Assembly (NCBI RefSeq): GCF_020510585.1
Contig: NZ_CP075190.1
Location: forward strand, 2,354,001-2,418,000
DNA length: 64,000 bases
Direction of reading: 5' to 3'
Source of the DNA: Ferribacterium limneticum
GTDB taxonomy: Bacteria > Pseudomonadota > Gammaproteobacteria > Burkholderiales > Rhodocyclaceae
The notes under the pieces were generated by a model. The model was not told the DNA's origin and did not search any database. It saw only the letters and a program-made list of their open reading frames with translations. This document shows positions 1 to 64,000 of this stretch, piece by piece. The number at the start of each line of letters is the position of its first letter. Within the stretch, counting starts at the first letter, position 1. Position numbers and translations under genes: made by a program.

Positions 1-722
1 AAAACTCCAATGCCGACGAGGCCGCCGCCTTGTTCGGGATTCTCGAAAACATGGGCAAGCAAGTGTACATGGCGGTTTATGACCAGCTCGGCGCGACCGC
101 CTGCCGCATCCTGGTGCCCGGTTATTCGGAAATCTACCCGGTGGAAGACCTGATCTGGGACAACACCAACAAGGCGCTGGCCTTCCGCGCCGACATCCTC
201 AACCTGCATCACCTCGACGACGCCGGCCTGGAGGCCTTGCTCGAACGTCTGGAAGACAGCGAACTCGACGATTACACCGACATCATCACCTTGATCGGCG
301 TCGAGTTTGACGAGAACACGGACTGGGGTCAGCTGACCATTCTCGAGTTGAAGCTGCTGATCAATCTCGCCTTGCAGCAATTCGAAGCGGCGCACGAGCT
401 GGTGGGAACCTTCCTGCAATACAACGAAAACACGGTCGAGCGCGGCTTGTTCTATCAGGCCTTGAATGTGGTGCTCGAGGTGCTGCTCGACGACGAGCTG
501 GAACTGGACGATTACGTGGTCAATTTCCGCCGCATGTTTGGCAACCCGCGGATGGATGCGGTGCTGGGGTCAGTGGACGGTAGCGTGCGCTTCTTCGGCC
601 TGACGCCAACGAGCCTGAAACTGGAAGGGCTCGATCGGCACCAGCGCCTGATCGATAGCTACAAAAAACTGCATATGGCGCGGGCCAATGTGGCGGACGG
701 GGCACTTAAAAAGCACAGCTGA
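1..722 (+). CDS. ycaO: YcaO, ribosomal protein S12 methylthiotransferase accessory protein (3' part)
   Basis: The frame is open from the first base, so the gene starts left of the window; about 239 C-terminal residues are visible. The stretch RILVPGYSEIYPVEDLIWDN and the following NKALAFRADILNLH match the end of the catalytic YcaO domain. The remainder, rich in Asp/Glu and Leu, matches the helical C-terminal extension of the E. coli-type protein. That protein is an ATP-dependent enzyme tied to beta-methylthiolation of ribosomal protein S12 with RimO. It ends with TGA at 720-722, and a copy of the dispersed repeat follows 28 bp later. The family call is firm; the role is inferred from the E. 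coli homologue. Confidence 0.9.
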   Translation, partial: NSNADEAAALFGILENMGKQVYMAVYDQLGATACRILVPGYSEIYPVEDLIWDNTNKALAFRADILNLHHLDDAGLEALLERLEDSELDDYTDIITLIGVEFDENTDWGQLTILELKLLINLALQQFEAAHELVGTFLQYNENTVERGLFYQALNVVLEVLLDDELELDDYVVNFRRMFGNPRMDAVLGSVDGSVRFFGLTPTSLKLEGLDRHQRLIDSYKKLHMARANVADGALKKHS

Positions 723-747
723 CACGCCCACCACTGAAGCCCACACG

Positions 748-786
748 ATTGCTACGGTCAACCGGAAAAAAGCCCAAAAAATGAAA
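748..786 (+). repeat. Dispersed repeat, copy 1 (CGGTCAACCGGAAA family)
   Basis: Reads ATTGCTACGGTCAACCGGAA followed by an A-rich tail ending in ATGAAA. It sits between the converging ycaO and sigma-54 activator genes. The TTTGGCCAAA half is degenerate in this copy (AAAGCCCAAAAA). Confidence 0.75.
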
Positions 787-807
787 TCCATCCAGATGCC
801 GGGGCGG

Positions 808-1941
808 CTAGCCCGGATAAGCGACAGCCTCATTTTCAGCCAGCCGTAGCACCGTAGCCTCTTCGTCAACACCATCCGGCGCATCCGATTTGCCGGAGGC
901 CAGCAGCCCGAAGCGTTTGAGTTGGGCGCGCAGGATGTTGCGGGAAATGCCAAGCAGGCGGGCGGTGCGGACCTGGTTGTTGTCGCAATGTTCGAAGGCT
1001 TGGCGGACCAGCGTTTCTTCGACCTGCTCGAAGAGGTTGTCACGGTTCTCGTCGAACATGTCCTTGAGGGCCTTGGACAATCGGCAACCGTCATCCTCCT
1101 CGACCACGCTGGCCGGCCGTGAGCTGTTGAGCACCGGCACGCGTTCCTTGATGCGCAGGTCGGCAGATCGGATGACGCCGTCGCGGCAGACGATCAGCGC
1201 GTAGTGGATGACATTTTCCAGCTCGCGGATATTGCCGGCCCAGCCGTAGGAAATCAGCGCCTGACGGGCGTTCGATGAAAACTCGATGGGCCCAAGATGC
1301 AGTTTGGCCCGGTAGCTGTCCACGAAGTGGCGGGCCAGCGGGATGATGTCGCCCGGCCGTTCGCGCAACGGCGGCAGGTTGATCGTCGCAATATTGAGTC
1401 GGTAGTAGAGATCGGCCCGGAAATGTCCGGCTTCGACAGCACTGACCAGATCGACGTTGGTCGCCGCGACCAGCCGGACATCGATATCGATCGGCCTGCG
1501 CGAACCGAGGCGGACAACCTGTCGTTCCTGCAGCACGCGTAGCAATTTGACTTGCATCGGTAGCGGCAGGTCGCCGATTTCGTCGAGGAACAAGGTGCCG
1601 TGCTGGGCCGCTTCGAACCAACCCTGGCGCAGCCCCTGGGCGCCGGTAAACGCCCCGGCTTCATGCCCGAACAGCTCGGCCTCGATGAGGTTTTCGCTGA
1701 AGGCGCCGCAGTTGACCGCGACAAAGGGGCCGCTCCGGCCGCTCTGGTTGTGCACATGGCGGGCGATCAGCTCCTTGCCGGTACCGGTATCGCCAATGAT
1801 CAGCACAGTCGCCTCGCTCGGCGCGATCAGCTCGGTGGTGTTCAGGATATCGAGCGACACCGGATCGTTGAAAACCAGCGCCTTGGCGCGGATGGACAGC
1901 GGATGCGCCTGCGAATCCGGAAAGGTCAGTACTTTGTTCAT
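808..1941 (-). CDS. Sigma-54-dependent activator, SfnR-like, lacking a sensor domain
   Basis: The 377-residue protein begins almost directly with the AAA+ sigma-54 activation domain: Walker A GDTGTGKE at residues 50-57, the sigma-54 contact loop GAFTGA at 96-101, and Walker [10 protein letters not shown] at 115-123. A Fis-type helix-turn-helix lies near residues 320-360 (NNQVRTARLLGISRN). There is no receiver, GAF or PAS domain, so activity is probably set by expression level. Architecture and the motif VNCGAFSENLIEAELFGHE resemble SfnR, which controls organosulfur use in Pseudomonas. It diverges from an efflux gene that has a sigma-54 promoter and is the natural candidate to control the sigma-54 promoters up to 15 kb. 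The SfnR assignment is from memory of the family; another orphan Fis-type activator is possible. Confidence 0.85.
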   Translation of the reverse strand: MNKVLTFPDSQAHPLSIRAKALVFNDPVSLDILNTTELIAPSEATVLIIGDTGTGKELIARHVHNQSGRSGPFVAVNCGAFSENLIEAELFGHEAGAFTGAQGLRQGWFEAAQHGTLFLDEIGDLPLPMQVKLLRVLQERQVVRLGSRRPIDIDVRLVAATNVDLVSAVEAGHFRADLYYRLNIATINLPPLRERPGDIIPLARHFVDSYRAKLHLGPIEFSSNARQALISYGWAGNIRELENVIHYALIVCRDGVIRSADLRIKERVPVLNSSRPASVVEEDDGCRLSKALKDMFDENRDNLFEQVEETLVRQAFEHCDNNQVRTARLLGISRNILRAQLKRFGLLASGKSDAPDGVDEEATVLRLAENEAVAYPG

Positions 1942-2116
1942 TTCTTTTCTTTCGAAATTGGCGTTTTCCCCGGACCGGACATGCGGACTTCCCCCGCCGG
2001 CCCCCGATCCAACAGATTGGAATGCAGGTTAGCAACCGGCCCGGCATAGCCCAACAACCGATTTCTGATAAGCATTTTCCAACTTGTCATTTTTTCCTGA
2101 CATCGGGGCTTTTTCC

Positions 2117-2132
2117 TGCTGCGCACGCAGCA
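2117..2132. promoter_or_regulatory. Candidate activator site (UAS) for the 2259 sigma-54 promoter
   Basis: Perfect palindrome TGCTGCGCACGCAGCA, about 130 bp upstream of the -24 element, the usual place for a sigma-54 activator site. The rest of the 1942-2308 intergenic region also holds a TGTC-N10-GACA match at 2085-2102 and the 12-bp palindrome TTGTCGCGACAA at 2230-2241. I see no gene there. Confidence 0.45.
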
Positions 2133-2258
2133 AAACGCCCAGCCAACTGCTGCCAGACCAACAACGCCAAGCACCTAAAACCTGGCTCGCCGGCAACCCC
2201 CACCGGCAAAAGCCTTTTCTTTCATGGCCTTGTCGCGACAAACGAAATCACCTAAGGC

Positions 2259-2274
2259 TGGCACGGCTCCTGCG
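2259..2274 (+). promoter_or_regulatory. Sigma-54 (-24/-12) promoter of the outer-membrane efflux gene
   Basis: TGGCACGGCTCCTGCG matches the consensus TGGCAC-N5-TTGCW with the invariant GG and GC exactly 10 bases apart. The start codon of the efflux lipoprotein is 35 bp downstream. A sigma-54 activator gene lies divergently upstream. Confidence 0.65.
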
Positions 2275-2308
2275 GATGAGTTTGGTTTGCCCAAAACCGC
2301 TGCCCCTG

Positions 2309-3760
2309 ATGAAACACGCAAAAATCCGTTCCCTGCTCGCTGGTACCACCCTCGCCATGGCCCTTGGCGGCTGCGCCCTCGGTCCCGACTTTCTCCGCCC
2401 AGACATCGCGATACCGGCCGAATACCGCGAAGCATCCGGCTGGAAGCAGGCCGCACCGGACGATACCGGCAACCATGCGCCGTGGTGGGAACGTTACGGT
2501 GACCCAACATTGAACGGCCTGGTCGAACGCGTCGAAGTCTCCAACCAGAACGTGGCTCAGGCCGCAGCCCAGTACCGCGCGGCCGCCGCCCTGCTCGCCG
2601 CCAGCCGCGCCGCCTGGCTGCCCAGCCTGGGCAGCAGTCTCGGCGTAACCCGTAGCGAGGGCGTGACCGGAGCAACATCGACCACCTTCAATCCGGCCCG
2701 GACCATCGATCGCGTCGCGCTCAACAGCAGTTGGGAGATCGACTTGTGGGGCCGCATCGGACGCAACGTCGAGGCGACGCAAAGTTCGCTCGACGCCAGC
2801 GCCGCCGACCTCGCCGCCGCCCGCCTGAGCATGCAGGCTGCGCTCACCCAGGCCTACATTCAGCTGCGCATCAACGACGCCCAGCAACGCATCCTGCAAC
2901 GGGCAATCACCGCCCAGCGCCGCTCGCACCAGATCACCTTCAACCGTCGCGAAGCCGGCATCGTCACCTCGGCCGACCTTGCCCAGGCCGAGGCCCAGCT
3001 CAAAACCACCGAAGCCCAGGCCATCGACCTCGGCATCCAGCGCGCCCAGCTGGAGCACCTGATCGCCCAGCTGATCGGCGAGATTCCCGGCCAGTTCCAG
3101 CTCGCGGCGGTCGATTCGGTGCCGGCCCTACCAGCACTGCCGGTCGGCATTCCCTCGGCACTGCTCGAAAGCCGGCCCGACATCGCTGCGGCAGAACGCC
3201 GGGCGGCGGCGGCCAACGCCCAGATCGGGGTAGCCCAGGCCGCCTTTTTCCCCAACCTGATCATCACCGCCAGCGGCGGCTTCCAGAATTCCAGCCTGGC
3301 CGATCTCGTCGCCTGGCCGCATCGCTTCTGGTCACTCGGCCCGGCCATCGCGCTCAGCCTGTTCGACGGCGGCGCCCGCTCGGCGGCCAAGGCCCAGGCT
3401 ATCGCCAATTACGACCGGACCGTCGCCGGCTACCGGCAGAGCGTGCTGACCGCTTTCCAGGAAGTCGAAGACAACCTCGCCGCCCTGCGCATTCTCGACC
3501 AGGAAAGCGCCGTCCAGGCTCAAGCCAGACGCGCCGCCAGCGAGTTCGAGCGCCTGACCAACAACCAGTACATGGCCGGCACGGTCAGCTTCCTCAATGT
3601 CGCCACCGCGCAGACCGCTTCATTGAGCGCCGAACGCAGCAGCCTCGACCTGCTCGCCCGACAATTAGCGGCCAGCGTGGCGCTCAACAAGGCGCTGGGC
3701 GGCAACGACTGGACGCTGGCCGGCGAAGTGCAGGCCCGCCAGCGCAAGCCTGGCCAATAG
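2309..3760 (+). CDS. NodT/OprM-type outer-membrane efflux lipoprotein
   Basis: This is the outer-membrane channel (TolC family) of a tripartite efflux system, 483 residues. The frame stays open upstream, but the start at MKHAKIRSLLAG is chosen because it gives a lipoprotein signal peptide with lipobox LGGC, followed by CALGPDFLRPDIAIPAEYRE, the conserved opening of this family. Two outer-membrane efflux repeats follow (roughly residues 70-260 and 280-465), including LLESRPDIAAAERR and the second-repeat motif FPNLIITASGGFQ. No adaptor or pump gene is adjacent. The only RND pair in the window (41-45 kb) lacks a channel, so the two may work together. A sigma-54 promoter at 2259 indicates regulated expression. 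The Shine-Dalgarno sequence is weak. Confidence 0.88.
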   Translation: MKHAKIRSLLAGTTLAMALGGCALGPDFLRPDIAIPAEYREASGWKQAAPDDTGNHAPWWERYGDPTLNGLVERVEVSNQNVAQAAAQYRAAAALLAASRAAWLPSLGSSLGVTRSEGVTGATSTTFNPARTIDRVALNSSWEIDLWGRIGRNVEATQSSLDASAADLAAARLSMQAALTQAYIQLRINDAQQRILQRAITAQRRSHQITFNRREAGIVTSADLAQAEAQLKTTEAQAIDLGIQRAQLEHLIAQLIGEIPGQFQLAAVDSVPALPALPVGIPSALLESRPDIAAAERRAAAANAQIGVAQAAFFPNLIITASGGFQNSSLADLVAWPHRFWSLGPAIALSLFDGGARSAAKAQAIANYDRTVAGYRQSVLTAFQEVEDNLAALRILDQESAVQAQARRAASEFERLTNNQYMAGTVSFLNVATAQTASLSAERSSLDLLARQLAASVALNKALGGNDWTLAGEVQARQRKPGQ

Positions 3761-3810
3761 GCTGCTGCGCAGCCAGCAGCGCCGGCCTGCTGACTGTTGC
3801 TCGGGCAACA
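3760..3810. promoter_or_regulatory. Candidate activator sites (two palindromes) for the 3908 sigma-54 promoter
   Basis: Two palindromes lie here: GGCTGCTGCGCAGCC (3760-3774) and TGTTGCTCGGGCAACA (3795-3810). They are 98-148 bp upstream of the -24 element at 3908. The second could also serve as a short terminator for the efflux gene, although no T-run follows it. Confidence 0.4.
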
Positions 3811-3839
3811 TGACTGGCTGGCACCGGCTGACCGGAATC

Positions 3840-3873
3840 GACGGTCAACCGGAAAAAACACCTAAATTTCAAA
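3840..3873 (+). repeat. Dispersed repeat, copy 2
   Basis: ACGGTCAACCGGAAAAAACA followed by CCTAAATTTCAAA, between the candidate activator sites and the -24/-12 promoter. The GGCC part is lost, but the closing TTTCAAA is kept. Confidence 0.7.
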
Positions 3874-3907
3874 GCCCTGAACGCCAACGCCGCCCCCCGG
3901 CACCGGC

Positions 3908-3923
3908 TGGCCTGATGGTTGCT
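3908..3923 (+). promoter_or_regulatory. Sigma-54 promoter of the rhodanese-prc pair
   Basis: TGGCCTGATGGTTGCT: GG and GC are 10 bases apart and the -12 half TTGCT is canonical. The -24 half has C for A at one position. The GTG start of the rhodanese gene is 89 bp downstream. Confidence 0.55.
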
Positions 3924-4011
3924 GAATCCACCATTGAGCCGACGGCAAGCGGCACAAGCCGGCGCTTGTCGTCGACTCCATTTCAACCCAGCAACTCAGG
4001 AAAAACCAACC

Positions 4012-4452
4012 GTGAACATCGTCAAATCCTTCGTCTTCCTGACCGCCAGCCTGCTGGCCTCAGCCTCTTTCGCCCAGCAGGCGGCCTATCAGCCGCCGCC
4101 CTGGACCTACCAGACCAAGCAACTGAACCGCGCCGAAATCGACGCCCTGCTCGCCAAGCCGCAACAGGTCGTCGTCCTCGACGTGCGCCGCCCGGATGAA
4201 CTGATCAGCAAGGGCGCCTTCCCGGCCTATCTCAACATCCAGACCAAGGAAATCGAACAGAACCTCGGCTACATCCCGAAGGATCGGACCATCATCACCG
4301 TTTCCAACCGCGCCCATCGCGCCGGTGCGGTCGGCGACATCCTGACCGCCAGGGGTTTCAAGGTTGCCGGCGCCGCGGGCTCGCTGGATTACGAAGACCA
4401 GGGTGGCAAGATCGCCCGCATTCAACCGCCGGCGCCGAAGCCAGCTAACTGA
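4012..4452 (+). CDS. Periplasmic rhodanese-like protein with Ser replacing the catalytic Cys
   Basis: A GTG start at 4012 is preceded by AGGAAA at suitable spacing and gives a clean signal peptide (NIVKSFVFLTASLLASASFA), so the 146-residue protein should be exported. A single rhodanese domain follows, with VVVLDVRRPDELISKGAFPA as the conserved first half. The active-site loop reads VSNRAHRAGAV, where the family normally has C-R-x-G-x-R; Ser stands where the catalytic Cys is expected. It may therefore bind sulfur species or partners rather than transfer sulfane sulfur. It ends 107 bp before prc, and a sigma-54 promoter precedes it. Domain call firm; function open. Confidence 0.8.
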   Translation: MNIVKSFVFLTASLLASASFAQQAAYQPPPWTYQTKQLNRAEIDALLAKPQQVVVLDVRRPDELISKGAFPAYLNIQTKEIEQNLGYIPKDRTIITVSNRAHRAGAVGDILTARGFKVAGAAGSLDYEDQGGKIARIQPPAPKPAN

Positions 4453-4558
4453 CGGCATAAGGTGGCGCCGGGCTTGCCAGCCCGGCCCGCCAGCAGTGAC
4501 AATCGCTTTCATGCCGCCGGCCGGTTTGCCGTCCGGAACCTACCCGTCGGAGAACTTC

Positions 4559-6595
4559 TTGCTCAAAAAAACCGTTTGGCTACTGCTCGCCGTCGCGCTC
4601 AACGTTCCAGCCGCGGAAATCGCGCCCCAACCCTGGCATTTGCGCGCCGCCAGCGCCACCTCGGCCCTGGTCGGCCATTACCACTATCAGCCGCAGGTAC
4701 TCGACGACACGCTGTCGGCCGCGATCTTCGACCGTTACCTGAAACTGCTCGACCCCGAGAAATTCATTTTCACGCAGGCCGATATCGATGCCCTGGCCGA
4801 GTATCGACTCAAGCTCGACGACGCGCTGCTGACGCCTGACCTGCAAGCCCCCTTCGCCATTTTCAAGCGCTATCAGCAGCGCATGGGCGAGCGTTTCATC
4901 TATGCCCGCAGCCTCCTCAAGGCCGGCTTCACTTTCGACAGCGATGAACGCTTCAACTATGGGCGTGACAAGGCGGAATGGGCCCGCACCGACGACATCC
5001 TGAACGACCTTTGGCGCCAGCGCGTCAAGAACGACTGGCTGCGCCTCAAGCTCGCCAGCAAGGCCGACGCCGAAATCCGCACGACGCTCGACAAGCGCTA
5101 CGCGCAGTCGATCAAGCGCCTCGACAGGCTGAAAAGCGACGACGCCTTCCAGATGTTCATGAATGCCTACGCGATAAGCATCGAACCGCACACCGGCTAT
5201 CTCGGCCCGCGCGCCTCGGCCGATTTCGACATTTCAATGCGCCTGTCGCTCACCGGCATCGGCGCCACCCTTTGGGAAAAGAACGACTACACGGTCATCC
5301 GCGAACTGACGCCGGGCAGCCCGGCCTCCCTTTCCGGCAAGCTGCACCCGGGCGACCGCATCGTCGGCGTCGCCCAGGGCACCAAGGATCCTTTCGTCGA
5401 TGTCATCGGCTGGCGACTCGACGATACCGTTGCCCTGATCCGCGGCGAGGCCGACAGTGTCGTCCGTCTCGACATCCTGCCGGCCAGCGCCGGCGCCGAG
5501 GGCGAGCATCGCGAGGTCAAACTGGTGCGCAAAAAGATCGACCTGGCGCAGCAGGCGGCGAAAAAGACGATTCTCGATGTCGCCGATGGCAAGGCCAAGC
5601 GTCAAATTGGCGTCATCACCCTGCCGACTTTCTACGAAGACTTTTCGGGACGTCATCAAGGCGACCCGGCGGCCCGCAGCGCTTCGCGCGATGTTGCCCG
5701 GCAAATCGAGGAGTTGAAGAAAGCCAAGGTCGACGGCGTCATCATCGATCTGCGCCGCAACGGTGGCGGCTCGCTCAAGGAAGCCATCGCCCTTTCCGGC
5801 CTGTTCATCGACACCGGCCCGGTCGTCATGGAACGCGACGCCCGCGGGCGCATCTTCGTGGATGGCGACACGGTATCCGGCACCGCCTGGGATGGTCCGC
5901 TCGGCATCCTGATCGACGGCGAATCGGCCTCCGCCTCGGAAATTTTCGCCGCCGCCATGCAGGACTACGGCCGTGGCATCGTCATCGGCGAGCAGAGCTA
6001 CGGCAAGGGCACAGTGCAATCGCTGATTGACCTCAATCGTGTCGTGCCCGACGAAAAAGCCCAGCTGGGCGAATTGCGCCTGACCATTGCCCAGTTTTTC
6101 CGCATCAACGGCAGCACCACGCAATTGCGCGGCGTCCAGCCCGATATTGTCTTCCCGGCCAGCAGCGATCCCAGCCTGACCGGCGAGGCCAGCAACGACA
6201 ACGCCCTGCCGTGGACGCGCATTCGCGCCAGCACCTACGAGCGTACCGGCGATATTGGCGACACCCTGCCCGAGGTCATGCACCGGCATGAGCAGCGTGC
6301 CGCCAACGACCCGGCTTTCCGCAAACTGGCCGAGAGTTCGGCCGAACTGCTGCGCCTCCGTCAACAAACCAGCATCTCGCTCAACGAAGCCGAACGCCGC
6401 CGCGAAAACGAACGCCAGGAAAAACTCATGGCCGAGGGTGGAAGGCCCGACGACGGCCTGCTGGAAAGCGAACGCGACGAAAAGTTCGTCCGCAAGGAAG
6501 CCGATGCCACCAAGGACATCCGGCTTCTGGAAGCGGCACGCATCATTGCCGACGAAGCCGAGCTGGTCGCCCGTCGCCCACCCGGCGGCGCCTGA
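4559..6595 (+). CDS. prc: Carboxy-terminal processing protease Prc (Tsp)
   Basis: Periplasmic S41 serine protease that degrades proteins from their C-terminus. I chose the TTG at 4559, 7 bp after CGGAGA, because it opens a signal peptide (LLKKTVWLLLAVALNVPAAE) and gives 678 residues, close to E. coli Prc (682). An ATG at 4511 in the same frame would add 16 residues before the hydrophobic stretch. The order is an N-terminal helical domain, a PDZ domain (about residues 225-310), then the protease domain with GESASASEIFAAAMQDYG (Ser458) and SYGKGTVQ (Lys483). The 25-residue spacing equals that of the E. coli Ser-Lys dyad. It probably shares the sigma-54 promoter at 3908 with the rhodanese gene. 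Confidence 0.93.
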   Translation: MLKKTVWLLLAVALNVPAAEIAPQPWHLRAASATSALVGHYHYQPQVLDDTLSAAIFDRYLKLLDPEKFIFTQADIDALAEYRLKLDDALLTPDLQAPFAIFKRYQQRMGERFIYARSLLKAGFTFDSDERFNYGRDKAEWARTDDILNDLWRQRVKNDWLRLKLASKADAEIRTTLDKRYAQSIKRLDRLKSDDAFQMFMNAYAISIEPHTGYLGPRASADFDISMRLSLTGIGATLWEKNDYTVIRELTPGSPASLSGKLHPGDRIVGVAQGTKDPFVDVIGWRLDDTVALIRGEADSVVRLDILPASAGAEGEHREVKLVRKKIDLAQQAAKKTILDVADGKAKRQIGVITLPTFYEDFSGRHQGDPAARSASRDVARQIEELKKAKVDGVIIDLRRNGGGSLKEAIALSGLFIDTGPVVMERDARGRIFVDGDTVSGTAWDGPLGILIDGESASASEIFAAAMQDYGRGIVIGEQSYGKGTVQSLIDLNRVVPDEKAQLGELRLTIAQFFRINGSTTQLRGVQPDIVFPASSDPSLTGEASNDNALPWTRIRASTYERTGDIGDTLPEVMHRHEQRAANDPAFRKLAESSAELLRLRQQTSISLNEAERRRENERQEKLMAEGGRPDDGLLESERDEKFVRKEADATKDIRLLEAARIIADEAELVARRPPGGA

Positions 6596-6600
6596 CCCGA

Positions 6601-6639
6601 CTGTTGCCGGGGCAGCAACCGTTGCTGCCCCGGCAACAG
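6601..6639. promoter_or_regulatory. 39-bp near-perfect palindrome; candidate UAS or terminator
   Basis: Two 19-base arms around one central C, containing TGTTGCCGGGGCAGCAAC and its mirror. No T-run follows, which speaks against a simple terminator of prc. It lies 96-134 bp upstream of the sigma-54 promoter at 6735 and carries the TTGC/GCAA half-sites seen before the other sigma-54 promoters, so a double activator site is the better guess. Confidence 0.5.
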
Positions 6640-6734
6640 ATTGAGAACCGCCCAACCCGGACCAATTTCCCGGCACCACCCGCCAAGCCACGATCTACCG
6701 CGATCTGGCCGAAATCAATTGCCTGAACCGGCCC

Positions 6735-6750
6735 TGGCATATCTCCTGCA
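6735..6750 (+). promoter_or_regulatory. Sigma-54 promoter of the MBL-fold hydrolase gene
   Basis: TGGCATATCTCCTGCA, with GG and GC 10 bases apart. It is nearly the same as the promoter at 49840-49855 (TGGCATATTTGCTGCT). The hydrolase ATG is 43 bp downstream. Confidence 0.62.
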
Positions 6751-6792
6751 CTACTGGAAGACATTTTCATCTTTCCACCTTCAGGAGGTTTC

Positions 6793-8259
6793 ATGCGTCG
6801 TCCGACGACACCCCAACTCACGCTTTCGGTCACCCTGCTCGCTGCCGCCTTTGCCGCTCACGCTGCCTCGCTGCAGGAAGCGGCCAGCACGCTAGGCGTC
6901 GACAAGACCCAGGCTATCGAGTTTGCCGCTACCGGCCACTGGTTCCAGTTTGGTCAGGCCCCCAACGTCAAGCAGCCGTGGCCGCGTTTCGATGTCCAGA
7001 AATACGTCGCCGACATCGACTACGCCAAGGGCGCCTCCCGGGTCCAGATCACCCGCCTGCAATCCGACGACCCGCAACGCCGTCGCCCGGCGCCGACCAC
7101 CCAGTGGCTCGACCAGTACGTCAATGGCAAGCTTGCCTGGAACCTGCCGCCGGTCAGCCAGCCGCAAACCGCCACGCCGCAGCTGGCCGCCGTCGAGGAA
7201 CGTCAGGCCGAAATCCTGTCCACGCCACAAGGCTTCATCAAGGCCGCCCTGGTCAATCAGGCGAGCAGCAAGCCGCTGAAGAACGGCGTCGAAATCCGCT
7301 TCACCGTTGACGGCAAGTACCAGTATGTCGGCACCCTGAATGTCGGGAACGAGGTCGAAAAGGTCAGCACCTGGATCGACAACCCGGTCCTCGGCGACAC
7401 CCTCGTGGAAACCGAATTCGCCAAGTACAAGGACTTTGGCGGTGTCCGCTTCCCGTCCGAAATCGTTCGCCTGCAAGGCGGTCATCCGGTACTGGCTTTA
7501 CGCATCAATGACGTGAAGGCGAACCCGAGCATCGACCTGACGCCGCCCGACAACGTCAAGAATGCCCAGCCCCCGGCCATCACCGTCAGCGCCGACAAGC
7601 TGGCCGACGGCGTCTTCTACCTGACCGGCGGCACGCACCATAGCGTCGCCATCGAGCAGAAGGATCACATCGTACTGGTCGAAGCGCCACTCAACGAAGC
7701 CCGCTCGCAGGCGCTGATTGCCAAGGTCGGCGAACTCTTCCCCGGCAAGCCGATCAAGTATCTCGTGAACTCGCACGTGCACTTCGACCACTCCGGCGGC
7801 CTGCGTACCTTCGTCGACGCCGGCGCGACCATCGTCACCCACAAGCTCAACGCGCCGTACTATCAAAAAGCCTGGGGCAACCCGCACACGCTCAACCCGG
7901 ACGCCCTCGCCCGCTCGAAAAAGGCACCGCGTTTCGAGACCTTCGGCGACAAGCTCGTGCTCGGCGACAGCCGCAAGATCGAGATTCACAACATCGCCAA
8001 CAGCGGCCACAACGACGGTTTCGCACTGGTCTACCTGCCGGCCGAGAAAATCCTCATCGAAGCCGACGCCTACACCCCAGCCGCCGCCGGCGTTCCGCTC
8101 CCGGCCTCACCCAACCCGTACAGCGTCAATCTCTACAACAACATCCAGCGCCTCAAACTGGACGTCGACAAGATTGCCGCCCTGCACGGCCCACGCGTCG
8201 TCACCCTCAACGACCTGCGCGCCGCCATTGGCTTGGGAACGGTCGCCAGCGCCAAGTAA
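6793..8259 (+). CDS. Periplasmic metallo-beta-lactamase-fold hydrolase
   Basis: 488 residues, starting at ATG 8 bp after a strong CAGGAGG, with a signal peptide (LTLSVTLLAAAFAAHAAS). About 230 N-terminal residues of no clear family precede the MBL domain. The metal motif is SHVHFDHSGG, with ligands His328, His330, Asp332 and His333; further histidines occur in ATIVTHK and NSGHNDGF. The substrate cannot be told from sequence: enzymes of this fold include lactonases, sulfatases and sulfur dioxygenases. The sigma-54 promoter and the company of a rhodanese and a sulfonate-type transporter make an organosulfur substrate conceivable, but that is inference. Confidence 0.85.
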   Translation: MRRPTTPQLTLSVTLLAAAFAAHAASLQEAASTLGVDKTQAIEFAATGHWFQFGQAPNVKQPWPRFDVQKYVADIDYAKGASRVQITRLQSDDPQRRRPAPTTQWLDQYVNGKLAWNLPPVSQPQTATPQLAAVEERQAEILSTPQGFIKAALVNQASSKPLKNGVEIRFTVDGKYQYVGTLNVGNEVEKVSTWIDNPVLGDTLVETEFAKYKDFGGVRFPSEIVRLQGGHPVLALRINDVKANPSIDLTPPDNVKNAQPPAITVSADKLADGVFYLTGGTHHSVAIEQKDHIVLVEAPLNEARSQALIAKVGELFPGKPIKYLVNSHVHFDHSGGLRTFVDAGATIVTHKLNAPYYQKAWGNPHTLNPDALARSKKAPRFETFGDKLVLGDSRKIEIHNIANSGHNDGFALVYLPAEKILIEADAYTPAAAGVPLPASPNPYSVNLYNNIQRLKLDVDKIAALHGPRVVTLNDLRAAIGLGTVASAK

Positions 8260-8280
8260 TTGGCTGTCGCCTGAAACAAA

Positions 8281-8311
8281 GAAGCCGGCTCCTGAGCCGG
8301 CTTCTTCTTTT
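8281..8311 (+). terminator. Rho-independent terminator of the MBL-fold gene
   Basis: Perfect 10-bp stem GAAGCCGGCT/AGCCGGCTTC around a CCTG loop, followed by TTCTTTT. Confidence 0.85.
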
Positions 8312-8328
8312 GGACACATACGATCCGG

Positions 8329-8568
8329 TTAGCGGGGTTCGAAATCGGTCGATAACTGGTTGATGATCTCTGTGAACACGGCCTTGACCTGATCTTCAGC
8401 GCATCCCATGAGGACAGCGTCTTCGAGCGCGCCAAGGGCCATCTCTCGCAACTCTTCAAGGTTTTCAGCCATTACCTTGAGCTTCTCATGGCAGGCGATA
8501 ACCGATCCGTCAGGAGCTCGCCACGGGTTTTCAGTTGAGCCGTAGCTCGTCAAAGGATTCGATTTCAC
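8329..8568 (-). CDS. Small hypothetical protein (79 aa)
   Basis: A GTG start at 8568 is preceded by GAGG at 5 bp spacing. The product is acidic and mostly helical (KVMAENLEELREMALGALED), without signal peptide or membrane segment. The stop lies 18 bp past the terminator of the converging MBL-fold gene. It faces away from its upstream neighbour, so it appears monocistronic. I recognise no domain. Codon use agrees with neighbours and the start signals are acceptable, so it is probably real; the function is unknown. Confidence 0.6.
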   Translation of the reverse strand: MKSNPLTSYGSTENPWRAPDGSVIACHEKLKVMAENLEELREMALGALEDAVLMGCAEDQVKAVFTEIINQLSTDFEPR

Positions 8569-8670
8569 ACCAGCCTCACAAAACGTCTGGATTACACATC
8601 TATGAATTATGGGGCCAGCCGCGATGGAAGCAAAACCGACGGCAGACCGACAACGGTGTTACTGCACCCT

Positions 8671-8711
8671 GAAATAGTTTTTAATTTTCACGGTTTTTTC
8701 CGGTTGACCGT
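8671..8711 (-). repeat. Dispersed repeat, copy 3
   Basis: On the minus strand it reads ACGGTCAACCGGAAAAAACC and then an A/T-rich tail ending in TTTC. It lies just after the stop of the peroxiredoxin gene, at the end of the DUF1549 operon. Confidence 0.7.
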
Positions 8712-8723
8712 GGGAATGGAAAT

Positions 8724-9311
8724 TCAGCGGCTGGCGGCCAGCCCCTGAACGATGGTGAGCGCCTTGTCGACGTTTTCTGTGGGTGAAACGCCGCCGACCA
8801 CGCCGGCGACCCGCCCGTCGCTGCCGACCACGAAAGTGGTCCGCTCGGCGAAGTCGTGATCGATGTCGTTGCCACGCGTGTCCTTGCGGCCGCGTGTGGC
8901 GGTCCGGACATTGACGCCGTAGGACTTGGCGATCTTGCCATCGGCGTCGGAAGCGACGGCAATCTTGCCGGCGCAGAAGTCGGGATCGGCCGAGAAATTC
9001 TTAAGGCGGGCAATGCTGTCGAGCGAGACGCCGACGATCTGGGCGCCGGCGGCCTTGAAGCGCTCGTTCTTCTCGGCGAAGGTATGGGCCTGGATGTTGC
9101 AGCCATTGGTGTAGGCCGAGGGGTAGAAGTAGACGACGACCGGCCCCTTCTTGAGGTTGTCACGCAGGGCGAAGGTGAAGGCATTGCCGTTGAGCGCCGC
9201 CGCGGCCTGGAAATCCGGCGCGCTGTCGCCTTCGCTCAGGGCCATTGCCGGGCCGACCAGGGCCATGCCGAGCAAGGCGGTCAGCAGTCCCTGCTTGATT
9301 TGCGTTTTCAT
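8724..9311 (-). CDS. Exported peroxiredoxin (AhpC/TSA, BCP-like)
   Basis: 195 residues with a signal peptide (TALLGMALVGPAMA), so a periplasmic thiol peroxidase is likely. The peroxidatic centre is YFYPSAYTNGCNIQ with Thr68 and Cys71, the T-x-x-C pattern of the family; a further Cys in DPDFCAGK may be the resolving residue. ATRGRKDTRGNDIDHDFAERTT covers the conserved distal part. It is the last gene of the operon that starts with the DUF1549 protein, 28 bp after the cytochrome c4 gene. Being beside cytochromes suggests protection of a periplasmic redox reaction, which is inference. Confidence 0.85.
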   Translation of the reverse strand: MKTQIKQGLLTALLGMALVGPAMALSEGDSAPDFQAAAALNGNAFTFALRDNLKKGPVVVYFYPSAYTNGCNIQAHTFAEKNERFKAAGAQIVGVSLDSIARLKNFSADPDFCAGKIAVASDADGKIAKSYGVNVRTATRGRKDTRGNDIDHDFAERTTFVVGSDGRVAGVVGGVSPTENVDKALTIVQGLAASR

Positions 9312-9338
9312 GATGTTGTCTCTTTGGGGATGAAAAAA

Positions 9339-10001
9339 TCACAGCCCGGCGACGTAAGCCGCCAGCTGATCGATATCGTTGTCCGACAGCTGCCGGGCGA
9401 TGGCGTTCATGACGCCGCCCGGGCTGTTCCTGCGTTCGCCGGCCCGCCATTCAGCGAGCTGTTTGGTGACGTAGCGCCGGTGCTGGCCGGCCAGTCGCGG
9501 ATAGCTGGCATCGCCAACTTGCTGCCCCTGCCCGGCCTCGCCGTGGCAACTGGCGCAGGCCGGAATACCGCGCGCTGCGTCGCCCTGGACATAAAGCCGG
9601 CGCCCGAGCGGCGCTTCGCCGTCCTTCTCGCTGGCTATCTTCTGGCTGGCGAAATAGGCAAAGATGTCGGCGGCGTCGCGGTCGTTGAGGCTGCGCGCCA
9701 TGATGAACATGCTGTCGTTGTGACGCGCCCCGCTGCGAAAGTCGCGAATCTGCTTCATGAGGTAGGACGGTAACTGCCCGGCCAGTCGCGGAAACTTGCC
9801 GATGTTGCCAATGCCGTCCTCGATATCGTTGGCATTGCCGTCATGGCCGTGGCACTCCTGGCAGCGTTCGTCTTCCGCCTTGAGCTTGCCGGCGACTGGG
9901 TCGCCCTTGAACGTAGTGGCATTCCGGCTACCCTGCTGCGCGCCAACCGGCGTCGCCAGCACGAAGGCGATCGCCGCCACGATTAATACCTGAAGCCGCA
10001 T
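9339..10001 (-). CDS. Diheme cytochrome c (c4-like)
   Basis: 220 residues with signal peptide (LIVAAIAFVLATPVGA) and two heme c sites: CQECH at residues 47-51 and CASCH at 149-153. Each is followed by a c4-type half with PRLAGQ and a distal Met candidate (SMFIMARSLND, GVMNAIARQLSD). Such proteins carry electrons in the periplasm to terminal oxidases or from dehydrogenases. The gene starts 7 bp after the cytochrome c' gene and precedes the peroxiredoxin in the same operon, which suggests it accepts electrons from the DUF1549/DUF1501 system. Confidence 0.88.
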   Translation of the reverse strand: MRLQVLIVAAIAFVLATPVGAQQGSRNATTFKGDPVAGKLKAEDERCQECHGHDGNANDIEDGIGNIGKFPRLAGQLPSYLMKQIRDFRSGARHNDSMFIMARSLNDRDAADIFAYFASQKIASEKDGEAPLGRRLYVQGDAARGIPACASCHGEAGQGQQVGDASYPRLAGQHRRYVTKQLAEWRAGERRNSPGGVMNAIARQLSDNDIDQLAAYVAGL

Positions 10002-10007
10002 GCAGCC

Positions 10008-10391
10008 TCAGGATTTCTTGTAGAAGTTGTGGCATGACTTGCAGGCCCGCGACAGGTCGGAGGCCATGACATTGGCGCTGTCAAAATTCTTGCTGGCAAC
10101 GGATTTACCGATTTCGTCGATCAGTTGCCGGCTCTTTTTCGAAATATCCAGCGCATCCTGGGCATCGCCCTTGGCCGCGTAGAACGCCTCGATCTGGGCG
10201 AACATCGCCGACAGCTCCTGCGTATCGCCGGAAACGCCCTTGGCGTTCTTGATCGCGATATGGTTGGCGAGACTCTTGTTGCTGTCCTCGACATTCCGCA
10301 TGAAATCGTCGTCGATATCGATCTGGGCGGAGATGACGCTGCCGGCCACGGCCAGCAAGGTCACCCCCAACGCTACTAACTTGCGCATCAT
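10008..10391 (-). CDS. Cytochrome c'-like protein
   Basis: 127 residues with signal peptide (KLVALGVTLLAVAGSVISA) and one heme site CKSCH at 117-121, at the very C-terminus. That position and the helical, Ala-rich body are typical of the four-helix-bundle cytochrome c'/c556 group. These proteins bind small gases or pass electrons in the periplasm. It is the third gene of the DUF1549 operon. A second, longer member of the same group is at 47372-47836 in another sigma-54 operon. Confidence 0.82.
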   Translation of the reverse strand: MMRKLVALGVTLLAVAGSVISAQIDIDDDFMRNVEDSNKSLANHIAIKNAKGVSGDTQELSAMFAQIEAFYAAKGDAQDALDISKKSRQLIDEIGKSVASKNFDSANVMASDLSRACKSCHNFYKKS

Positions 10392-10458
10392 CTTTCCTGT
10401 GGGTCGAAATCAGGGAAACGCCGATGAATCCGGCTTGGTCAGCGTTTCCCCTGGGGGT

Positions 10459-11913
10459 TCAGGCGATCAGTTCCTTGATGACCTTGCCGTAAACCACGGT
10501 TGGGCGTTCGGATCGACCGTTGTTGAGGAAGGTCGTCTTCAGATGGTCGAGGCCGAGCAACTGCAGCACGGTGGCGTGCAGGTCGTAGGTATCGACCGCC
10601 TGCTCCTTGTCGGCGATCTGCAGGCCGATGTCGTCGGTCGCGCCGTAAGTGGTGCCGGCCTTGACGCCGCCGCCAGCCATCCACTGAGTGTAGCCCCAAG
10701 GATTATGGTCGCGGCCGCTGCCGGATTCGCCCCACGAGGTACGGCCGAATTCGGAGGCCCAGACGATGAGCGTCGTATCGAGCAGACCGCGCGCCTTGAG
10801 GTCGGCGAGCAGACCGGCGATTGGTTTGTCGACCATGCGTGCCTGGACGCCGTGGTTGCCGTCGAGATCGTTGTGGGCATCCCAGCTGCGACGTTCCTGA
10901 TCGGAAATGTTTTCCGGGTGGCCGGACACGACCTGGATGAAGCGCACGCCACGTTCGACCAGACGGCGGGCACGCAGCAGGACTTGACCATAGCTTTCGC
11001 TGGTTTTGTCGTCGATGCCATAGAGCTTCCTGGTCGCTTCGGATTCGCCGCTGATATCGACCGCTTCCGGCGCTGCACGCTGCATGCGGTCGGCCAGTTC
11101 GTAGGACTGCAGACGAGCGCGCAGTTCAGTGTCTTCCGGACGGCGGTCGGCACCGATGTTGTTGAGCGTCTTCAGTAGATCAAGCGAGCCGCGTTGCTGG
11201 GCGGCTGTGCGCAGGTCCGGACGTTCGAGGTAAAGAATCGGCGAATCGCCCGGACGGAATGGGGTGCCCTGATAGACAGCCGGCAGGAAGCCGGAGCTCC
11301 AGTTGACCGAGCCGGCCTGCGGCTCGCGATCGCCGTTGTAGAGCACGACGTAGGACGGCAGGTTGGGATTGTTCGAGCCGAGCGCCCAGTTGACCCACGC
11401 GCCGAGCGACGGCCGGCCCGGATTAACGTCACCGGTATTGAGCTTGAGAATGGAGATGTCGTGCGTTGCCCCGACGGTCACGCTGGACTTGATGAAAGCC
11501 ATCTTGTCGGCATGCTCGGCCAGGTTGGGCAGCAGGTTGGAGAACCAGGCACCGCTTTCGCCATGCTGTTTCCAGGTCCGCTGATTGGAGACGAAGAGCT
11601 TGCCGACGCCGCCCTGGGTACTGGTCTTGATGCCCTTGAGGAAGGAGGCAGGCACCGGCTGACCGGCCAGCCTGACGAGTTCCGGCTTGTAGTCGAAGAG
11701 GTCAAGCGTTGAGGGCGCACCGTTCTGGTGGAGCCAGATCACCGACTTGATCTTGCTCGGAAAATGCGGCGACTTGGGGGCCAGCGGGTCAGCCAGTTCG
11801 GCCGCGAGGGCCGAGCCGATGAAGCCGACACCGGGGATGAAGCCCGCCGCTGCAGCCGCGCCGCCCAGGCCGAGGCCGGTCTGGATGAGGAATTTACGAC
11901 GATTGAGTGACAT
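10459..11913 (-). CDS. DUF1501 protein (alkaline phosphatase/sulfatase superfamily), Tat-exported
   Basis: 484 residues beginning with a twin-arginine signal (NRRKFLIQTGLGLGGAAAAA), so it is exported folded. The body follows the DUF1501 family: KSVIWLHQNGAPSTLDLFDY near the start, ATHDISILKLNTGD, DNRP-less middle, and VWASEFGRTSWGESGSGRDH near residue 390, which includes likely metal ligands of the alkaline-phosphatase-like fold. DUF1501 genes are typically found next to DUF1549/DUF1553 genes, mostly in Planctomycetes, and that arrangement is seen here (34 bp gap). The biochemical function of the family is not established; a hydrolase or redox partner is guesswork. Confidence 0.87.
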   Translation of the reverse strand: MSLNRRKFLIQTGLGLGGAAAAAGFIPGVGFIGSALAAELADPLAPKSPHFPSKIKSVIWLHQNGAPSTLDLFDYKPELVRLAGQPVPASFLKGIKTSTQGGVGKLFVSNQRTWKQHGESGAWFSNLLPNLAEHADKMAFIKSSVTVGATHDISILKLNTGDVNPGRPSLGAWVNWALGSNNPNLPSYVVLYNGDREPQAGSVNWSSGFLPAVYQGTPFRPGDSPILYLERPDLRTAAQQRGSLDLLKTLNNIGADRRPEDTELRARLQSYELADRMQRAAPEAVDISGESEATRKLYGIDDKTSESYGQVLLRARRLVERGVRFIQVVSGHPENISDQERRSWDAHNDLDGNHGVQARMVDKPIAGLLADLKARGLLDTTLIVWASEFGRTSWGESGSGRDHNPWGYTQWMAGGGVKAGTTYGATDDIGLQIADKEQAVDTYDLHATVLQLLGLDHLKTTFLNNGRSERPTVVYGKVIKELIA

Positions 11914-11946
11914 GTTGTTTTCCTTGTTGCGTTGTCAGGGGTTGGA

Positions 11947-14298
11947 TTAGAAGCGGTAGGCAAAGTCGTTGGAGTTGGCCACGGCGTGCACCAGATCGAC
12001 GAAGGCAGCGGCGCGCACCGGGTTGAGGCCGGCCGGATTCCTGACGCCGATCGGCACGGCGGCCTGGAAGGTGCCGCCACTGCTGGCGAATTTCTGCTGG
12101 ACGGCAGCTTCACCCTTGACCAGGAAGTCCTTGAGCGCAGCCTTTTCTTCCTTGCTCGGTTCGCGCGAGAAAAGGATCTGGTAGAGACGGCTGATCTGGG
12201 CCGATTCGTCCTTGCCGGCTTCGTTGATGACACGGCCAGCCAGCGCCTGAGACCAATTGACGATGATCTCGCTGTTGAACAGCGTCAGCGCCTGCAACGG
12301 CGTCGTCGTCACGTCGCGCTTGTGGTGCGCCTGCGACGGGTTGGCCGGGTCGAAGTTCTGGAGCAGCGGATACGGCAGGCTGCGCCGGCTGAAGATATAG
12401 ACGCTGCGGCGATTCCAGTCGGCCTTGTCCTTCGAGATGGTCCATGCACGGTTGCCGTCGAAATCGGCCGGGCCGAGGTTCTGGGTGCTGGCGACAGGCG
12501 GGAAAACGGACGGACCGCCGACCACGTCGTTGAGCTGACCGGAGGCATAAAGCAGCGTATCGCGGATCTCTTCAGCTTCCAGACGCTTGCGCGGATAGAC
12601 AGCGAGCAGCTTGTTCTGCGGATCGGCCTTGGCCACTTCCGGACGCTCGGCCGACGACTGGCGATAGACGCTGGAGAGCAGGATATCGCGATGCAGTTTC
12701 TTGATGCTCCAGCCCTTCTCGACGAAATTGGCGGCCAGATAGTCGAGCAATTCCGGGTTGGTCGGCTTCTCGCCGGCCCGGCCGAAATCGCTCAGACTGG
12801 CAACGATGCCCTTGTCGAAATACTGGCTCCACACGCGGTTCACATAAACGCGAGCAGTCAGCGGATTGGTCGGGCTGGCCAGCCAGCCAGCCAGTGCGGT
12901 GCGGCGACCGGATGAATTGGCGGTCGGCTTGATGTCGACCTTGTCGCCACCCCACAGCGCGGGAATGGCCGGCTGGACTTCGTCGGTCGGGCGTTCATGA
13001 ATACCGGCAAAGCGCACGAAGGTCGGCGGTGAATCGGTATGACCCAGTTCGGTCGCGGCCGTGTAGAAGGCAGAACCGCCATTCGGACGCTGGTCGTCGA
13101 ACTTGCGCAGCTCCTTTTGCAGGCGGTCGTATTCTTTCCAGGCAGTAACCTTGTCCGGCGAATGATCCTCGCGCTCCTTGCTTTCAGCGGCCAGGCGCAG
13201 ATAGCCGGCAACGCCATCATTGGTTTCGGCAACGACCGTCTTGTGCCGGTGGTTAACCCAGCGATCGAGCGCATTCCAGTCTTTTTCCGGCTTGAATATC
13301 GACTCTCGGCTATCGGTCAGGTAACGCTCTTTCTGGTACTTGACGCCGACTTCGCGGTACTGGTCGAGGATCTGTTTCTGGGCATCGCGGACGCCCTTGA
13401 CCGTCGCATCGTATTTCGCCTTCTGCTCGGTGTATTTTTTGTCCCAGAAACTCTCCGAGCCCTTGGCCAGCGGCGTGCGCCAGTCGAAAGACGTGTTGGC
13501 GAAGAAAGCCTGCAGCGAGAAGTAGTCCTTCTGCGTCAGCTTGTCCGACTTGTGGTTGTGGCAGCGGGCGCAACCGGTCGTCGAGGCGAGGAAGGTCTCG
13601 CCGATGTTGTCGGTGATGTCGGTGGTGATCTGGTACTTGCGCTGTACCAGATCGCGGGAATTGGAGTTGTCCGGATAGTTGGCCAGGTAGCCGGTGGCAA
13701 TCTTCGCTTCCTGGCTGTTCGGGTAAAGCTCGTCGCCCGCCAGTTGTTCCTTGATGAAGCGGTCGTACGGCTTGTCCTGGTTGAAGGCGGTGATGACGTA
13801 ATCGCGGTAACGCCAGCTATTGGCCCGCGTCTGGTCGTTCTGGAAACCCGAGCTATCGGCATAGCGGGCCAGATCGAGCCAGCGACGACCCTGTCGCTCG
13901 CCGTAGTGATGCGAGGCGAGCAGACGGTCGACCAGCTTTTCGTAGGCCTCCGGCGACTTGTCATTGACGAAGGCCTTGACCTCCTCCGGCGTCGGCAGCA
14001 GGCCCCAGGCATCGAGCGTGGCGCGACGGATGAAGGTGGCGCGGTCGGTGTCGGCTGACGGCTTGAGGTTGTTGGCTTCCAGTTGCGCCAGGATGAAGGC
14101 ATCGATCGGTGAGCGCACCCAGCTCTTGTTGGCTACCGCCGGCACCGCCGGTTTCTGGACGACCTCATAGGGCGACCAGCGCTTGGCGGATTTGGCCACG
14201 ACCGCCTCCGGGCTGGCACTCTTGTCGGCATCGGCCGCGATCGCAAACACGCTCGTAAAGCACGAGAGCACCGCGAGATATGCAATTTTCTTCTTCAT
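11947..14298 (-). CDS. DUF1549/DUF1553 protein with a heme c site
   Basis: The start at 14298 (MKKKIAYLAVLSCFTSVFAIAA) is chosen over an upstream in-frame ATG because it gives a signal peptide and has GGAG in front; the product is 783 residues. DUF1549 (about residues 60-270) contains SPIDAFILAQLE and RWLDLARYADSSGFQND; DUF1553 fills the C-terminal part (NPLTARVYVNRVWSQYFDKG; LEAEEIRDTLLYASGQL). A heme site CARCH lies at residues 243-247. The pair with DUF1501 is a planctomycete hallmark and unusual for a betaproteobacterium. A sigma-54 promoter at 14386-14401 drives the five-gene operon. The role is unknown; periplasmic redox processing is likely because of the heme and downstream cytochromes. 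Confidence 0.88.
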   Translation of the reverse strand: MKKKIAYLAVLSCFTSVFAIAADADKSASPEAVVAKSAKRWSPYEVVQKPAVPAVANKSWVRSPIDAFILAQLEANNLKPSADTDRATFIRRATLDAWGLLPTPEEVKAFVNDKSPEAYEKLVDRLLASHHYGERQGRRWLDLARYADSSGFQNDQTRANSWRYRDYVITAFNQDKPYDRFIKEQLAGDELYPNSQEAKIATGYLANYPDNSNSRDLVQRKYQITTDITDNIGETFLASTTGCARCHNHKSDKLTQKDYFSLQAFFANTSFDWRTPLAKGSESFWDKKYTEQKAKYDATVKGVRDAQKQILDQYREVGVKYQKERYLTDSRESIFKPEKDWNALDRWVNHRHKTVVAETNDGVAGYLRLAAESKEREDHSPDKVTAWKEYDRLQKELRKFDDQRPNGGSAFYTAATELGHTDSPPTFVRFAGIHERPTDEVQPAIPALWGGDKVDIKPTANSSGRRTALAGWLASPTNPLTARVYVNRVWSQYFDKGIVASLSDFGRAGEKPTNPELLDYLAANFVEKGWSIKKLHRDILLSSVYRQSSAERPEVAKADPQNKLLAVYPRKRLEAEEIRDTLLYASGQLNDVVGGPSVFPPVASTQNLGPADFDGNRAWTISKDKADWNRRSVYIFSRRSLPYPLLQNFDPANPSQAHHKRDVTTTPLQALTLFNSEIIVNWSQALAGRVINEAGKDESAQISRLYQILFSREPSKEEKAALKDFLVKGEAAVQQKFASSGGTFQAAVPIGVRNPAGLNPVRAAAFVDLVHAVANSNDFAYRF

Positions 14299-14385
14299 GA
14301 ACCACTCCAGACGAGATATCAAAAGACCACCCCAAGGCCATTCGAACCAGAACTCCCCGGCCGAACGATCGGATGGACTTCGTTC

Positions 14386-14401
14386 AGCAACCGCCATGCC
14401 A
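14386..14401 (-). promoter_or_regulatory. Sigma-54 promoter of the DUF1549-cytochrome-peroxiredoxin operon
   Basis: On the minus strand TGGCATGGCGGTTGCT: one mismatch from the TGGCACG-N4-TTGCW consensus, with GG and GC 10 bases apart. The DUF1549 start is about 90 bp downstream. Confidence 0.68.
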
Positions 14402-14418
14402 CGTTAAAAAACACCCCT

Positions 14419-14447
14419 CCGGCAGGCCGAAAATTTGGCCAAATATG
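14419..14447 (+). repeat. Degenerate copy of the dispersed repeat
   Basis: CCGGCAGGCCGAAAATTTGG continuing CCAAATAT keeps the AAATTTGGCCAAA half, but the CGGTCAACCGG half is altered. Confidence 0.4.
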
Positions 14448-14535
14448 CGATCTAAGCAATTGATACCTATGCATTAATTTTTGTGGCCAACGAGCATCCG
14501 CCCGATCTCGAGCCGCGGATCCATCGGGAAGCGGA

Positions 14536-14576
14536 CTGCTCGTACGGCAGCAGACAGCCCCTGCTTCTGCTGCCGT
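14536..14576. promoter_or_regulatory. Candidate activator sites between divergent sigma-54 promoters (left)
   Basis: CTGCTCGTACGGCAGCAG at 14536-14553 overlaps a 10-bp inverted repeat ACGGCAGCAG/CTGCTGCCGT (14544-14553 and 14567-14576). The site is about 136 bp upstream of the minus-strand -24 element at 14400. The 14299-14944 interval contains no convincing gene. Confidence 0.45.
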
Positions 14577-14653
14577 GGAAACACCTGACTGCTGCTTATG
14601 CGTTCGCCTTGATCCGGACACCCGGCAGTGGCTGCACGCGCCCCGGATGGTCA

Positions 14654-14687
14654 TTTCAAATTTGGCCAAAATTTCCGGTTGACCGTA
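14654..14687 (-). repeat. Dispersed repeat, copy 4, inside a 12-bp inverted repeat
   Basis: Full-length copy: on the minus strand TACGGTCAACCGGAAATTTT, then GGCCAAATTTGAAA. It is enclosed by perfect 12-bp inverted arms, GGCAGTGGCTGC at 14624-14635 and GCAGCCACTGCC at 14694-14705. Confidence 0.8.
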
Positions 14688-14738
14688 GAACTCGCAGCCA
14701 CTGCCCGCTCGGCAGCTCGCCGCAATCCACAGGCGATA

Positions 14739-14758
14739 GCTGCTGCGTACGAAGCAGC
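14739..14758. promoter_or_regulatory. Candidate activator site (right) for the porin-transporter promoter
   Basis: GCTGCTGCGTACGAAGCAGC, 73-92 bp upstream of the -24 element at 14831. In opposite orientation it matches the site at 14536 (CTGCT-CGTACG-CAGCAG core), as expected for two divergent promoters. Confidence 0.48.
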
Positions 14759-14830
14759 CCTGCCTCGTGCGGTGCACCAATAGCGGCGCCAAAAAACGCA
14801 CAACAATCAATAAATCAATCACTTACCAAG

Positions 14831-14846
14831 TGGCACGGTCTGTGCC
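14831..14846 (+). promoter_or_regulatory. Sigma-54 promoter of the porin-ABC transporter operon
   Basis: TGGCACGGTCTGTGCC: perfect -24 half, GG and GC 10 bases apart, -12 half GTGCC instead of TTGCW. The porin GTG start lies about 100 bp downstream. Confidence 0.58.
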
Positions 14847-14944
14847 AATGGTTTAGCAGCAGCCGAGCCGGTTTTCCGTGTCTCGGCGAGCACCACGACC
14901 AACAGGGGCGGAATGCCATAAACAATGACCGGGAGTAATTAGTA

Positions 14945-16441
14945 GTGAAATATCCAAGAAAAAAATATCTTGCTGCCGCCATCGGCGCAGCCTTGATGAG
15001 CCTGGCCAGTGGGGCCGGTGCAGCTGGCCCCAGTACCGAAGAGTTGCTCAAGCAGTTGTCCGCACTAAAAGCCACGGTTGAGGCTTTGCAAAAGCAGGTC
15101 AAGGATCAGGGCGAGACGCTCGAAAAAACCCGCGAAGTCATTCCCCAGGGCGCTGAAATCGCCACGACGCAGGACGTGGAAGGGGTCCGCTCGCAGCTCG
15201 AGGATTACAAATACGACTCGGCCCGCAACCGGGAATACAAGACGGCCCTCTCCTCGCGCGGCCTGACCATCGGCGGGACGCTGACCGGCAGTTACACCAG
15301 TTCGACCGAGGCCAGCGCATCGTCCGCCAACAACCCACGCGGCGAAGGGGCGGAAACCTCCTTCGGCGTCAGTGCGACGCTGTCCTTCGCCGGCAACCTC
15401 TATCGCGACTACGCCGAGGGACGCAATCTCGACTACCGCCTGGCCTTCGCCTACAGCAATCCCAAACTGGCCAACAACGGTTCAACGAACACGACAGGCC
15501 AGGGCGACAGCGTCGTGCGCATGACCGACGCCTACATCCAGTACAAGGTATTGCCCGACACCGGCGCGCTGGAAGAACCCAAGCTCACGGCCACCTTCGG
15601 CCAGCAGAAGATTCCGTTCGGTCTTGAAGGCCAGGTTTCCGATGAACTGAAGCCGACGGTGTCGACTGCCCAGTTCCTCGGCGAATCCGCCCTCAACAAC
15701 ATCGGCAAGCGGCAGATCGGCCTGATTTTCCGCGGCGACGTGTTTCCAGAAGCTGACTATGGCTTCAATTACCGCGCCCCAATCGTTGAATACGCCTTCG
15801 GCGTAGTGAATGGCAACGGTGCCAACACGGCTGACGACAATTCCCGCAAGGACTACCTGGGCCGCCTCACCTTCACGGTTCCCGCCGATTACAACAGCTG
15901 GTTACGACAACTCAAATTCGGCCTGTCCTATTACGACGGCCGCAAGATCCTGACCAACAACGCCGCCACACCCGGTCTGGTCATCGATGCCGGCAAATCG
16001 GTTCGCCGCGGCCTTGATGTCTCGTACAACCACAACCCGATCGGTATTACCTACGAACTGGCGGACGGCTCGGACGATGAACTACTGACTGCCGCTCAGG
16101 CCGTCACCAACAAGAACACCAGGCGCGTCAACAGGCGGGGCCAGGTTCTGACGCTGTTCTACAACTTCGGCGACATAGCCCAGTGGTCGAAGAACCTGAA
16201 CAACGTCGGCAAGTTCGACGACTACTGGCCGACCACCTCGCAGGTCTATTACCGCTACGACACCTGGGATCAGAACCGTGATGTCGCCGGTGATGTAAGC
16301 CTGAAGCAGACCGTCGGCTACAACCTGTTCTTCGCCCAAACCACCAAATTCCAGATCGGGGCCACCCGGACGCAATACGACAAGGGTCTCGCCAAGCCCA
16401 ATGCCTGGGATGTCACCGCTCAATTCCAGTACGGCTTTTGA
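14945..16441 (+). CDS. Outer-membrane porin with N-terminal coiled coil
   Basis: A GTG start at 14945, 9 bp after GGGAG, gives 498 residues with signal peptide (YLAAAIGAALMSLASGAGA). Residues 30-65 (ELLKQLSALKATVEALQKQV) form a short coiled coil, as in porins anchored at the periplasmic side. The rest alternates like beta strands (LTIGGTLTGSYTSS; RLAFAYSNPK) and ends in the aromatic residue of WDVTAQFQYGF, the outer-membrane insertion signal. It is followed 28 bp later by the binding protein of an ABC importer, so it probably lets that importer's substrate through the outer membrane. No precise porin family is assigned. Confidence 0.8.
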   Translation: MKYPRKKYLAAAIGAALMSLASGAGAAGPSTEELLKQLSALKATVEALQKQVKDQGETLEKTREVIPQGAEIATTQDVEGVRSQLEDYKYDSARNREYKTALSSRGLTIGGTLTGSYTSSTEASASSANNPRGEGAETSFGVSATLSFAGNLYRDYAEGRNLDYRLAFAYSNPKLANNGSTNTTGQGDSVVRMTDAYIQYKVLPDTGALEEPKLTATFGQQKIPFGLEGQVSDELKPTVSTAQFLGESALNNIGKRQIGLIFRGDVFPEADYGFNYRAPIVEYAFGVVNGNGANTADDNSRKDYLGRLTFTVPADYNSWLRQLKFGLSYYDGRKILTNNAATPGLVIDAGKSVRRGLDVSYNHNPIGITYELADGSDDELLTAAQAVTNKNTRRVNRRGQVLTLFYNFGDIAQWSKNLNNVGKFDDYWPTTSQVYYRYDTWDQNRDVAGDVSLKQTVGYNLFFAQTTKFQIGATRTQYDKGLAKPNAWDVTAQFQYGF

Positions 16442-16468
16442 TTCGCCCCCGATAACCGAAAGACCATC

Positions 16469-17533
16469 ATGAAAAAATTTGTTTCACTCATTGCCACCGC
16501 GTTGATTGCCATTGGCCTGCCTTTGGCAGCCCAGGCTCAGGAAAATCCCAAAGTCGTCCGCATCGCCTTCTCCGGCGCCGGTGTCGGCGGCAAACCGGCA
16601 TCCTCTGGCGGCGCTCTCGCTACCGCCCACCAGCGCGGCATTCTGGAAAAGGAATTCGCCAAGGACGGTATCAAGGTTGAATGGTCCTTCTTTGTTGGCG
16701 CTGGTCCGGCCACCAACGAAGCCCTGGCGCTCAAGAAGATCGACTTCGCCACGCAAGGCGACCTGCCGCTCGTCGTTGCCCGGGCCAACGGGCTACGCAC
16801 CCGCATCCTGCTGTCGGGTTCCCGGTTCAGCCGCAACTATGTGGTGGTCCCTACGTCGTCGACTATCCAGAGCCTGGAAGACCTGCGCGGCAAGAAGCTG
16901 ACCGTGCAAAAGGGAACATCCGGCCAACTGACCCTTAACCGCCTACTGGAAAAAGCCGGCCTGAAGGAAACCGACTTGAGAGTCATCGACATGATCGGCG
17001 ATTCGCAAAAAGCGGCGCTATCGACTGGCGACGTTGATGCAGCCCTTCAGTCCTCGACTGACCTCGTTGTCCGTGGCCTGGTCCGCCGCATCTACAAGGT
17101 TGAAGATCCCAAGTTGACAGCGCCGTCGCAAATCTGGGTGTCTGAAGAATTCGAGGCAAAGTACCCGCATATCGTCCAGCGCTTTGTTACTACGCTGGTT
17201 CGCGAATCGGCCTGGGTCTCCGACGAGAAAAACCGCGACGAAATATTCCGCCTGTTTGCCAAGACCGGCAACCCGTATTCCGACTACAAGGAAGATTACA
17301 AGGGTACCGAATTGCGTGACCGCTTCAGCCCGCTGCTTGATGAGTACTACACGAACAGCCTGGCCAAATCGATTGGCGAAGTGAAGCATTTCCGCTTTGC
17401 CCGTCGCGACGCACAGATTGAAGGCTGGGTCGAACCGAAGTATCTGCAGACTGCCTTGAAGGAACTGAAACTCGAAGGCTACTGGGATGAGTTCGACGCC
17501 GATGGCAAGCGCAAGAAGGCCGCCGGCAAGTAA
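16469..17533 (+). CDS. Sulfonate/taurine/nitrate-type ABC transporter binding protein
   Basis: 354 residues with signal peptide (LIATALIAIGLPLAAQA). The NMT1/SsuA-like fold is seen in KVVRIAFSGAGVGGKP, FFVGAGPATNEALALKKIDFATQGDLPLV and SLEDLRGKKLTVQKGTSGQL, which is the usual sulfonate-binding pattern. The ligand cannot be read from sequence; this superfamily also covers nitrate, taurine and thiamine precursors. It lies between a porin and the permease genes in one sigma-54 operon. A hairpin at 17554-17592 and a repeat copy separate it from the permeases, which may reduce downstream expression. Confidence 0.86.
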   Translation: MKKFVSLIATALIAIGLPLAAQAQENPKVVRIAFSGAGVGGKPASSGGALATAHQRGILEKEFAKDGIKVEWSFFVGAGPATNEALALKKIDFATQGDLPLVVARANGLRTRILLSGSRFSRNYVVVPTSSTIQSLEDLRGKKLTVQKGTSGQLTLNRLLEKAGLKETDLRVIDMIGDSQKAALSTGDVDAALQSSTDLVVRGLVRRIYKVEDPKLTAPSQIWVSEEFEAKYPHIVQRFVTTLVRESAWVSDEKNRDEIFRLFAKTGNPYSDYKEDYKGTELRDRFSPLLDEYYTNSLAKSIGEVKHFRFARRDAQIEGWVEPKYLQTALKELKLEGYWDEFDADGKRKKAAGK

Positions 17534-17594
17534 ATCGCTCCGCCAGGCCGCTGGCCGGGTTGCTCAGCCGATTTCCGGCTGGCCAACCCGGCTT

Positions 17595-17630
17595 CCACGG
17601 TCAACCGGAAATTTTGGCAAATTTTGAAAA
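17595..17630 (+). repeat. Dispersed repeat, copy 5
   Basis: CACGGTCAACCGGAAATTTT then GGCAAATTTTGAAAA. It lies between the binding-protein and permease genes, with its end immediately before the Shine-Dalgarno sequence GGGAG of the first permease. Confidence 0.8.
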
Positions 17631-17642
17631 GGGAGAATCCCC

Positions 17643-18497
17643 GTGAGTACGACCCAATCTCTGGACAAGGCGCTGGTCATCGAACCGGGCGCTTCCCTGT
17701 TTCCCCGGATCAGCATTCCGTCGCTCGGCGACCTGCCGGCCCGGTTCGGGCGAATCGGACTGGGGATCGTCTTCCCGCTGCTCCTGCTTTATCTCTGGCA
17801 GATCGCCACCGAGCGTGTCTGGCTGCCGCCACAACTCTTGCCCGAACCTGCCTTCGTCTGGGAAACGCTGGTCGACATGGTCACCTCCGGCGAACTGGCC
17901 GGCCACCTGGCCGTCAGCCTGCAGCGCGTCGCCTGGAGCGTCCTGATCGGCGGCAGCATCGGCCTGGCCATCGGCTTCGCCATGGGCCTGTCGAAAACCG
18001 CCAGGGCCTACCTCTATCCGAGCTTCTCGCTCTTCTCGCAATTCCCGGTCATTGCCTGGTCGCCGCTCATGATCATCTTCTTCGGCATCGACGAGGCGCT
18101 CAAGATTTCCACCATCACCGTCGCCGTCATCGTCCCCTTCGCCGTCGCCACCTACAAGGGCATCGAGAACGTCCCGGTCAAGCTCATGGAAGTCGGCCGC
18201 ATCTACCAGTTCAATTTCGCCCAGACGCTCTGGCGCATAGCCCTGCCCGCCGCTCTGCCGGCCATCCTGGGCGGCGTTCGCCAGGGTTGCATGCAGGCCT
18301 GGCTGGCGATGGTTTTCGTCGAACTGATGGCGTCCAGTGAAGGCATCGGCTACCTGCTGGTCTATGCCCGCAATCTCATGCAACTCGATGTCGTCATGGT
18401 CTGCATGGCGACCATCGGCTTCGTCGGCCTGGTCTTCGACTTCGCGCTCGGCTTCGTCGAACGCCACTTCAGCCGCTGGGCACCGAAAGGACGCTGA
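17643..18497 (+). CDS. ABC transporter permease 1 (SsuC-like)
   Basis: 284 residues; GTG start after GGGAG. About six membrane segments, beginning with IGLGIVFPLLLLYLWQIATERVW. The binding-protein-dependent permease loop is at VGRIYQFNFAQTLWRIALPAALPAILGGVRQG (EAA-type motif contacting the ATPase). It belongs to the SsuC/TauC group. The next gene, 2 bp downstream, is a second permease of the same group, so the channel is likely a heterodimer, whereas classic Ssu transporters use one permease gene. Confidence 0.85.
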   Translation: MSTTQSLDKALVIEPGASLFPRISIPSLGDLPARFGRIGLGIVFPLLLLYLWQIATERVWLPPQLLPEPAFVWETLVDMVTSGELAGHLAVSLQRVAWSVLIGGSIGLAIGFAMGLSKTARAYLYPSFSLFSQFPVIAWSPLMIIFFGIDEALKISTITVAVIVPFAVATYKGIENVPVKLMEVGRIYQFNFAQTLWRIALPAALPAILGGVRQGCMQAWLAMVFVELMASSEGIGYLLVYARNLMQLDVVMVCMATIGFVGLVFDFALGFVERHFSRWAPKGR

Positions 18498-18499
18498 TC

Positions 18500-19282
18500 A
18501 TGGCTTCGTTCAAGGACAAACTCCCCGCCATCGACCCGCGCGGCTTCGTACTGCCGTTGCTGTTCATCATCGTCTGGCAGGCCGTGACCAGCGCCGGCTG
18601 GGTCGATACGCGCCTCATCGTTCCCCCTTCAGCCGTCCTCACCGCCGGCTGGAAGTGGCTGAACAGCGGCCAGGCGCTTGAAAGCATAGGCGCCAGCCTG
18701 TTCCGCGACGCCAGCGGCTTCACGCTGGGTGCCGCCGGCGGCATCACCATCGGTCTCCTGCTCGGCACCTCACGGCTGGCCAGCACGGTGTTCGGCCCGA
18801 CCTTCCACACCTTCAAGCACATCTCGATCTTCGCCTGGATTCCCCTGCTCTCCGCCTTCTTCGGGCGCGACGACCTGGCCAAGATCGTCTTCATCGCCTT
18901 CGCCACGCTCTACCCGGTCGCCCTGGCCACCATCGAAGGCGTGCGCGCCATAGCGCCGAGCCAGCTCGAAGTTGCCAGGATCTACGGCTTTACGCCTCGT
19001 CAGGCCCTCTTCCGCCTCATCCTGCCGGCCGCCTCGCCGCAGATCATCACCGGCCTGCACCTCGGCCTCATCTTCGCCTGGCTGGCCACCATGGGCGCCG
19101 AATTCCTCCTCGCCAGCACCGGCGAAGGGCTGGGCATGACCGTCATTCGCGGCCGCGCCGCCTTCCGCGTCGACCTCATCATCTTCGGCATGCTCATCAT
19201 CGGGGCCTTCGGCATGCTGCTCAACGAACTGGCCACCCGCGCCGAAACCCGCCTGCTCCACTGGCGCGGCCACGCCCGCTGA
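18500..19282 (+). CDS. ABC transporter permease 2 (SsuC-like)
   Basis: 260 residues, 2 bp after permease 1, hence translationally linked. Membrane segments include FVLPLLFIIVWQAVTSAGWV and LHLGLIFAWLATMGAEFLLA. The EAA-type loop is VARIYGFTPRQALFRLILPAASPQIITGLHLG. It pairs with permease 1 and is followed 30 bp later by the ATPase gene. Substrate inferred only from family (aliphatic sulfonates, taurine or similar). Confidence 0.85.
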   Translation: MASFKDKLPAIDPRGFVLPLLFIIVWQAVTSAGWVDTRLIVPPSAVLTAGWKWLNSGQALESIGASLFRDASGFTLGAAGGITIGLLLGTSRLASTVFGPTFHTFKHISIFAWIPLLSAFFGRDDLAKIVFIAFATLYPVALATIEGVRAIAPSQLEVARIYGFTPRQALFRLILPAASPQIITGLHLGLIFAWLATMGAEFLLASTGEGLGMTVIRGRAAFRVDLIIFGMLIIGAFGMLLNELATRAETRLLHWRGHAR

Positions 19283-19312
19283 CCTGACAACAGAATCCCC
19301 ACGGAGAACACC

Positions 19313-20098
19313 ATGGCCCACGCCGGCACCCTCACCATCAACAAGTTGAACAAGCACTACCGCGTCAAGGACAAGAACCTGCACATCCTCGACAACATTT
19401 CGCTGTCCATCCGCCCCGGCGAATTCGTCAGCATCGTCGGCTCCAGCGGCTGCGGCAAATCGACTCTGCTGCGCCTCATCATCGGCCTCGAAGCCGACTA
19501 CCAGGGCGACATCCTGCTCGACGGCAAGCCGATCTCCGGCACCAGCCTCGACCGCGGCATCGTCTTCCAGGAACACCGCCTCTTCCCGTGGCTGACCGTC
19601 GAGCAAAACGTCGGTCTGGCGCTCGAAAACTCGACGCTCCCAGCCGAGGAAAAACAACGTTCGATTCAGGAACACATCGAACTCGTCGGCCTGCGCGGCT
19701 TCGAAAAAGCCTACCCGCACCAGCTCTCCGGCGGCATGTCGCAGCGCGTCGCCATCGCCCGCGGCCTCGTCAACCGCCCGGAAATCCTGCTCCTCGACGA
19801 ACCCTTCGGCGCCCTCGACGCCATGACCAAATACAAGCTGCAAAACGAACTGCAACATATCTGGGAAGCCGAAGGCATCACCATGATCCTCGTCACCCAC
19901 GACGTCGAAGAAGCCATCTACCTCGGCGACCGCGTCGTCATCATGGAACCCCGCCCCGGCCGCATCAAACGCATCCTCCCGGTCAAGCTCCCCCGCCCCC
20001 GCAATCGCCTCGACCTCGAATTCGTCCGCATCAAGGAAGAAATCCTTAGCGAGTTTGGCATCTATCAGGAGGCGGAAGAGGAAGAACTGGCAACGTAA
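19313..20098 (+). CDS. ABC transporter ATP-binding protein (SsuB/TauB-like)
   Basis: 261 residues with all nucleotide-binding motifs: Walker [12 protein letters not shown] near residue 43, Q-loop [19 protein letters not shown], signature [15 protein letters not shown], Walker [15 protein letters not shown] and switch His in [19 protein letters not shown]. It powers the importer formed with the two upstream permeases and the 16469 binding protein. It ends the plus-strand operon; a 298-bp gap with palindromes follows. Confidence 0.9.
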
Positions 20099-20130
20099 GC
20101 TCGCGGACCCTCGGTATAAGGCTCGCAACC

Positions 20131-20270
20131 TTGGGGTTATCGGCCTTTTTAAATACCGTAGTGATTCGGCCAAATCCCTTAACTAACGGCGAGCTGCCGG
20201 TTATCGGCCAAAGCCGCCGGTGGAGTAGCGATCAATCTATGGCCGGTATTTCGCCGTAACCGGCCATAGA
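20131..20270. repeat. Palindrome-rich intergenic element
   Basis: The gap 20099-20396 holds no gene. It contains direct repeats of GGTTATCGGCC (about 20135 and 20200), an imperfect palindrome TAACGGCGAGCTGCCGGTTA (20184-20203) and a perfect 12-bp inverted repeat, TCTATGGCCGGT (20236-20247) with ACCGGCCATAGA (20259-20270). This could be a relic of a miniature mobile element. Base composition drops to the right of it. Confidence 0.5.
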
Positions 20271-20396
20271 CCATGGAACTTTGTTGAACCACTAATTTTA
20301 GCTTCACGCTACTGCAAGATGGTGCCCAGTGCTGACCTTCCCCTATGAGAATGGAGGCCAATCGAGTTCAAACTTCGGAAGTTGTTAGAGCGAAAT

Positions 20397-21698
20397 TTAT
20401 TTGCTGAAGGCCGTAGCACCATTTGCGTGCAAACGTTTGTGCAAGCGACGGATTGCGTGCCAGGTTCCCAAGAAGACCAGCGGCAAAATTAGCCCAATAG
20501 CTTGGTCAACGGATATTTCCAACCCCCATCCTTTGAGCGCCTTCAAGGTATAACCAACCAGGCCTATGCCGTAATAAGAAATGGCCACCACTGAGAGGCC
20601 TTCAACCGCCTGCTGCAAGCGTAATTGGAGGTCGGCACTGTTACTCAGGCTTCGAAGGACACTCTGGCTTTGTCGCTCTTGTGCCAGATTCACCCGGGTA
20701 CGAAGCATATCGTCGGAACGACTGATTTTTTCCGCCAGAGTATCCTGTCGAACTGCTACCGACATGCAGCTATTCATCGCAGGAGCAAGCCGACGTTCCA
20801 TAAATTCGCCGATCGTAGGTACGCCCTCTATGCGCCGTTCACGCAACTCGCCGATGCGCGCTTCAACGATTTGGTAATAAGCCTGGGCCGCGCTGAAGCG
20901 GAATCCCGTCCGAAATGACATGGCGCGCACTTGGGCATCAAGCCGAGAAATCTCCTTTAGCTGTGCTTCAGCATCCTCCTCGATACCTTGCGTACTCATT
21001 TGGATACCCAGCGTAATCAAATCCTCCTCGATGCTGCTTAGCAGAGTCCCTGCCTCACGTGCCAGAGGAAGAGCGAGCAGTGCCATCATGAGGTATGTCT
21101 CTATTTCGCATATGCGTTGGGCCAGACGCCCCATCTGAGACTCCCGCAAATTGATGTCGCGGATCAGGTATTTCGAAAATCCGTCCGGCCCGACTTGGAA
21201 ATCCGTCCAAATCTCGCCATCGGACAGTACTTTGCTGCCGACCAACGGCGGCACCGGGAACAAGCTTTTTAGCCGCGTATCGGAAATGCTTAGCGGATTT
21301 CCGCGCTCGGCAATTATGTGGGATGCAACGATCACCGACGCACGCAGAGACTCAAGCCAGTCATGCGGCACATGTCGGATAGCCGTATGTTCGAAGTCTG
21401 TTCGCCCCTCTCCTGGCTCGACGAAACTAAAGGTCGAGAATTCGGTGTGTCGCTCCCATTTGAGACGGAAATGCCCAAAATCGTGGGCAAAATGCTGCAC
21501 CCCTTGACCCGGTGCGGCGACACCAAAGCGAGCACACAGCGATTGCAGCAGGCGCTCATGTGACTGCTCTCCGTCATCACTAAATATCGCCAAATGTGAT
21601 ATCAGCGCTGGCGCCTCAAAAACCATGAAAGGTCGCGCGTGAATTTCGCTGGCCAGCGCAAGGCGCTTGGGATGATTAAGCACACAGGAAAGATTCAT
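20397..21698 (-). CDS. DUF3422 membrane-anchored protein
   Basis: 433 residues. The opening NHPKRLALASEIHARPFMVFEAP and the HFAHDFGHFRLKWERHTEFSTFSF segment match the DUF3422 family. Two C-terminal membrane helices are predicted (VVAISYYGIGLVGYTLKAL; AIGLILPLVFLGTWHAI), so a large cytosolic domain is likely anchored to the inner membrane. The function of the family is not known to me. Lower GC and more mixed codon use than the transporter genes to the left suggest a separate origin. It is third in a short operon with a small ORF and a truncated LysR gene. Confidence 0.82.
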   Translation of the reverse strand: MNLSCVLNHPKRLALASEIHARPFMVFEAPALISHLAIFSDDGEQSHERLLQSLCARFGVAAPGQGVQHFAHDFGHFRLKWERHTEFSTFSFVEPGEGRTDFEHTAIRHVPHDWLESLRASVIVASHIIAERGNPLSISDTRLKSLFPVPPLVGSKVLSDGEIWTDFQVGPDGFSKYLIRDINLRESQMGRLAQRICEIETYLMMALLALPLAREAGTLLSSIEEDLITLGIQMSTQGIEEDAEAQLKEISRLDAQVRAMSFRTGFRFSAAQAYYQIVEARIGELRERRIEGVPTIGEFMERRLAPAMNSCMSVAVRQDTLAEKISRSDDMLRTRVNLAQERQSQSVLRSLSNSADLQLRLQQAVEGLSVVAISYYGIGLVGYTLKALKGWGLEISVDQAIGLILPLVFLGTWHAIRRLHKRLHANGATAFSK

Positions 21699-21714
21699 AT
21701 ATGAGCGAAGTGCC

Positions 21715-22137
21715 TCAAGAATTCGACAACCGTGGCGACAGGACTTGTTTTAGGTAGGCAGATTCGCGTTCACAGGAATTGATTGCTTTTGCAAGGATCA
21801 GCGTGTCTTGCGCAACGAGCCAACGATCAGCAATGTTTAACGCATCCCGTATTACCAGGGACTCTGTTTCATCCGGTCCCCTAGCATTTTCGATTAGCCT
21901 TAGAACCACACACTGGCCCTTGTGAATTTCCGCCTGCACCTCTCTATGCCCCTTGAGATAAGCAGCGCTACCGGCAACATTAAGAAATCCTGCAACCGAG
22001 CAAACGTAAGCAAAATCAAATGACCCTGCAAGAAGCAAATCCAGATGAATCCGCGGGCCAATAACCAAACGGCAATGTTGCATCGGGGTGAGCAGTTTGG
22101 CGACTAGCCTCGGCGAGCGAGAAGATCTTTTCCGCAT
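21715..22137 (-). CDS. Hypothetical protein (140 aa)
   Basis: It lies 17 bp upstream of the DUF3422 gene and 38 bp downstream of the truncated LysR gene, same strand. The first 18 residues are basic and poorly supported; a start at MQHCRLVIGPRIHLDL is equally possible. The middle is mildly hydrophobic (LDLLLAGSFDFAYVCSVAGFLNVAGSAAYL), the C-terminal half helical. I recognise no domain. Operon position favours a real gene. Confidence 0.5.
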   Translation of the reverse strand: MRKRSSRSPRLVAKLLTPMQHCRLVIGPRIHLDLLLAGSFDFAYVCSVAGFLNVAGSAAYLKGHREVQAEIHKGQCVVLRLIENARGPDETESLVIRDALNIADRWLVAQDTLILAKAINSCERESAYLKQVLSPRLSNS

Positions 22138-22174
22138 CTAATTATCCGAACGTACATTTCATGGGCGACCACTT

Positions 22175-22459
22175 TCAATGCCCATAGTCAGTTCCCGTAC
22201 GAGGCAATATCTCGTCGTCTATCAGGCCGATAGTATTTAGTACTACCCCTGCATGGCGTAAAGCGACCTTACCAGCACTAGTCAACTCCAAGCCTCGTCG
22301 ATGCCGTACAAACAGCGCCACACCCAGCTCAGACTCAAGTTTGCTTAGCCGTTGGCTAGCCGACGAGGACGCAAGGCAATTTTGTGCAGCCGCTGCCCTG
22401 AGCGTGCCATGCTCGGCAATGGCTGCCAGTAGTTTCAGATCTACGAGGTCATAGGTCAT
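22175..22459 (-). pseudogene. Truncated LysR-type regulator (DNA-binding domain only)
   Basis: 94 residues that cover only the winged helix-turn-helix of a LysR regulator (LKLLAAIAEHGTLRAAAAQN; SASQRLSKLESELGVALFVRHRRGLELTSAGKVAL) and stop after GLIDDEILPRTGTDYGH. The effector-binding domain of about 200 residues is absent, and no matching fragment follows. It may be a dead remnant or a small DNA-binding protein that competes with full-length LysR proteins. It sits next to the OprD-type porin of the tricarboxylate block. Confidence 0.7.
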
Positions 22460-22485
22460 AAAACATTCCTTGCGTTCATGACTGC

Positions 22486-22516
22486 AAAAAAACTCCCCGA
22501 TTGCTCGGGGAGATTA
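22486..22516 (-). terminator. Rho-independent terminator of the OprD-type porin gene
   Basis: Stem CTCCCCGA/TCGGGGAG with a TTGC loop (22493-22512); on the minus strand it is followed by seven T. It lies 56 bp past the porin stop. Confidence 0.85.
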
Positions 22517-22571
22517 AAAGGGTGCTCCGGGGGACAAAGCACCACAAAGGAGTCGTTGTTATTAACCGCGA

Positions 22572-23942
22572 TCAGAACTGGTAGCTGTAGTCGATGTAAA
22601 AACGGTGCTGCTCCCATTCCTGCCTGGGCATTCCCTTGATGGTCGCCGTAGTAGAGCCATTTTCGACATGCGAGTCATAGTTCATGTAGATATAGCGAGC
22701 ACTAAGGTTTTTGACGAAGGGAATCGCGTACTGAAGATCGAATTCACGATAGTTTTCGCTGCCCTTAGCCAAGTTCTCCCGATTGCTGCTCTTGGCGCCT
22801 GTGCCACGAGCATATTTGAAGCCGGCTTTCAAACCTGGTACGTACTCTTTGAAATCGTAGGCTAGACGAATGGACCCTACCAATTCATCCCGATTGCTCA
22901 GGTCGGGCCCAAGTCCTGCTGACGTAGGGAAAGGATTGCTTCCGTGGTCTTGGGTCAAACTGCCGGTCTTCGTTGCATCGACAGCGAAATTGTCTTCGAT
23001 CCAGAAGCCATCAAATTTCGCAATAGCAGCACCCAATGTAAAGTTGCTGACTTTCCATTCGCCATCGATGTAGACACCCAAGCCGTCGTTCGTAAGGCGG
23101 GAGGTTCCCGTGCAGTCGAGCTCCTTCTCGGCTGAGCAGACAAACAGCGAACCCGCATCGCGTGACGTAAACAATCCGCCTGATATCTTTAGGGAATTTT
23201 TGTCGAAGGGGATTGTGTAAGCACCAACCAGACCGAACTTCGACAAATAGTTCTTCGAATTCAGGTATTCGGCCGTTACCAGAAGCGGGCCATTTGCATA
23301 TGAGGCACCGAAAATGCTGATGTAATCGATTTCATTGGCAACCCCGACGGCCGTTGCCTCAGTTTTGAATTTCTCGAATTCACCGGTACTGCGAGCACGC
23401 CACTGGTCATAGATGGCCCCATAGATGGTGAGACCATCGATTGGCTTAACCAAGGCGCTAGCACCGGAATAGGTGTCAGGTACAGCACGTGTAGCGGTGC
23501 TTTTTAGCAGCAAACTATTCTGGATTTGACGCCCGACCTTCAGTTGAGCGATATCTTGATACTTTAGCTTCACCAGTGCCTGGCCGGCAGTGACGTAGGA
23601 GTCCTCAAGTTGTCCGTTATTGCCGACATCGACCAAGTTGCTGGTTGGCGTCCCGCTATCGCCAATTTTTGCGACACCGTAGAGCGATGCATCGACCCCG
23701 ATAAAGCTCGCCCAATATGGCGAGGCGTAATTAATCTGAACACCCAGAGCACTTTGCTCATAGCTGCTTGCCTTTGGGCTGGGGGTCGTACTGGTCGGGT
23801 ACACCAGGCTATCGTCGTTCCAATAAACCGCACGTGCCTTCAGTTCCAGCTTGTGTTCCCCTTCTGCGGCGAAGGCTGCTACTGGCAGCATCAGGCCAGC
23901 AATCAGTGCATGCAGCAGATTTCTCTTGATTCTGTTACTCAT
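22572..23942 (-). CDS. OprD-family outer-membrane porin
   Basis: The start at 23942 is chosen because GGAGGA precedes it by 6 bp and it opens a signal peptide (RNLLHALIAGLMLPVAAFAA); 456 residues. Features of OprD porins: KARAVYWNDDS near the mature N-terminus, QIAQLKVGRQIQNSLLLKS-type strand, RDELVGSIRLAYDFKEYVPGLKAGFKYARG, and a final RFYIDYSYQF with terminal Phe. OprD-type channels admit carboxylates and basic amino acids, which suits the tricarboxylate genes upstream. A copy of the shared 17-bp operator motif lies about 130 bp upstream of the start. Confidence 0.87.
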   Translation of the reverse strand: MSNRIKRNLLHALIAGLMLPVAAFAAEGEHKLELKARAVYWNDDSLVYPTSTTPSPKASSYEQSALGVQINYASPYWASFIGVDASLYGVAKIGDSGTPTSNLVDVGNNGQLEDSYVTAGQALVKLKYQDIAQLKVGRQIQNSLLLKSTATRAVPDTYSGASALVKPIDGLTIYGAIYDQWRARSTGEFEKFKTEATAVGVANEIDYISIFGASYANGPLLVTAEYLNSKNYLSKFGLVGAYTIPFDKNSLKISGGLFTSRDAGSLFVCSAEKELDCTGTSRLTNDGLGVYIDGEWKVSNFTLGAAIAKFDGFWIEDNFAVDATKTGSLTQDHGSNPFPTSAGLGPDLSNRDELVGSIRLAYDFKEYVPGLKAGFKYARGTGAKSSNRENLAKGSENYREFDLQYAIPFVKNLSARYIYMNYDSHVENGSTTATIKGMPRQEWEQHRFYIDYSYQF

Positions 23943-24072
23943 TGTGACTCCTCCGTAAATTCCGATCTGCCATCCCAGATGGGGCAAACTCGACCAAGCT
24001 CACACTCCAGGAGTTGGTGAATTACAGTTTATGGAATCGATTAAATTGCGTGAAATGAATATAGGGTTCGTA

Positions 24073-24089
24073 TTGATGCCAATATCGCA
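24073..24089. promoter_or_regulatory. Candidate LysR operator before the porin (motif copy 3)
   Basis: TTGATGCCAATATCGCA shares 14 of 17 positions with the motif TTATTGCGAATATCGCA before PrpF 1. It lies between the PrpF 1 stop and the porin start. Confidence 0.4.
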
Positions 24090-24109
24090 TTAACGTCTGA
24101 CTTGTTGGC

Positions 24110-25204
24110 TTAGGCAAGCAAGCCCGCCTCTGCAGGGAGTAAAACGATGCCTTTGAACAGTTTTCGGGCTGTCCGAATCAATCCGGCAGAGACGATGTCA
24201 GGCTCCTGCGCAGAAAGCTCGCCATTTACATGAAGCCTGATCTCCAAGGTGCCAGCTGGTTGCTCAATGCGAACAAGACTGGGCTCAGCCTCGTCCAGCC
24301 TGGCGACACGATTCACTACTGTTCCAGGCAGGATGCTGGCTGCGGACAAACAAAGGGCGCCTGTAACGGCATAGGCGGAATGGCAACTCCACGGCGTGAA
24401 GTAGCGCGAGGCAATAACACCTTTGCCTCGTGGTGATGCGACCAACGCGATTTTCGGCAGGACCTTGCCGCGGACGTCGCCCATTCCTGCTTTTTCTGCA
24501 ATCTGTAGGCGTATCGATTCGAGTCGGGTTTTCAAATTGCTGTCTGCATCCAGTTCTTTCTTGCTCTCATGACCAGTCTTGCCCACGGCTTCAGCCGGGA
24601 CGAAAACAAGCGGCGTAGCGAAATCGATCAAGGAAACCTCGATCCCATCGATCACATCAAGCCGGTTACCTGTCGGGAACAAGCGCCCCGTCTTTGCACC
24701 AGTGGCATTCTTGAAATTCAGCTCTATCGGGGCACCGCTGCCAGGGACCCCATCGATTCTTGTCTCCCCATCATAGGTGACCATTCCACCAGGGGTTTGA
24801 ATAAGCGCCTCGACGACTTTCTGTGTGTTTATATTAAATATTCGTAAAGTGGTTACCGGTGAAGAAGCGGAAACCAGAGCATTTTCAATAGCAAATGGCC
24901 CAACACCCGCCAGCATATTGCCGCAATTTGGTGTCGTATCGACAGTTGCCGTTTCTACGGAAACCTGGGCAAACAGGTAGTCGATATCAATACCTGGGCG
25001 TGTTGATTTGCTGACGATAACGACCTTGCTGGTCAAGGTGTCGCCACCGCCGATGCCATCTATCTGCCGCACATGTGGAGAGCCCATGGCAGCCAGCAGT
25101 AGTTGATCTCGTGCAACCGGATCAGCAGGCAGATCACTGGCATGAAAATACGGCCCTTTGGATGTACCACCGCGCATCAAGGTACAGGGAATACTGAGCA
25201 ACAT
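24110..25204 (-). CDS. PrpF/GalD-family isomerase 1 (candidate aconitate isomerase)
   Basis: 364 residues; ATG at 25204, 9 bp after GGAG. Diaminopimelate-epimerase-like fold of the PrpF family: CTLMRGGTSKGPYF, AAMGSPHVRQIDGIGGGDTLTSK (Lys60), TPNCGNMLAGVGPFAIE (Cys94), EVSLIDFATPLVFV, CHSAYAVTGALCLSAAS. Members shift a double bond in unsaturated tricarboxylates: PrpF (2-methylaconitate), GalD (4-oxalomesaconate) and the fungal aconitate isomerase Adi1. In this block, interconversion of cis- and trans-aconitate is the best guess. A second member at 38733 has Ser in place of Cys94. Family firm, substrate inferred. Confidence 0.85.
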   Translation of the reverse strand: MLLSIPCTLMRGGTSKGPYFHASDLPADPVARDQLLLAAMGSPHVRQIDGIGGGDTLTSKVVIVSKSTRPGIDIDYLFAQVSVETATVDTTPNCGNMLAGVGPFAIENALVSASSPVTTLRIFNINTQKVVEALIQTPGGMVTYDGETRIDGVPGSGAPIELNFKNATGAKTGRLFPTGNRLDVIDGIEVSLIDFATPLVFVPAEAVGKTGHESKKELDADSNLKTRLESIRLQIAEKAGMGDVRGKVLPKIALVASPRGKGVIASRYFTPWSCHSAYAVTGALCLSAASILPGTVVNRVARLDEAEPSLVRIEQPAGTLEIRLHVNGELSAQEPDIVSAGLIRTARKLFKGIVLLPAEAGLLA

Positions 25205-25286
25205 AGCGATCATCTCCAATGGGTTGGCTAATGAGCGCTATTGTTTTGCCTGCGGCCAACTACGTGAAGTGAATTAATTTCAAACA

Positions 25287-25303
25287 TTATTGCGAATATC
25301 GCA
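25287..25303. promoter_or_regulatory. Candidate LysR operator before PrpF 1 (motif copy 1)
   Basis: TTATTGCGAATATCGCA, containing the inverted repeat TTGCGA-ATA-TCGCAA. It lies 83 bp upstream of the PrpF 1 start in the 122-bp gap after the dehydrogenase gene. Confidence 0.5.
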
Positions 25304-25326
25304 ACACAAGACATTTACGTCGCAAT

Positions 25327-26295
25327 TTACCCCCTGATTCCCTCCAGAACGAAGGCCCTGACATGAGTGAATGCCTCGCAAAAGTATGACTCGTATGTAT
25401 CTCGCTCAACGAATCCAAGATGGGGGGTACAAAGGATCTGCGGCACGCCGAGGTACTCGCGGACACCATCCGGTTCATCGGTAAAGACGTCCAGAGCGGC
25501 GGCTCCCGGACGGCCCTTGCGAACAGCAGAAAGGAGTGCACCAGGGACCAGCAATTCTGCCCGGCTGGTATTAACCAGCAACGCGTCAGGCCGTAGGCAG
25601 GCCAGATCATCTTCACTTATTAGATGTCGTGTTTCAGGGCACATTCTGAGATGCAAGGTGAGCACATCGAGTCGTTTCAGGAAGCCAGACCGGTCGGTGA
25701 CAAACTCGAATCCGTCCGATAGAGCTGCTTGTTTCGATTGCTCGCGCCCATGCACTAGCACGGTCATGCCGAAAGCACGGCCAATCAAGGCAACGCGTTT
25801 GCCAATTTTTCCGTAGCCCCAGATGCCAAGCGTTCGCCCGCTCACTACCCGCCCCAGCGATTCGTCTGCAATTTCCGCAACACTACGCTGCCAGTTACCT
25901 TGCTTGAGCTGTTGGGCATACGGCACCAATCGACGCGATGCAGCCAAAATGAGAGCCCACGTCAGTTCGGCCGGAGCAATCGGGTTGCCACTTCCGTCCT
26001 TGACCGGAATCCCCCTTCTGCTGCATGCCTCGAGATCGATGCAGTTACTTAAGCGACCAGTCTGGACAATCAATCTCAATCGGGGCAGCGCCTCAATCAG
26101 GCTAGAAGAAATTCGGGTTCGTTCACGGATAAGTACGAGGCAGTCAGTTTGCGCAAGAATTTCGGCCAGCCTCCCCTCCTCGCGAACGTGCTCGGTGATG
26201 ATCTCCAGATCGACATTCAGGTCGTCCAGAATGCGCACGGCGTCAAGACGGGCGACGACACCCTGATAATCGTCGAGCACGGTTACTTTCGTCAT
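25327..26295 (-). CDS. D-2-hydroxyacid dehydrogenase family protein
   Basis: 322 residues. The NAD-binding domain has GIWGYGKIGKRVALIGRAFGM (GxGxxG), and the catalytic part contains RPDALLVNTSRAELL and CTPHLGFVERDTYESY, with the expected active-site His in TPHLG. The family reduces 2-keto acids or oxidises D-2-hydroxy acids with NAD(H). Its ATG overlaps the MFS stop by 4 bp (ATGA), so translation is coupled. A substrate such as a citramalate- or malate-like acid would fit the block, but nothing in the sequence proves it. Confidence 0.85.
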   Translation of the reverse strand: MTKVTVLDDYQGVVARLDAVRILDDLNVDLEIITEHVREEGRLAEILAQTDCLVLIRERTRISSSLIEALPRLRLIVQTGRLSNCIDLEACSRRGIPVKDGSGNPIAPAELTWALILAASRRLVPYAQQLKQGNWQRSVAEIADESLGRVVSGRTLGIWGYGKIGKRVALIGRAFGMTVLVHGREQSKQAALSDGFEFVTDRSGFLKRLDVLTLHLRMCPETRHLISEDDLACLRPDALLVNTSRAELLVPGALLSAVRKGRPGAAALDVFTDEPDGVREYLGVPQILCTPHLGFVERDTYESYFCEAFTHVRAFVLEGIRG

Positions 26296-27560
26296 GATTC
26301 TTGCCCCTTATTTGGGTGTTTGATGCCCAACCGCGCGTAGATCGGCCGCAAATACATGCGAAACAGTTCCAGCCGAAAAAAGAAGAACAGCGCTGCCGCG
26401 ATCAGAAGGATGCCCATCAAGATCAAGCTCTCACCCGGTCCGCAGTAATCAGCCAGCGCTCCACTGAGCAGACCGCCAAGCGCAGCGGCCCCGAGATTGG
26501 CTGCGCTGTAGAGCGACAGCACACGGCCACGCAAGTGTTCGGGCACGATCGTTTGCAGGATCGTATTGCTCGAAGCGTTGCCGCTGACCAGCGCAAAACC
26601 GAGCAGGAACAACATCATGCTCGCCAACCAGATGTCCCTGGACAAGGCAAAGGCTAGCAGCGAGAAACCCGCCAGCAAATTAGCAAAAGCAACGGTGCCG
26701 CTCAGTCCACGCACACTGCGGCGGCTGGCCAGCATCAGTGACGCCAGCAGTGCCCCGGCCCCGGCACAACCAAGCAAAAGCCCCAGGGCTTCCGGGCCGC
26801 CGCGAAAAACATCCCGGGCGAATGCCGGCATCAGCGGAATGTAATTTGCAGCCAGGAAGTTCAGCAGAGCGACCTGCCAGAGAATGTGGCGAACGGAAAA
26901 GCTCTGGCGGACAAAAGCCATCCCCTCGCACATCACATCGGCGAAGGCGGCGGAACTGTGCGCTTGTGGGCTTGTCCTCAAATGCGACATGACACCAATG
27001 ATGGCGACAAAGGAAAGGGCATTCAGGGCGAAACACGCCGCCTCGGATGTTTGCGCGAGGATGGCGCCGGCCAGCGGAGGGCCGATGAAACGTGCCAGAT
27101 TGAAAAACAGCGAATTGAGGGCGATGGCATTAGGCAAATCCTGCCGATCTTGCACGAGCTGACTGGTATAGGCATGACGCAGGGGTACATCGAAACTGTT
27201 GAGAATGCCGAAGGCTCCAGCCGCGACCAGGATATGCCAGGGAGCGACCAAGCCCGTCCAGGTCAGCACCGCCAGACATACCGCCTGCAGCAGCATGCCG
27301 AGTTGCACGACCATCATCAGATGCCGGATATTCGAACGGTCAATGATGATACCTGCCAAAGGCGAAACGACCAGTTGGGGTATTTGCGCCAGGAAAGCGA
27401 CCGTTCCGAGCAGCATTGCCGAACCGCTCAGCCGATAAACCAGCCACCCAAGTGCGACCTGCTGTATCCAGTTGCCGAGGATAGAAACTGCCTGGCCAGC
27501 AAAGTAGAGGCGATAGCTGGGCTGGCGCATGGCCCGCCAGGCATGAGCCCGGTGTTTCAT
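26292..27560 (-). CDS. MFS transporter (DHA3-like)
   Basis: About 422 residues with 12 hydrophobic segments. The first helix is YRLYFAGQAVSILGNWIQQVALGWLVYRL, and the loop GIIIDRSNIRHLMMV corresponds to the conserved motif between helices 2 and 3. This subgroup exports drugs, siderophores or metabolites, but some members import. An alternative start at 27587 would place a perfect 8-bp hairpin (CCGGATGG/CCATCCGG, 27570-27591) inside the gene; I prefer MKHRAHAWRAMRQ at 27560. It follows tcuB and precedes the dehydrogenase, with 4-bp overlap. It may take the TcuC role (tricarballylate uptake) or export acids. Confidence 0.82.
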   Translation of the reverse strand: MKHRAHAWRAMRQPSYRLYFAGQAVSILGNWIQQVALGWLVYRLSGSAMLLGTVAFLAQIPQLVVSPLAGIIIDRSNIRHLMMVVQLGMLLQAVCLAVLTWTGLVAPWHILVAAGAFGILNSFDVPLRHAYTSQLVQDRQDLPNAIALNSLFFNLARFIGPPLAGAILAQTSEAACFALNALSFVAIIGVMSHLRTSPQAHSSAAFADVMCEGMAFVRQSFSVRHILWQVALLNFLAANYIPLMPAFARDVFRGGPEALGLLLGCAGAGALLASLMLASRRSVRGLSGTVAFANLLAGFSLLAFALSRDIWLASMMLFLLGFALVSGNASSNTILQTIVPEHLRGRVLSLYSAANLGAAALGGLLSGALADYCGPGESLILMGILLIAAALFFFFRLELFRMYLRPIYARLGIKHPNKGQES

Positions 27561-27633
27561 GGATGAAAACCGGATGGCTTCAACCATCCGGCGTTAGGGC
27601 AAGAGCATGGCATCGGTGGCTATGCGCCTGGAG

Positions 27634-28794
27634 TTACTCGGAGCCCAGTTGCAGGTTGTTCGGCTGCCGCTTCTCTATTGACCATTTGAGCAGAGAAGCC
27701 GAGCGGAAGATGCCATGGGCAAACTTGCCGTAAGGCAGCGTAAGGAACAGCGCCATCACAACCCCGAGATGCACGGCCAGCAACAAGCCCATGACCGCTG
27801 TGTCGCGCAGGCCAAGGAGCAGGAGTCCGGTCAGGCTGGTCAGGAAAAGGAGTGCGATGAAACCGCGATCCATCGGTTTTTGTTCGACGTCACCATGCCA
27901 GGGATGGCGCTTGAGATTCAACCAAAGCAGGCCGGCCGGGCCGATGAGCAGACCTATCCCGCCGGCGATGCCGAGGAGTACCGGCAGGCTGCTCACTGCG
28001 TAGGGCGCGTGCAGGTCGAGCAGGTAGTGGTAGAGCGTCGCTACGCTGGTTGCAGCGAAACACAGCATGAATCCGTAGAAAGTGAAGTGATGGAAGCGGC
28101 GACGCAGTAGGGTAAAAGCATCGTCGGCGTTATTGCAGCCCATGCCGTGACCGCCGTCCAGATACTTCAGTTGCAACACGTTGCCAGCCGCCTCGGCGCC
28201 AGCCTCGCCGCTGATCTCGCCGGGCGATATTTCACCCCAGAAGCGGCGTACACCGAGGGTCAAGGCAAGCACCGCGAACGCGAAGACGGCACCGAACATC
28301 AGGGCCAGCGTGTTGTGCGGAAAGATGGCGTAGAAGTTGCCAGCCAGCGGCGCATGCAGGATGCCACCGGTGACCTGCAAGGTCAGTACCAGGAACAGCG
28401 CCAGGCCAGCGGCCAGGGCCAGCGCCATCGTCGTCCCGTTGTTCTTGTAGAGGCCGCCGAATGCCTGCGGCCAAGCATAGGTGGCATAGGTTTCACCGCG
28501 CACCTTGGCCATTGCCTGCGGCACATTCACCGCAAACTCATGTGGCGGCGCGTACTGGCAGGCATGCAGGCAGGAGCCGCAGTTATGGCAGAGATTGGCC
28601 AGGTAATGGATGTCGGCCTTGCCAAATTCCAGCCGCCGGGTCATCGCCGGAAAAACGGCGCAGAAACCTTCGCAGTAGCGGCAGGCGTTGCAGATTGTCA
28701 TGATGCGGCCAACTTCAGCCTCCTTGTCGCTCAGGCGAACCTCGCCAATGGCTAATTCGCCGGCCTCGTTGACCAGTTTTTTAAGCGCCTGCAT
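27634..28794 (-). CDS. tcuB: TcuB, electron-transfer partner of tricarballylate dehydrogenase
   Basis: 386 residues. The N-terminus carries two iron-sulfur clusters' ligands: [15 protein letters not shown] and [15 protein letters not shown]. The remainder is a membrane domain with about six helices ([48 protein letters not shown]) and histidines suited to heme b. In Salmonella TcuB reoxidises the FAD of TcuA and passes electrons to the quinone pool. It overlaps tcuA by 14 bp, as expected for the pair. Confidence 0.92.
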
Positions 28795-30208
28795 GTTGTG
28801 CTCCTTGCTTCAATGCTGCCTGGGCAGCCTGCGCACCTGCGATGCGCCCGAATACGGTGCCAATGGTCATGCCGACCCCGGCGGTATAACCCTTGCCGAG
28901 GACGTTGCCAGCCATCATTTCGCCGGCAACGAATAGGTTGCGGCTGGGTTGGCCGGCGAAATGCACGGCGGCATGCTCATCGACCTTCAAGCCGAGGTAG
29001 GTAAAGGTGATGCCCGGTTTCAGCGGGTAGGCGTAGAACGGCGCCGTGTCGAGCGGCAGTGCCCAGTGGGTCTTGGCCGGGGTGACGCCTTCGGTATGGC
29101 AGTCGTCGAGCGCCGTGTGGTCGAAGGTGCCGACCCGGCAACCGGCGTTGTAGTCGCCCACCGTGCGGACAAAGGCTTCTGCGTCGAGGCCGAGCTGGCC
29201 GGCCAGCTCTTCCAGCGTATTGGCCCTGGCTCCGGGAAAAACCGGCGGCATGAACCGCCCGACCGCCTTGGCGTCGATGACCGAATAACCGACCTGTCCT
29301 GGTTGCTGGGCGACGAGGCGGCCCCAGATGGCGTAACGCTTCGGCCAGAAGTCCTCGCCTTCGTCGTAGAAACGCTGAGCGAACTTGTTCACCACGATAC
29401 CGAGCGAGACGCAGTCGATGCGGGTGCAGATGCCGCCATCGTAGAGCGGAGCGCGAGCATCGATAGCAACGCAGTGCGACTGCGAAGGATCGCCAATGAA
29501 GTCGGCGCCAGCGCCCTGCATGGCTTTGAGCAGTACGCCCTGATTGAAACGGGTGCCGCGGATGGCGAAATTGTCGGCAGGCCATTCGCCGTCGTCATTC
29601 TGGCCCCAGGCTTCGCGCAGCCATTCGCGGTTGGACTCAAAGCCGCCGGCCGCCATTACGCAAGCCTTGGCGGTGATCCGTTGGCTGCCGACCCAGGCTG
29701 CCTGGAACAGGCCATCAACGACTTCCATACGGTCAACCGGAGATTCATAGCGAATTTCAACACCCAGCGCTTCGGCACTGCGATAGTAGGCGTTGACCAG
29801 GGCTTTGCCGCCGCCCATGAAAAAGGCATTGGTCCGCGACAGTTGTAGCGTGCCCGACAACGAGGGCTGGAAATGTACGCCGTGCCGGCGCATCCAGCTC
29901 CGGCACTTGGATGATTCGCGGATCGCCAGGCGGGCCAGTTGTTCGTTGGTATTGCCCCCGGTGACTTTGAGCAGATCCTGCCAGAACTCCTCTTCCGGGT
30001 AGGCCTCGGTCAGCACGTCCTGCGGCGCATCGTGCATGCAGCGCAAGTTGCGGGTATGGCTGGAATTGCCGCCACGACGATCACTCGGCGCCGCTTCCAG
30101 CAACAGCACCGAGGCGCCAGCCTCACGGGCCATCAGGGCCGCACACAGCGCTGCATTGCCGCCGCCGATAACCAGCACATCGACGGCGTTGGAATTGTTG
30201 TCACTCAT
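28781..30208 (-). CDS. tcuA: TcuA, FAD-dependent tricarballylate dehydrogenase
   Basis: 475 residues from ATG at 30208, 6 bp after AGGAG. The flavin-binding motif is [30 protein letters not shown]. The family pattern continues with [26 protein letters not shown] and, at the end, [14 protein letters not shown] plus [17 protein letters not shown]. TcuA oxidises tricarballylate (propane-1,2,3-tricarboxylate) to cis-aconitate. The neighbouring tcuB and LysR genes reproduce the tcuRAB order of Salmonella. Here cis-aconitate would feed the isomerase and lyase steps. Confidence 0.9.
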
Positions 30209-30296
30209 CATTCGCTCCTTTTGAGCCCTTGTTGATTTCAGCGAAGACACTATCTCGCATCGGTGCGGCGACTCCCTAAGCCGTTCCGACATCCCC

Positions 30297-31232
30297 CTAT
30301 CTCGATTCGAGATGCCCTCGCGTAACCCCCTTCCAGCGGCCGTCGTCCACCAACTGCCCGGCGACCTGACGGAGTACACCGCGGGTGGCCAGCGCTGCCG
30401 GCGACAGTTCGTCGTCGGAAAGGCTGCACAGCAGGTTGCGCCGCGAGGTACCGGCATCAGTAATTTCCGCCCAGCGCAGCCGGCTGCCCGCTTCCGGTTG
30501 GCGGGCCAGCGCCGACCATGGTTGCAGCGTGGCGGCCATGCCGGCCGCGACCATGTCCATCAGCACATACAGCGAATCAACTTCGGCGACGATGTTGGCC
30601 TGTTGGTTCAGACTGCCGAAGGCCGCATCAATGACCCGGCGCAATCCGTGGCGATGGGTCGGCAGAACCAGCGGCGTATCGGCAATGGCAGTCAGCGTCG
30701 TCGGCAGTTGCTCAATCCCGCTCTGGGCGCCGCAGACGAAAAATAGCCGTTCGTCGAGCAGATGCTGGACAGTCCAGCGTCTGGCCTGATCGGCGCCGAA
30801 AAGTACGGCGAGGTCGATTTCGCGGGCATTGAGCATCTGCCCAAGATGTCCCGACATGCCCTCGACCAGATGAATACGGATATCCGGATACTGCGTCTGC
30901 ATTGCCTGTAGTAGCGGCACGCCAAGTATGCCGGCAGTAGTCGGCGCCAGGCCAAGGCCGACGATGCCGGAAAGGCGCGACTGCCGTGCCGCAAGCATTG
31001 CCTCGTCGGCATGGCGTAAGGCGAGCTGGGCATGGGAGACGAACGCAATCCCGGCGTCCGTCGGAATCACCCCGCTCGGCGTTCGTTGCAACAGGCGTGT
31101 CGAAAGCTCGCTTTCAAGACGCTGGATTTGCAAACTTACGGCAGACTGCGCGATGCCCAGATCGAGCGCCGCCTGGCTGATACTGCCCAGTTCGATTGTC
31201 CGCACCAGGTAACGCAGTTGCCGCAGTTCCAT
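30297..31232 (-). CDS. LysR-type regulator, TcuR-like
   Basis: 311 residues; ATG at 31232, 8 bp after AAGGAG. Winged helix-turn-helix at residues 1-60 (LRQLRYLVRTIELGSISQAA; IAQSAVSLQIQRLE), followed by the effector domain (GIVGLGLAPTTAGILGVPLLQAMQTQYPDIRIHLVEGMSGHL), close to the NAC/Cbl-like group used for tricarballylate (TcuR). It starts 12 bp after the lyase gene and lies just before tcuA, so it is co-transcribed with the pathway genes rather than divergent from them. Confidence 0.88.
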   Translation of the reverse strand: MELRQLRYLVRTIELGSISQAALDLGIAQSAVSLQIQRLESELSTRLLQRTPSGVIPTDAGIAFVSHAQLALRHADEAMLAARQSRLSGIVGLGLAPTTAGILGVPLLQAMQTQYPDIRIHLVEGMSGHLGQMLNAREIDLAVLFGADQARRWTVQHLLDERLFFVCGAQSGIEQLPTTLTAIADTPLVLPTHRHGLRRVIDAAFGSLNQQANIVAEVDSLYVLMDMVAAGMAATLQPWSALARQPEAGSRLRWAEITDAGTSRRNLLCSLSDDELSPAALATRGVLRQVAGQLVDDGRWKGVTRGHLESR

Positions 31233-31243
31233 TGCGGGCTCCT

Positions 31244-32599
31244 TTACCCTTGCCGAGCCTTGCGTTGCAGTACCTTGTCCACCATCACACCGGCCTGACC
31301 GAGATAGTTGGCCGGATCGCAAAGTTTGGCCAGCGCTGCCCGGTCAAGGTGTGGATTGATTTCCGGATGCTCTGCCAGCAGGTCGAGCAATGGGCGGTTG
31401 CTCTTGATCGCCGTGCGGCACAGGTCATAGACCAGATCGTGAGCGTATTCGCGGCCGATGTAGGGACCAAGGCCCATCATCACGGCTTCGGACATGACCA
31501 GACCATTGGTCAGTTCGATGTTGGCCATCATGGCGGCAGGATCGACTTCCAGACCTTCGAGCACGAAGCGCGTCTGCTTGAGGGCGCCGGCCGTCAGGCA
31601 GAACGCTTCCGGCAGCGCGATCCATTCGATTTCCCAGGGGCCGGTCGAGCGCTCATGGTCGGCGACCATGGCGTCCATCAGGGAGGCCGAATGCTGACGG
31701 ACCACCGAAATGGCGGCGTGGATGTAGCAGCTCGAAATCGGGTTGCGCTTCTGCGGCATTGTGCTGCTCGAGCCACGGCCCGGCGCGAAGGGCTCGAAGA
31801 CCTCGGCCACTTCGTGCTGCATCATCAGCTTGACGTCCATCGCGATCTTGCCGAGAGAACCGCCGACCAGACCGAGGAAGGCGCCGACTTCGGCAATGGT
31901 GTCGCGCACCGTATGCCAGGCAATGTCGGGCTGGGCGAGGCCGAGTTCGGCCATCAGGCCGGCCTGGGTTTCCATGGCGCCGGTTTCGATCGAGGCCAGA
32001 GTGCCGCAGGCGCCGCCGAATTCGCCCATCAGGACGCGCGGCCGAAGCTGCTGCAGGCGTTCGCGATGGCGCTCCATGCCGGCCAAGATGGCGGCTGTCT
32101 TGAAACCGAAGGTAACCGGAATGGCCTGTTGCAGGTTGCTACGCCCAATCACCGGGGTATCGCGATAGCGCTTCGAGAGATCGGCCAGGGCAGCGCAGAT
32201 GGCGTTCAGTTCAGCCTCGACCAGATCGAGGCCTTCGCGGATCTGCATGACGGTGGCCGTGTCGGTGATATCCTGCGTCGTCGCACCCCAGTGGCAGTAT
32301 TCGCCGAGGCGGTCACGGCACAGGGCATTCAATTGAGAGACGACGCCGAGCACGGGGTAGCCGATGCGCTCAGTCTGGGCGCGCAGCTTGTCCATGTCGA
32401 TCTTGTCGATGTCGCAGTTGCGGACGATCTCGTCGGCCGCTTCCTGCGGGATGATGCCGAGGCGGCCCTGGACGACGGCCAGCGCCCGTTCGATGTCGAG
32501 GTATTTTTCCGTGCGGTTGCGGTCGGACCAGACCTGACGCATGGCGTCGGTACTGAAGATGTTGCCGAAGATACTAGAGTCGATGATGCTCGCGCCCAT
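31244..32599 (-). CDS. Fumarase/aspartase-superfamily lyase (CMLE/adenylosuccinate lyase-like); candidate trans-aconitate decarboxylase
   Basis: 451 residues. Superfamily signature GSSSTMPQKRNP at residues 276-287 (catalytic Ser loop), and HWGATTQDITDTA at 103-115. The closest groups I know are 3-carboxy-cis,cis-muconate cycloisomerase (PcaB) and adenylosuccinate lyase, but no aromatic or purine genes are near. The fungal trans-aconitate decarboxylase Tad1 belongs to the same CMLE-like branch, and here the gene lies among aconitate-forming (TcuAB, PrpF) and itaconate-consuming (CoA transferase, hydratase, lyase) genes. I infer trans-aconitate to itaconate plus CO2; other options are a citramalate/mesaconate lyase or a tricarboxylate lyase. 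Confidence 0.75.
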   Translation of the reverse strand: MGASIIDSSIFGNIFSTDAMRQVWSDRNRTEKYLDIERALAVVQGRLGIIPQEAADEIVRNCDIDKIDMDKLRAQTERIGYPVLGVVSQLNALCRDRLGEYCHWGATTQDITDTATVMQIREGLDLVEAELNAICAALADLSKRYRDTPVIGRSNLQQAIPVTFGFKTAAILAGMERHRERLQQLRPRVLMGEFGGACGTLASIETGAMETQAGLMAELGLAQPDIAWHTVRDTIAEVGAFLGLVGGSLGKIAMDVKLMMQHEVAEVFEPFAPGRGSSSTMPQKRNPISSCYIHAAISVVRQHSASLMDAMVADHERSTGPWEIEWIALPEAFCLTAGALKQTRFVLEGLEVDPAAMMANIELTNGLVMSEAVMMGLGPYIGREYAHDLVYDLCRTAIKSNRPLLDLLAEHPEINPHLDRAALAKLCDPANYLGQAGVMVDKVLQRKARQG

Positions 32600-32653
32600 G
32601 ATGATGTCTCCTGATTCAATGGTGGGAAAGATGGCGGTTCTTTAGTTCGTTGT

Positions 32654-33475
32654 TTAGCTAAAAGTCGTTGCCGGACTGCGCGCCAAGATCTCCTCGGCCT
32701 TGAGAACGACAGGCCGATCCACCATCTTTCCGTCGACCTGGACAGCTCCGGACGATGTTTCGGCAGCGGCCAGAACCTTCCGGGCCCAAACCACTTCCTG
32801 CTCAGTCGGCCGGCTGAGCCGCTCGACAACCTCGACCTGCTTCGGATGGATACACATCTTGGCGGTACAGCCAAAGGCGCGGGCAAAAGTAAAATCGGCC
32901 TCAGTCCTCGCCAGATCATCAAGATTCGGGGTGACGCCGGCAATCGGCGGTGCCAGTTCTGCCGAGCGGGATGCGATGGCAATCTTGCTGTAGGGATAGA
33001 TCAGCCCGAGTTCGTCGCCCGAGAGATTGAGGTCAGCCGCGTAGTCGAGAGTACCGAAGGCGATGCGCTGCACGCCTTCGGCCAGCGCGATCTGATCAAT
33101 GTTGTTGATACCGCGTGCCGATTCGACGAGCGCGACGATCACAACCGCCGGGTTGGTGGCAGCAATAGTCATCTTTACCTGCTCGGCAAACTCCGTCTTT
33201 GGCAGCATGACTTGCGTGAGCCCCGCCGCCTTGATCATTGCCAGATCGTCGGCATACCAGGGCGACAAGGCATCGTTGATGCGTACGACCAGGCGCTCGG
33301 GAGCAACGCCAGCTGTTCGCACCCAGTCGGCGATGGCTTGGCGGGCATCTGCCTTGTCGGTTGGTGCGACCGCATCCTCGAGATCGAGAATGACCGCCCC
33401 CGCTCCGGCGGCCAGCGCCTTGGCGAAGCGCTCGGGACGATTGCCCGGCACAAACAGGTAGCTGACTGGCAGCAT
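32654..33475 (-). CDS. CitE/HpcH-type CoA-ester lyase; candidate citramalyl-CoA lyase
   Basis: 273 residues; the ATG shares one base with the stop of the CoA-transferase gene. Motifs of the citrate-lyase-beta-like family: SYLFVPGNRPERFAKALAAGAGAVILDLEDAV (Mg-binding Asp/Glu), VRINDALSPWYADDL, MLPKTE, VALVESARGINNIDQIA, FGTLDYAADL and AKMCIHPKQVEVV. Such enzymes split citramalyl-CoA, malyl-CoA or similar esters into acetyl-CoA and a keto acid; human CLYBL acts on citramalyl-CoA. In this operon it would produce acetyl-CoA and pyruvate. Confidence 0.86.
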   Translation of the reverse strand: MLPVSYLFVPGNRPERFAKALAAGAGAVILDLEDAVAPTDKADARQAIADWVRTAGVAPERLVVRINDALSPWYADDLAMIKAAGLTQVMLPKTEFAEQVKMTIAATNPAVVIVALVESARGINNIDQIALAEGVQRIAFGTLDYAADLNLSGDELGLIYPYSKIAIASRSAELAPPIAGVTPNLDDLARTEADFTFARAFGCTAKMCIHPKQVEVVERLSRPTEQEVVWARKVLAAAETSSGAVQVDGKMVDRPVVLKAEEILARSPATTFS

Positions 33476-34656
33476 CAGATGGCTCCAGCAGCACGCAGCT
33501 CGGCGATGGCGTCGGCCGAATAGCCCAGCTTGCCAAGGATGGCTTCGGTGTGCTGACCGAGTGCCGGCACGGCATCCATGCGCGGCTCGCATTCCGTCCA
33601 CGAGCCGGGCGGCAGCAGCGCCGGAACCTTGCCGACCGCGGTGTCGATTTCGCGCCAGCGATTGCGTCCCTTCAATTGCGGGTGATCCCAAACATCCTGC
33701 ATCGTATTGAGATGGGCGTTGGCAATCTGGGCGCTTTCCAAGCGCTCGATGACCTGTTCTGCGGTCAACCCGGAAAAAGCCTCAATAATGATATTTCTCA
33801 ACTCCTCACGAGCTGCGCTGCGTTTTGAATTGGAGGAAAAACGCTCTTCCTTGCCTAGGTCAGCGCGAAGCAGAACCTTGTCGCAGAACGCGGCCCACTC
33901 GCGTTCGTTCTGCAGGCCGAGCATGACGTTCTTACCGTCGCCGGCCGGGAACGGCCCGTAGGGGTAGATCGTCGCGTGGCTGGCGCCGGTGCGGCGCGGT
34001 GGTGTAGCGCCGTCGATGGCGTAGTAGAGCGGATAATTCATCCACTCGACCAGGCTTTCCAGCATGGAGATGTCGAGGTGCTGGCCGCGCCCGGTGATCT
34101 GCTTCTGCAACAGCGCAGCGAGGATATTGCTGTAGGCGTACATGCCAGCCGATATGTCGGCGATCGACGGGCCGGCCTTCGACGGTTCGTCTTCCGTACC
34201 GGTCACCGAGACAAAGCCCGATTCGCTTTGAATCAGCAGGTCGTAGGCCTTCTTGTCGCGATAGGGGCCATCGTTGCCGTAGCCGGAAATGTCGCAGACG
34301 ATGATGCCCGGCTTGATCGCCGACAACGCCTCGTACGATAAGCCGAGGCGTGCGGCGGCGCCAGGCGCCAGGTTCTGGACAAGGATATCGGCCTCTTCGG
34401 CGACCAGGCGCTGCAGGATTTTCTGCGCTTCCGGATGCTTGACGTCGAGGGTCAGACTTTCCTTTGAACGATTGGTCCACACGAAATGCGAGGCCAGGCC
34501 ATGCACACGCTCGTCGTAGCCGCGGGCGAAATCGCCAACACCAGGACGCTCGACCTTGATGACGCGAGCGCCGAGGTCAGCCAGCTGGCGGGTGGCGAAC
34601 GGGCCAGCGATAGCGTGTTCGAGGGTAATAACGGTAATGCCTTCCAACGGTCTCAT
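33475..34656 (-). CDS. CaiB/BaiF family CoA transferase; candidate itaconate or mesaconate CoA transferase
   Basis: 393 residues. Class III CoA-transferase features: ITVITLEHAIAGPFATRQLADLGARVIKVERPGVGD, NRSKESLTLDVKHPE, and the catalytic Asp in KKAYDLLIQSESG (Asp139). The C-terminal half holds GRGQHLDISMLESLVEWM. Family members use succinyl-CoA or another CoA donor to activate carboxylates such as mesaconate, citramalate and, in the mammalian SUGCT enzyme, glutarate and itaconate. It is tightly packed between the hydratase (11 bp gap) and the CoA-ester lyase (1-bp overlap). Confidence 0.88.
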   Translation of the reverse strand: MRPLEGITVITLEHAIAGPFATRQLADLGARVIKVERPGVGDFARGYDERVHGLASHFVWTNRSKESLTLDVKHPEAQKILQRLVAEEADILVQNLAPGAAARLGLSYEALSAIKPGIIVCDISGYGNDGPYRDKKAYDLLIQSESGFVSVTGTEDEPSKAGPSIADISAGMYAYSNILAALLQKQITGRGQHLDISMLESLVEWMNYPLYYAIDGATPPRRTGASHATIYPYGPFPAGDGKNVMLGLQNEREWAAFCDKVLLRADLGKEERFSSNSKRSAAREELRNIIIEAFSGLTAEQVIERLESAQIANAHLNTMQDVWDHPQLKGRNRWREIDTAVGKVPALLPPGSWTECEPRMDAVPALGQHTEAILGKLGYSADAIAELRAAGAI

Positions 34657-34666
34657 TCTGCGCTCC

Positions 34667-35512
34667 TTATTTCAGCACGGCCGTGGCGTCCATCGTCAGC
34701 CAGCCTTCATGGTCTTCGGCCCACAGATGGATCGTCTTGCCGTCGGCGCTCGGGGTGCCGTTGACAAAGAAATAGTTGATATCGAAAGTCGGCCGGACGG
34801 CACGGAATTCGAACTTGGCAACTTCTGCATCCGGCATCTTGTGGCGGAGCAGATCGAGCAATAGTGTGGCGATCATCGGGCCGTGCACGATCAGGCCGGG
34901 ATAGCCCTCGACCTCGGTCACGTATTTGCGGTCGTAGTGAATGCGGTGGCCGTTGAAAGTCAGCGCCGAGTAACGGAAGAGCAGAACATCGTCCGGCACC
35001 CACTTGGTCCTCCAGACGGGGTCCGGGTAGGTGGCCTTGGGCGGCGGCGCGACGTCGTTCGGGCTGGCCAGCTCGCGATAGACAATGTCGTGGAATTCGG
35101 TCAGGGCGATGGCACTCTCGCCGGCCCGGCGTAATTCATGGCGAACCTTGACGAAAACCAGCGGGCCGGTGCGGCCGCTTTTCTCGGTAACGTCGTGGAT
35201 GGTCGAGGTGCGGGTCACGGTTTCGCCGATGCGCAGCGGGGCATGGAACTCGAACTGGCTTCCCGCCCACATTCGGCGCGGCAGCGGCACCGGCGGCAGG
35301 AAACCGCCGCGCTTGGCGTGGCCATCCGGGCCAATTTCGGATTGGCGATACAGGGGCAGGAAGTACAACCAGTGCCACAGCGCCGGCAGCGTGGTGCCGT
35401 TGGCGGGGCGTTCGGCCGGCCGGTCAAAAGTGGCCGACAGTGCAGCATAGGGGGTTGCCGTGAAGAGATCGGTAACTTCTTCGGAACGGCCGATCCAGTC
35501 TTTCAGGTTCAT
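34667..35512 (-). CDS. FAS1-like/MaoC double hot-dog hydratase; candidate itaconyl/mesaconyl-CoA hydratase
   Basis: 281 residues with two hot-dog halves. The first contains LPALWHWLYFLPLYRQSEIGPDGHAKRGGFLPPVPLPRRMWAG, as in HTD2-like and mesaconyl-C4-CoA hydratases; the second has SALTFNGHRIHYDRKYVTEVEGYPGLIVHGPMIATLLLDLL with the hydratase Asp/His pattern (NGHRIHYD). Known members hydrate mesaconyl-C4-CoA to citramalyl-CoA. First of three tightly linked CoA genes, so it probably adds water to itaconyl- or mesaconyl-CoA, giving citramalyl-CoA. Confidence 0.85.
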   Translation of the reverse strand: MNLKDWIGRSEEVTDLFTATPYAALSATFDRPAERPANGTTLPALWHWLYFLPLYRQSEIGPDGHAKRGGFLPPVPLPRRMWAGSQFEFHAPLRIGETVTRTSTIHDVTEKSGRTGPLVFVKVRHELRRAGESAIALTEFHDIVYRELASPNDVAPPPKATYPDPVWRTKWVPDDVLLFRYSALTFNGHRIHYDRKYVTEVEGYPGLIVHGPMIATLLLDLLRHKMPDAEVAKFEFRAVRPTFDINYFFVNGTPSADGKTIHLWAEDHEGWLTMDATAVLK

Positions 35513-35589
35513 TGTTCAGACTCCTGGGGTATTGGGGAATAGGTTCGTTGAAAACGGGACGCTACTCGGGGCAGCATCCCCGTTCTTGA

Positions 35590-36873
35590 TCAGAGCATGC
35601 CGAGTTGCTGCGGCAACCAGAGCGAGAGGCCTGGCCAGTAGGTAACGAGGCCGAGGAAGCCCAGCATGGCGAGCAGCCACGGCCAGACAGCGACGGTCAG
35701 CTCGGTGATACCCATCTTGGTGATGCCGGACGCAACGTACAGATTGAGACCGACCGGCGGGTGGCACATGCCGATTTCCATATTGACCACCATCAGGATG
35801 CCGAAATGGATTGGGTGGATGCCCAGCGCGACAGCCACCGGAAAAAGCAACGGCGCGAAGATCAGAACGATCGACGAGGGTTCCATGAAGTTGCCGGCGA
35901 CAAGCAGGATGATATTGACCGCCAAAAGGAAGGTGATCACACCGAAGCCCTGCTCCAGCATCCATGCGGCCAGCGATTGCGGAATGCTCTCGTTGGTCAT
36001 GATGAAAGAGAACAACACGGCATTGGTGATGATGTAGAGCAGCATTGCCGACATGTTGGCCGAGTTGAGCAACACCCTCGGCACATCCTTCAGGCTCAGG
36101 TCCTTGTAGATAAAAATTGCGCAAATGAAGGCGTAGACCGCAGACATGGCGGCTGCTTCGGTCGGTGTGAAGATGCCGGTGTAGATACCGCCCATCACCA
36201 CGACAATCAGCAGCAAACCCCAGACCGAAGCGCGGAAGGCCGCCCAGCGCTCACCCCAGGTAGCCTTCGGCTGACGCGGGTAGTTGTACTTGCGGGCACG
36301 GTACCAGGTGACACCGCCGAGCACGCCGGCCAGTGCCAGACCAGGGATGACGCCGGCCATGAACAAGGCACCGACCGAGGTGTTGGTTGCCACCGAGAAC
36401 ATGACCATGCAGATGGATGGCGGGATCAGGATGCCGAGCGCGCCGGAGGTCGTGATGACACCGGCCCCGAAACGGGCCGGGAAGCCTGCCTTGACCATTG
36501 CCGGCAGCAGAATGGAACCGATCGCCACGACGGTCGCCGGGCTGGAGCCAGACACAGCAGCAAACAGTGCGCAGGCCAGAACGCCGGCCAGACCAAGGCC
36601 GCCGTACCAATGGCCGACCATCGACGAGGCGAAATTGATCATCCGTTTCGCTACCCCGCCATGGGTCAGGAAGTTGCCGGCCAGGATGAAGAACGGAATG
36701 GCCATGATCTCGAACTTCTCGATACCGGTGAAAAGTTTGAGTGCTACCGACTCAAGCGGCACCTGGGTCATCGTGAAGAGGAATGTAAGAACGGTCAGGC
36801 CGAGCGAAATCGAAATCGGCATGCCGGTCAGCATCAGGATGGCCAGCAGGCCAAATATTATGAGTGCGGTCAT
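35590..36873 (-). CDS. TRAP transporter large permease (DctM)
   Basis: 427 residues, about 12 membrane helices. Typical DctM stretches: MAIPFFILAGNFLTHGGVAKRMINFASSMVGH, FAAVSGSSPATVVAIGSILLPAM, GALGILIPPSICMVMF and MEIGMCHPPVGLNLYV. Forms the Na+-driven transport channel with the small subunit; its start overlaps that gene by 4 bp (ATGA). The operon position between PrpF 2 and the CoA genes says it imports the pathway's di- or tricarboxylate. Confidence 0.92.
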   Translation of the reverse strand: MTALIIFGLLAILMLTGMPISISLGLTVLTFLFTMTQVPLESVALKLFTGIEKFEIMAIPFFILAGNFLTHGGVAKRMINFASSMVGHWYGGLGLAGVLACALFAAVSGSSPATVVAIGSILLPAMVKAGFPARFGAGVITTSGALGILIPPSICMVMFSVATNTSVGALFMAGVIPGLALAGVLGGVTWYRARKYNYPRQPKATWGERWAAFRASVWGLLLIVVVMGGIYTGIFTPTEAAAMSAVYAFICAIFIYKDLSLKDVPRVLLNSANMSAMLLYIITNAVLFSFIMTNESIPQSLAAWMLEQGFGVITFLLAVNIILLVAGNFMEPSSIVLIFAPLLFPVAVALGIHPIHFGILMVVNMEIGMCHPPVGLNLYVASGITKMGITELTVAVWPWLLAMLGFLGLVTYWPGLSLWLPQQLGML

Positions 36874-37610
36874 TTCGGTTCTCCTCCGAGATCTTCCTTG
36901 CGCCGATCGGCGTCCACCGGCTTGTCTTGCGTGCGGCGGTTCTCGCCCAACATCGTGTGTTTCAAATCATGCGGATGCAGGTTGTCATCCAGGCCATACA
37001 ACGCGATGTCGACCGGTAAAACCTCATCGTCGAGGCCATCGACATGGCCGTGATCGTGGTGTGGCAGTTCGCCGGTACGGATAAACGAGAGGCACACCTG
37101 CAGGAAGCGGAAACACATCAGCGAGGTGCCTAGCGGAATGGCGCTATAGACCACCCAGGTCTGCCACTCCAGGTCTGGCGTGGTAGGGCCTTCCATAACA
37201 TCAGTAAGATCCAGACCAAACAGGTTGTAGAAAGCGTAGTGCGCACCGTTCTCCCAGACAAAGTGGGCCCCCATGTAGGCAACGATGCCGGTAAAGGTGG
37301 CGCCAGCGAGCAGGCCGAATATGATGAACTTCGAGCGATTACTGTCGTTCATGCGATTGATCAGCACATCGACCCCGACGTGGATACCGGTGCGAACGCC
37401 GTAGGCGGCACCAAACTTGGCCATCCAGACGAAGAGGATGATGGTCAGTTCCTGCGCCCAGCTCATGTTGATCGAAAGCAGCAGATCCTGCAGGCCGGGA
37501 ATGGCAAACCCGGACATGTAGCGATGAACCACTGCAAAGAAAGTGATGAGTGTCGCCACGCCGATCAGCAGCGTGATGAGTAGCTCTTCCAATTTATCGA
37601 GAAATTTCAT
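36870..37610 (-). CDS. TRAP transporter small permease (DctQ)
   Basis: 246 residues, four membrane helices (LLITLLIGVATLITFFAVVHRYM; ELTIILFVWMAKFGAAYGVRTGIHVGVDVLI; FIIFGLLAGATFTGIVAYMG; WVVYSAIPLGTSLMCFRFLQV). It is longer than usual: a hydrophilic tail of about 50 residues with HHDHGHVDG follows the last helix. Lies 64 bp after the binding-protein gene and overlaps DctM. Confidence 0.9.
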   Translation of the reverse strand: MKFLDKLEELLITLLIGVATLITFFAVVHRYMSGFAIPGLQDLLLSINMSWAQELTIILFVWMAKFGAAYGVRTGIHVGVDVLINRMNDSNRSKFIIFGLLAGATFTGIVAYMGAHFVWENGAHYAFYNLFGLDLTDVMEGPTTPDLEWQTWVVYSAIPLGTSLMCFRFLQVCLSFIRTGELPHHDHGHVDGLDDEVLPVDIALYGLDDNLHPHDLKHTMLGENRRTQDKPVDADRRKEDLGGEPK

Positions 37611-37673
37611 ATTTCCCCCGTTGAGAGTAAAACGATCCGGCGGCGCACGGGCCCCGCCGGATGGCGATGCGGC

Positions 37674-38669
37674 TTACTTGGCCAGGCCGGTTTCCTTGCG
37701 GATGGCGTCAATCAGTTCTTTGCCGATACGTGGTGCCAATTCATCCTGGACCGGCAGTAGCGTCTTGATCCAGCGCGCTTTTTCATCCGCGGTCGGGGTG
37801 TAGATGGTGCTCTTGCCGGAAGCCTTGATGGCAGCCATGGCCTTGGCTTCATCCTCTTCGGCAACCTTGTCGTTGAAATCCGTCGCATCCTTCATGGCAG
37901 CGGTGATTTCGGGCTTGATATCAGCCGGCAACTTGTCCCAGAAGGCCTTGTTCATCACGACGACGTAGCCACTGTAGGTATGCCGGGTCAGGGTGATGTG
38001 CTTCTGGACTTCGTACTGCTTCTGGGTATAAAGGTTGGCAAGATTGCCATCGGCACCGTCCACCACGCCTGTCTGTAGCGCCTGATAGACCTCAGAGAAG
38101 GCCATGGTCTGCGGCAGTCCGCCGATTGCCTTGATGATGGCCTGATTGACCTTGGACGAGTTGATCCGAATCTTCTGGCCCTTGGCCTCTTCCGGCGTAC
38201 GGATCAGCTTATTCGAACTGAGCACGCGGAAACCGGCATCCCAGTAGGACAGACCAACCATGCCGCGGGGCTCGAGTTTCTTCAGTAGCGAAGCGCCGAT
38301 CGGCCCACGCGTCACGCGATGCAAGGCCTGTTCATCCGGAAAAATATAGGGGAGGTCGAAAGCCTCGAATTCCTTGACCCCCATCGGTCCGAACTTGCCA
38401 GCTACTGGCGCGAGCATCTGGACGCTGCCCATTTGCAGGGCCTCCAGTTCCTCTTTGTCTTTGTACAAGGTTGAGTTAGCGAAGACCTCTACCTTGACCC
38501 TACCTTTGGTGCGCTTTTCGACCTGCTGTTTGAAGTGTTCGGCCGCCTGGCCTTTCGGTGTGTCAATAGCTGCGACATGCGAGAACTTGATCAGGATAGG
38601 TTCCTGAGCATAGGCAAAACCGGAAAAAGCAAGGCCGAGAACGGCGGACAAAGTAACGATGGGTTTCAT
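37674..38669 (-). CDS. TRAP transporter binding protein (DctP)
   Basis: 331 residues with signal peptide (VTLSAVLGLAFSGFAYA). DctP-family pattern: ILIKFSHVAAIDTPKGQAAEHFKQQVEKRTKGRVKVEVF, QMGSVQMLAPVAGKFG and GQKIRINSSKVNQAIIKAIGGLPQTMAFSEVYQALQTGVVDGADG; the Arg in KIRIN is the usual carboxylate anchor. It collects the organic acid in the periplasm for the Q/M permease downstream. Upstream, 64 bp away, is PrpF 2. Confidence 0.92.
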   Translation of the reverse strand: MKPIVTLSAVLGLAFSGFAYAQEPILIKFSHVAAIDTPKGQAAEHFKQQVEKRTKGRVKVEVFANSTLYKDKEELEALQMGSVQMLAPVAGKFGPMGVKEFEAFDLPYIFPDEQALHRVTRGPIGASLLKKLEPRGMVGLSYWDAGFRVLSSNKLIRTPEEAKGQKIRINSSKVNQAIIKAIGGLPQTMAFSEVYQALQTGVVDGADGNLANLYTQKQYEVQKHITLTRHTYSGYVVVMNKAFWDKLPADIKPEITAAMKDATDFNDKVAEEDEAKAMAAIKASGKSTIYTPTADEKARWIKTLLPVQDELAPRIGKELIDAIRKETGLAK

Positions 38670-38732
38670 GGGTTGTCTCCTTAGTGATTGATTTAGTACC
38701 GCACGATGGCGGCAATAGAACTGGTTTAGGAA

Positions 38733-39848
38733 CTACGCTGCCTCGGAAATGATTTCTTGTGTCTTTGGCTTGATACAGTGGTCCGCAACGAAGACCTCCC
38801 CTGCGAGCAGAGGACGTGCAGAAGTCAAGAGCGCTGCGCCGACCAGTTTGGGTACGCCAGTCCATGGGTCGGCGGCGGATACGACGTTGCAGCTCATTTT
38901 TCCACTCGGATGCTCAATGACGATGCGCTGTGAGTCGTTTTGATCAAGTTCCGCCAACTCTTCAGCAATCGTATCCGGCGTGTGGCAGGCAGCAGCGAGT
39001 GCCATAGCTCCAGTCGCGGCAAAGACAGGGTGGCAATTGGACGAAACGAAATAGCGTGAGGCAATCGTTCCGCCATCACGCGGCGGAGCGATAATGGCAA
39101 CCTTGGGAATGCCTAGATCGGGGGCATCTGACAACCCCATTAGCCGGGCGGCAGCAGCACGAACCTCTTCGAGACGCTCCAGGAATATCGGATCTCCATC
39201 CAACTCTTGCTTGCTCTCGCTTCCCGTTTTACCCAGCGAGCTAGCCTTGATAAAAACAATGGGAATGGCGAAATCAATGCAGGTTACCGGCATGCCCAAG
39301 ATCAGGTCTTGAGGTGCGCCGGTCGGCAACAAACGGCCGGTACGAGTGCCAGTGGGGTCAAAAAATTGCAGCGCGATTGGTGCGCACTTTCCTGGGACGC
39401 CATCCAGTTCAAAGTTGCCTGCATAGGAAACCTGACCACCTGGCGTTTGCACCGTTGCCTCAACGACTTTCTGGCTATTGGTGTTGAGAATACGAACTTT
39501 GGTGACCGGGCTGCTGGACTTTACCAAACCCTGCTCAATAGCAAACGGAGCTACACCAGCCAGCATGTTGCCGCTATTGGGAAGGATATCAACCTGGTCG
39601 CGGGCAACTGAGACCTGAACAAACAGGTATTCGACATCAGCATCCTTCTGTAAGGAAGGGCCGACAATCACGACTTTGCTGGAGTGGTCGTTTCCCCCAC
39701 CCATTCCGTCAATCTGGCGAGCATCGGGCGAACCCATTGCCGCAAGCAAGAGGCGGTCACGCGCGGCCGGATCTGCAGGCAGGTCTTTGGCAAGGAAAAA
39801 CAGTCCTTTGGACGAACCGCCTCGCATCAGTACGCAGGGAATACGCAA
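38733..39848 (-). CDS. PrpF/GalD-family isomerase 2 (Cys replaced by Ser)
   Basis: 371 residues from a TTG start at 39848, backed by AGGAGA 7 bp upstream. It is clearly homologous to the protein at 24110 along the whole length (PCVLMRGGSSKGLFF; LLLAAMGSPDARQIDGMGGGNDHSSK; EATVQTPGGQVSYAG), but reads LPNSGNMLAGVAPF where the first copy has TPNCGNMLAGVGPF. The Cys there is a catalytic candidate in PrpF, so the two copies may differ in substrate or direction. It heads the minus-strand pathway genes and faces a LysR gene across a region with the shared operator motif. Confidence 0.85.
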   Translation of the reverse strand: MRIPCVLMRGGSSKGLFFLAKDLPADPAARDRLLLAAMGSPDARQIDGMGGGNDHSSKVVIVGPSLQKDADVEYLFVQVSVARDQVDILPNSGNMLAGVAPFAIEQGLVKSSSPVTKVRILNTNSQKVVEATVQTPGGQVSYAGNFELDGVPGKCAPIALQFFDPTGTRTGRLLPTGAPQDLILGMPVTCIDFAIPIVFIKASSLGKTGSESKQELDGDPIFLERLEEVRAAAARLMGLSDAPDLGIPKVAIIAPPRDGGTIASRYFVSSNCHPVFAATGAMALAAACHTPDTIAEELAELDQNDSQRIVIEHPSGKMSCNVVSAADPWTGVPKLVGAALLTSARPLLAGEVFVADHCIKPKTQEIISEAA

Positions 39849-39919
39849 AATCTTGTCTCCTATTCAGCTTCGTGTTTTGTTAAGTTGAATAGTAGTGAAA
39901 CCATTACTCGTTTTGAAAT

Positions 39920-39952
39920 GCAATAAATTTGATTTTTATTGCGTAAAACGCA
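39920..39952. promoter_or_regulatory. LysR operator region between PrpF 2 and LysR (motif copy 2)
   Basis: GCAATAAA (39920-39927) and TTTATTGC (39935-39942) form a perfect inverted repeat, joined to a second one, GCGT-AAA-ACGC (39941-39951). The stretch TTATTGCGTAAAACGCA (39936-39952) matches the motif before PrpF 1 in 14 of 17 positions. A -10-like TATATT follows at 39953 for the LysR gene. Confidence 0.55.
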
Positions 39953-40042
39953 TATATTCCTAGCTAAGAAAACTGATGGGCCAGGGCAAATTTCGGACTC
40001 AGCAAACACAAAAGCCGATATGCCAGAGACAGGAGACAAGAT

Positions 40043-40936
40043 ATGAAAATTGACTTCGATGGTATTCAAGCGTTCGTCGTGATCGCCGAGCTGGGGGGCT
40101 TCAACAAGGCAGCTGAACACCTTCATGTAACACAGACCGCCCTGACCCGCCGGGTCCAAAAGCTCGAGGCTTATCTAGGACTGAGATTGCTTGATCGAAC
40201 GACACGCTATGTCGAGTTGACAGCAGTTGGTCGAGAGTTTTTGCCTCAAGCGAGAGCTATCGTGAACGAAATGACGTCGGCCGTTGGTCGCCTCAAGGAC
40301 ATGTCCAAGAATGCAAAGGGCAACTTCACGCTGGCCTGTGTGCCGACAATGGCGGCACACATCCTGCCAAATCTGATCCGGGAATATTCCAAGGTCTGCC
40401 CGCAAAATCGTATTCGCTTGCTTGACGCAACCTCTTACGAGGTCAGGGATTCAGTGCTAAACAGCCAGGCAGAACTAGGGATAGGCATTCACGGCGAGCA
40501 GCATCCTGATGTGCTTGAAACCCCGCTTTTCGACGACCCACTGATGTTTTTTTGCAGAGATTCAAACCCACTCAGCGAGATGAAATCGGTAACGTGGTCA
40601 GATATGAGTGGCGCAGATCTGATTGTTGTAAGCAACCTGACTGCAACCCGCGTTTTCATGGACTACCAACTGGCAAAACGTGGCATTAGCCTGAGTGGCT
40701 CCTACGAGGTACAGCATCACGCAACTGCGATCAGCCTTGTCGCCGCAGGCGTCGGTTGCGCAATCCTGCCCGCCTCGACATTCAAGGAGGGTGACAGGCC
40801 AGGTGTCCGGAAGATCCCGTTGGTTAGTCCCGTTGTAAAGCGCAAGGTTATTCTTATCCAGCGAAAGAACACGAGCCTCTCTCCCGCGGCAGAGGCATTT
40901 TGTGACTTGATAAAGGCAAGTCACTTTGATGGATAA
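40043..40936 (+). CDS. LysR-type regulator, divergent from PrpF 2
   Basis: 297 residues. Winged helix-turn-helix at residues 1-62 (FVVIAELGGFNKAAEHLHVTQTALTRRVQKLEAYLG), then the effector domain (NFTLACVPTMAAHILPNLIREY; GIGIHGEQHPDVLETPLF; AISLVAAGVGCAILPAS). AGACAGGAGACAAG precedes the ATG. It diverges from PrpF 2 across inverted repeats typical of LysR sites and is probably the regulator that acts there and at the two other motif copies. Codon use is less GC-rich than in the TRAP and CoA genes. Confidence 0.88.
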   Translation: MKIDFDGIQAFVVIAELGGFNKAAEHLHVTQTALTRRVQKLEAYLGLRLLDRTTRYVELTAVGREFLPQARAIVNEMTSAVGRLKDMSKNAKGNFTLACVPTMAAHILPNLIREYSKVCPQNRIRLLDATSYEVRDSVLNSQAELGIGIHGEQHPDVLETPLFDDPLMFFCRDSNPLSEMKSVTWSDMSGADLIVVSNLTATRVFMDYQLAKRGISLSGSYEVQHHATAISLVAAGVGCAILPASTFKEGDRPGVRKIPLVSPVVKRKVILIQRKNTSLSPAAEAFCDLIKASHFDG

Positions 40937-41174
40937 CCAAGCCTACGTCTGATTTACAACTCGTTGCGGACTGCATCAACACTGACATTCAATGGCAGCA
41001 ATGGGCACGGGCTACGCATTTGCCAGAATGGAAATCTGCCCGTCGAGCCATCTTAAGGCTCAACGGCAGGTTGGGGTCGGATTGCTGCCCGATTGAGCAC
41101 CTCAGGCCAATGACCGTTCTGACCGACTTGCCGCCGGATTCACGTCATTCCTGCTAAACGCATCAGGACTTGCT

Positions 41175-42407
41175 CTAGACCGCCTCTTTCCCCTTGGCGC
41201 CCCTGCCCTCTTTCTCGCCCTTCTCTACCTTGCCCGGCACTTCCCGCGTGACCACTTTCTCGCCGTCCATCAACGCATCTGCCGGGCTTTGGACCAGCGT
41301 GTCGCCTGGCTCGATGCCGTCGATAATTTCAACCTGCCGGCCGAGGTCGCGACCGAGGCGGACGGATTTGAAATTCAGGCGATTTTCCCGGTTGACCGTA
41401 GCAATGCGTGGTCCGTCCTGGCCGTTGACGATGACGTTGGCCGGGACGACCAGCGCGTTGACGCCGCTGCTCAGACTGATCGCAACTTCGACGTAGGTGC
41501 CCGGCAGCAGTTTGCCATCCGGGTTGGGCAGGACGAGATCGACCTGGCGTGAGCGGTTGACCGGGTCGATGGCGCCGGCGACGTTTTCGATGCTGGCTGT
41601 GAACTTTTTGCCTGGGTATTCGGCCACCTTGATGCCGACTTCCTGCCCCTGCCTGATATCCCCGGCGTAGGTTTGTGGTACCCAGACGGTGAGGCGCAGC
41701 TGGTCGGTCTGGGTGATGGCGAAGAGTTCCTTGCCGCCGGCGCTGATCAGGTTGCCGACTTCGGCGCTGCGCTTGGTGACGATGCCAGCAAAGGGCGCGA
41801 CGATGCGGCGGAAGCCTTCCAGCTGTTCCAGCCGCTTGACGTTGGCGTCGGCAGCAGCCACGTCGGCTTCGGCCAGAGCGCGGGCGCTGCGCTTTTCTTC
41901 CATGTCCTGCGCCGCCACGCTGTCGCTCTGGCGCAGTGTTTCCCAGCGCGCCTCGGTCTGTCTGGCCAGCGCCAGGCGAACCTTGATCTGTTCGCGCACC
42001 GCCCTCGCCTGCGCCAGTTCCTGCTCCTGTTCCGGCGCATCCACCTGAGCCAGAAGCTGGCCTTTTTCAACCCGCTCGCCGATTGTTTTGTACCAGGCCT
42101 TGAGGTAGCCGGCGCTGCGGGCATACACCACGGTTTCGTTGCTGCCGCGCAGGCTGGCCGGCAGCACGAGGTTACGCTTGACCTCGCCTTTTTGGGCCTT
42201 GACGACGGCGACCGTGCGTTCGGCGCTGGCCGCCGTGAATTGCTGCAAGGCTTGCGCTTCGCGGTAATTGAAGGCGAGCCGCAAGCCGCCGCCGACCATC
42301 AGCACGCCGAGGACAATGGCACCAAAACGGCGGGCCTGGCGCAGGGAATTCTGGGGCGGAACTTCCGGTACAAGGGGATGTAGGTTGGGCTCTTCAGTTT
42401 GGCTCAT
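41175..42407 (-). CDS. RND efflux adaptor (HlyD/MFP family)
   Basis: 410 residues: one N-terminal membrane helix (FGAIVLGVLMVGGGLRLAF), barrel-sandwich halves (VVYARSAGYLKAWYKTIGERVEKGQLLAQVDAPE and RIVAPFAGIVTKRSAEVGNLISAGG) around a helical hairpin, then the beta-barrel and membrane-proximal domains (LLPGTYVEVAISLSSG). It links the inner-membrane pump to an outer-membrane channel. The C-terminus is Lys/Glu-rich. A copy of the dispersed repeat lies within the coding sequence, encoding IATVNRENRLNFKS. It follows the pump gene by 20 bp; the order pump-adaptor is reversed from the usual. Confidence 0.88.
   Translation of the reverse strand: MSQTEEPNLHPLVPEVPPQNSLRQARRFGAIVLGVLMVGGGLRLAFNYREAQALQQFTAASAERTVAVVKAQKGEVKRNLVLPASLRGSNETVVYARSAGYLKAWYKTIGERVEKGQLLAQVDAPEQEQELAQARAVREQIKVRLALARQTEARWETLRQSDSVAAQDMEEKRSARALAEADVAAADANVKRLEQLEGFRRIVAPFAGIVTKRSAEVGNLISAGGKELFAITQTDQLRLTVWVPQTYAGDIRQGQEVGIKVAEYPGKKFTASIENVAGAIDPVNRSRQVDLVLPNPDGKLLPGTYVEVAISLSSGVNALVVPANVIVNGQDGPRIATVNRENRLNFKSVRLGRDLGRQVEIIDGIEPGDTLVQSPADALMDGEKVVTREVPGKVEKGEKEGRGAKGKEAV
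41366..41407 (-). repeat. Dispersed repeat, copy 6, inside the adaptor gene
   Basis: Minus strand: GCATTGCTACGGTCAACCGG, then GAAAATCGCCTGAATTTCAAA. The flank GCATTGCTACGG is the same as in copy 8. It is translated in frame as ATVNRENRLNFK of the RND adaptor. Confidence 0.7.
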
Positions 42408-42427
42408 GGCGATAACTCAATTGGGGT

Positions 42428-45400
42428 TCAGGCCGGCGCATGCGCCAGGCCGGGGGCTTGCCGGGCCTGCCACTGGTGCAGGCTGGCAAAGACGAGGGGG
42501 ACAAAAATCAGGGTCGATACGGTCGCGAAGAGCAGGCCGCCAATGACGGCGCGGCCGAGCGGCGCGTTCTGCTCGGAGCCTTCGCCGAGGCCAAGGGCCA
42601 TCGGCAGCATGCCGACAATCATGGCGACGGCGGTCATCAGCACTGGGCGCAGCCGGGTCGATGCCGCTTCCAGCGCCGCCATCAGGGGTGGTACGCCGGT
42701 TTCCAGGCGACTACGGGCGAAAGAAACGACCAGGATGCTATTGGCCGTGGCAACGCCCATGGTCATGATGGTCCCGGTCAGCGCCGGCACGCTCAGCGTG
42801 GTGCCGCACAGGAACAGGGTCCAGGCAATCCCGGCCAGCGCCGCCGGCAAGGCGGAGATGATGATCAGCGGATCGAGCCACGACTGGAAATTGACGACGA
42901 CCAGCAAATAGACGAGCACGATGGCTACCGCCAAACCGAGGCCAAGGCCGAGGAAGGACGACTTCAGCGTTTCCACCTGGCCGCGCACGACCAGTTCGAC
43001 ACCGCGCGGTAACTGGGCGCGCGTATCCTCGACCAACGCCTCGATGTCGCGGCTGACGCTGCCCAGATCACGGCCCTGGACGCTGGCGTAAACGTTGAAC
43101 ACGCTGTAGCCGTTGTAGCGACTGACCATCGGCGCCTGCGCGCTGCGTTTGACATTGACCAGATTGCCGAGCAACTGCGGCTGGTCGTTGCCATTGCCGA
43201 CGGGAGTGCGCAGCAAGGCATCGATGCTGTCCAGATCGACCTCTCTGCTCTTGACGCCGACGTTGTAGGTATTGCCGTTAGCGGGATTAAGCCAGTAGGT
43301 CGGCGAGGTCTGCATCGAGCCGGACAACGAAATCAGCAGGTTCTGCGCCAGATCGCGAGCGGTCAGGTTCAACTGCTGCAGGCGGCTACGATCCATTTCA
43401 AGACTCAGCGACGGCTTGCTCCAGCGCTCGTAGATGTGCGCATCGACGATGCCGGGAATCTGCCGCAACTTGCTGTTCAGTTCGACGGCCAGCGGGACGA
43501 CCTCCTGCGGCTTGCCGCCGACGAATTGGATGTGGATCGGCGCCGGCACGCCGAAGTTCAGCGTCTGGCTGACCTGGTCGGCCGGCTGAAAAAAGAACTC
43601 GACGCCCGGAAAGGCGCGCTCCAGGGCGACGCGCAGATCGCGCTGGTAATTGGCGCTGGGCGCATGCTGGCCATGGCGCAGCGAAATCATGATCTCGGTG
43701 TCGGCCGTCTCGACCGTGCCGGAATTGCCGAACAGCATGTTGCGGGTGCTGTACGGCCCGCCGATGATATCGACGATCTCGCCCAGCTCGTCGGCCGGGA
43801 TGCGCTGACGGATGAGATCCTCGACCTGATCGACCAGCCGAGGCATTTCCTCGATGCGCGTACCGGACGGCGCCCGCAGATGCAGGCGGAGCTGACCGGT
43901 ATCGACGGCCGGGAACAAGTTCTGGCCGAGCAGTGGCACGAGGCCAAGCGACAGCACGCAGAACCCGGCGAAGGCGGCGATGAACCGCTGGCGTCGCTTG
44001 AGGAAATGGGTCATCACGACGAGGTAGTGGCCCCGAAAGGTCTCGAAACCGTCGTTGAAGCGCCGATGCACGGCCGCCAGCCGGCGCGTCGCCGCATTGC
44101 CCGGCTGGCCGTGGGCGTGGTGGCCGGCCATCATGTACATGACCAGCGTCGGCACCACGGTCCGCGACAGGAGGTAGGAAGCCAACATGGCGAAGACGAC
44201 CGCCTCGGCCAGCGGAACGAACAGGTAGCGGGCGACCCCGTTGAGGAAGAACATCGGTATGAAGACGATGCAGATACACAGCGTCGATACCAGCGCCGGC
44301 ACGGCAATTTCGGCGGCACCGTCGAGGATGGCCTGGTGCGGGTTCTTGCCCATCGCCATCTGGCGTTCGATGTTCTCGATCTCGACCGTCGCATCGTCGA
44401 CCAGGATACCGACGGCCAGTGCCAAGCCGCCGAGCGTCATGAGGTTGATGGTCTCGCCGACCAGGTAGAGCATGATCAGCGAACACATGATGGACAGCGG
44501 AATCGACACGGCGATGATGCAGGTTGTCCGCCAGTTGCCAAGAAAGAGCAGGATCATCGCCGCCGTCAGGCTGGCGGCGATGAGGCCTTCATGGACTACA
44601 TTGCTGATCGCCGCCTTGACGAAAAGCGACTGGTCGAACATCAGGGTCAGATCGACGCCTTCCGGCAAGCGGGACTTGAGCGTTTCGAGCGAATGCTTGA
44701 CGTGATCGACGACTTCCAGCGTCGACACCCGACCGACCTTGAAAATCGAGGTGATGACGCCGCGGTCGCCGTTCTGGCGGGCAATCGTGGTCTGCGGTGC
44801 AGCGCCGTCGCGAACCTGTGCCACATCGCCGACCAGCACCGTCGTACCGTCGCGGGTGCGCACCGGAATCTCGGCGATTTTCGGAATGCTGGCGATGGCG
44901 CCGTTGAGGCCGATGTCGTATTCACGCTCGCCGATTTTCATCGAACCGGTGGGCAGGATCAGGTTCTGGGCGCCAATGGCGGTGACCAGGTCGGTCGGCG
45001 TCAGGCCGCGCGAATAGAGGGCCGGCGCATCGATATCGACCGATACCTGACGACTGCTGGTGCCGTAGGGATAGGTCAGCGCCACGCCTTTTTTGGCCTG
45101 CAGCGTTGGCCGAACGACGGTGCCGATCAGGTCGCCGATTTCGGCAAAGGGCACCGTTTCGCTGGAGATTCCCAGTTGCAGCAGCGGCAGGTCCGAGGCC
45201 GAATACTGGATGATCTGCGGTGGCGTGGTGTTCAGCGGCACCGAGCGATAGACCGAATTGCTGCTCGACAACACCTGCGCCATCGCCGTGCGGATGTCGG
45301 TGCCCTGGTGGAAGAAGATCTTGGTGATCGATGCGCCGCCGTAGGAGACCGACTCGGTATGTTCGATACCATCAATCAGCGTCATCGAACGCTCGCTCGG

Positions 45401-45595
45401 GCCGGTAATGCGGTCGGCAATCTCCTTGGCGTCCATCCCCTTGTATTCCCAGAGCATGGCGACGACCGGAATGTCGATATCCGGAAAGATGTCGGTCGCC
45501 ATGTTGCGCAGCACGAAGGGCATCGACAAAAGAATGAGCAGCGCCCCGACCAGGAAGGTATAGGGACGACGCAGGGCAATGTTAACTATCCACAT
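42428..45595 (-). CDS. RND efflux pump permease
   Basis: 1055 residues with 12 membrane segments and two large periplasmic loops. Family marks: RRPYTFLVGALLILLSMPFVLRNMATDIFPDIDIPVV at the start, the proton-relay pair in LALAVGILVDDATVEIENIERQM, and TGTIMTMGVATANSILVVSFARSRLE in the second half. Such pumps expel hydrophobic compounds, driven by protons. The adaptor gene follows, but no outer-membrane channel gene; the lone channel at 2309 may supply it. The substrate is unknown. Confidence 0.9.
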   Translation of the reverse strand: MWIVNIALRRPYTFLVGALLILLSMPFVLRNMATDIFPDIDIPVVAMLWEYKGMDAKEIADRITGPSERSMTLIDGIEHTESVSYGGASITKIFFHQGTDIRTAMAQVLSSSNSVYRSVPLNTTPPQIIQYSASDLPLLQLGISSETVPFAEIGDLIGTVVRPTLQAKKGVALTYPYGTSSRQVSVDIDAPALYSRGLTPTDLVTAIGAQNLILPTGSMKIGEREYDIGLNGAIASIPKIAEIPVRTRDGTTVLVGDVAQVRDGAAPQTTIARQNGDRGVITSIFKVGRVSTLEVVDHVKHSLETLKSRLPEGVDLTLMFDQSLFVKAAISNVVHEGLIAASLTAAMILLFLGNWRTTCIIAVSIPLSIMCSLIMLYLVGETINLMTLGGLALAVGILVDDATVEIENIERQMAMGKNPHQAILDGAAEIAVPALVSTLCICIVFIPMFFLNGVARYLFVPLAEAVVFAMLASYLLSRTVVPTLVMYMMAGHHAHGQPGNAATRRLAAVHRRFNDGFETFRGHYLVVMTHFLKRRQRFIAAFAGFCVLSLGLVPLLGQNLFPAVDTGQLRLHLRAPSGTRIEEMPRLVDQVEDLIRQRIPADELGEIVDIIGGPYSTRNMLFGNSGTVETADTEIMISLRHGQHAPSANYQRDLRVALERAFPGVEFFFQPADQVSQTLNFGVPAPIHIQFVGGKPQEVVPLAVELNSKLRQIPGIVDAHIYERWSKPSLSLEMDRSRLQQLNLTARDLAQNLLISLSGSMQTSPTYWLNPANGNTYNVGVKSREVDLDSIDALLRTPVGNGNDQPQLLGNLVNVKRSAQAPMVSRYNGYSVFNVYASVQGRDLGSVSRDIEALVEDTRAQLPRGVELVVRGQVETLKSSFLGLGLGLAVAIVLVYLLVVVNFQSWLDPLIIISALPAALAGIAWTLFLCGTTLSVPALTGTIMTMGVATANSILVVSFARSRLETGVPPLMAALEAASTRLRPVLMTAVAMIVGMLPMALGLGEGSEQNAPLGRAVIGGLLFATVSTLIFVPLVFASLHQWQARQAPGLAHAPA

Positions 45596-45665
45596 GGGAT
45601 TATTTCGTATCTGGTATCAAGTTCGGGCGCCCAAACGGGCGCACCAATCAACGGTTTGCACACAA

Positions 45666-45709
45666 ACAGGTCGCTGCCATGCCGAAATCCCGGCAGAGCA
45701 GCGACCTGT
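45666..45709. terminator. Hairpin between PepSY gene and RND pump gene
   Basis: Perfect 11-bp stem ACAGGTCGCTG/CAGCGACCTGT. It lies past the PepSY stop and before the RND start, without a clear T-run. It may terminate or attenuate read-through. Confidence 0.45.
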
Positions 45710-45757
45710 CATCGGTTGGGGGCCGGCAAGCCCCCGGGTTTGTTCAGGCTATCGCCG

Positions 45758-47323
45758 TCAGATTCCCTGCCCTTCGGTCGCCAGTTCGGGTTCGGCATCG
45801 GCCACCAGCTGCTTGCCCTTGCGCTTGAATGTCGCCTTCAGGCGCCGCCAGCCCAGTACCACCGAGGTCACGCTGAGCACGAGGCCGAAGCCGATCCAGG
45901 TCAGCATCCAGGCATCCCAGAGCGGGCGCGAATAGAGCCCGGCGATATCCCAGTGATGCAGCGCCGACCACAACCAGCGATAGGCACGCCGGCTATCGTC
46001 CTGACGCAGCAGCAGGCGGCCATCCTGGGCATCGACATAGAAACGGGTATCGGCGGCATCGCCCAGATCAACGCGCCACACGGGCAACGGGCGATCGAGC
46101 GGTGAACGGCCATGGCGCGGGTAGTAATAGTTGTCGTACTCGGTCTGCAAAACGTGCTGACCGGCCACCGCAGAACCGGCCAGACGTCCGACTGCCTGCA
46201 GGACGGCCGTTTCGCTCAGGCCTTTTTCCGCGTTCAACACCTGGCGCGAGCCGTCGCGCCGGGCGGCGATCAGAACCGCCTCGCCGCCGAGATGGCGCCA
46301 ACCCAGCTCAACTACCTCCGCACCGGCGCCCTGCCCGCTGGCCGGCCGCCAGTCGAGCATTTGCCGCGGGTTGTCCTTGCCGACGAAGCGGGCGATTTCA
46401 GGCTTGCCCGGATTGGCCGGCGAGAAAATCTGCCAGGGATTGCCGTTCAGGTAAGCGCTCAAAGTCCAGGTGAGCACGACCAGACCGCCAATCAGCCCGG
46501 CCCAGAAATGCCAGGTGAACCACACCTGCTTGTAGGGATGCACCCGCCCCTCGGAATAGGTGGCCTTGCCGAACAAGCCCGGCCGCCAACGCAACCAGCC
46601 GGCGATGAGGCCGGTCAGCGTAGCCAGGAAGGCGAAAGCCGCGACCCAGAGCAGCACATCGACACGCTGCTTGTCGAACCCGGCCAAATCGAGGAAGCGG
46701 AACAGGTGAACCCAGCTGCCGGCCCAGTACATGGCCCGTTCGAGGCGCGTCGAGGCATGGACAACCTCACCGGTACGCGCCGAAATAAGCAGTTCGCCGC
46801 CCTTGCCGTCGCCCAGACTGACCCGATGGAAAGGCTTCAGGTTTTCTGCGTTGCGCAGGATGGTGGGGTTGTCGAGCGTCTCGACCAGTTGCGGCGCCGC
46901 CTGCCCTTCCCCGAATGCTCCTGCCCACAGGCGGGCGATACTCAAGGCGTCATCTGAAGAAATGCGCTGAACAGCACCATCGATAGCCGACAAGGCGAGG
47001 CGCTGGCCCTTGCCGTCTTCGATCTGCCAGACCGGCTTGCCGGCGACACGAACCAATCGCGCTTCATAAACGGCAGGCAGCGCGAGCCCGGCCGCCTCGG
47101 CTGAGGTTTGGGCAAAGGCGGCCCCGCTTCGTTGCAAGGTCTCGCCCAGGCTCAACCAGCGGCTTTCCGGGGCCAGTATTTCCGCCTTCGCCCACTGCTG
47201 CCCCCGGGTCTGGTTCAACTGCGAGGCATAGACGATCAGCAGTCCGGAGAAGAACCAGAGCACCATGAAGAGTGCGAGCGCAACACCGCTCCAGCGGTGG
47301 ATGAGAAAGAGAAGACGTTTCAT
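45758..47323 (-). CDS. PepSY-associated membrane protein
   Basis: 521 residues. It begins with a helix preceded by KRLLFLIHRWSGVALALFMVLWFFSGLLIVYAS, the standard opening of PepSY-associated TM proteins, and has three more helices (LLWVAAFAFLATLTGLIAGWL; WFTWHFWAGLIGGLVVLTWTLSAY; WMLTWIGFGLVLSVTSVVLGW). Periplasmic PepSY-type loops lie between. Related proteins include flavin- or iron-linked reductases, and the conserved membrane His residues may hold heme. It closes an operon with cytochrome c', cytochrome b561 and an SMP-30 protein, so a membrane electron-transfer role is reasonable. Confidence 0.85.
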   Translation of the reverse strand: MKRLLFLIHRWSGVALALFMVLWFFSGLLIVYASQLNQTRGQQWAKAEILAPESRWLSLGETLQRSGAAFAQTSAEAAGLALPAVYEARLVRVAGKPVWQIEDGKGQRLALSAIDGAVQRISSDDALSIARLWAGAFGEGQAAPQLVETLDNPTILRNAENLKPFHRVSLGDGKGGELLISARTGEVVHASTRLERAMYWAGSWVHLFRFLDLAGFDKQRVDVLLWVAAFAFLATLTGLIAGWLRWRPGLFGKATYSEGRVHPYKQVWFTWHFWAGLIGGLVVLTWTLSAYLNGNPWQIFSPANPGKPEIARFVGKDNPRQMLDWRPASGQGAGAEVVELGWRHLGGEAVLIAARRDGSRQVLNAEKGLSETAVLQAVGRLAGSAVAGQHVLQTEYDNYYYPRHGRSPLDRPLPVWRVDLGDAADTRFYVDAQDGRLLLRQDDSRRAYRWLWSALHHWDIAGLYSRPLWDAWMLTWIGFGLVLSVTSVVLGWRRLKATFKRKGKQLVADAEPELATEGQGI

Positions 47324-47371
47324 GATTGGCTTCCGGAAATGGGGAAAATTGGCGCCTGGGCTTTTAGATGT

Positions 47372-47836
47372 TTAGTCCTTGACCTTGTAGTCGTCGTGGC
47401 ACGCCTTGCAGGTCTGGCCCAGTTTGCCGAACTGCGCCTTGACGGCTGCCTGGTCGCCATTCGCCGCGACCTTGGCCAACTCGTTGGCCTCGTGGACGAA
47501 GTTGCCGGCGAGATCACCGACCTTCTTGCCATCCTTGAAGATTTCCGGCTTGGCGGCCGTGTCATGCCAGCCCTTGCCCTGTTCGGTGCCCGGCGCATAG
47601 AGCGCGCCGAGGCCGGAATTGGCGATGGCGGCCGTGCTGTTGGCGGCGCGCACGACCTCGTCGCGATTGAACTGGCCGTCGACATTGGCCTTGATGCGGC
47701 CGCTGTTCCAGGCCAGAACCTGATAGACCGACTGACGCCACTTGATGATGTTTTCCGGCTTCGGCGCCTGCTGGGCAATGGCGCTGGCGGTTACCGTCAG
47801 TGCCACGGCAACGAGGAAGGGTTTGACGTGCTTCAT
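47372..47836 (-). CDS. Cytochrome c'
   Basis: 154 residues with signal peptide (PFLVAVALTVTASAIA). Cytochrome c' pattern: IIKWRQSVYQVLAWNSGRIKANVDGQFNRDEVVRAA and the single C-terminal heme site CKACH in QTCKACHDDYKVKD. Four-helix heme protein of the periplasm, known for binding NO or CO or for electron transfer. It sits 45 bp after the cytochrome b561 gene. Confidence 0.9.
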   Translation of the reverse strand: MKHVKPFLVAVALTVTASAIAQQAPKPENIIKWRQSVYQVLAWNSGRIKANVDGQFNRDEVVRAANSTAAIANSGLGALYAPGTEQGKGWHDTAAKPEIFKDGKKVGDLAGNFVHEANELAKVAANGDQAAVKAQFGKLGQTCKACHDDYKVKD

Positions 47837-47881
47837 GAATACTCCTTGAACAGTTTGGGGATGGTTTTTGGGATTTAGGGA

Positions 47882-48592
47882 TTACCAGGCGGGAGCCGCC
47901 TGATGTTCGGCAGGCGGCGGTGCCGGCTGATCGATGAAGCCACCGGCAGCCGCATAAACGCCGGCCGAGGCAATCGCGCTGGCCGCCACAAAGGCGGCGA
48001 GACGCAGCGCAAACGAATGCCTGTGATGCGGCACGACATGGGTGCCCTCGTTCAAGGCCTGATAGCCGGTCACCATGGGCAGAACGAGATTGGTTTTCTT
48101 GACACGGGCATAGAAGACGATGGCGGCAACATGCAGACAAACCACCGCCAGCAGGCTGTTGAACAGCCAGACATGGGCGCCGGTAATCCGGCCGGAGAGT
48201 TCGCTACTGACCAGCGAGGCGAGCGGCCCGGCGAAGGCGATGTCGTCATTGGCGAACAGGCCGCTGAGTACCTGAATGGCAGTCAGCCCCAACAAGCCCA
48301 GCACGGCCAGCGCGCCGAGCGGATTGTGCCCGACGCCTTGCCATTCGCCTTTGAGATAAGCCTTGATGGCGCGCGGTCCGCGCACGAAATTGGCAAAGCG
48401 GGCGGTCGGCGAACCGATGAAACCCCAGATCACCCGAAAGATGATCAGGCCGAGGATGAACAGCCCGCTCCGGCCATGCCATTCGATCCAGTTGCCGCCG
48501 ATCTTGCCGGTCACCACGGCGACAATGATGGCGCCAACCAGCGACCAGTGGAACAGGCGGGTGGGCAGATCCCAAATACGTTGACGACTCAT
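47882..48592 (-). CDS. Cytochrome b561 family protein
   Basis: 236 residues with four membrane helices: RLFHWSLVGAIIVAVVTGKI (His ligand), GLFILGLIIFRVIWGFIG, LGALAVLGLLGLTAIQVLSGLF and ITGAHVWLFNSLLAVVCLHVAAIVFYARV (two His), then a fifth hydrophobic stretch (LRLAAFVAASAIASAGVYAAAG). Di-heme quinol-cytochrome c type electron carrier of the inner membrane. The start ATG overlaps the stop of the dienelactone-hydrolase remnant (ATGA). Confidence 0.9.
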   Translation of the reverse strand: MSRQRIWDLPTRLFHWSLVGAIIVAVVTGKIGGNWIEWHGRSGLFILGLIIFRVIWGFIGSPTARFANFVRGPRAIKAYLKGEWQGVGHNPLGALAVLGLLGLTAIQVLSGLFANDDIAFAGPLASLVSSELSGRITGAHVWLFNSLLAVVCLHVAAIVFYARVKKTNLVLPMVTGYQALNEGTHVVPHHRHSFALRLAAFVAASAIASAGVYAAAGGFIDQPAPPPAEHQAAPAW

Positions 48593-48723
48593 CTTGTCCT
48601 CCGGCTCAGGCGCGAAGATGCAGCTTGAAGAAATCCACCGTCCGTCGGCAGTAGGCCATGGACATATTTGTCGAACAATTTGAGAACCTCAGGATGGAAG
48701 TCCTTGGCGGCCTGTCGGGTCAT
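48589..48723 (-). pseudogene. Remnant of a dienelactone hydrolase gene (N-terminus only)
   Basis: A 44-codon ORF beginning MTRQAAKDFHPEVLKLFDKY, then VHGLLPTDGGFLQAAS. This is the start of exported dienelactone-hydrolase-family proteins (MxRQxAKDFHPEVLKLFDxYVHG). The catalytic alpha/beta-hydrolase domain is missing. It has a proper start (AGAGGA, 9 bp) and its stop overlaps the cytochrome b561 start, so the remnant may survive as a translation leader for that gene. Confidence 0.7.
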
Positions 48724-48751
48724 GTGAATCTATCCTCTGCTGATCGGGGAA

Positions 48752-49759
48752 TTACTTGGCGCGACCGGTGTAGCCGGCCGTCTGGGTGACGATGCGGTAG
48801 GCGGCACCGCGCCCGACGACGTAGAGCGACTTCTTGCCGGCCCCGGCAAAGGCCAGGTTTTGCGGTTTCCTGGGCAGCGCGATGGCGCCCAGCGCATCGC
48901 CAGACGGGCTGAAGATTTCGATGCCGGCATTGGAGGCGACATAGAGGCGGCCCTTTTCATCGATGGCCAGGCCATCGGCCCCGCTCGACCAGACGCCGCT
49001 GTCGTTCTTGCTCCAGCCGGCCAGTTTGGCGAAATTGCGCCGCGCACCGAGCGAGCCATCGGCCGCCACGTCATAGGCCAGCACGTTTTCGCCCAGGGTA
49101 TTGGCGACGTAGAGCACCTTTTCATCCGGGCTCAACTGGATGCCGTTCGGCCGTTCGATATCCGCTGCCAGACGCTTCAGGGCGCCTTCCGGCGTGATGT
49201 GATAGACCGCCGGCTTGGCGAATACCCTGGTCGGAGCTGGCTGGTTGGGCGCGACATTGATGCCGGAGTCGGTGAAATAGACGCCGCCGCGCTGGTCGAC
49301 GACGAGGTCGTTGGGGCGACCGAAAGGCAGCCCTTCGTAGCTGCTGGCCAGCGTCCGCTCATGGCCTTGCGGAAAAACGATACCGACCCGCGCGTCGTCC
49401 ACCTGGACGCTGATCAGTTCGCCCTTGGCGTTGAAACCGAGGCCGTTCGAGCCGTTGCTTTTTTCCAGAAAGCTGGCAGTCGTTCCATCCGGCGCAATCC
49501 GCATAATGCGGCTGGCCTGGGTTTCGGTAAAGGCCAGACTGCCGTCCGGCAGCGCGACCGGGCCTTCCGTTCCCTTGAAACCTTCCTTGATCAGTTCAAT
49601 TTTCGCTCCGGCCGCGACGACGCCGGGAATGGCCTGGGCCACGTTTTCCTGGGCGGACACGGTACCCAGCGTCAGGCTTCCGCCGAGAAAGCCAAGCAGG
49701 CAAAGCAGGCGCCGGGATACGCCTGGACGGGTTGCAGACACGGTTGAACTCAAGAACAT
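48752..49759 (-). CDS. SMP-30/gluconolactonase-like exported protein
   Basis: 335 residues from ATG 49759 (AGGAG, 8 bp; a GTG at 49768 is also possible), with a signal peptide (LLCLLGFLGGSLTLGTVSA). Six-bladed propeller repeats: LPDGSLAFTETQASRIMRIAPDG, RPNDLVVDQRGGVYFTDSGI, RPNGIQLSPDEKVLYVANTLGENVLAYDV, GADGLAIDEKGRLYVASNAGIEIFSPSG. The metal residues of the family (Glu in EGP, Asn in RPND and RPNGI, Asp in GADGL) are present. Probably a periplasmic lactonase or sugar-acid hydrolase. First gene of an operon with cytochromes; a sigma-54 promoter lies 80-96 bp upstream. Confidence 0.87.
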   Translation of the reverse strand: MFLSSTVSATRPGVSRRLLCLLGFLGGSLTLGTVSAQENVAQAIPGVVAAGAKIELIKEGFKGTEGPVALPDGSLAFTETQASRIMRIAPDGTTASFLEKSNGSNGLGFNAKGELISVQVDDARVGIVFPQGHERTLASSYEGLPFGRPNDLVVDQRGGVYFTDSGINVAPNQPAPTRVFAKPAVYHITPEGALKRLAADIERPNGIQLSPDEKVLYVANTLGENVLAYDVAADGSLGARRNFAKLAGWSKNDSGVWSSGADGLAIDEKGRLYVASNAGIEIFSPSGDALGAIALPRKPQNLAFAGAGKKSLYVVGRGAAYRIVTQTAGYTGRAK

Positions 49760-49839
49760 CGAAAACACTCCTAAACGGCAAATTGCTGGAAGCCAGCCAA
49801 ACCTCTGAAATGCATTGCTGGGCAGTTGGCCTGCTTATC

Positions 49840-49855
49840 AGCAGCAAATATGCCA
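49840..49855 (-). promoter_or_regulatory. Sigma-54 promoter of the SMP-30/cytochrome operon
   Basis: Minus strand TGGCATATTTGCTGCT, GG and GC 10 bases apart, nearly identical to the MBL-fold promoter at 6735. The rest of 49760-50216 holds a palindrome, a terminator and a repeat copy but no gene. Confidence 0.62.
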
Positions 49856-50016
49856 ATCCGCCAGCTAGCGCCGAGCTGCCATGAAAAGCCAGCCAGCCGG
49901 GAGACAATCCCATGATTTAAATAGGGAATTAGCTAACGCCTGTTTTGAGCAAGCGGCGCCTGGAAAATCCGCCGGTCTCTTCGTCCTGCTGCCCGGGAAA
50001 CACCCTGCGCCGCAAG

Positions 50017-50034
50017 TTGCTGCCAGCGCAGCAA
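50017..50034. promoter_or_regulatory. Candidate activator site for the 49840 promoter
   Basis: Perfect palindrome TTGCTGCCAGCGCAGCAA, about 165 bp upstream of the -24 element; same CTGC/GCAG design as the sites between 2.1 and 14.8 kb. A further palindrome, CGCTGCCAAGCAGCG, lies at 50131-50145. Confidence 0.42.
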
Positions 50035-50073
50035 GCAGCCCGTTCGCCTCCTGCCACAATCGCCGTCGATATA

Positions 50074-50106
50074 AAAAAACCCGCCGGCTGAAGACGGCGG
50101 GTTTTT
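50074..50106. terminator. Bidirectional terminator after cysW
   Basis: Stem AAACCCGCCG/CGGCGGGTTT, with a T-run on the minus strand. It ends the sbp-cysT-cysW transcript and insulates the SMP-30 promoter region. Confidence 0.85.
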
Positions 50107-50164
50107 GGGGGGAGGAGAGACAAAAACGGTCGCTGCCAAGCAGCGGCTATGGGCCAATCCGGCA

Positions 50165-50203
50165 TTGCTACGGTCAACCGGAAATTTTGGCCAATTTTGA
50201 AAT
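50165..50203 (+). repeat. Dispersed repeat, copy 8 (most complete)
   Basis: TTGCTACGGTCAACCGGAAA, then TTTTGGCCAATTTTGAAAT. It lies 14 bp past the cysW stop. Confidence 0.85.
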
Positions 50204-50216
50204 CGGCCAGCGTGTT

Positions 50217-51110
50217 CTAGCCGTCGCTTTCTACTTTGGCCTCCCGGCCGGCGCGCCATTCGATGAAGCTCTTGACCGTCAATGTCAGCAGCGCCAGGAT
50301 CGCCAGCAGCGAGGCCACGGCAAAGGCCGCGGCGAACTTGTACTCGCTGTAGATGATTTCAATATGCAGCGGCATGGTATTGGTCTCGCCGCGGATGTGG
50401 CCGGAGACCACCGACACCGCGCCGAACTCGCCCATGGCGCGGGCGTTGCACAGGATCACCCCGTAAAGCAGACCCCATTTGACGTTGGGGATGGTGACGT
50501 GCCAGAAGGTTTGCCAGCCGGAGGCGCCGAGTACCGTCGACGCTTCTTCCTCATCCTTGCCCTGGGCTTCCATGAGCGGGATCAGCTCGCGGGCAACAAA
50601 CGGGAAGGTCACGAAAATGGTCGCCAGAACGATGCCGGGCACGGCGAAAACGACCTTCATGTCGTTATCGATGAACCACGAACCGAGCCAGCCAGTACGC
50701 CCGAAAACCAGCACGAAGATGAGGCCCGCCACCACGGGCGACACTGAAAAAGGCAGGTCGATCAGGGTGATCAAGAAGGCCTTTCCGGGGAAGTCGAACT
50801 TGGCGATGGCCCAGGCGGCAGCAACGCCGAAGATCAGATTGAGTGGCACGGATATCAATGCAGCAATCAGCGTCAGCCTGACCGCACTCAGGGCATCAGG
50901 GTCAACCAGCGCCATCAGATAGGCATCCCAGCCCTTGCGCAGTGCCTCGTAGAAAACGACGATCAATGGCATCAACAGAAACAGGCCGAAGAAGGTCAGC
51001 GAGATGCCGATGATGGTCCATTTGACCCAATTGTTTTCCCGGGTTGCCGGGTTGTTCTCGTAGCGCTCGGCGTGGGCCTGACTGAGATGCAGGGAAATTG
51101 TGGCAGCCAT
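50217..51110 (-). CDS. cysW: Sulfate/thiosulfate ABC permease CysW
   Basis: 297 residues from MAATISLHLSQAHAERYENN at 51110; the ATG shares one base with the cysT stop. Six helices, with CysW hallmarks FPGKAFLITLIDLPFSVSPVVAGL and GVILCNARAMGEFGAVSVVSGHIRGETNTMPLHIEI. The ATPase-contact loop is EEEASTVLGASGWQTFWHVTIPNVKWGL. Forms the sulfate channel with CysT. In most operons cysA follows; here a terminator and another operon follow. Confidence 0.93.
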   Translation of the reverse strand: MAATISLHLSQAHAERYENNPATRENNWVKWTIIGISLTFFGLFLLMPLIVVFYEALRKGWDAYLMALVDPDALSAVRLTLIAALISVPLNLIFGVAAAWAIAKFDFPGKAFLITLIDLPFSVSPVVAGLIFVLVFGRTGWLGSWFIDNDMKVVFAVPGIVLATIFVTFPFVARELIPLMEAQGKDEEEASTVLGASGWQTFWHVTIPNVKWGLLYGVILCNARAMGEFGAVSVVSGHIRGETNTMPLHIEIIYSEYKFAAAFAVASLLAILALLTLTVKSFIEWRAGREAKVESDG

Positions 51111-51937
51111 TATTTCGACTTTCCGGTACGTTTCGCCGTCCATGCCTGGAGGCTGTTGATGGTGATGAGCAGGATGAAGGAAACGACCAGCATGACGGCG
51201 GCAATGGCCGTTGCACCCCGGTAGTCATACTGTTCCAGCTTGGTGATGATCATCAGCGGGGTGATTTCGGAAACCAGCGGGATGTTGCCGGCGATGAAGA
51301 TGACCGATCCGTACTCGCCGACGGCGCGGGCGAAGGCCAGCGCGAAGCCGGTCAGCAGCGCCGGGAACAGCGTCGGAAAAATGACCAGACGAATGGTTTG
51401 CCAGCGATTCGCCCCGAGGCTGGTAGCGGCTTCCTCGATTTCGACTTCGAGGTCTTCGAGCACCGGCTGCACGGTCCGCACGACAAAGGGCAGACCGATG
51501 AAGACCAGCGCCAGCAGGACGCCAAGCGGCGTGAATGCGACCTTGATGCCGAGCGGCTCGATGATGCTACCGATCCAGCCATTGCCGGCCCACAGCGCAG
51601 TCAGCGCAATGCCGGCCACGGCAGTCGGCAGCGCGAAGGGTAGATCGACCAGTGAATCGACAATTTTCTTGCCGGGGAAGTTGTAGCGCACCAGGCTCCA
51701 GGCCAGCAGCAGCCCGAATATGGCGTTGATCGCCGCGGCGGCCAGCGAGGCGCCGAAGGTCAGCTTGTACGAGGCCATGACGCGCGGCGTCGTGACCACA
51801 TACCAGAATTGCTCCAGCGTCAGTTCTGCCGTCTTGATGAACACCGCAGCAAGCGGGATCAGAACGATCAGCGACAACCAGGTCAGCGTGTAGCCGAGTG
51901 AAAGATTGAAGCCGGGCAAGGCATTGCGATTGCTCAT
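51110..51937 (-). CDS. cysT: Sulfate/thiosulfate ABC permease CysT (CysU)
   Basis: 275 residues, six helices. Marks: TWLSLIVLIPLAAVFIKTAELTLEQFWYVVTTPRVMASYKLTFG, FPGKKIVDSLVDLPFALPTAVAGIALTALW and ARAVGEYGSVIFIAGNIPLVSEITPLMIITKLEQYDYRGATAIA, all typical of CysT. The partner is CysW. A 326-bp gap with a terminator and a repeat copy separates it from sbp. Confidence 0.93.
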   Translation of the reverse strand: MSNRNALPGFNLSLGYTLTWLSLIVLIPLAAVFIKTAELTLEQFWYVVTTPRVMASYKLTFGASLAAAAINAIFGLLLAWSLVRYNFPGKKIVDSLVDLPFALPTAVAGIALTALWAGNGWIGSIIEPLGIKVAFTPLGVLLALVFIGLPFVVRTVQPVLEDLEVEIEEAATSLGANRWQTIRLVIFPTLFPALLTGFALAFARAVGEYGSVIFIAGNIPLVSEITPLMIITKLEQYDYRGATAIAAVMLVVSFILLITINSLQAWTAKRTGKSK

Positions 51938-52138
51938 CGCACCACCTCGCCGGCACCTGTCGGGTTTTGCCCGACCGCACTATTTCTATGAAACCTTGAA
52001 AACATGAGAACTCCGAAACGCTTCTGACAGGCGGGAAGCTTAGAGAGCGCTCAGCAATTCCTTAACCAATTTATTCCTCTTTGCTTATTCAGATTGCTGC
52101 AATAAGCGCCGGGCCTCGGGCAAGCGATTCCGCGGACC

Positions 52139-52174
52139 ATTTCAAAATTGGCCGATATTTCCGGTTGACCGTGG
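52139..52174 (-). repeat. Dispersed repeat, copy 9
   Basis: Minus strand CCACGGTCAACCGGAAATAT, then CGGCCAATTTTGAAA. It lies between sbp and cysT, just downstream of the sbp terminator hairpin. Confidence 0.8.
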
Positions 52175-52181
52175 CAAGGCA

Positions 52182-52220
52182 CAAAAAAACCCCGGCGACC
52201 ACGAATGGCCAACCGGGGTC
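52182..52220 (-). terminator. Hairpin after sbp (terminator or attenuator)
   Basis: Stem ACCCCGG/CCGGGGT with a 17-base loop, followed on the minus strand by seven T. It probably limits read-through into cysT, giving more binding protein than permease. Confidence 0.65.
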
Positions 52221-52263
52221 ATCCGGACGGCACCCCCAGGCGCCGCCCGTCCCACAACAAAAC

Positions 52264-53268
52264 TTACTTGACGTAGATCTGGTCGAAGCTGCCGCCATCG
52301 GCGAAGTGGGTGTTCTGGGCCTTGTCCCAGCCACCGAATTCCTTGTCGATCGTGATCAGCTTGAGCTTGGCGAACTGCTTGCTGTATTTGGCGGCCACTT
52401 TTGCGTCGGTCGGACGGTAATAGTTCTTGCCGGCGATGTCCTGACCTTCCGGCGAATAGAGGTAGTTCAGGTATTCGGTCGCCACCTTGCGGGTGCCCTT
52501 CTTGTCGACGATCTTGTCGACCACGGCCACCGGCGGCTCAGCCAGGATGGAGACGGACGGCGTGACGATTTCAAACTTGTCCGGACCGAGTTCCTTGAGC
52601 GATAGGTAGGCTTCGTTTTCCCAGGCAATCAGCACATCGCCAATATTGCGCTCAACAAAGGTCGTCGTAGAACCACGCGCACCGGAGTCGAGCACCTTGA
52701 CGTTGCCGTACACCTTCTTGACGAAGTCCTTGGCAGTCGCATCGCTGCCGCCCGGCAGTTGCTTGGCGTAGGCCCAGGCCGCCAGATAGTTCCAGCGAGC
52801 GCCACCGGAGGTCTTCGGATTCGGGGTGATCACCTCAACACCCGGCTTGGCCAGATCGCCCCAGTCCTTGATGCCCTTGGGATTGCCCTTGCGAACCAGC
52901 AGGACGATGGTGGAAGTGTACGGCGAGGCATTCAGCGGCAGCTTCTTCTGCCAGTCCTTGGCGGTCAGGCCTGCCTTGGCCACTTCATCAACGTCATAGG
53001 CCAGAGCCAACGTGACGACATCGGCATCCAGGCCGTCGATAACAGCACGGGCCTGCTTGCCGGAACCACCGTGAGCCGCCTTGATGGTGACGGTTTCTCC
53101 AGTCTTCGCCTTCCAGTGCTTGGCGAAGGCGACGTTGTATTCCTGATACAGCTCGCGAGTCGGGTCATAGGAGACGTTCAACAGATTGACGTCAGCGAAA
53201 GCGTTGCCACCGAAGGCAAGGCCAATGGCCAAAGCAATTAAGCCGCGGCGGGTGTTGTTGAACTGCAT
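52264..53268 (-). CDS. sbp: Sulfate-binding protein Sbp
   Basis: 334 residues with signal peptide ([17 protein letters not shown]). Strong sulfate-binding protein pattern: [107 protein letters not shown] and [26 protein letters not shown]. Delivers sulfate or thiosulfate to CysT/CysW. Upstream, TTATTTCCTTATGCG may belong to a CysB-type control region, which I cannot confirm. Confidence 0.95.
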
Positions 53269-53635
53269 TTTCGTAATCCCTGGTTAGTTATGGAAGCCTC
53301 AATTTACGGAAGGCCCAACCTCAGGAGAACGACGTATTTTTTATTTCCTTATGCGTAACCGGGCATATTTCGATCAAACCGTTGCACCGACGTTCGACGG
53401 GCGCTTGCCAGAAGCGACCTGCGTTTCCAGCCTACATTTTTCGCCAAGGGGCCGTCTTACCTATCAGGGGCACGGGATTGAAACCGTCAACAATCGCGGG
53501 GCGGCAGCATGGGCGGGCAAAGGCGTGAATTCCCGATCTTCATTGCCATGATCTGCGGCACACTGTTGGAATACGTTTAAACGATTCGTCGGGAACAGAT
53601 TGTGGAGCGCATTTCCCATTTTCTCGCCTCAAAAA
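53269..53635. other. Intergenic region upstream of sbp
   Basis: The A/T-rich stretch 53330-53355 is the likely sbp promoter region. The short open frame at 53351-53551 lacks a Shine-Dalgarno sequence and protein-like composition, so I do not call it. Nothing else recognised. Confidence 0.5.
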
Positions 53636-53661
53636 GCAAAAAGGCCAATCAGAGATTGGCC
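53636..53661 (-). terminator. Terminator of the tRNA-Arg pair
   Basis: Stem GGCCAATC/GATTGGCC with an AGA loop, followed on the minus strand by CTTTTTGC. Confidence 0.8.
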
Positions 53662-53687
53662 TAAACGCTTTGGAGTACAGTTTTATT

Positions 53688-53764
53688 TGGTGCGCCCGGA
53701 GCGATTCGAACGCCCGACCCCTTGGTTCGTAGCCAAGTACTCTATCCAGCTGAGCTACGGGCGC
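53688..53764 (-). tRNA. tRNA-Arg (anticodon ACG), second of two
   Basis: 77 nt. Acceptor arms GCGCCCG/CGGGCGC with encoded ACCA end; anticodon stem CTTGG/CCAAG around loop CTACGAA; T-arm GTTCGAATC. Reads CGN arginine codons after A34 to inosine change. Sequence identical in the tRNA body to the copy at 53825. Confidence 0.96.
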
Positions 53765-53824
53765 ACACCTAAACTGCTTTTTACTGATTTGCCGAAATTT
53801 TCAACCTTCGGCGGGTTGTTCTTC

Positions 53825-53901
53825 TGGTGCGCCCGGAGCGATTCGAACGCCCGACCCCTTGGTTCGTAGCCAAGTACTCTATCCAGCTGAGCTACGGGCG
53901 C
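53825..53901 (-). tRNA. tRNA-Arg (anticodon ACG), first of two
   Basis: 77 nt, same body as the neighbouring copy, separated by 60 bp. Both are on the minus strand and probably one transcript. A tandem duplicate likely raises tRNA dosage. Confidence 0.96.
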
Positions 53902-53966
53902 ACTGTCAGAGCGGCGCATTATACGGACACCGGCGTAGAATGCAAGGTTTCCGCCGAAAAAAGCTG

Positions 53967-54233
53967 ATGTCTTTTTCCTTCATTCGCATGCCGAAATACC
54001 CCGAGTGCTGGTCGAGTTGCGGCTCGTGCGCGAGCGGCGACATCTTCATTCTGGAGTTGCTGGTGAAGCATGGCGACAGGGTGGAGCGCGACGACAATAT
54101 TTTGACGCTGGAAACCGGCAAGGTGGCGCTGGACATTCCCAGCCCGCAAGCGGGCCGGGTGGTTCAAATCCACGTTACAGAGGGCGATACAGTCGCCGAA
54201 GGCGCGCTACTGGTAACTCTGGAATCAGACTGA
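53967..54233 (+). CDS. Free-standing lipoyl/biotinyl-domain protein (88 aa)
   Basis: The ATG at 53967 gives MSFSFIRMPKYPECWSSCGS. The rest is a single biotinyl/lipoyl domain: GDIFILELLVKHGDRVERDDNILTLETGKVALDIPSPQAGRVVQIHVTEGDTVAEGALLV. The attachment Lys lies in ETGKVALDIP, matching the lipoyl motif (E-T-D/G-K-A/V). No acyltransferase or carboxylase gene is adjacent. The extra CGSC near the N-terminus is unusual. It might carry lipoyl for a distant complex or act in sulfur-carrier chemistry; unknown. Confidence 0.75.
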   Translation: MSFSFIRMPKYPECWSSCGSCASGDIFILELLVKHGDRVERDDNILTLETGKVALDIPSPQAGRVVQIHVTEGDTVAEGALLVTLESD

Positions 54234-54269
54234 ATAGCGCCTTCAGGAAGCTGGAACCGCCCTCTTCCC

Positions 54270-54611
54270 TCACTTTGGGAGATCGACCTCCATGGCGTTG
54301 CGCACTTCACGCACGCCACGCACGCCGCTGGCGAGGTCGAGCGCCCGGCGCAGCGCATGTTCGTCGGGCACCGAGCCGCCAACGGTAACGACGGCGGATT
54401 TGGCGAAAATGCGGAATTGCGAACCGGCCAGGCCGATGTCAGTGCGCAGCAGGGTTTCGACCTTGTCGGTGAGCGCCGCGTCCTGCGCTTCGGTGTTGGC
54501 CACCATGGCGGCCAGCAGTTGCGGGTCGTCGGTGGCGAATGCGGAAAGGCCGAGGCCGGCAAAGGTGGCTGCAGCAGTGATGCTGGCGACCATAAGGTGA
54601 CGTTTGAACAT
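54270..54611 (-). CDS. Exported BON-domain protein
   Basis: 113 residues with signal peptide (SITAAATFAGLGLSAFA). One BON domain in the C-terminal two thirds: LTDKVETLLRTDIGLAGSQFRIFAKSAVVTVGGSVPDEHALRRALDLASGVRGVREVRNAMEV. BON domains of OsmY-type periplasmic proteins bind lipids or envelope components and often respond to stress. Monocistronic, convergent with the lipoyl-domain gene. Exact role unknown. Confidence 0.85.
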   Translation of the reverse strand: MFKRHLMVASITAAATFAGLGLSAFATDDPQLLAAMVANTEAQDAALTDKVETLLRTDIGLAGSQFRIFAKSAVVTVGGSVPDEHALRRALDLASGVRGVREVRNAMEVDLPK

Positions 54612-54819
54612 GGCTATTCCCTTTTATTGTTGATTGCCATCAGGCTATTGCGAAGTCCGTGCCAGCTATCAATTTTCTATTTAAATCAATAAATTACGCT
54701 GAACGTTTGTTTTTGGCGATGGGCATTCCGTCGTGCGGCAACGACAGCTGTTTTGGGCGCGAGCCGGAAATCTCCGAGAAACCGTCATCCGCGCGGACGG
54801 AGATGACTGAGCTGTTTCC

Positions 54820-56229
54820 CTAAGTCACGGCCGGCTTGTCTCCGCCTGACGGCGGGCTATCGCCTTCGCTGCGGAACATGGCTGGCGTCAGGTCGTGTTT
54901 CTGCAACAGGCGGTAGAACTCTGTCCGGTTGCGTTCGGCCAGACGGGCGGCGTCGGCGACGTTGCCGTCAGTCAGTTTGAGGAGCTGGACGAGGTAGTTG
55001 CGCTCAAAGCGCTGCTTGGCTTCGGCGTAATTGAGGGCATCCATGACCGGCACGCGCAGGGCGCGCTGGACGAGGGTGAGCGGGATGAGCGGCGTCGAGG
55101 TCAGCGCGCAGCTTTGTTCGACGACGTTGAACAGTTGCCGGACATTGCCCGGCCAGGCAGCCGTGGCCAGCGCTTCAAGGGCTTCGGGGGCGAAGCCGTT
55201 GACCGGCTTGCCGTATTTGCCGGCGAGCAGCTGGACGAAATGCAGGGCGAGCAACGGGATGTCCTCGCGTCGCTCGTCGAGGCGCGGCAGGTTGAGCGAG
55301 ACGACGTCGAGACGGTAGTAGAGGTCTTCGCGGAACTGGCCTTGGGCCATGGCGAGATCAAGATCGCGATGGGTCGCCGAGAGCAGACGGACATCGACCG
55401 GCTCGGCCTTGGTCGTGCCGACCGGGCGCACGACGCGTTCCTGCAGCACGCGCAGCAGCTTGACCTGGAGGGCGAGCGGCATGTCGCCGATTTCGTCGAG
55501 GAAGAGCGTGCCGCCGTTGGCGGTCTGGAACAGGCCGACGCGACTGGCGCCGGCGCCGGTGAAAGCGCCCTTGGCGTGGCCGAAGAGCTCGGATTCAAGC
55601 AGTTGTTCGGGAATGGCGCCGCAGTTGATGGCGACGAACGGCCCCTTGGCGCGCGGACTGGCGCGGTGGATGGCGCGGGCCAGCACCTCCTTGCCGGTGC
55701 CGCTTTCGCCGCGAATCAGAACGCTGGCGTCGGAGGCGGCGACCATGCGCGCTTCGGCCATCAGTTCGGCCATCTTGCTGCTGCGAAAAACCACGCCTTC
55801 CATCCAGGCGTCGTCGCCCTTCCCGGCTGCGCGTGGCTCGTCACCGGGATGCGAGGTCGGCGCCGAGAGTTGCAGGGCGCGGTCGATCTTTTCGAGCAGG
55901 ATCTGGCTGTCGAAAGGCTTGGTCAGGTAGCCGAAAACGCCGCGCGAGGTGGCGGCGACGGCATCGGGGATATTGCCGTGGGCGGTGAGCAGGATGACCG
56001 GCAGCGTTGGCCGGGTGCGGCGGATTTCCTCGAACAAGGCCAAGCCGTCCAGCCCGGGCAGGCGAACGTCGCTGACGACAACGCGCGGCGGATCGACGGC
56101 AATCTGAGCCAAGGCCTGCTCGGCCGAGCCGACGGCGGTGATCCGGAAGCCCTTGGCACGTAGGCGCATGGTCAGCAGCTTGAGAATGTCTTCGTCGTCA
56201 TCGACGACCAGTACGTGTGCGCCGGCCAT
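54820..56229 (-). CDS. glrR: GlrR (QseF) sigma-54-dependent response regulator
   Basis: 469 residues. Receiver domain 1-120 ([18 protein letters not shown]; phospho-Asp in [13 protein letters not shown]; Lys in YLTKPFD). AAA+ domain with Walker [16 protein letters not shown], sigma-54 loop GAFTGA and Walker [18 protein letters not shown]. Fis-type helix-turn-helix at the end ([28 protein letters not shown]). The order kinase-QseG-regulator equals the E. coli glrK-qseG-glrR operon. Two TGTC-N10-GACA sites, the GlrR motif, lie before the divergent bactofilin gene. Confidence 0.92.
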
Positions 56230-56777
56230 TACCGTTTTCCTCCGTTCGGACTGATTACGCGCGGGCGCGGGATCAGCGTTTGTTCGATATTGGCCAGGCT
56301 GTCGAGTTTTTCCTGCAGCTCGGTCGTCTTGCGCTGGCTGTCCTTCAATAGCTGGCCCTGTTTTTCCAGCTGGCTTTCGAGTTTCATGCGTTCCTGATAG
56401 TTGTCGGCGAGTTGCCGGGCCAGCGGATGAAACGAAACTGCTGCCGGTTCGGTCGATTTGAGAACGCCTTCGAGCAGCGCCAGCCCCTTGCCGAGATCCT
56501 GCTGGACGCGCGGATGCCCGAGCAACAGGGCCATCCTGACCTGCGTGAATGGCGTCTGCGGTACGGCGACGAGCACTGACCGTTCACGCCCCAGCTCGGC
56601 TGGCGTCATGCGCGACAGGCTCTGGTTATAGGCCAGTGCGGCCTCCGGGCTGGTGTCCTCGAGATGCAACTTTCTGGCCAGCGGGCCGGAAGCGCAGCCT
56701 GCTACGGTCAACCCGAAAAAAAGGCCAAAAATGAAAACCGCCACGCGGCGGGAAAACATCGGGTATTTACTGCTCAT
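56229..56777 (-). CDS. qseG: QseG-like outer-membrane lipoprotein
   Basis: 182 residues from MSSKYPMFSRRV at 56777, overlapping the kinase stop by 11 bp (MFSRRV at 56759 is an alternative start). The signal peptide AVFIFGLFFGLTVAGCASGP has lipobox TVAGC. Then ALAYNQSLSRMTPAELGRER and a coiled coil (YQERMKLESQLEKQGQLLKDSQRKTTELQEKLDSL). In enterobacteria QseG tethers to and activates the kinase. The hydrophobic core of the signal peptide is encoded by a copy of the dispersed repeat. The stop overlaps the glrR start. Confidence 0.85.
   Translation of the reverse strand: MSSKYPMFSRRVAVFIFGLFFGLTVAGCASGPLARKLHLEDTSPEAALAYNQSLSRMTPAELGRERSVLVAVPQTPFTQVRMALLLGHPRVQQDLGKGLALLEGVLKSTEPAAVSFHPLARQLADNYQERMKLESQLEKQGQLLKDSQRKTTELQEKLDSLANIEQTLIPRPRVISPNGGKR
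56699..56738 (+). repeat. Dispersed repeat, copy 10, forming the QseG signal peptide
   Basis: CTGCTACGGTCAACCCGAAA, then AAAAGGCCAAAAATGAAAA. Read on the minus strand in frame it encodes FIFGLFFGLTVAG. Confidence 0.78.
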
Positions 56778-58170
56778 CAGGTATTTCCACACAAAAATGG
56801 GCGCCCGTTTGTTGCGGGACGAGGTACACCGTGCCCCCCATCGCCCGCACCAGTTCGCGCACGATGGACAGCCCGACGCCGCTGCCCTGGCGCGGCGCCG
56901 GCGCGACGCGCTGCCCCTGGACAAAGGGCTCGAAGATGCGTTGCCGGTCTTCTTCGGCGATGCCTGGCCCCTGATCGACACACTCGAAGCGCAAGAGGCC
57001 TTCAATGTGGCTGACCGAGAGGTGGATTTCACCGTTTTCCGGGCTGAAGTCGATGGCGTTGGATAACAGATTGTCGAGAACGACCGTCATTTTCTCGGCG
57101 TCGAGCATGGCCGTTTCCTGCGAGGATTCGATGACGATCTTCAACTGCCGCGACTGGCTGTGCAGTTCGCGGCGCTGGACAACGGTGCTGAGCAGCTTGC
57201 GCAGCCGGGTCGGGGCAATTTGCAGGCGACGCGCCTCGAAGGCGGCGGCATTGAGCGTCAGCAGGCTCTCGATTTGCTGCTGCAGGCTGATCACGTTGTG
57301 CTGGAGGATATCGACCACCTCGCGCTGCCCTGCCGCCAAAGGTCCGGGGACTTCCTCGCGGAGCAAGGAGACGCCTTCCTTCAGTGCCGTCAGCGGCGTT
57401 TTCAGTTCGTGCGAGACATGGCGCAAGGCCCGCTCGCGGTCAGCCTCCAGCTCGGCCAGGCGCTGACGCAACCAGTCCAGCCGCTTGCCGAGCTGGCGCA
57501 AGTCGGCCGGGCCACCGACGGTGACGGCCTCATCGAAACGGCTGGCGCCGAGCCGGATGATCGCCTGCTCTAGATGACGCACCGGCCGCACCAGCCACCA
57601 GCCCATAGCCAGCGCGACGAGCAGTGCGCCACAGAGGGCCAGGGCTATGCGCCCGCCCAAACGCAAGCGGTTGGTCTCGAGATCTTCAAGCGACTTACGA
57701 TTCTGCCCTTCGATCCAGCGTTGTCCAGCCTGCTTCAACAGACCGTCAAGCTCGGCCATGCGGGCCAACAGGGGAATGATCTCGGCCTGCGGAATGTTCT
57801 GTTCAAGACCGCTGCGCAGCGCCTCGGCCACCATGCGCCAACCGCCAAGCAAGGGCAGGAGCGGTTCGGCGGCCAGCGTATCGAGCCGATCGACGACCGC
57901 CAGCGATTGACTGAGGTGTTCGTCAAAACGCTGGCGGAAAACCGGGTTATCGAGCACCAGATATTGCCGCGCGCTGCGTTCGATATCGATGGTGCGCTCG
58001 CCAAGTTCCTGGATCGACGCCGTCAACTGGATGGCCTGCTCACTGCTGCGCCGGCTCTGATCGACCAGGCGCTCTACTACCAACCAGCTCTGCACCGCCG
58101 CGCCGCCAAGCAGCAAAACAATCAGGGCAAAGCCAAGCAACATCCCCTGACGAAAGGAAATTCGATTCAT
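56767..58170 (-). CDS. glrK: GlrK (QseE) sensor histidine kinase
   Basis: 467 residues from ATG 58170 (a GTG 6 bp earlier is possible). Two membrane helices (GMLLGFALIVLLLGGAAVQSWL; IALALCGALLVALAMGWWLV) flank a periplasmic helical sensor domain; then HAMP-like, phospho-acceptor His in RHVSHELKTPLTALKEG, and ATP-binding motifs NLLSNAIDFSPENGEI, DQGPGIAEEDRQRIFEPF and GSGVGLSIVRELVRAMGG. Phosphorylates GlrR. In enterobacteria the system senses envelope or hormone-like signals and controls the small RNA glmY; here the visible target is a bactofilin gene. Confidence 0.9.
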   Translation of the reverse strand: MNRISFRQGMLLGFALIVLLLGGAAVQSWLVVERLVDQSRRSSEQAIQLTASIQELGERTIDIERSARQYLVLDNPVFRQRFDEHLSQSLAVVDRLDTLAAEPLLPLLGGWRMVAEALRSGLEQNIPQAEIIPLLARMAELDGLLKQAGQRWIEGQNRKSLEDLETNRLRLGGRIALALCGALLVALAMGWWLVRPVRHLEQAIIRLGASRFDEAVTVGGPADLRQLGKRLDWLRQRLAELEADRERALRHVSHELKTPLTALKEGVSLLREEVPGPLAAGQREVVDILQHNVISLQQQIESLLTLNAAAFEARRLQIAPTRLRKLLSTVVQRRELHSQSRQLKIVIESSQETAMLDAEKMTVVLDNLLSNAIDFSPENGEIHLSVSHIEGLLRFECVDQGPGIAEEDRQRIFEPFVQGQRVAPAPRQGSGVGLSIVRELVRAMGGTVYLVPQQTGAHFCVEIPDEQ

Positions 58171-58303
58171 CGGCACCCTGTGTCTTAAAACTGAAGTTTA
58201 AACCGCCATGCAGGCGAGGACGGCTGTGCGCGCGCTGAAAAAACACGCTCCGCAACCGCCACGCAGACCATTTTATTACTTACAAATCAATGAATTAAAA
58301 ATA

Positions 58304-58321
58304 TGTCGCAATTTAACGACA
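58304..58321. promoter_or_regulatory. GlrR binding site 1
   Basis: TGTCGCAATTTAACGACA, an exact TGTC-N10-GACA. It lies 141 bp upstream of the -24 element, in the glrK-bactofilin gap. Confidence 0.75.
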
Positions 58322-58369
58322 GCCTTCTGATCTAGATTAGCTGCCTTTGCCGGGAAAACCAAAAATATC

Positions 58370-58387
58370 TGTCGTAATTTCACGACA
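58370..58387. promoter_or_regulatory. GlrR binding site 2
   Basis: TGTCGTAATTTCACGACA, an exact TGTC-N10-GACA; its middle is almost that of site 1. The 66-bp spacing puts both on the same face of the helix. It is 75 bp upstream of the -24 element. Confidence 0.78.
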
Positions 58388-58461
58388 GATATAGGCAACG
58401 AATCACGAACCAGCTTTTAATATAAGTCGTAAGCCATTGATTAAACTACACCGTATTGACA

Positions 58462-58477
58462 TGGCACGCTTATCGCA
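58462..58477 (+). promoter_or_regulatory. Sigma-54 promoter of the bactofilin gene
   Basis: TGGCACGCTTATCGCA: perfect -24 half, GG and GC 10 bases apart, -12 half TCGCA. The ATG is 49 bp downstream. Confidence 0.8.
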
Positions 58478-58525
58478 ATGGAGTTCCGGTCCGACATTCA
58501 TCGAAACCTCAAGACGGGAGTCACC

Positions 58526-59092
58526 ATGTTCAACAAACCGATCCTCAACAACCGTAATGACGTCATCACCCGCAAGGAGGTCAACAACGTTCTGGGCAGC
58601 ACCACCCCCCTCAAGACTTCGGCAACGGAAACCAATCCAGCGCCAGCCACTGCCGCCGCCGCACCCGTCGCTCAGCCGGAGAAAGCTGAATCGCTGGCAG
58701 AAAACGTCATGGGTGCCCGCCTGATCGTCGGCCCGGATGTCAAACTGAAAGGCGCCGAAATTCTCGATTGCGACACACTGGTTGTCGAAGGGCGCGTCGA
58801 GGCCACCATGGATAGCCGCGTGATCCGCATCGCCGAAAACGGTTCGTTCTCGGGCAAGGTCAGCATCGACATCGCCGAAATTCACGGCTGCTTCGAAGGC
58901 GAACTGACGGCGCGTTCGCAGCTGATCATCCACGCTACCGGCAAGGTCACCGGCAAGATCCGTTACGGCAAGCTGGTGATCGACGAAGGCGGCGAGCTGT
59001 GTGGCGACATCAACGCCCTGTCAGCCGAAAAGGCGACGCCGTTTCACCTCCGAGACGAACCGGTCAAGTCGCTTAGCGCAATTGCCGGTTGA
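58526..59092 (+). CDS. Bactofilin (polymer-forming cytoskeletal protein)
   Basis: 188 residues; ATG after GGGAG at 5 bp. After a disordered Ala/Pro/Thr-rich N-terminal part (residues 20-60) comes a bactofilin beta-helix (about 62-165): ARLIVGPDVKLKGAEILDCDTLVVEGRVEATMDSRVIRIAENGSFSGKVSIDIAEIHGCFEGELTARSQLIIHATGKVTGKIRYGKLVIDEGGELCGDI. Bactofilins polymerise without nucleotides and organise envelope or polysaccharide synthesis. Under a sigma-54 promoter with two GlrR sites, so likely activated by GlrKR. Confidence 0.9.
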   Translation: MFNKPILNNRNDVITRKEVNNVLGSTTPLKTSATETNPAPATAAAAPVAQPEKAESLAENVMGARLIVGPDVKLKGAEILDCDTLVVEGRVEATMDSRVIRIAENGSFSGKVSIDIAEIHGCFEGELTARSQLIIHATGKVTGKIRYGKLVIDEGGELCGDINALSAEKATPFHLRDEPVKSLSAIAG

Positions 59093-59115
59093 TAACTTTA
59101 TTTATTGATCATAGA

Positions 59116-59757
59116 ATGCGACCTATGCAGAAAGTCATACCTTCGAGTTCCAAGCTCGTTCCGGGTTTCATGTCAGCATTCATGCTGCCGGACCGGCTTG
59201 GCTCATCGCTTGGTTCAGGTGGGGCTTTTGAGCCACCGGAACTGAAGGTCGCCCCGGCTGTCACCTACCACCAGCACCGTGCCTGCAGCGCCTTGGTGCG
59301 CCGCATGTACGCCTGGCGTGGTTACCGGACGTCGCCGGCACGACAGCTGATCGAAGACCCGAATCATGCGACGCTGGGGGCCTGGATGGAGGGCGAACTG
59401 GTAGCGACGCTGACCACTTCCCGCGATTCCAGCGCCGGCCTGCTCGCCGACAATCTCTACGCCGAGGAACTGGCCGGGCTGCGCAAGCCGTCCCGCATTC
59501 TCTGCGAAGTGACAAGGCTGGCGGTCGATGTGGATTCTCATGATCCCGAATTGCTCAAATCGCTTTTCCGGTCGAGTTATCAGTACGCCCGCGCAATTTT
59601 TGGCGTGACGGACGCGGTCATCGAAGTCAATCCGCGTCACGCCGCCTACTACCGCCGGGAATTCGGCTTTTCGCAGATCGGCTCCGTTCGCACCTGCCCC
59701 CGGGTCAATGCGCCGGCCGTGCTGCTGCACCGTCCGCTGGGCAATCTTCACTTCTAG
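59116..59757 (+). CDS. FeeM-like N-acyl amino acid synthase/GNAT-fold acyltransferase
   Basis: About 213 residues from MRPMQKVIPSS; the start is uncertain because no clear Shine-Dalgarno precedes any candidate. The core is acyltransferase-like: RRMYAWRGYRTSPARQLIEDPNHATLGAWMEGELVATLTTSRDSSAGLLADNLYAEELAGLRKPSRILCEVTRLAVD and NPRHAAYYRREFGF. This matches the FeeM domain, related to autoinducer synthases, which joins acyl chains to amino acids; related proteins accompany exosortase systems. It follows the bactofilin gene by 23 bp and probably shares its transcript. Product unknown. Confidence 0.72.
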   Translation: MRPMQKVIPSSSKLVPGFMSAFMLPDRLGSSLGSGGAFEPPELKVAPAVTYHQHRACSALVRRMYAWRGYRTSPARQLIEDPNHATLGAWMEGELVATLTTSRDSSAGLLADNLYAEELAGLRKPSRILCEVTRLAVDVDSHDPELLKSLFRSSYQYARAIFGVTDAVIEVNPRHAAYYRREFGFSQIGSVRTCPRVNAPAVLLHRPLGNLHF

Positions 59758-59771
59758 CTTCCACGTCATTC

Positions 59772-59821
59772 CAACGCAAATGGCCAGCCTCCGAGCTTCG
59801 GGAGGCTGGCCATTTGCGTTG
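59772..59821. terminator. Perfect 21-bp stem hairpin before ettA
   Basis: Arms 59772-59792 and 59801-59821 are exact complements around loop GAGCTTCG. There is no T-run after it. It lies 14 bp past the acyltransferase stop, 51 bp before ettA, and probably ends or stabilises the upstream transcript. Confidence 0.6.
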
Positions 59822-59872
59822 AAGGGCCGTAGACTCGCGCATCATTAATATTTACGACTACAGGTAGGTTCA

Positions 59873-61537
<1,665 letters not shown>

Positions 61538-61550
61538 AAACGAATGGCCG

Positions 61551-61588
61551 GAATTTCAATTTCGGCCATTTTTCCCGGTTGACCGTGG
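61551..61588 (-). repeat. Dispersed repeat, copy 11
   Basis: Minus strand CACGGTCAACCGGGAAAAAT, then GGCCGAAATTGAAATTC. It lies just past the ettA stop. Confidence 0.8.
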
Positions 61589-61614
61589 AAACCACGCTCC
61601 CGGAAGCACAACGC

Positions 61615-61644
61615 AAAACGGGCGCCGCTTGGCGCCCGTTTTTT
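61615..61644 (+). terminator. Rho-independent terminator of ettA
   Basis: Stem AAAACGGGCGCC/GGCGCCCGTTTT around loop GCTT, followed by further T. Confidence 0.92.
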
Positions 61645-61685
61645 CTTCTTCCCCCCGCCAATGCGGAAGGCTGAAACCTGAAATC

Positions 61686-61964
61686 TTAGTGCTTGAGGCT
61701 GGCGGAGAAAACCGCCTTGGACTTCTCGGAAAAATGGAATTCGTTGAAAGCGCGAGCGATTTCGGCTTCGTTGCGGCCTTCGGACTGATCTTCGAAGCTG
61801 ATACCGATGATCTTGCCGTTGGCGGCCAGGGTCTGGAAGGCGAAACGCCAGCGTTGTGCTTCAGCCAGCCGCTCGCGCAGTTCGGCTTCGTTGGAAATCG
61901 TAATACCGGCTTTCTTCAGGGAATCCAGGAATTGATCGAAGGATTCGTTGCTCAGACTGCCCAT
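61686..61964 (-). CDS. Small hypothetical protein (92 aa)
   Basis: ATG preceded by CGGAGA at 8 bp. Hydrophilic protein, helical at first (NESFDQFLDSLKKAGITISNEAELRERLAEAQRW), then a strand-rich middle (RFAFQTLAANGKIIGISFED) and EGRNEAEIARAFNEFHFSEKSKAVF. No signal or membrane segment. The pattern of a helical N-terminus resembles Nif11-like proteins, but too weakly to assign. Convergent with ettA, divergent from the methyltransferase gene. Good start signals make it likely real. Confidence 0.65.
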   Translation of the reverse strand: MGSLSNESFDQFLDSLKKAGITISNEAELRERLAEAQRWRFAFQTLAANGKIIGISFEDQSEGRNEAEIARAFNEFHFSEKSKAVFSASLKH

Positions 61965-62076
61965 TTATCTATCTCCGTAGGTATGCGGTGTTTGATCACC
62001 ATGAGCCGTATAACGACTCGACTTTGATTCGGTTGACACGAAAGTGAGAGAAGTTTGAATGCGATAATGTCGCCCC

Positions 62077-62898
62077 ATGAAGAAGCCAAATACCACCGCC
62101 GAGATTCCTGAAATCCGTCCCGGGCAGTCCATCGAACTGCTCAAGGAACTCCACATCCTTACCCGTGACGGCAAGCTCAATCAGGACACGCGGCGCAAGC
62201 TCAAACAGGTCTATCACCTCTACCAGTTCATCGAACCGCTGCTGGATGGCGCCGAGACCCTGGTCGACCATGGGGCCGGCAAGTCCTATCTCGGTTTCAT
62301 CCTCTATGATTTATGTATCAAGGATCGTGCCAATGGAGAGATCATTGGCATAGAAACGCGCCAGGAACTCGTCGAAAAATCGCGCGAACTGGCCGCCAGG
62401 CTTGGCTTTGAGCGCATGCGCTTCCTCGCCTGCACGGTCGAGGACTCGCTGACCGCTGCGGAGCTGCCAGCCCAGGTCGATGTCGTGACAGCGCTACACG
62501 CCTGCAACACGGCGACCGACGACGCCATCCGTTTCGCCCTGACCAAGAACGCCCGCCATATTGTCCTCGTCCCTTGCTGTCAGGCCGAAGTAGCCGCCAC
62601 CATGCGGGCCAGAAAGAACGAATCGCTGTCGCAAAAACCGCTGTCCGAACTTTGGCGACACCCCATCCACACCCGCGAGCTCGGTAGCCACCTGACCAAC
62701 GTCCTGCGCTGCCTGCTGCTCGAATCGCACGGCTACGACGTCACCGTCACCGAGCTGGTTGGCTGGGAGCATTCGATGAAGAACGAATTGATCATCGCCA
62801 GCCAGCGTGGCAACCCGCGCAAAAACGCCCGCGAACGCGCCGAAGCCATCCTGCGTGAATTCAATATCGAAGAACTTGCTCCACGTTTCACGTACTAA
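62077..62898 (+). CDS. SAM-dependent methyltransferase
   Basis: 273 residues. Rossmann-type motif I is LVDHGAGKSYLGFILYDLC (D-x-G-x-G-K), then GEIIGIETRQELVEKSRELAARLGFERMRFLACTVED as the adenosine-binding acid region. VDVVTALHACNTATDDAIRFALTKNARHIVLVPCCQAEVAATM is typical of the Methyltransf_25/32-like group with HACxxATD. The substrate is not known; related proteins are thought to act on RNA or small molecules. It is 6 bp before the U32 gene and probably in its operon, which favours an RNA role. Confidence 0.82.
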   Translation: MKKPNTTAEIPEIRPGQSIELLKELHILTRDGKLNQDTRRKLKQVYHLYQFIEPLLDGAETLVDHGAGKSYLGFILYDLCIKDRANGEIIGIETRQELVEKSRELAARLGFERMRFLACTVEDSLTAAELPAQVDVVTALHACNTATDDAIRFALTKNARHIVLVPCCQAEVAATMRARKNESLSQKPLSELWRHPIHTRELGSHLTNVLRCLLLESHGYDVTVTELVGWEHSMKNELIIASQRGNPRKNARERAEAILREFNIEELAPRFTY

Positions 62899-62904
62899 GT
62901 CGCC

Positions 62905-64000
62905 ATGACTCGAATTCAACACCCTCTCGAACTCCTGGCGCCGGCCAAGAACGCCGATTTCGGCATCGAAGCCATCAAGCACGGGGCCGACGCCGTCTAC
63001 ATCGGCGGCCCGGCTTTCGGCGCTCGTTACGGCGCCGGCAACGACGTCGCGGAAATACGACGCCTGTGCGATTTCGCCCATCGCTACCGCGCCAGGGTCT
63101 TCGTCGCGCTCAATACCATCCTGCGCGACGACGAGCTCGAAGACAGCCGCCAGCTCGCCTGGCAACTTTACGAAGCCGGGGCCGATGCGCTGATCATCCA
63201 GGACATGGGCCTGCTCGAACTCGACCTGCCGCCCATCCAGCTCCACGCCAGCACGCAGACCGATAATCGCAACGCCGACAAGGTGAGGTTTCTCGAAGAC
63301 GTCGGCTTCTCGCAGGTCGTTCTGGCGCGCGAATGCAGCTTAAACGAAATTATCAAGATTGCTTCGCAAACCAATGTTTCATTGGAATATTTTGTTCATG
63401 GCGCGCTGTGCGTTGCGTTCAGCGGCCAGTGTTACATCAGTCAGGCCCACACCGGGCGCAGCGCCAATCGTGGCGAGTGTTCGCAGGCCTGCCGCCTGCC
63501 CTACACGCTGGTCGACGACAAGGGCAAGACGATCACCGAGAACCAGCATCTACTCTCGATGAAGGACAACAACCAGACCGCCAACATGCTCGATCTGGCC
63601 CGCGCCGGCGTCTGCTCCTTCAAGATCGAGGGGCGGCTCAAAGACCTCAGCTACGTCAAGAACATCACCGCGCACTACCGCGGCCTGCTCGACGAAATCA
63701 TCGCCAACAATCCCGAATTCACCCGCGCCTCAAGCGGCCGCAGCACGTACACCTTCACGCCGCAACCGGACAAGACCTTCAACCGCGGCTACACCGATTA
63801 TTTCGCCAACGACCGCCAGGACGACATCGGCGCCTTCGATTCGCCGGCTTTTGTCGGTGAACTGATCGGCGAGGTTGTCGAAATCGGCGACGGCTCTTTC
63901 ACCGTCAATGCCGAAAAGCCCTTCAACAACGGCGATGGCGTCTGTTTCTACGACGCCCACGGCGAAGTCGTCGGTATGCGCATCAACCGCGCCGACGGCA
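62905..64000 (+). CDS. U32-family protein, RlhA (YdcP)-like (5' part)
   Basis: Starts ATG at 62905 and runs out of the window; 365 residues visible. U32 signature: LELLAPAKNADFGIEAIKHGADAVYIGGPAFGARYGAGND, LIIQDMGLLELDLPPIQLHASTQT, GFSQVVLARECSL and YFVHGALCVAFSGQCYISQAHTGRSANRGECSQACRLPY with the conserved Cys cluster, then FKIEGRLKDLSYVKNITAHYR. These proteins take part in RNA hydroxylation (RlhA on 23S rRNA, TrhP on tRNA). The sequence is nearer to RlhA than to TrhP as I remember them. Product length unknown because of the cut. Confidence 0.88.
   Translation, partial: MTRIQHPLELLAPAKNADFGIEAIKHGADAVYIGGPAFGARYGAGNDVAEIRRLCDFAHRYRARVFVALNTILRDDELEDSRQLAWQLYEAGADALIIQDMGLLELDLPPIQLHASTQTDNRNADKVRFLEDVGFSQVVLARECSLNEIIKIASQTNVSLEYFVHGALCVAFSGQCYISQAHTGRSANRGECSQACRLPYTLVDDKGKTITENQHLLSMKDNNQTANMLDLARAGVCSFKIEGRLKDLSYVKNITAHYRGLLDEIIANNPEFTRASSGRSTYTFTPQPDKTFNRGYTDYFANDRQDDIGAFDSPAFVGELIGEVVEIGDGSFTVNAEKPFNNGDGVCFYDAHGEVVGMRINRADG

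Follow-up and report, generated by a model that had tools for sequence, protein, structure and literature searches.

In Salmonella, tcuABC-tcuR includes TcuA, TcuB and a LysR regulator and is not known to include a PrpF protein, lyase or CoA enzymes. The fungal lyase Tad1 converts trans-aconitate to itaconate but does not convert cis-aconitate. In the Ustilago maydis pathway, as the accessible text of PMC4720413 describes it, itaconate is made from cis-aconitate exported from the mitochondrion, with a PrpF-family isomerase (Adi1) and Tad1. Bacillus tarRAB combines a PrpF-family isomerase with a LysR-type regulator and a dedicated transporter, and its endpoint is cis-aconitate and the TCA cycle, with neither itaconate nor a decarboxylase mentioned in the available portion of PMC11495376. 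Excerpts of PMC12290011 and PMC9875883 describe the Pseudomonas-type itaconate/methylsuccinate cluster (ich-mcd-mmgE-ict-ccl), and the former describes a second homologue of itaconyl-CoA hydratase in C. necator, located next to genes for a CoA transferase and a member of the adenylosuccinate lyase family, and leaves it unassigned.

The cluster described here lies in a 64,000-nucleotide stretch of Ferribacterium limneticum DNA, the whole of which is called the window. With U. maydis it shares a PrpF-family isomerase and a Tad1-clade lyase carrying the same diagnostic residues, to which it adds an itaconate-degrading module, uptake genes and TcuAB. It resembles the Pseudomonas-type cluster in its hydratase family, class III CoA transferase and CitE-like lyase, but, compared with the published excerpts, has a Tad1-like lyase and PrpF in place of mcd and mmgE. 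The three kinds of component named for tarRAB have counterparts here, and TcuA, TcuB and a LysR regulator recall the Salmonella system, although the MFS gene of the cluster is of the MFS_3 type. We estimate a probability of about 0.8 that the cluster is a tricarboxylate-degradation operon running through itaconate, each catalysed step and direction of which we infer from sequence. Its genes are as follows.

40043..40936, plus strand: divergent LysR-type regulator facing PrpF-b (PF00126 and PF03466)
38733..39848, minus strand: PrpF-b, PrpF-family isomerase (PF04303, 357 bits; NF033377, 443.6 against a cut-off of 440)
37674..38669, minus strand: DctP, TRAP solute-binding protein (PF03480, 317 bits; signal-like N-terminus, by eye)
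36870..37610, minus strand: DctQ, TRAP small permease subunit (PF04290)
35590..36873, minus strand: DctM, TRAP large permease subunit (PF06808, 431 bits; TIGR00786)
34667..35512, minus strand: Ich-like itaconyl-CoA hydratase (FAS1/MaoC hot-dog; FAS1_DH_region; closest in PDB 8khg, 249.5 bits)
33475..34656, minus strand: Ict-like class III (CaiB) CoA transferase (CoA_transf_3, PF02515, 357.5 bits)
32654..33475, minus strand: Ccl-like candidate (S)-citramalyl-CoA lyase (CitE-like, HpcH_HpaI; closest in PDB 9nzb/8khl, 175 bits)
31244..32599, minus strand: Tad1-like lyase (Lyase_1/ADSL_C, CMLE-type), candidate trans-aconitate decarboxylase by Tad1 identity, clade and residues
30297..31232, minus strand: LysR-type regulator, TcuR-like by its position between lyase and TcuA (PF00126 and PF03466)
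28781..30211, minus strand: TcuA, FAD-dependent tricarballylate dehydrogenase (NF006130, 758 bits against a cut-off of 369)
27634..28794, minus strand: TcuB, 4Fe-4S protein of tricarballylate use (NF011607, 697 against 524; TIGR02484, 408 against 247)
26292..27587, minus strand: MFS_3 transporter, EntS-like family (PF05977, 215 bits; EntS model 119, below its cut-off of 324)
25327..26295, minus strand: D-2-hydroxyacid dehydrogenase (PF02826, PF00389; under the cut-off in all 22 NCBIfam models matched)
24110..25219, minus strand: PrpF-a, PrpF-family isomerase, candidate cis/trans-aconitate isomerase (NF033377, 496 against 440)
22572..23942, minus strand: OprD-family outer-membrane porin (PF03573, 94.7 bits; start at the first ATG, by eye)

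Profile matches placed every family named in the preliminary description where it had been reported. The "unidirectional block" of that description holds for the minus-strand genes between 22572 and 39848, but not for the second LysR gene on the plus strand, and its gene list had passed over the MFS_3 transporter and the D-2-hydroxyacid dehydrogenase. Several listed frames begin too early: the CitE-like gene spans 32654-33475 and overlaps the CoA-transferase stop as ATGA; the TcuR-like gene starts at 31232; and TcuA starts at 30211 or 30208, at ATGs behind AAAAGGAG. In the proposed scheme, the acids would be taken up by way of the OprD porin and the TRAP importer, and tricarballylate would be oxidized to cis-aconitate by TcuA and TcuB. 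Trans-aconitate, supplied by a PrpF-family isomerase or taken up directly, would then be decarboxylated to itaconate by the Tad1-like lyase. Activation of itaconate by the class III CoA transferase, with succinyl-CoA as donor, may be followed by hydration to (S)-citramalyl-CoA by the Ich-like hydratase and by its cleavage to acetyl-CoA and pyruvate by the CitE-like lyase.

The Tad1-like lyase aligns with Ustilago Tad1 free of gaps at 57% identity, scores 540 bits against Tad1 and 371 bits against PcaB (1re5) among PDB chains, and forms one clade with Tad1 with support of 100/100 in a 59-row tree and 100/99 in a 47-row tree, both drawn with midpoint rooting; the program flagged the outgroup branches as long. 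Four residues are common to both proteins, S197, N198, K300 and S320 in Tad1 numbering (S154, N155, K257 and S277 in the window lyase), and the full set is present in all 93 locus rows and all 240 retrieved proteins and in none of 20 sister-clade rows; as such it offers a signature by which the prediction can be checked in any genome. S320 is an alanine in Tad1 crystal structure 9h4h. R360, an alanine in structure 9h4g, corresponds to R317 of the window and is non-discriminating, arginine also being found in sister-clade and PcaB rows, while the position of I315 is alanine in the window lyase and variable across the clade. These features make the protein a candidate trans-aconitate decarboxylase; the literature searched yielded no bacterial enzyme of this kind. 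The MmgE/PrpD family had no match in the genome, and thus no CadA/ACOD1-type decarboxylase was seen there.

The hydratase is 49% identical to an itaconyl-CoA hydratase chain (8khg) and is the sole match of its kind in the genome. The CoA transferase, which scores 234 bits against SUGCT (9br7) and has an aspartate, Asp139, in line with the conserved one, is 65-67% identical to the enzymes of L134, L137 and L138, three loci typed as Pseudomonas-type by gene content rather than assay, P. aeruginosa PA0882 lying outside the comparison. The L137 and L138 enzymes themselves belong to class III (PF02515), contrary to the preliminary claim that standard itaconate genes use another CoA-transferase class, although that contrast may hold against the Yersinia-type enzyme, which we take to be of a different class. 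The CitE-like lyase is 43% identical (175 bits) to the acyl-CoA lyase beta chain of 9nzb/8khl, and its score of 150 against the RipC model is far under the cut-off of 375. Because the CoA transferase is of class III and so close to the Pseudomonas-type enzymes, the core seems to be that module with a new front end, instead of the "alternative module" first suggested: on sequence grounds, it is a Pseudomonas-type Ict-Ich-Ccl module fed by PrpF and a putative trans-aconitate decarboxylase.

The two PrpF proteins are 52% identical to each other, and the genome has no PrpF outside the cluster. Both pass the 4-oxalomesaconate tautomerase model (NF033377), a family that also contains the closest homologue of known function of Adi1 (PMC4720413, Table 1, in the part available). 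The Lys66/Cys100 pair of LigU is complete in PrpF-a, and PrpF-b keeps the lysine and has serine at the Cys100 position; the latter may isomerize aconitate or carry out a related allylic isomerization.

Recurrence was assessed in 80 related loci, 54 of them well flanked, the lyase having 8 kb or more of sequence to either side; the context counts leave out P0124-P0240, the bacterial proteins nearest Tad1. Hydratase, CoA transferase, C-C lyase and PrpF accompany the lyase in 50, 48, 43 and 42 of the 54 loci, matches to the CoA transferase being missing in 6, to the C-C lyase in 11 and to PrpF in 12. All four occur together in 35, a co-occurrence that exceeds chance. TcuA is present in 17 (15 at 77% identity or more, two at 35%), and the full core without it in 21. 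The tricarballylate entry is a lineage-specific add-on, so that the "complete route from tricarballylate" of the preliminary description is narrowed to an extension found in part of the loci; in the window, TcuA and TcuB both score above curated NCBIfam cut-offs. Its sequence from aconitate through itaconate to acetyl-CoA and pyruvate gains support from phylogeny, diagnostic residues, gene-set recurrence and whole-genome checks. In five genomes of the clade, the CoA transferase, C-C lyase and PrpF were unmatched near the lyase, with just the hydratase, TcuA/TcuB or a LysR gene beside it, and in L127 not even those; of these loci, one covers only 4.2 kb and one breaks off shortly past the lyase.

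Automatic annotation would make this an aromatic-acid cluster, with a genuine PcaB and two 4-oxalomesaconate tautomerases. PcaB is of the same superfamily, the lyase matches a PcaB model best among those of NCBIfam, the TIGR02426 cut-off is missed by half a bit (355.2 against 355.75), many relatives are labelled 3-carboxy-cis,cis-muconate cycloisomerase or pcaB, and both PrpF proteins reach the tautomerase cut-off. Yet the lyase falls 95 bits short of PcaB model PRK09053 (499.9 against 595), and the PcaB of L095, which stands amid pca genes, is only 44% identical and belongs to a separate clade. A genome search for ring cleavage, covering PF00775 and the LigB family, returned no protocatechuate 3,4-dioxygenase (PF00775; controls matched in 4 of 14) and a single LigB-family gene, DOPA-dioxygenase-like though under that model's cut-off (174 against 233), and within these families no sign of a gallate or protocatechuate 4,5-cleavage pathway; nor was a further pca or gallate gene seen among the cluster genes examined. 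We regard an aromatic function as extremely improbable. It is also very unlikely that the lyase releases fumarate by cleaving a C-N or C-S bond, as its sister clade (49-55% identity) may do, the CoA enzymes then serving an unrelated C5 acid. Sister-clade genes often adjoin a fumarase and dicarboxylate/tricarboxylate carriers (L091, L093, L094, L128, L130), but the clade is mixed, L092 and L096 having no fumarase listed next to them; the window lyase falls outside it and differs at all four signature positions, and two fumarase queries matched nothing in the 80 related loci.

A further possibility, which we consider unlikely, is that PrpF isomerizes aconitate mainly to cis-aconitate for the TCA cycle, the lyase and CoA enzymes forming a side branch for removing toxic trans-aconitate or consuming itaconate from outside. 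In Salmonella, TcuAB supplies cis-aconitate to aconitase. TarA and TbrA are PrpF-family aconitate isomerases, and in B. velezensis trans-aconitate enters the TCA cycle (PMC11495376, accessible text). The C-C lyase, moreover, is barely more constant than PrpF (43 against 42 loci). However, the lyase is retained more often with the hydratase (50/54) and the CoA transferase (48/54) than with PrpF, which makes the decarboxylating branch look like the conserved part.

Degradation through itaconate thus remains our preferred reading, and the Ict-Ich-Ccl core may have gained a trans-aconitate decarboxylase and a PrpF isomerase, with TcuAB as a further addition. Trans-aconitate is released by maize, grasses and sugar cane, and the described bacterial route is its isomerization to cis-aconitate (PMC11495376, in the part accessible); it inhibits aconitase and fumarase (PMC4720413, likewise). 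We somewhat favor the broader idea that Proteobacteria have a second way of degrading trans-aconitate and tricarballylate, by decarboxylation and through itaconate, its decarboxylase hidden under PcaB and adenylosuccinate lyase labels, and that fungal Tad1, nested among the bacterial enzymes, probably derives from a catabolic operon of this kind. If so, itaconate would occur as an intermediate in the metabolism of soil bacteria, a large set of genes now annotated as PcaB or adenylosuccinate lyase would need relabelling, prokaryotic decarboxylases would be gained for itaconate production, and a degradation route turned to production would have given rise to a pathway for an antimicrobial metabolite. 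If the C. necator cluster belongs here, this could account for the second itaconyl-CoA hydratase cluster in the available part of PMC12290011.

The D-2-hydroxyacid dehydrogenase and the MFS_3 gene have no place in the proposed scheme, and the latter recurs in 10 of the 80 loci. L090, the nearest plasmid relative, stands alone amid mobile-element genes. The tricarboxylate transport genes TctC and TctA recur next to the core, and a PrpF-TctC fusion is found in 27 of the 80 loci.

An aconitate to itaconate route is the best-supported reading of the cluster, with a probability that we place at roughly 0.8 from the genes and their relatives. The genes concerned are arranged as follows.

39848 to 22572, minus strand: PrpF-b, the TRAP genes DctP, DctQ and DctM, FAS1/MaoC hydratase, class III CoA transferase, CitE-like lyase, CMLE-type lyase, LysR regulator, TcuA, TcuB, MFS_3, D-2-hydroxyacid dehydrogenase, PrpF-a and OprD, in this order
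38733 to 39848, minus strand: PrpF-b
31244 to 32599, minus strand: CMLE-type lyase, candidate trans-aconitate decarboxylase
24110 to 25219, minus strand: PrpF-a
40043 to 40936, plus strand: second LysR gene (LysR2), facing the minus-strand cluster

DUF3422 and RND genes flank the cluster. Its core genes overlap or lie 10-77 bases apart, the CoA-transferase gene ending and the CitE-like gene beginning within a shared ATGA. G+C is 0.59-0.63 across DctM to TcuB, 0.51-0.56 in OprD, PrpF-a and the dehydrogenase, and 0.53-0.56 in LysR2, PrpF-b, DctP and DctQ; this lower G+C at both ends (22572-26295 and 36870-40936) suggests a different history and a composite origin. The D-2-hydroxyacid dehydrogenase and MFS_3 transporter (25327-27587) have no place in the scheme, and in relatives they occur mostly with TcuAB.

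The closest PDB relatives of the lyase are five chain sequences of Tad1, the Ustilago maydis decarboxylase (531-540 bits), followed by the "fumarate lyase" 3c8t (456 bits) and then PcaB (371 and 347 bits), and 249 of 438 residues are identical to Tad1 in a gap-free alignment. Sister enzymes that share 49-55% identity are often found beside fumarases, so identity alone was not taken to prove Tad function, and the lyase was examined by trees and by residue tests. In both IQ-TREE trees (59 and 47 rows, drawn by midpoint, with long outgroup branches flagged), the window lyase and its relatives group with the two fungal proteins and with the bacterial proteins nearest to Tad1 in a single clade (100/100; 100/99), separate from the fumarase-associated clade and from the PcaB of a pca operon. 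The fungal pair sits within bacterial subclades, nearest to the lyase-like protein P0130 and a Komagataeibacter protein (97/97; 99/97), while the branching order among Tad-clade subclades lacks resolution. The Komagataeibacter gene (L090:8001-9422), Tad1's nearest plasmid relative in the tree, stands alone amid transposase, recombinase and toxin-antitoxin genes.

S197, N198, K300 and S320 (Tad1 numbering) are among the alignment positions that the Tad clade conserves and at which the sister clade differs. All four residues are present in 93/93 locus rows, a set that includes the window's own row and duplicate copies of four genomes, and in 240/240 proteins, made up of the 120 best hits for the window and the 120 best for Tad1 from 8000 scored per search. 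They are present in 0/20 sister rows, where the letters are T, H, M or S, and A or G, respectively. Sister-type letters also occur in L105, which groups with the sister clade on a long branch of the 47-row tree and was counted outside the 20 sister rows, and four PcaB-like rows are without all four residues. Tad1 variants in the PDB, with changed positions derived from chain sequences, have S320 as Ala (9h4h), R360 and G123 changed (9h4g) or I315 changed (9h4e); papers on these structures were not among the matches listed in an open PubMed Central search. From its mutation in a structure and its position in the GSSxxMPxKxNP loop, we infer that S320 is catalytic.

Other readings of the lyase and its surroundings were weighed. 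Fumarase genes lie in five of seven sister-clade neighbourhoods (L091, L093, L094, L128 and L130), a count that leaves out the partly typed or untyped L129, L131, L132 and L133; none is listed in L092 and L096, for which plasmid gene tables are incomplete. No match to one class I and one class II fumarase query (1e-30) was found in any of the 80 loci carrying relatives of the window lyase. The sister clade may be an uncharacterised fumarate-releasing lyase family. The five fumarase-bearing neighbourhoods also hold dicarboxylate/tricarboxylate carriers, and four of them (L091, L093, L094 and L128) GntR regulators. A PcaB-type role in aromatic catabolism was rejected on clade membership, score cut-offs and the lack of the ring-cleavage dioxygenase: Dioxygenase_C had no match in the host genome, and its single LigB-family gene is DOPA-dioxygenase-like yet under that model's cut-off. 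A CadA/ACOD1-type decarboxylase elsewhere in the genome was likewise rejected, as the MmgE/PrpD family had zero matches. The remaining lyase-superfamily matches in the host genome are distant (41 bits at most), and neither a second hydratase match nor a PrpF beyond PrpF-a and PrpF-b was found there. Among the matches listed from open PubMed Central papers, no bacterial trans-aconitate decarboxylase was found. For the tarRAB system, passages of PMC11495376 describe isomerisation to cis-aconitate, and the words itaconate and decarboxylase do not occur in its text.

The gene-neighbourhood check proposed in the preliminary description bore out a recurring set. Of 267 stretches encoding a lyase relative the best 80 were kept, and the 54 with at least 8 kb on either side of the lyase were counted, leaving out 26 with shorter flanks. 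Hydratase was found in 50, CoA transferase in 48, C-C lyase in 43 and PrpF in 42 of these, and all four together in 35, of which 14 also have TcuA and 21 do not. TcuA occurs in 17 loci, 15 of them at 77% identity or more; the matches in the other two (L049 and L055) are just 35% identical and may be other flavoproteins. Of the complete route from tricarballylate or aconitate originally proposed, the portion from aconitate via itaconate is best supported; the tricarballylate start is supported by TcuAB but is a local extension. TcuAB, dehydrogenase, PrpF-a and OprD are found mostly in Azoarcus-, Aromatoleum-, Thauera- and Denitromonas-like loci. Uptake genes vary, with TRAP in the window, DctA in Azospirillum, Bradyrhizobium and Variovorax plasmids, and TctA/TctC elsewhere. 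Around the lyase in five clade genomes, CoA transferase, C-C lyase and PrpF all went unmatched; the neighbours that did match were limited to hydratase, TcuA/TcuB or LysR, with none of these in one case. Of these genomes, G1047 was visible over 4.2 kb only and the G1004 contig ends soon past the lyase. The hydratase-CoA transferase-C-C lyase-lyase core is also present in a MAG titled Bordetella parapertussis (L028), a title that may be a misassignment.

Random genome samples show that lyase relatives are rare. At 1e-180 the only match among 369 sampled genomes of the class was the window's own genome; at 1e-120 there were 15 among 399 of the order, six of them (own genome counted) at 75% identity or more, and the other five same-genus and seven same-family genomes listed in that sample had none. 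Of the bacterial lyase-like proteins nearest to Tad1, P0169 matched 0/385 genomes of another class (E 1e-170), and P0139 matched seven plasmid records at 60-80%, every one in the window's own subclade. On a plasmid of the archaeon Halalkalicoccus (L139:5595-11320), tcuA, PrpF, MaoC and CaiB genes are clustered, with a CoA ester lyase close by and no Tad1-like lyase match in the 15 kb; this is possibly an independent assembly.

For the CoA module, the hydratase has two PDB matches, 8khg (named itaconyl-CoA hydratase) and 8huc (named by domain only), and the CitE-like protein has as top matches 9nzb and 8khl, which we take to be Pseudomonas Ccl. The suggestion that standard itaconate genes use another CoA-transferase class did not hold for the Pseudomonas type: the window enzyme is 65-67% identical to those of three plasmid clusters (L134, L137 and L138) with ich-mcd-ict(-ccl, -mmgE) gene content, and Pfam assigns class III to those of L137 and L138, so that class III is also the Pseudomonas-type state, as judged from plasmid clusters rather than PA0882. 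Pseudomonas putida KT2440 is without the itaconate cluster (PMC9875883). For Cupriavidus necator, PMC12290011 reports a second homologue of itaconyl-CoA hydratase whose neighbours are a CoA transferase and a gene of the adenylosuccinate lyase family, with no C-C lyase, and leaves its function open; at a guess, that locus belongs to the window's cluster family.

Both PrpF proteins score above the cut-off of the 4-oxalomesaconate tautomerase model, as expected if they are Adi1-like, because that tautomerase is Adi1's nearest homologue of known function (PMC4720413, Table 1). Family and context make them candidate aconitate isomerases. Lys66 of the tautomerase LigU is kept in 66/67 PrpF rows from related loci, and the Cys100 position holds Cys in 52 and Ser in 15, all 15 Ser rows adjoining a divergent LysR2 homologue. 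PrpF-b, like these 15 relatives, has Ser and PrpF-a keeps Cys, giving differently equipped isomerases in one operon. Since K66M and C100S crystal chains of LigU exist, as read from chain sequences, Ser may alter PrpF-b chemistry. PrpF shares a single reading frame with a TctC tricarboxylate-receptor domain in L089:12850-14874 and in 27 loci of the set of 80 (L007-L086; L072, L066 and L048 are examples), a fusion seen in the 27 as a single alignment of more than 550 residues (25 without internal stops). The L089 fusion has neither a signal-like N-terminus nor a strongly hydrophobic linker, so its binding domain, of a kind that is normally periplasmic, would lie in the cytosol.
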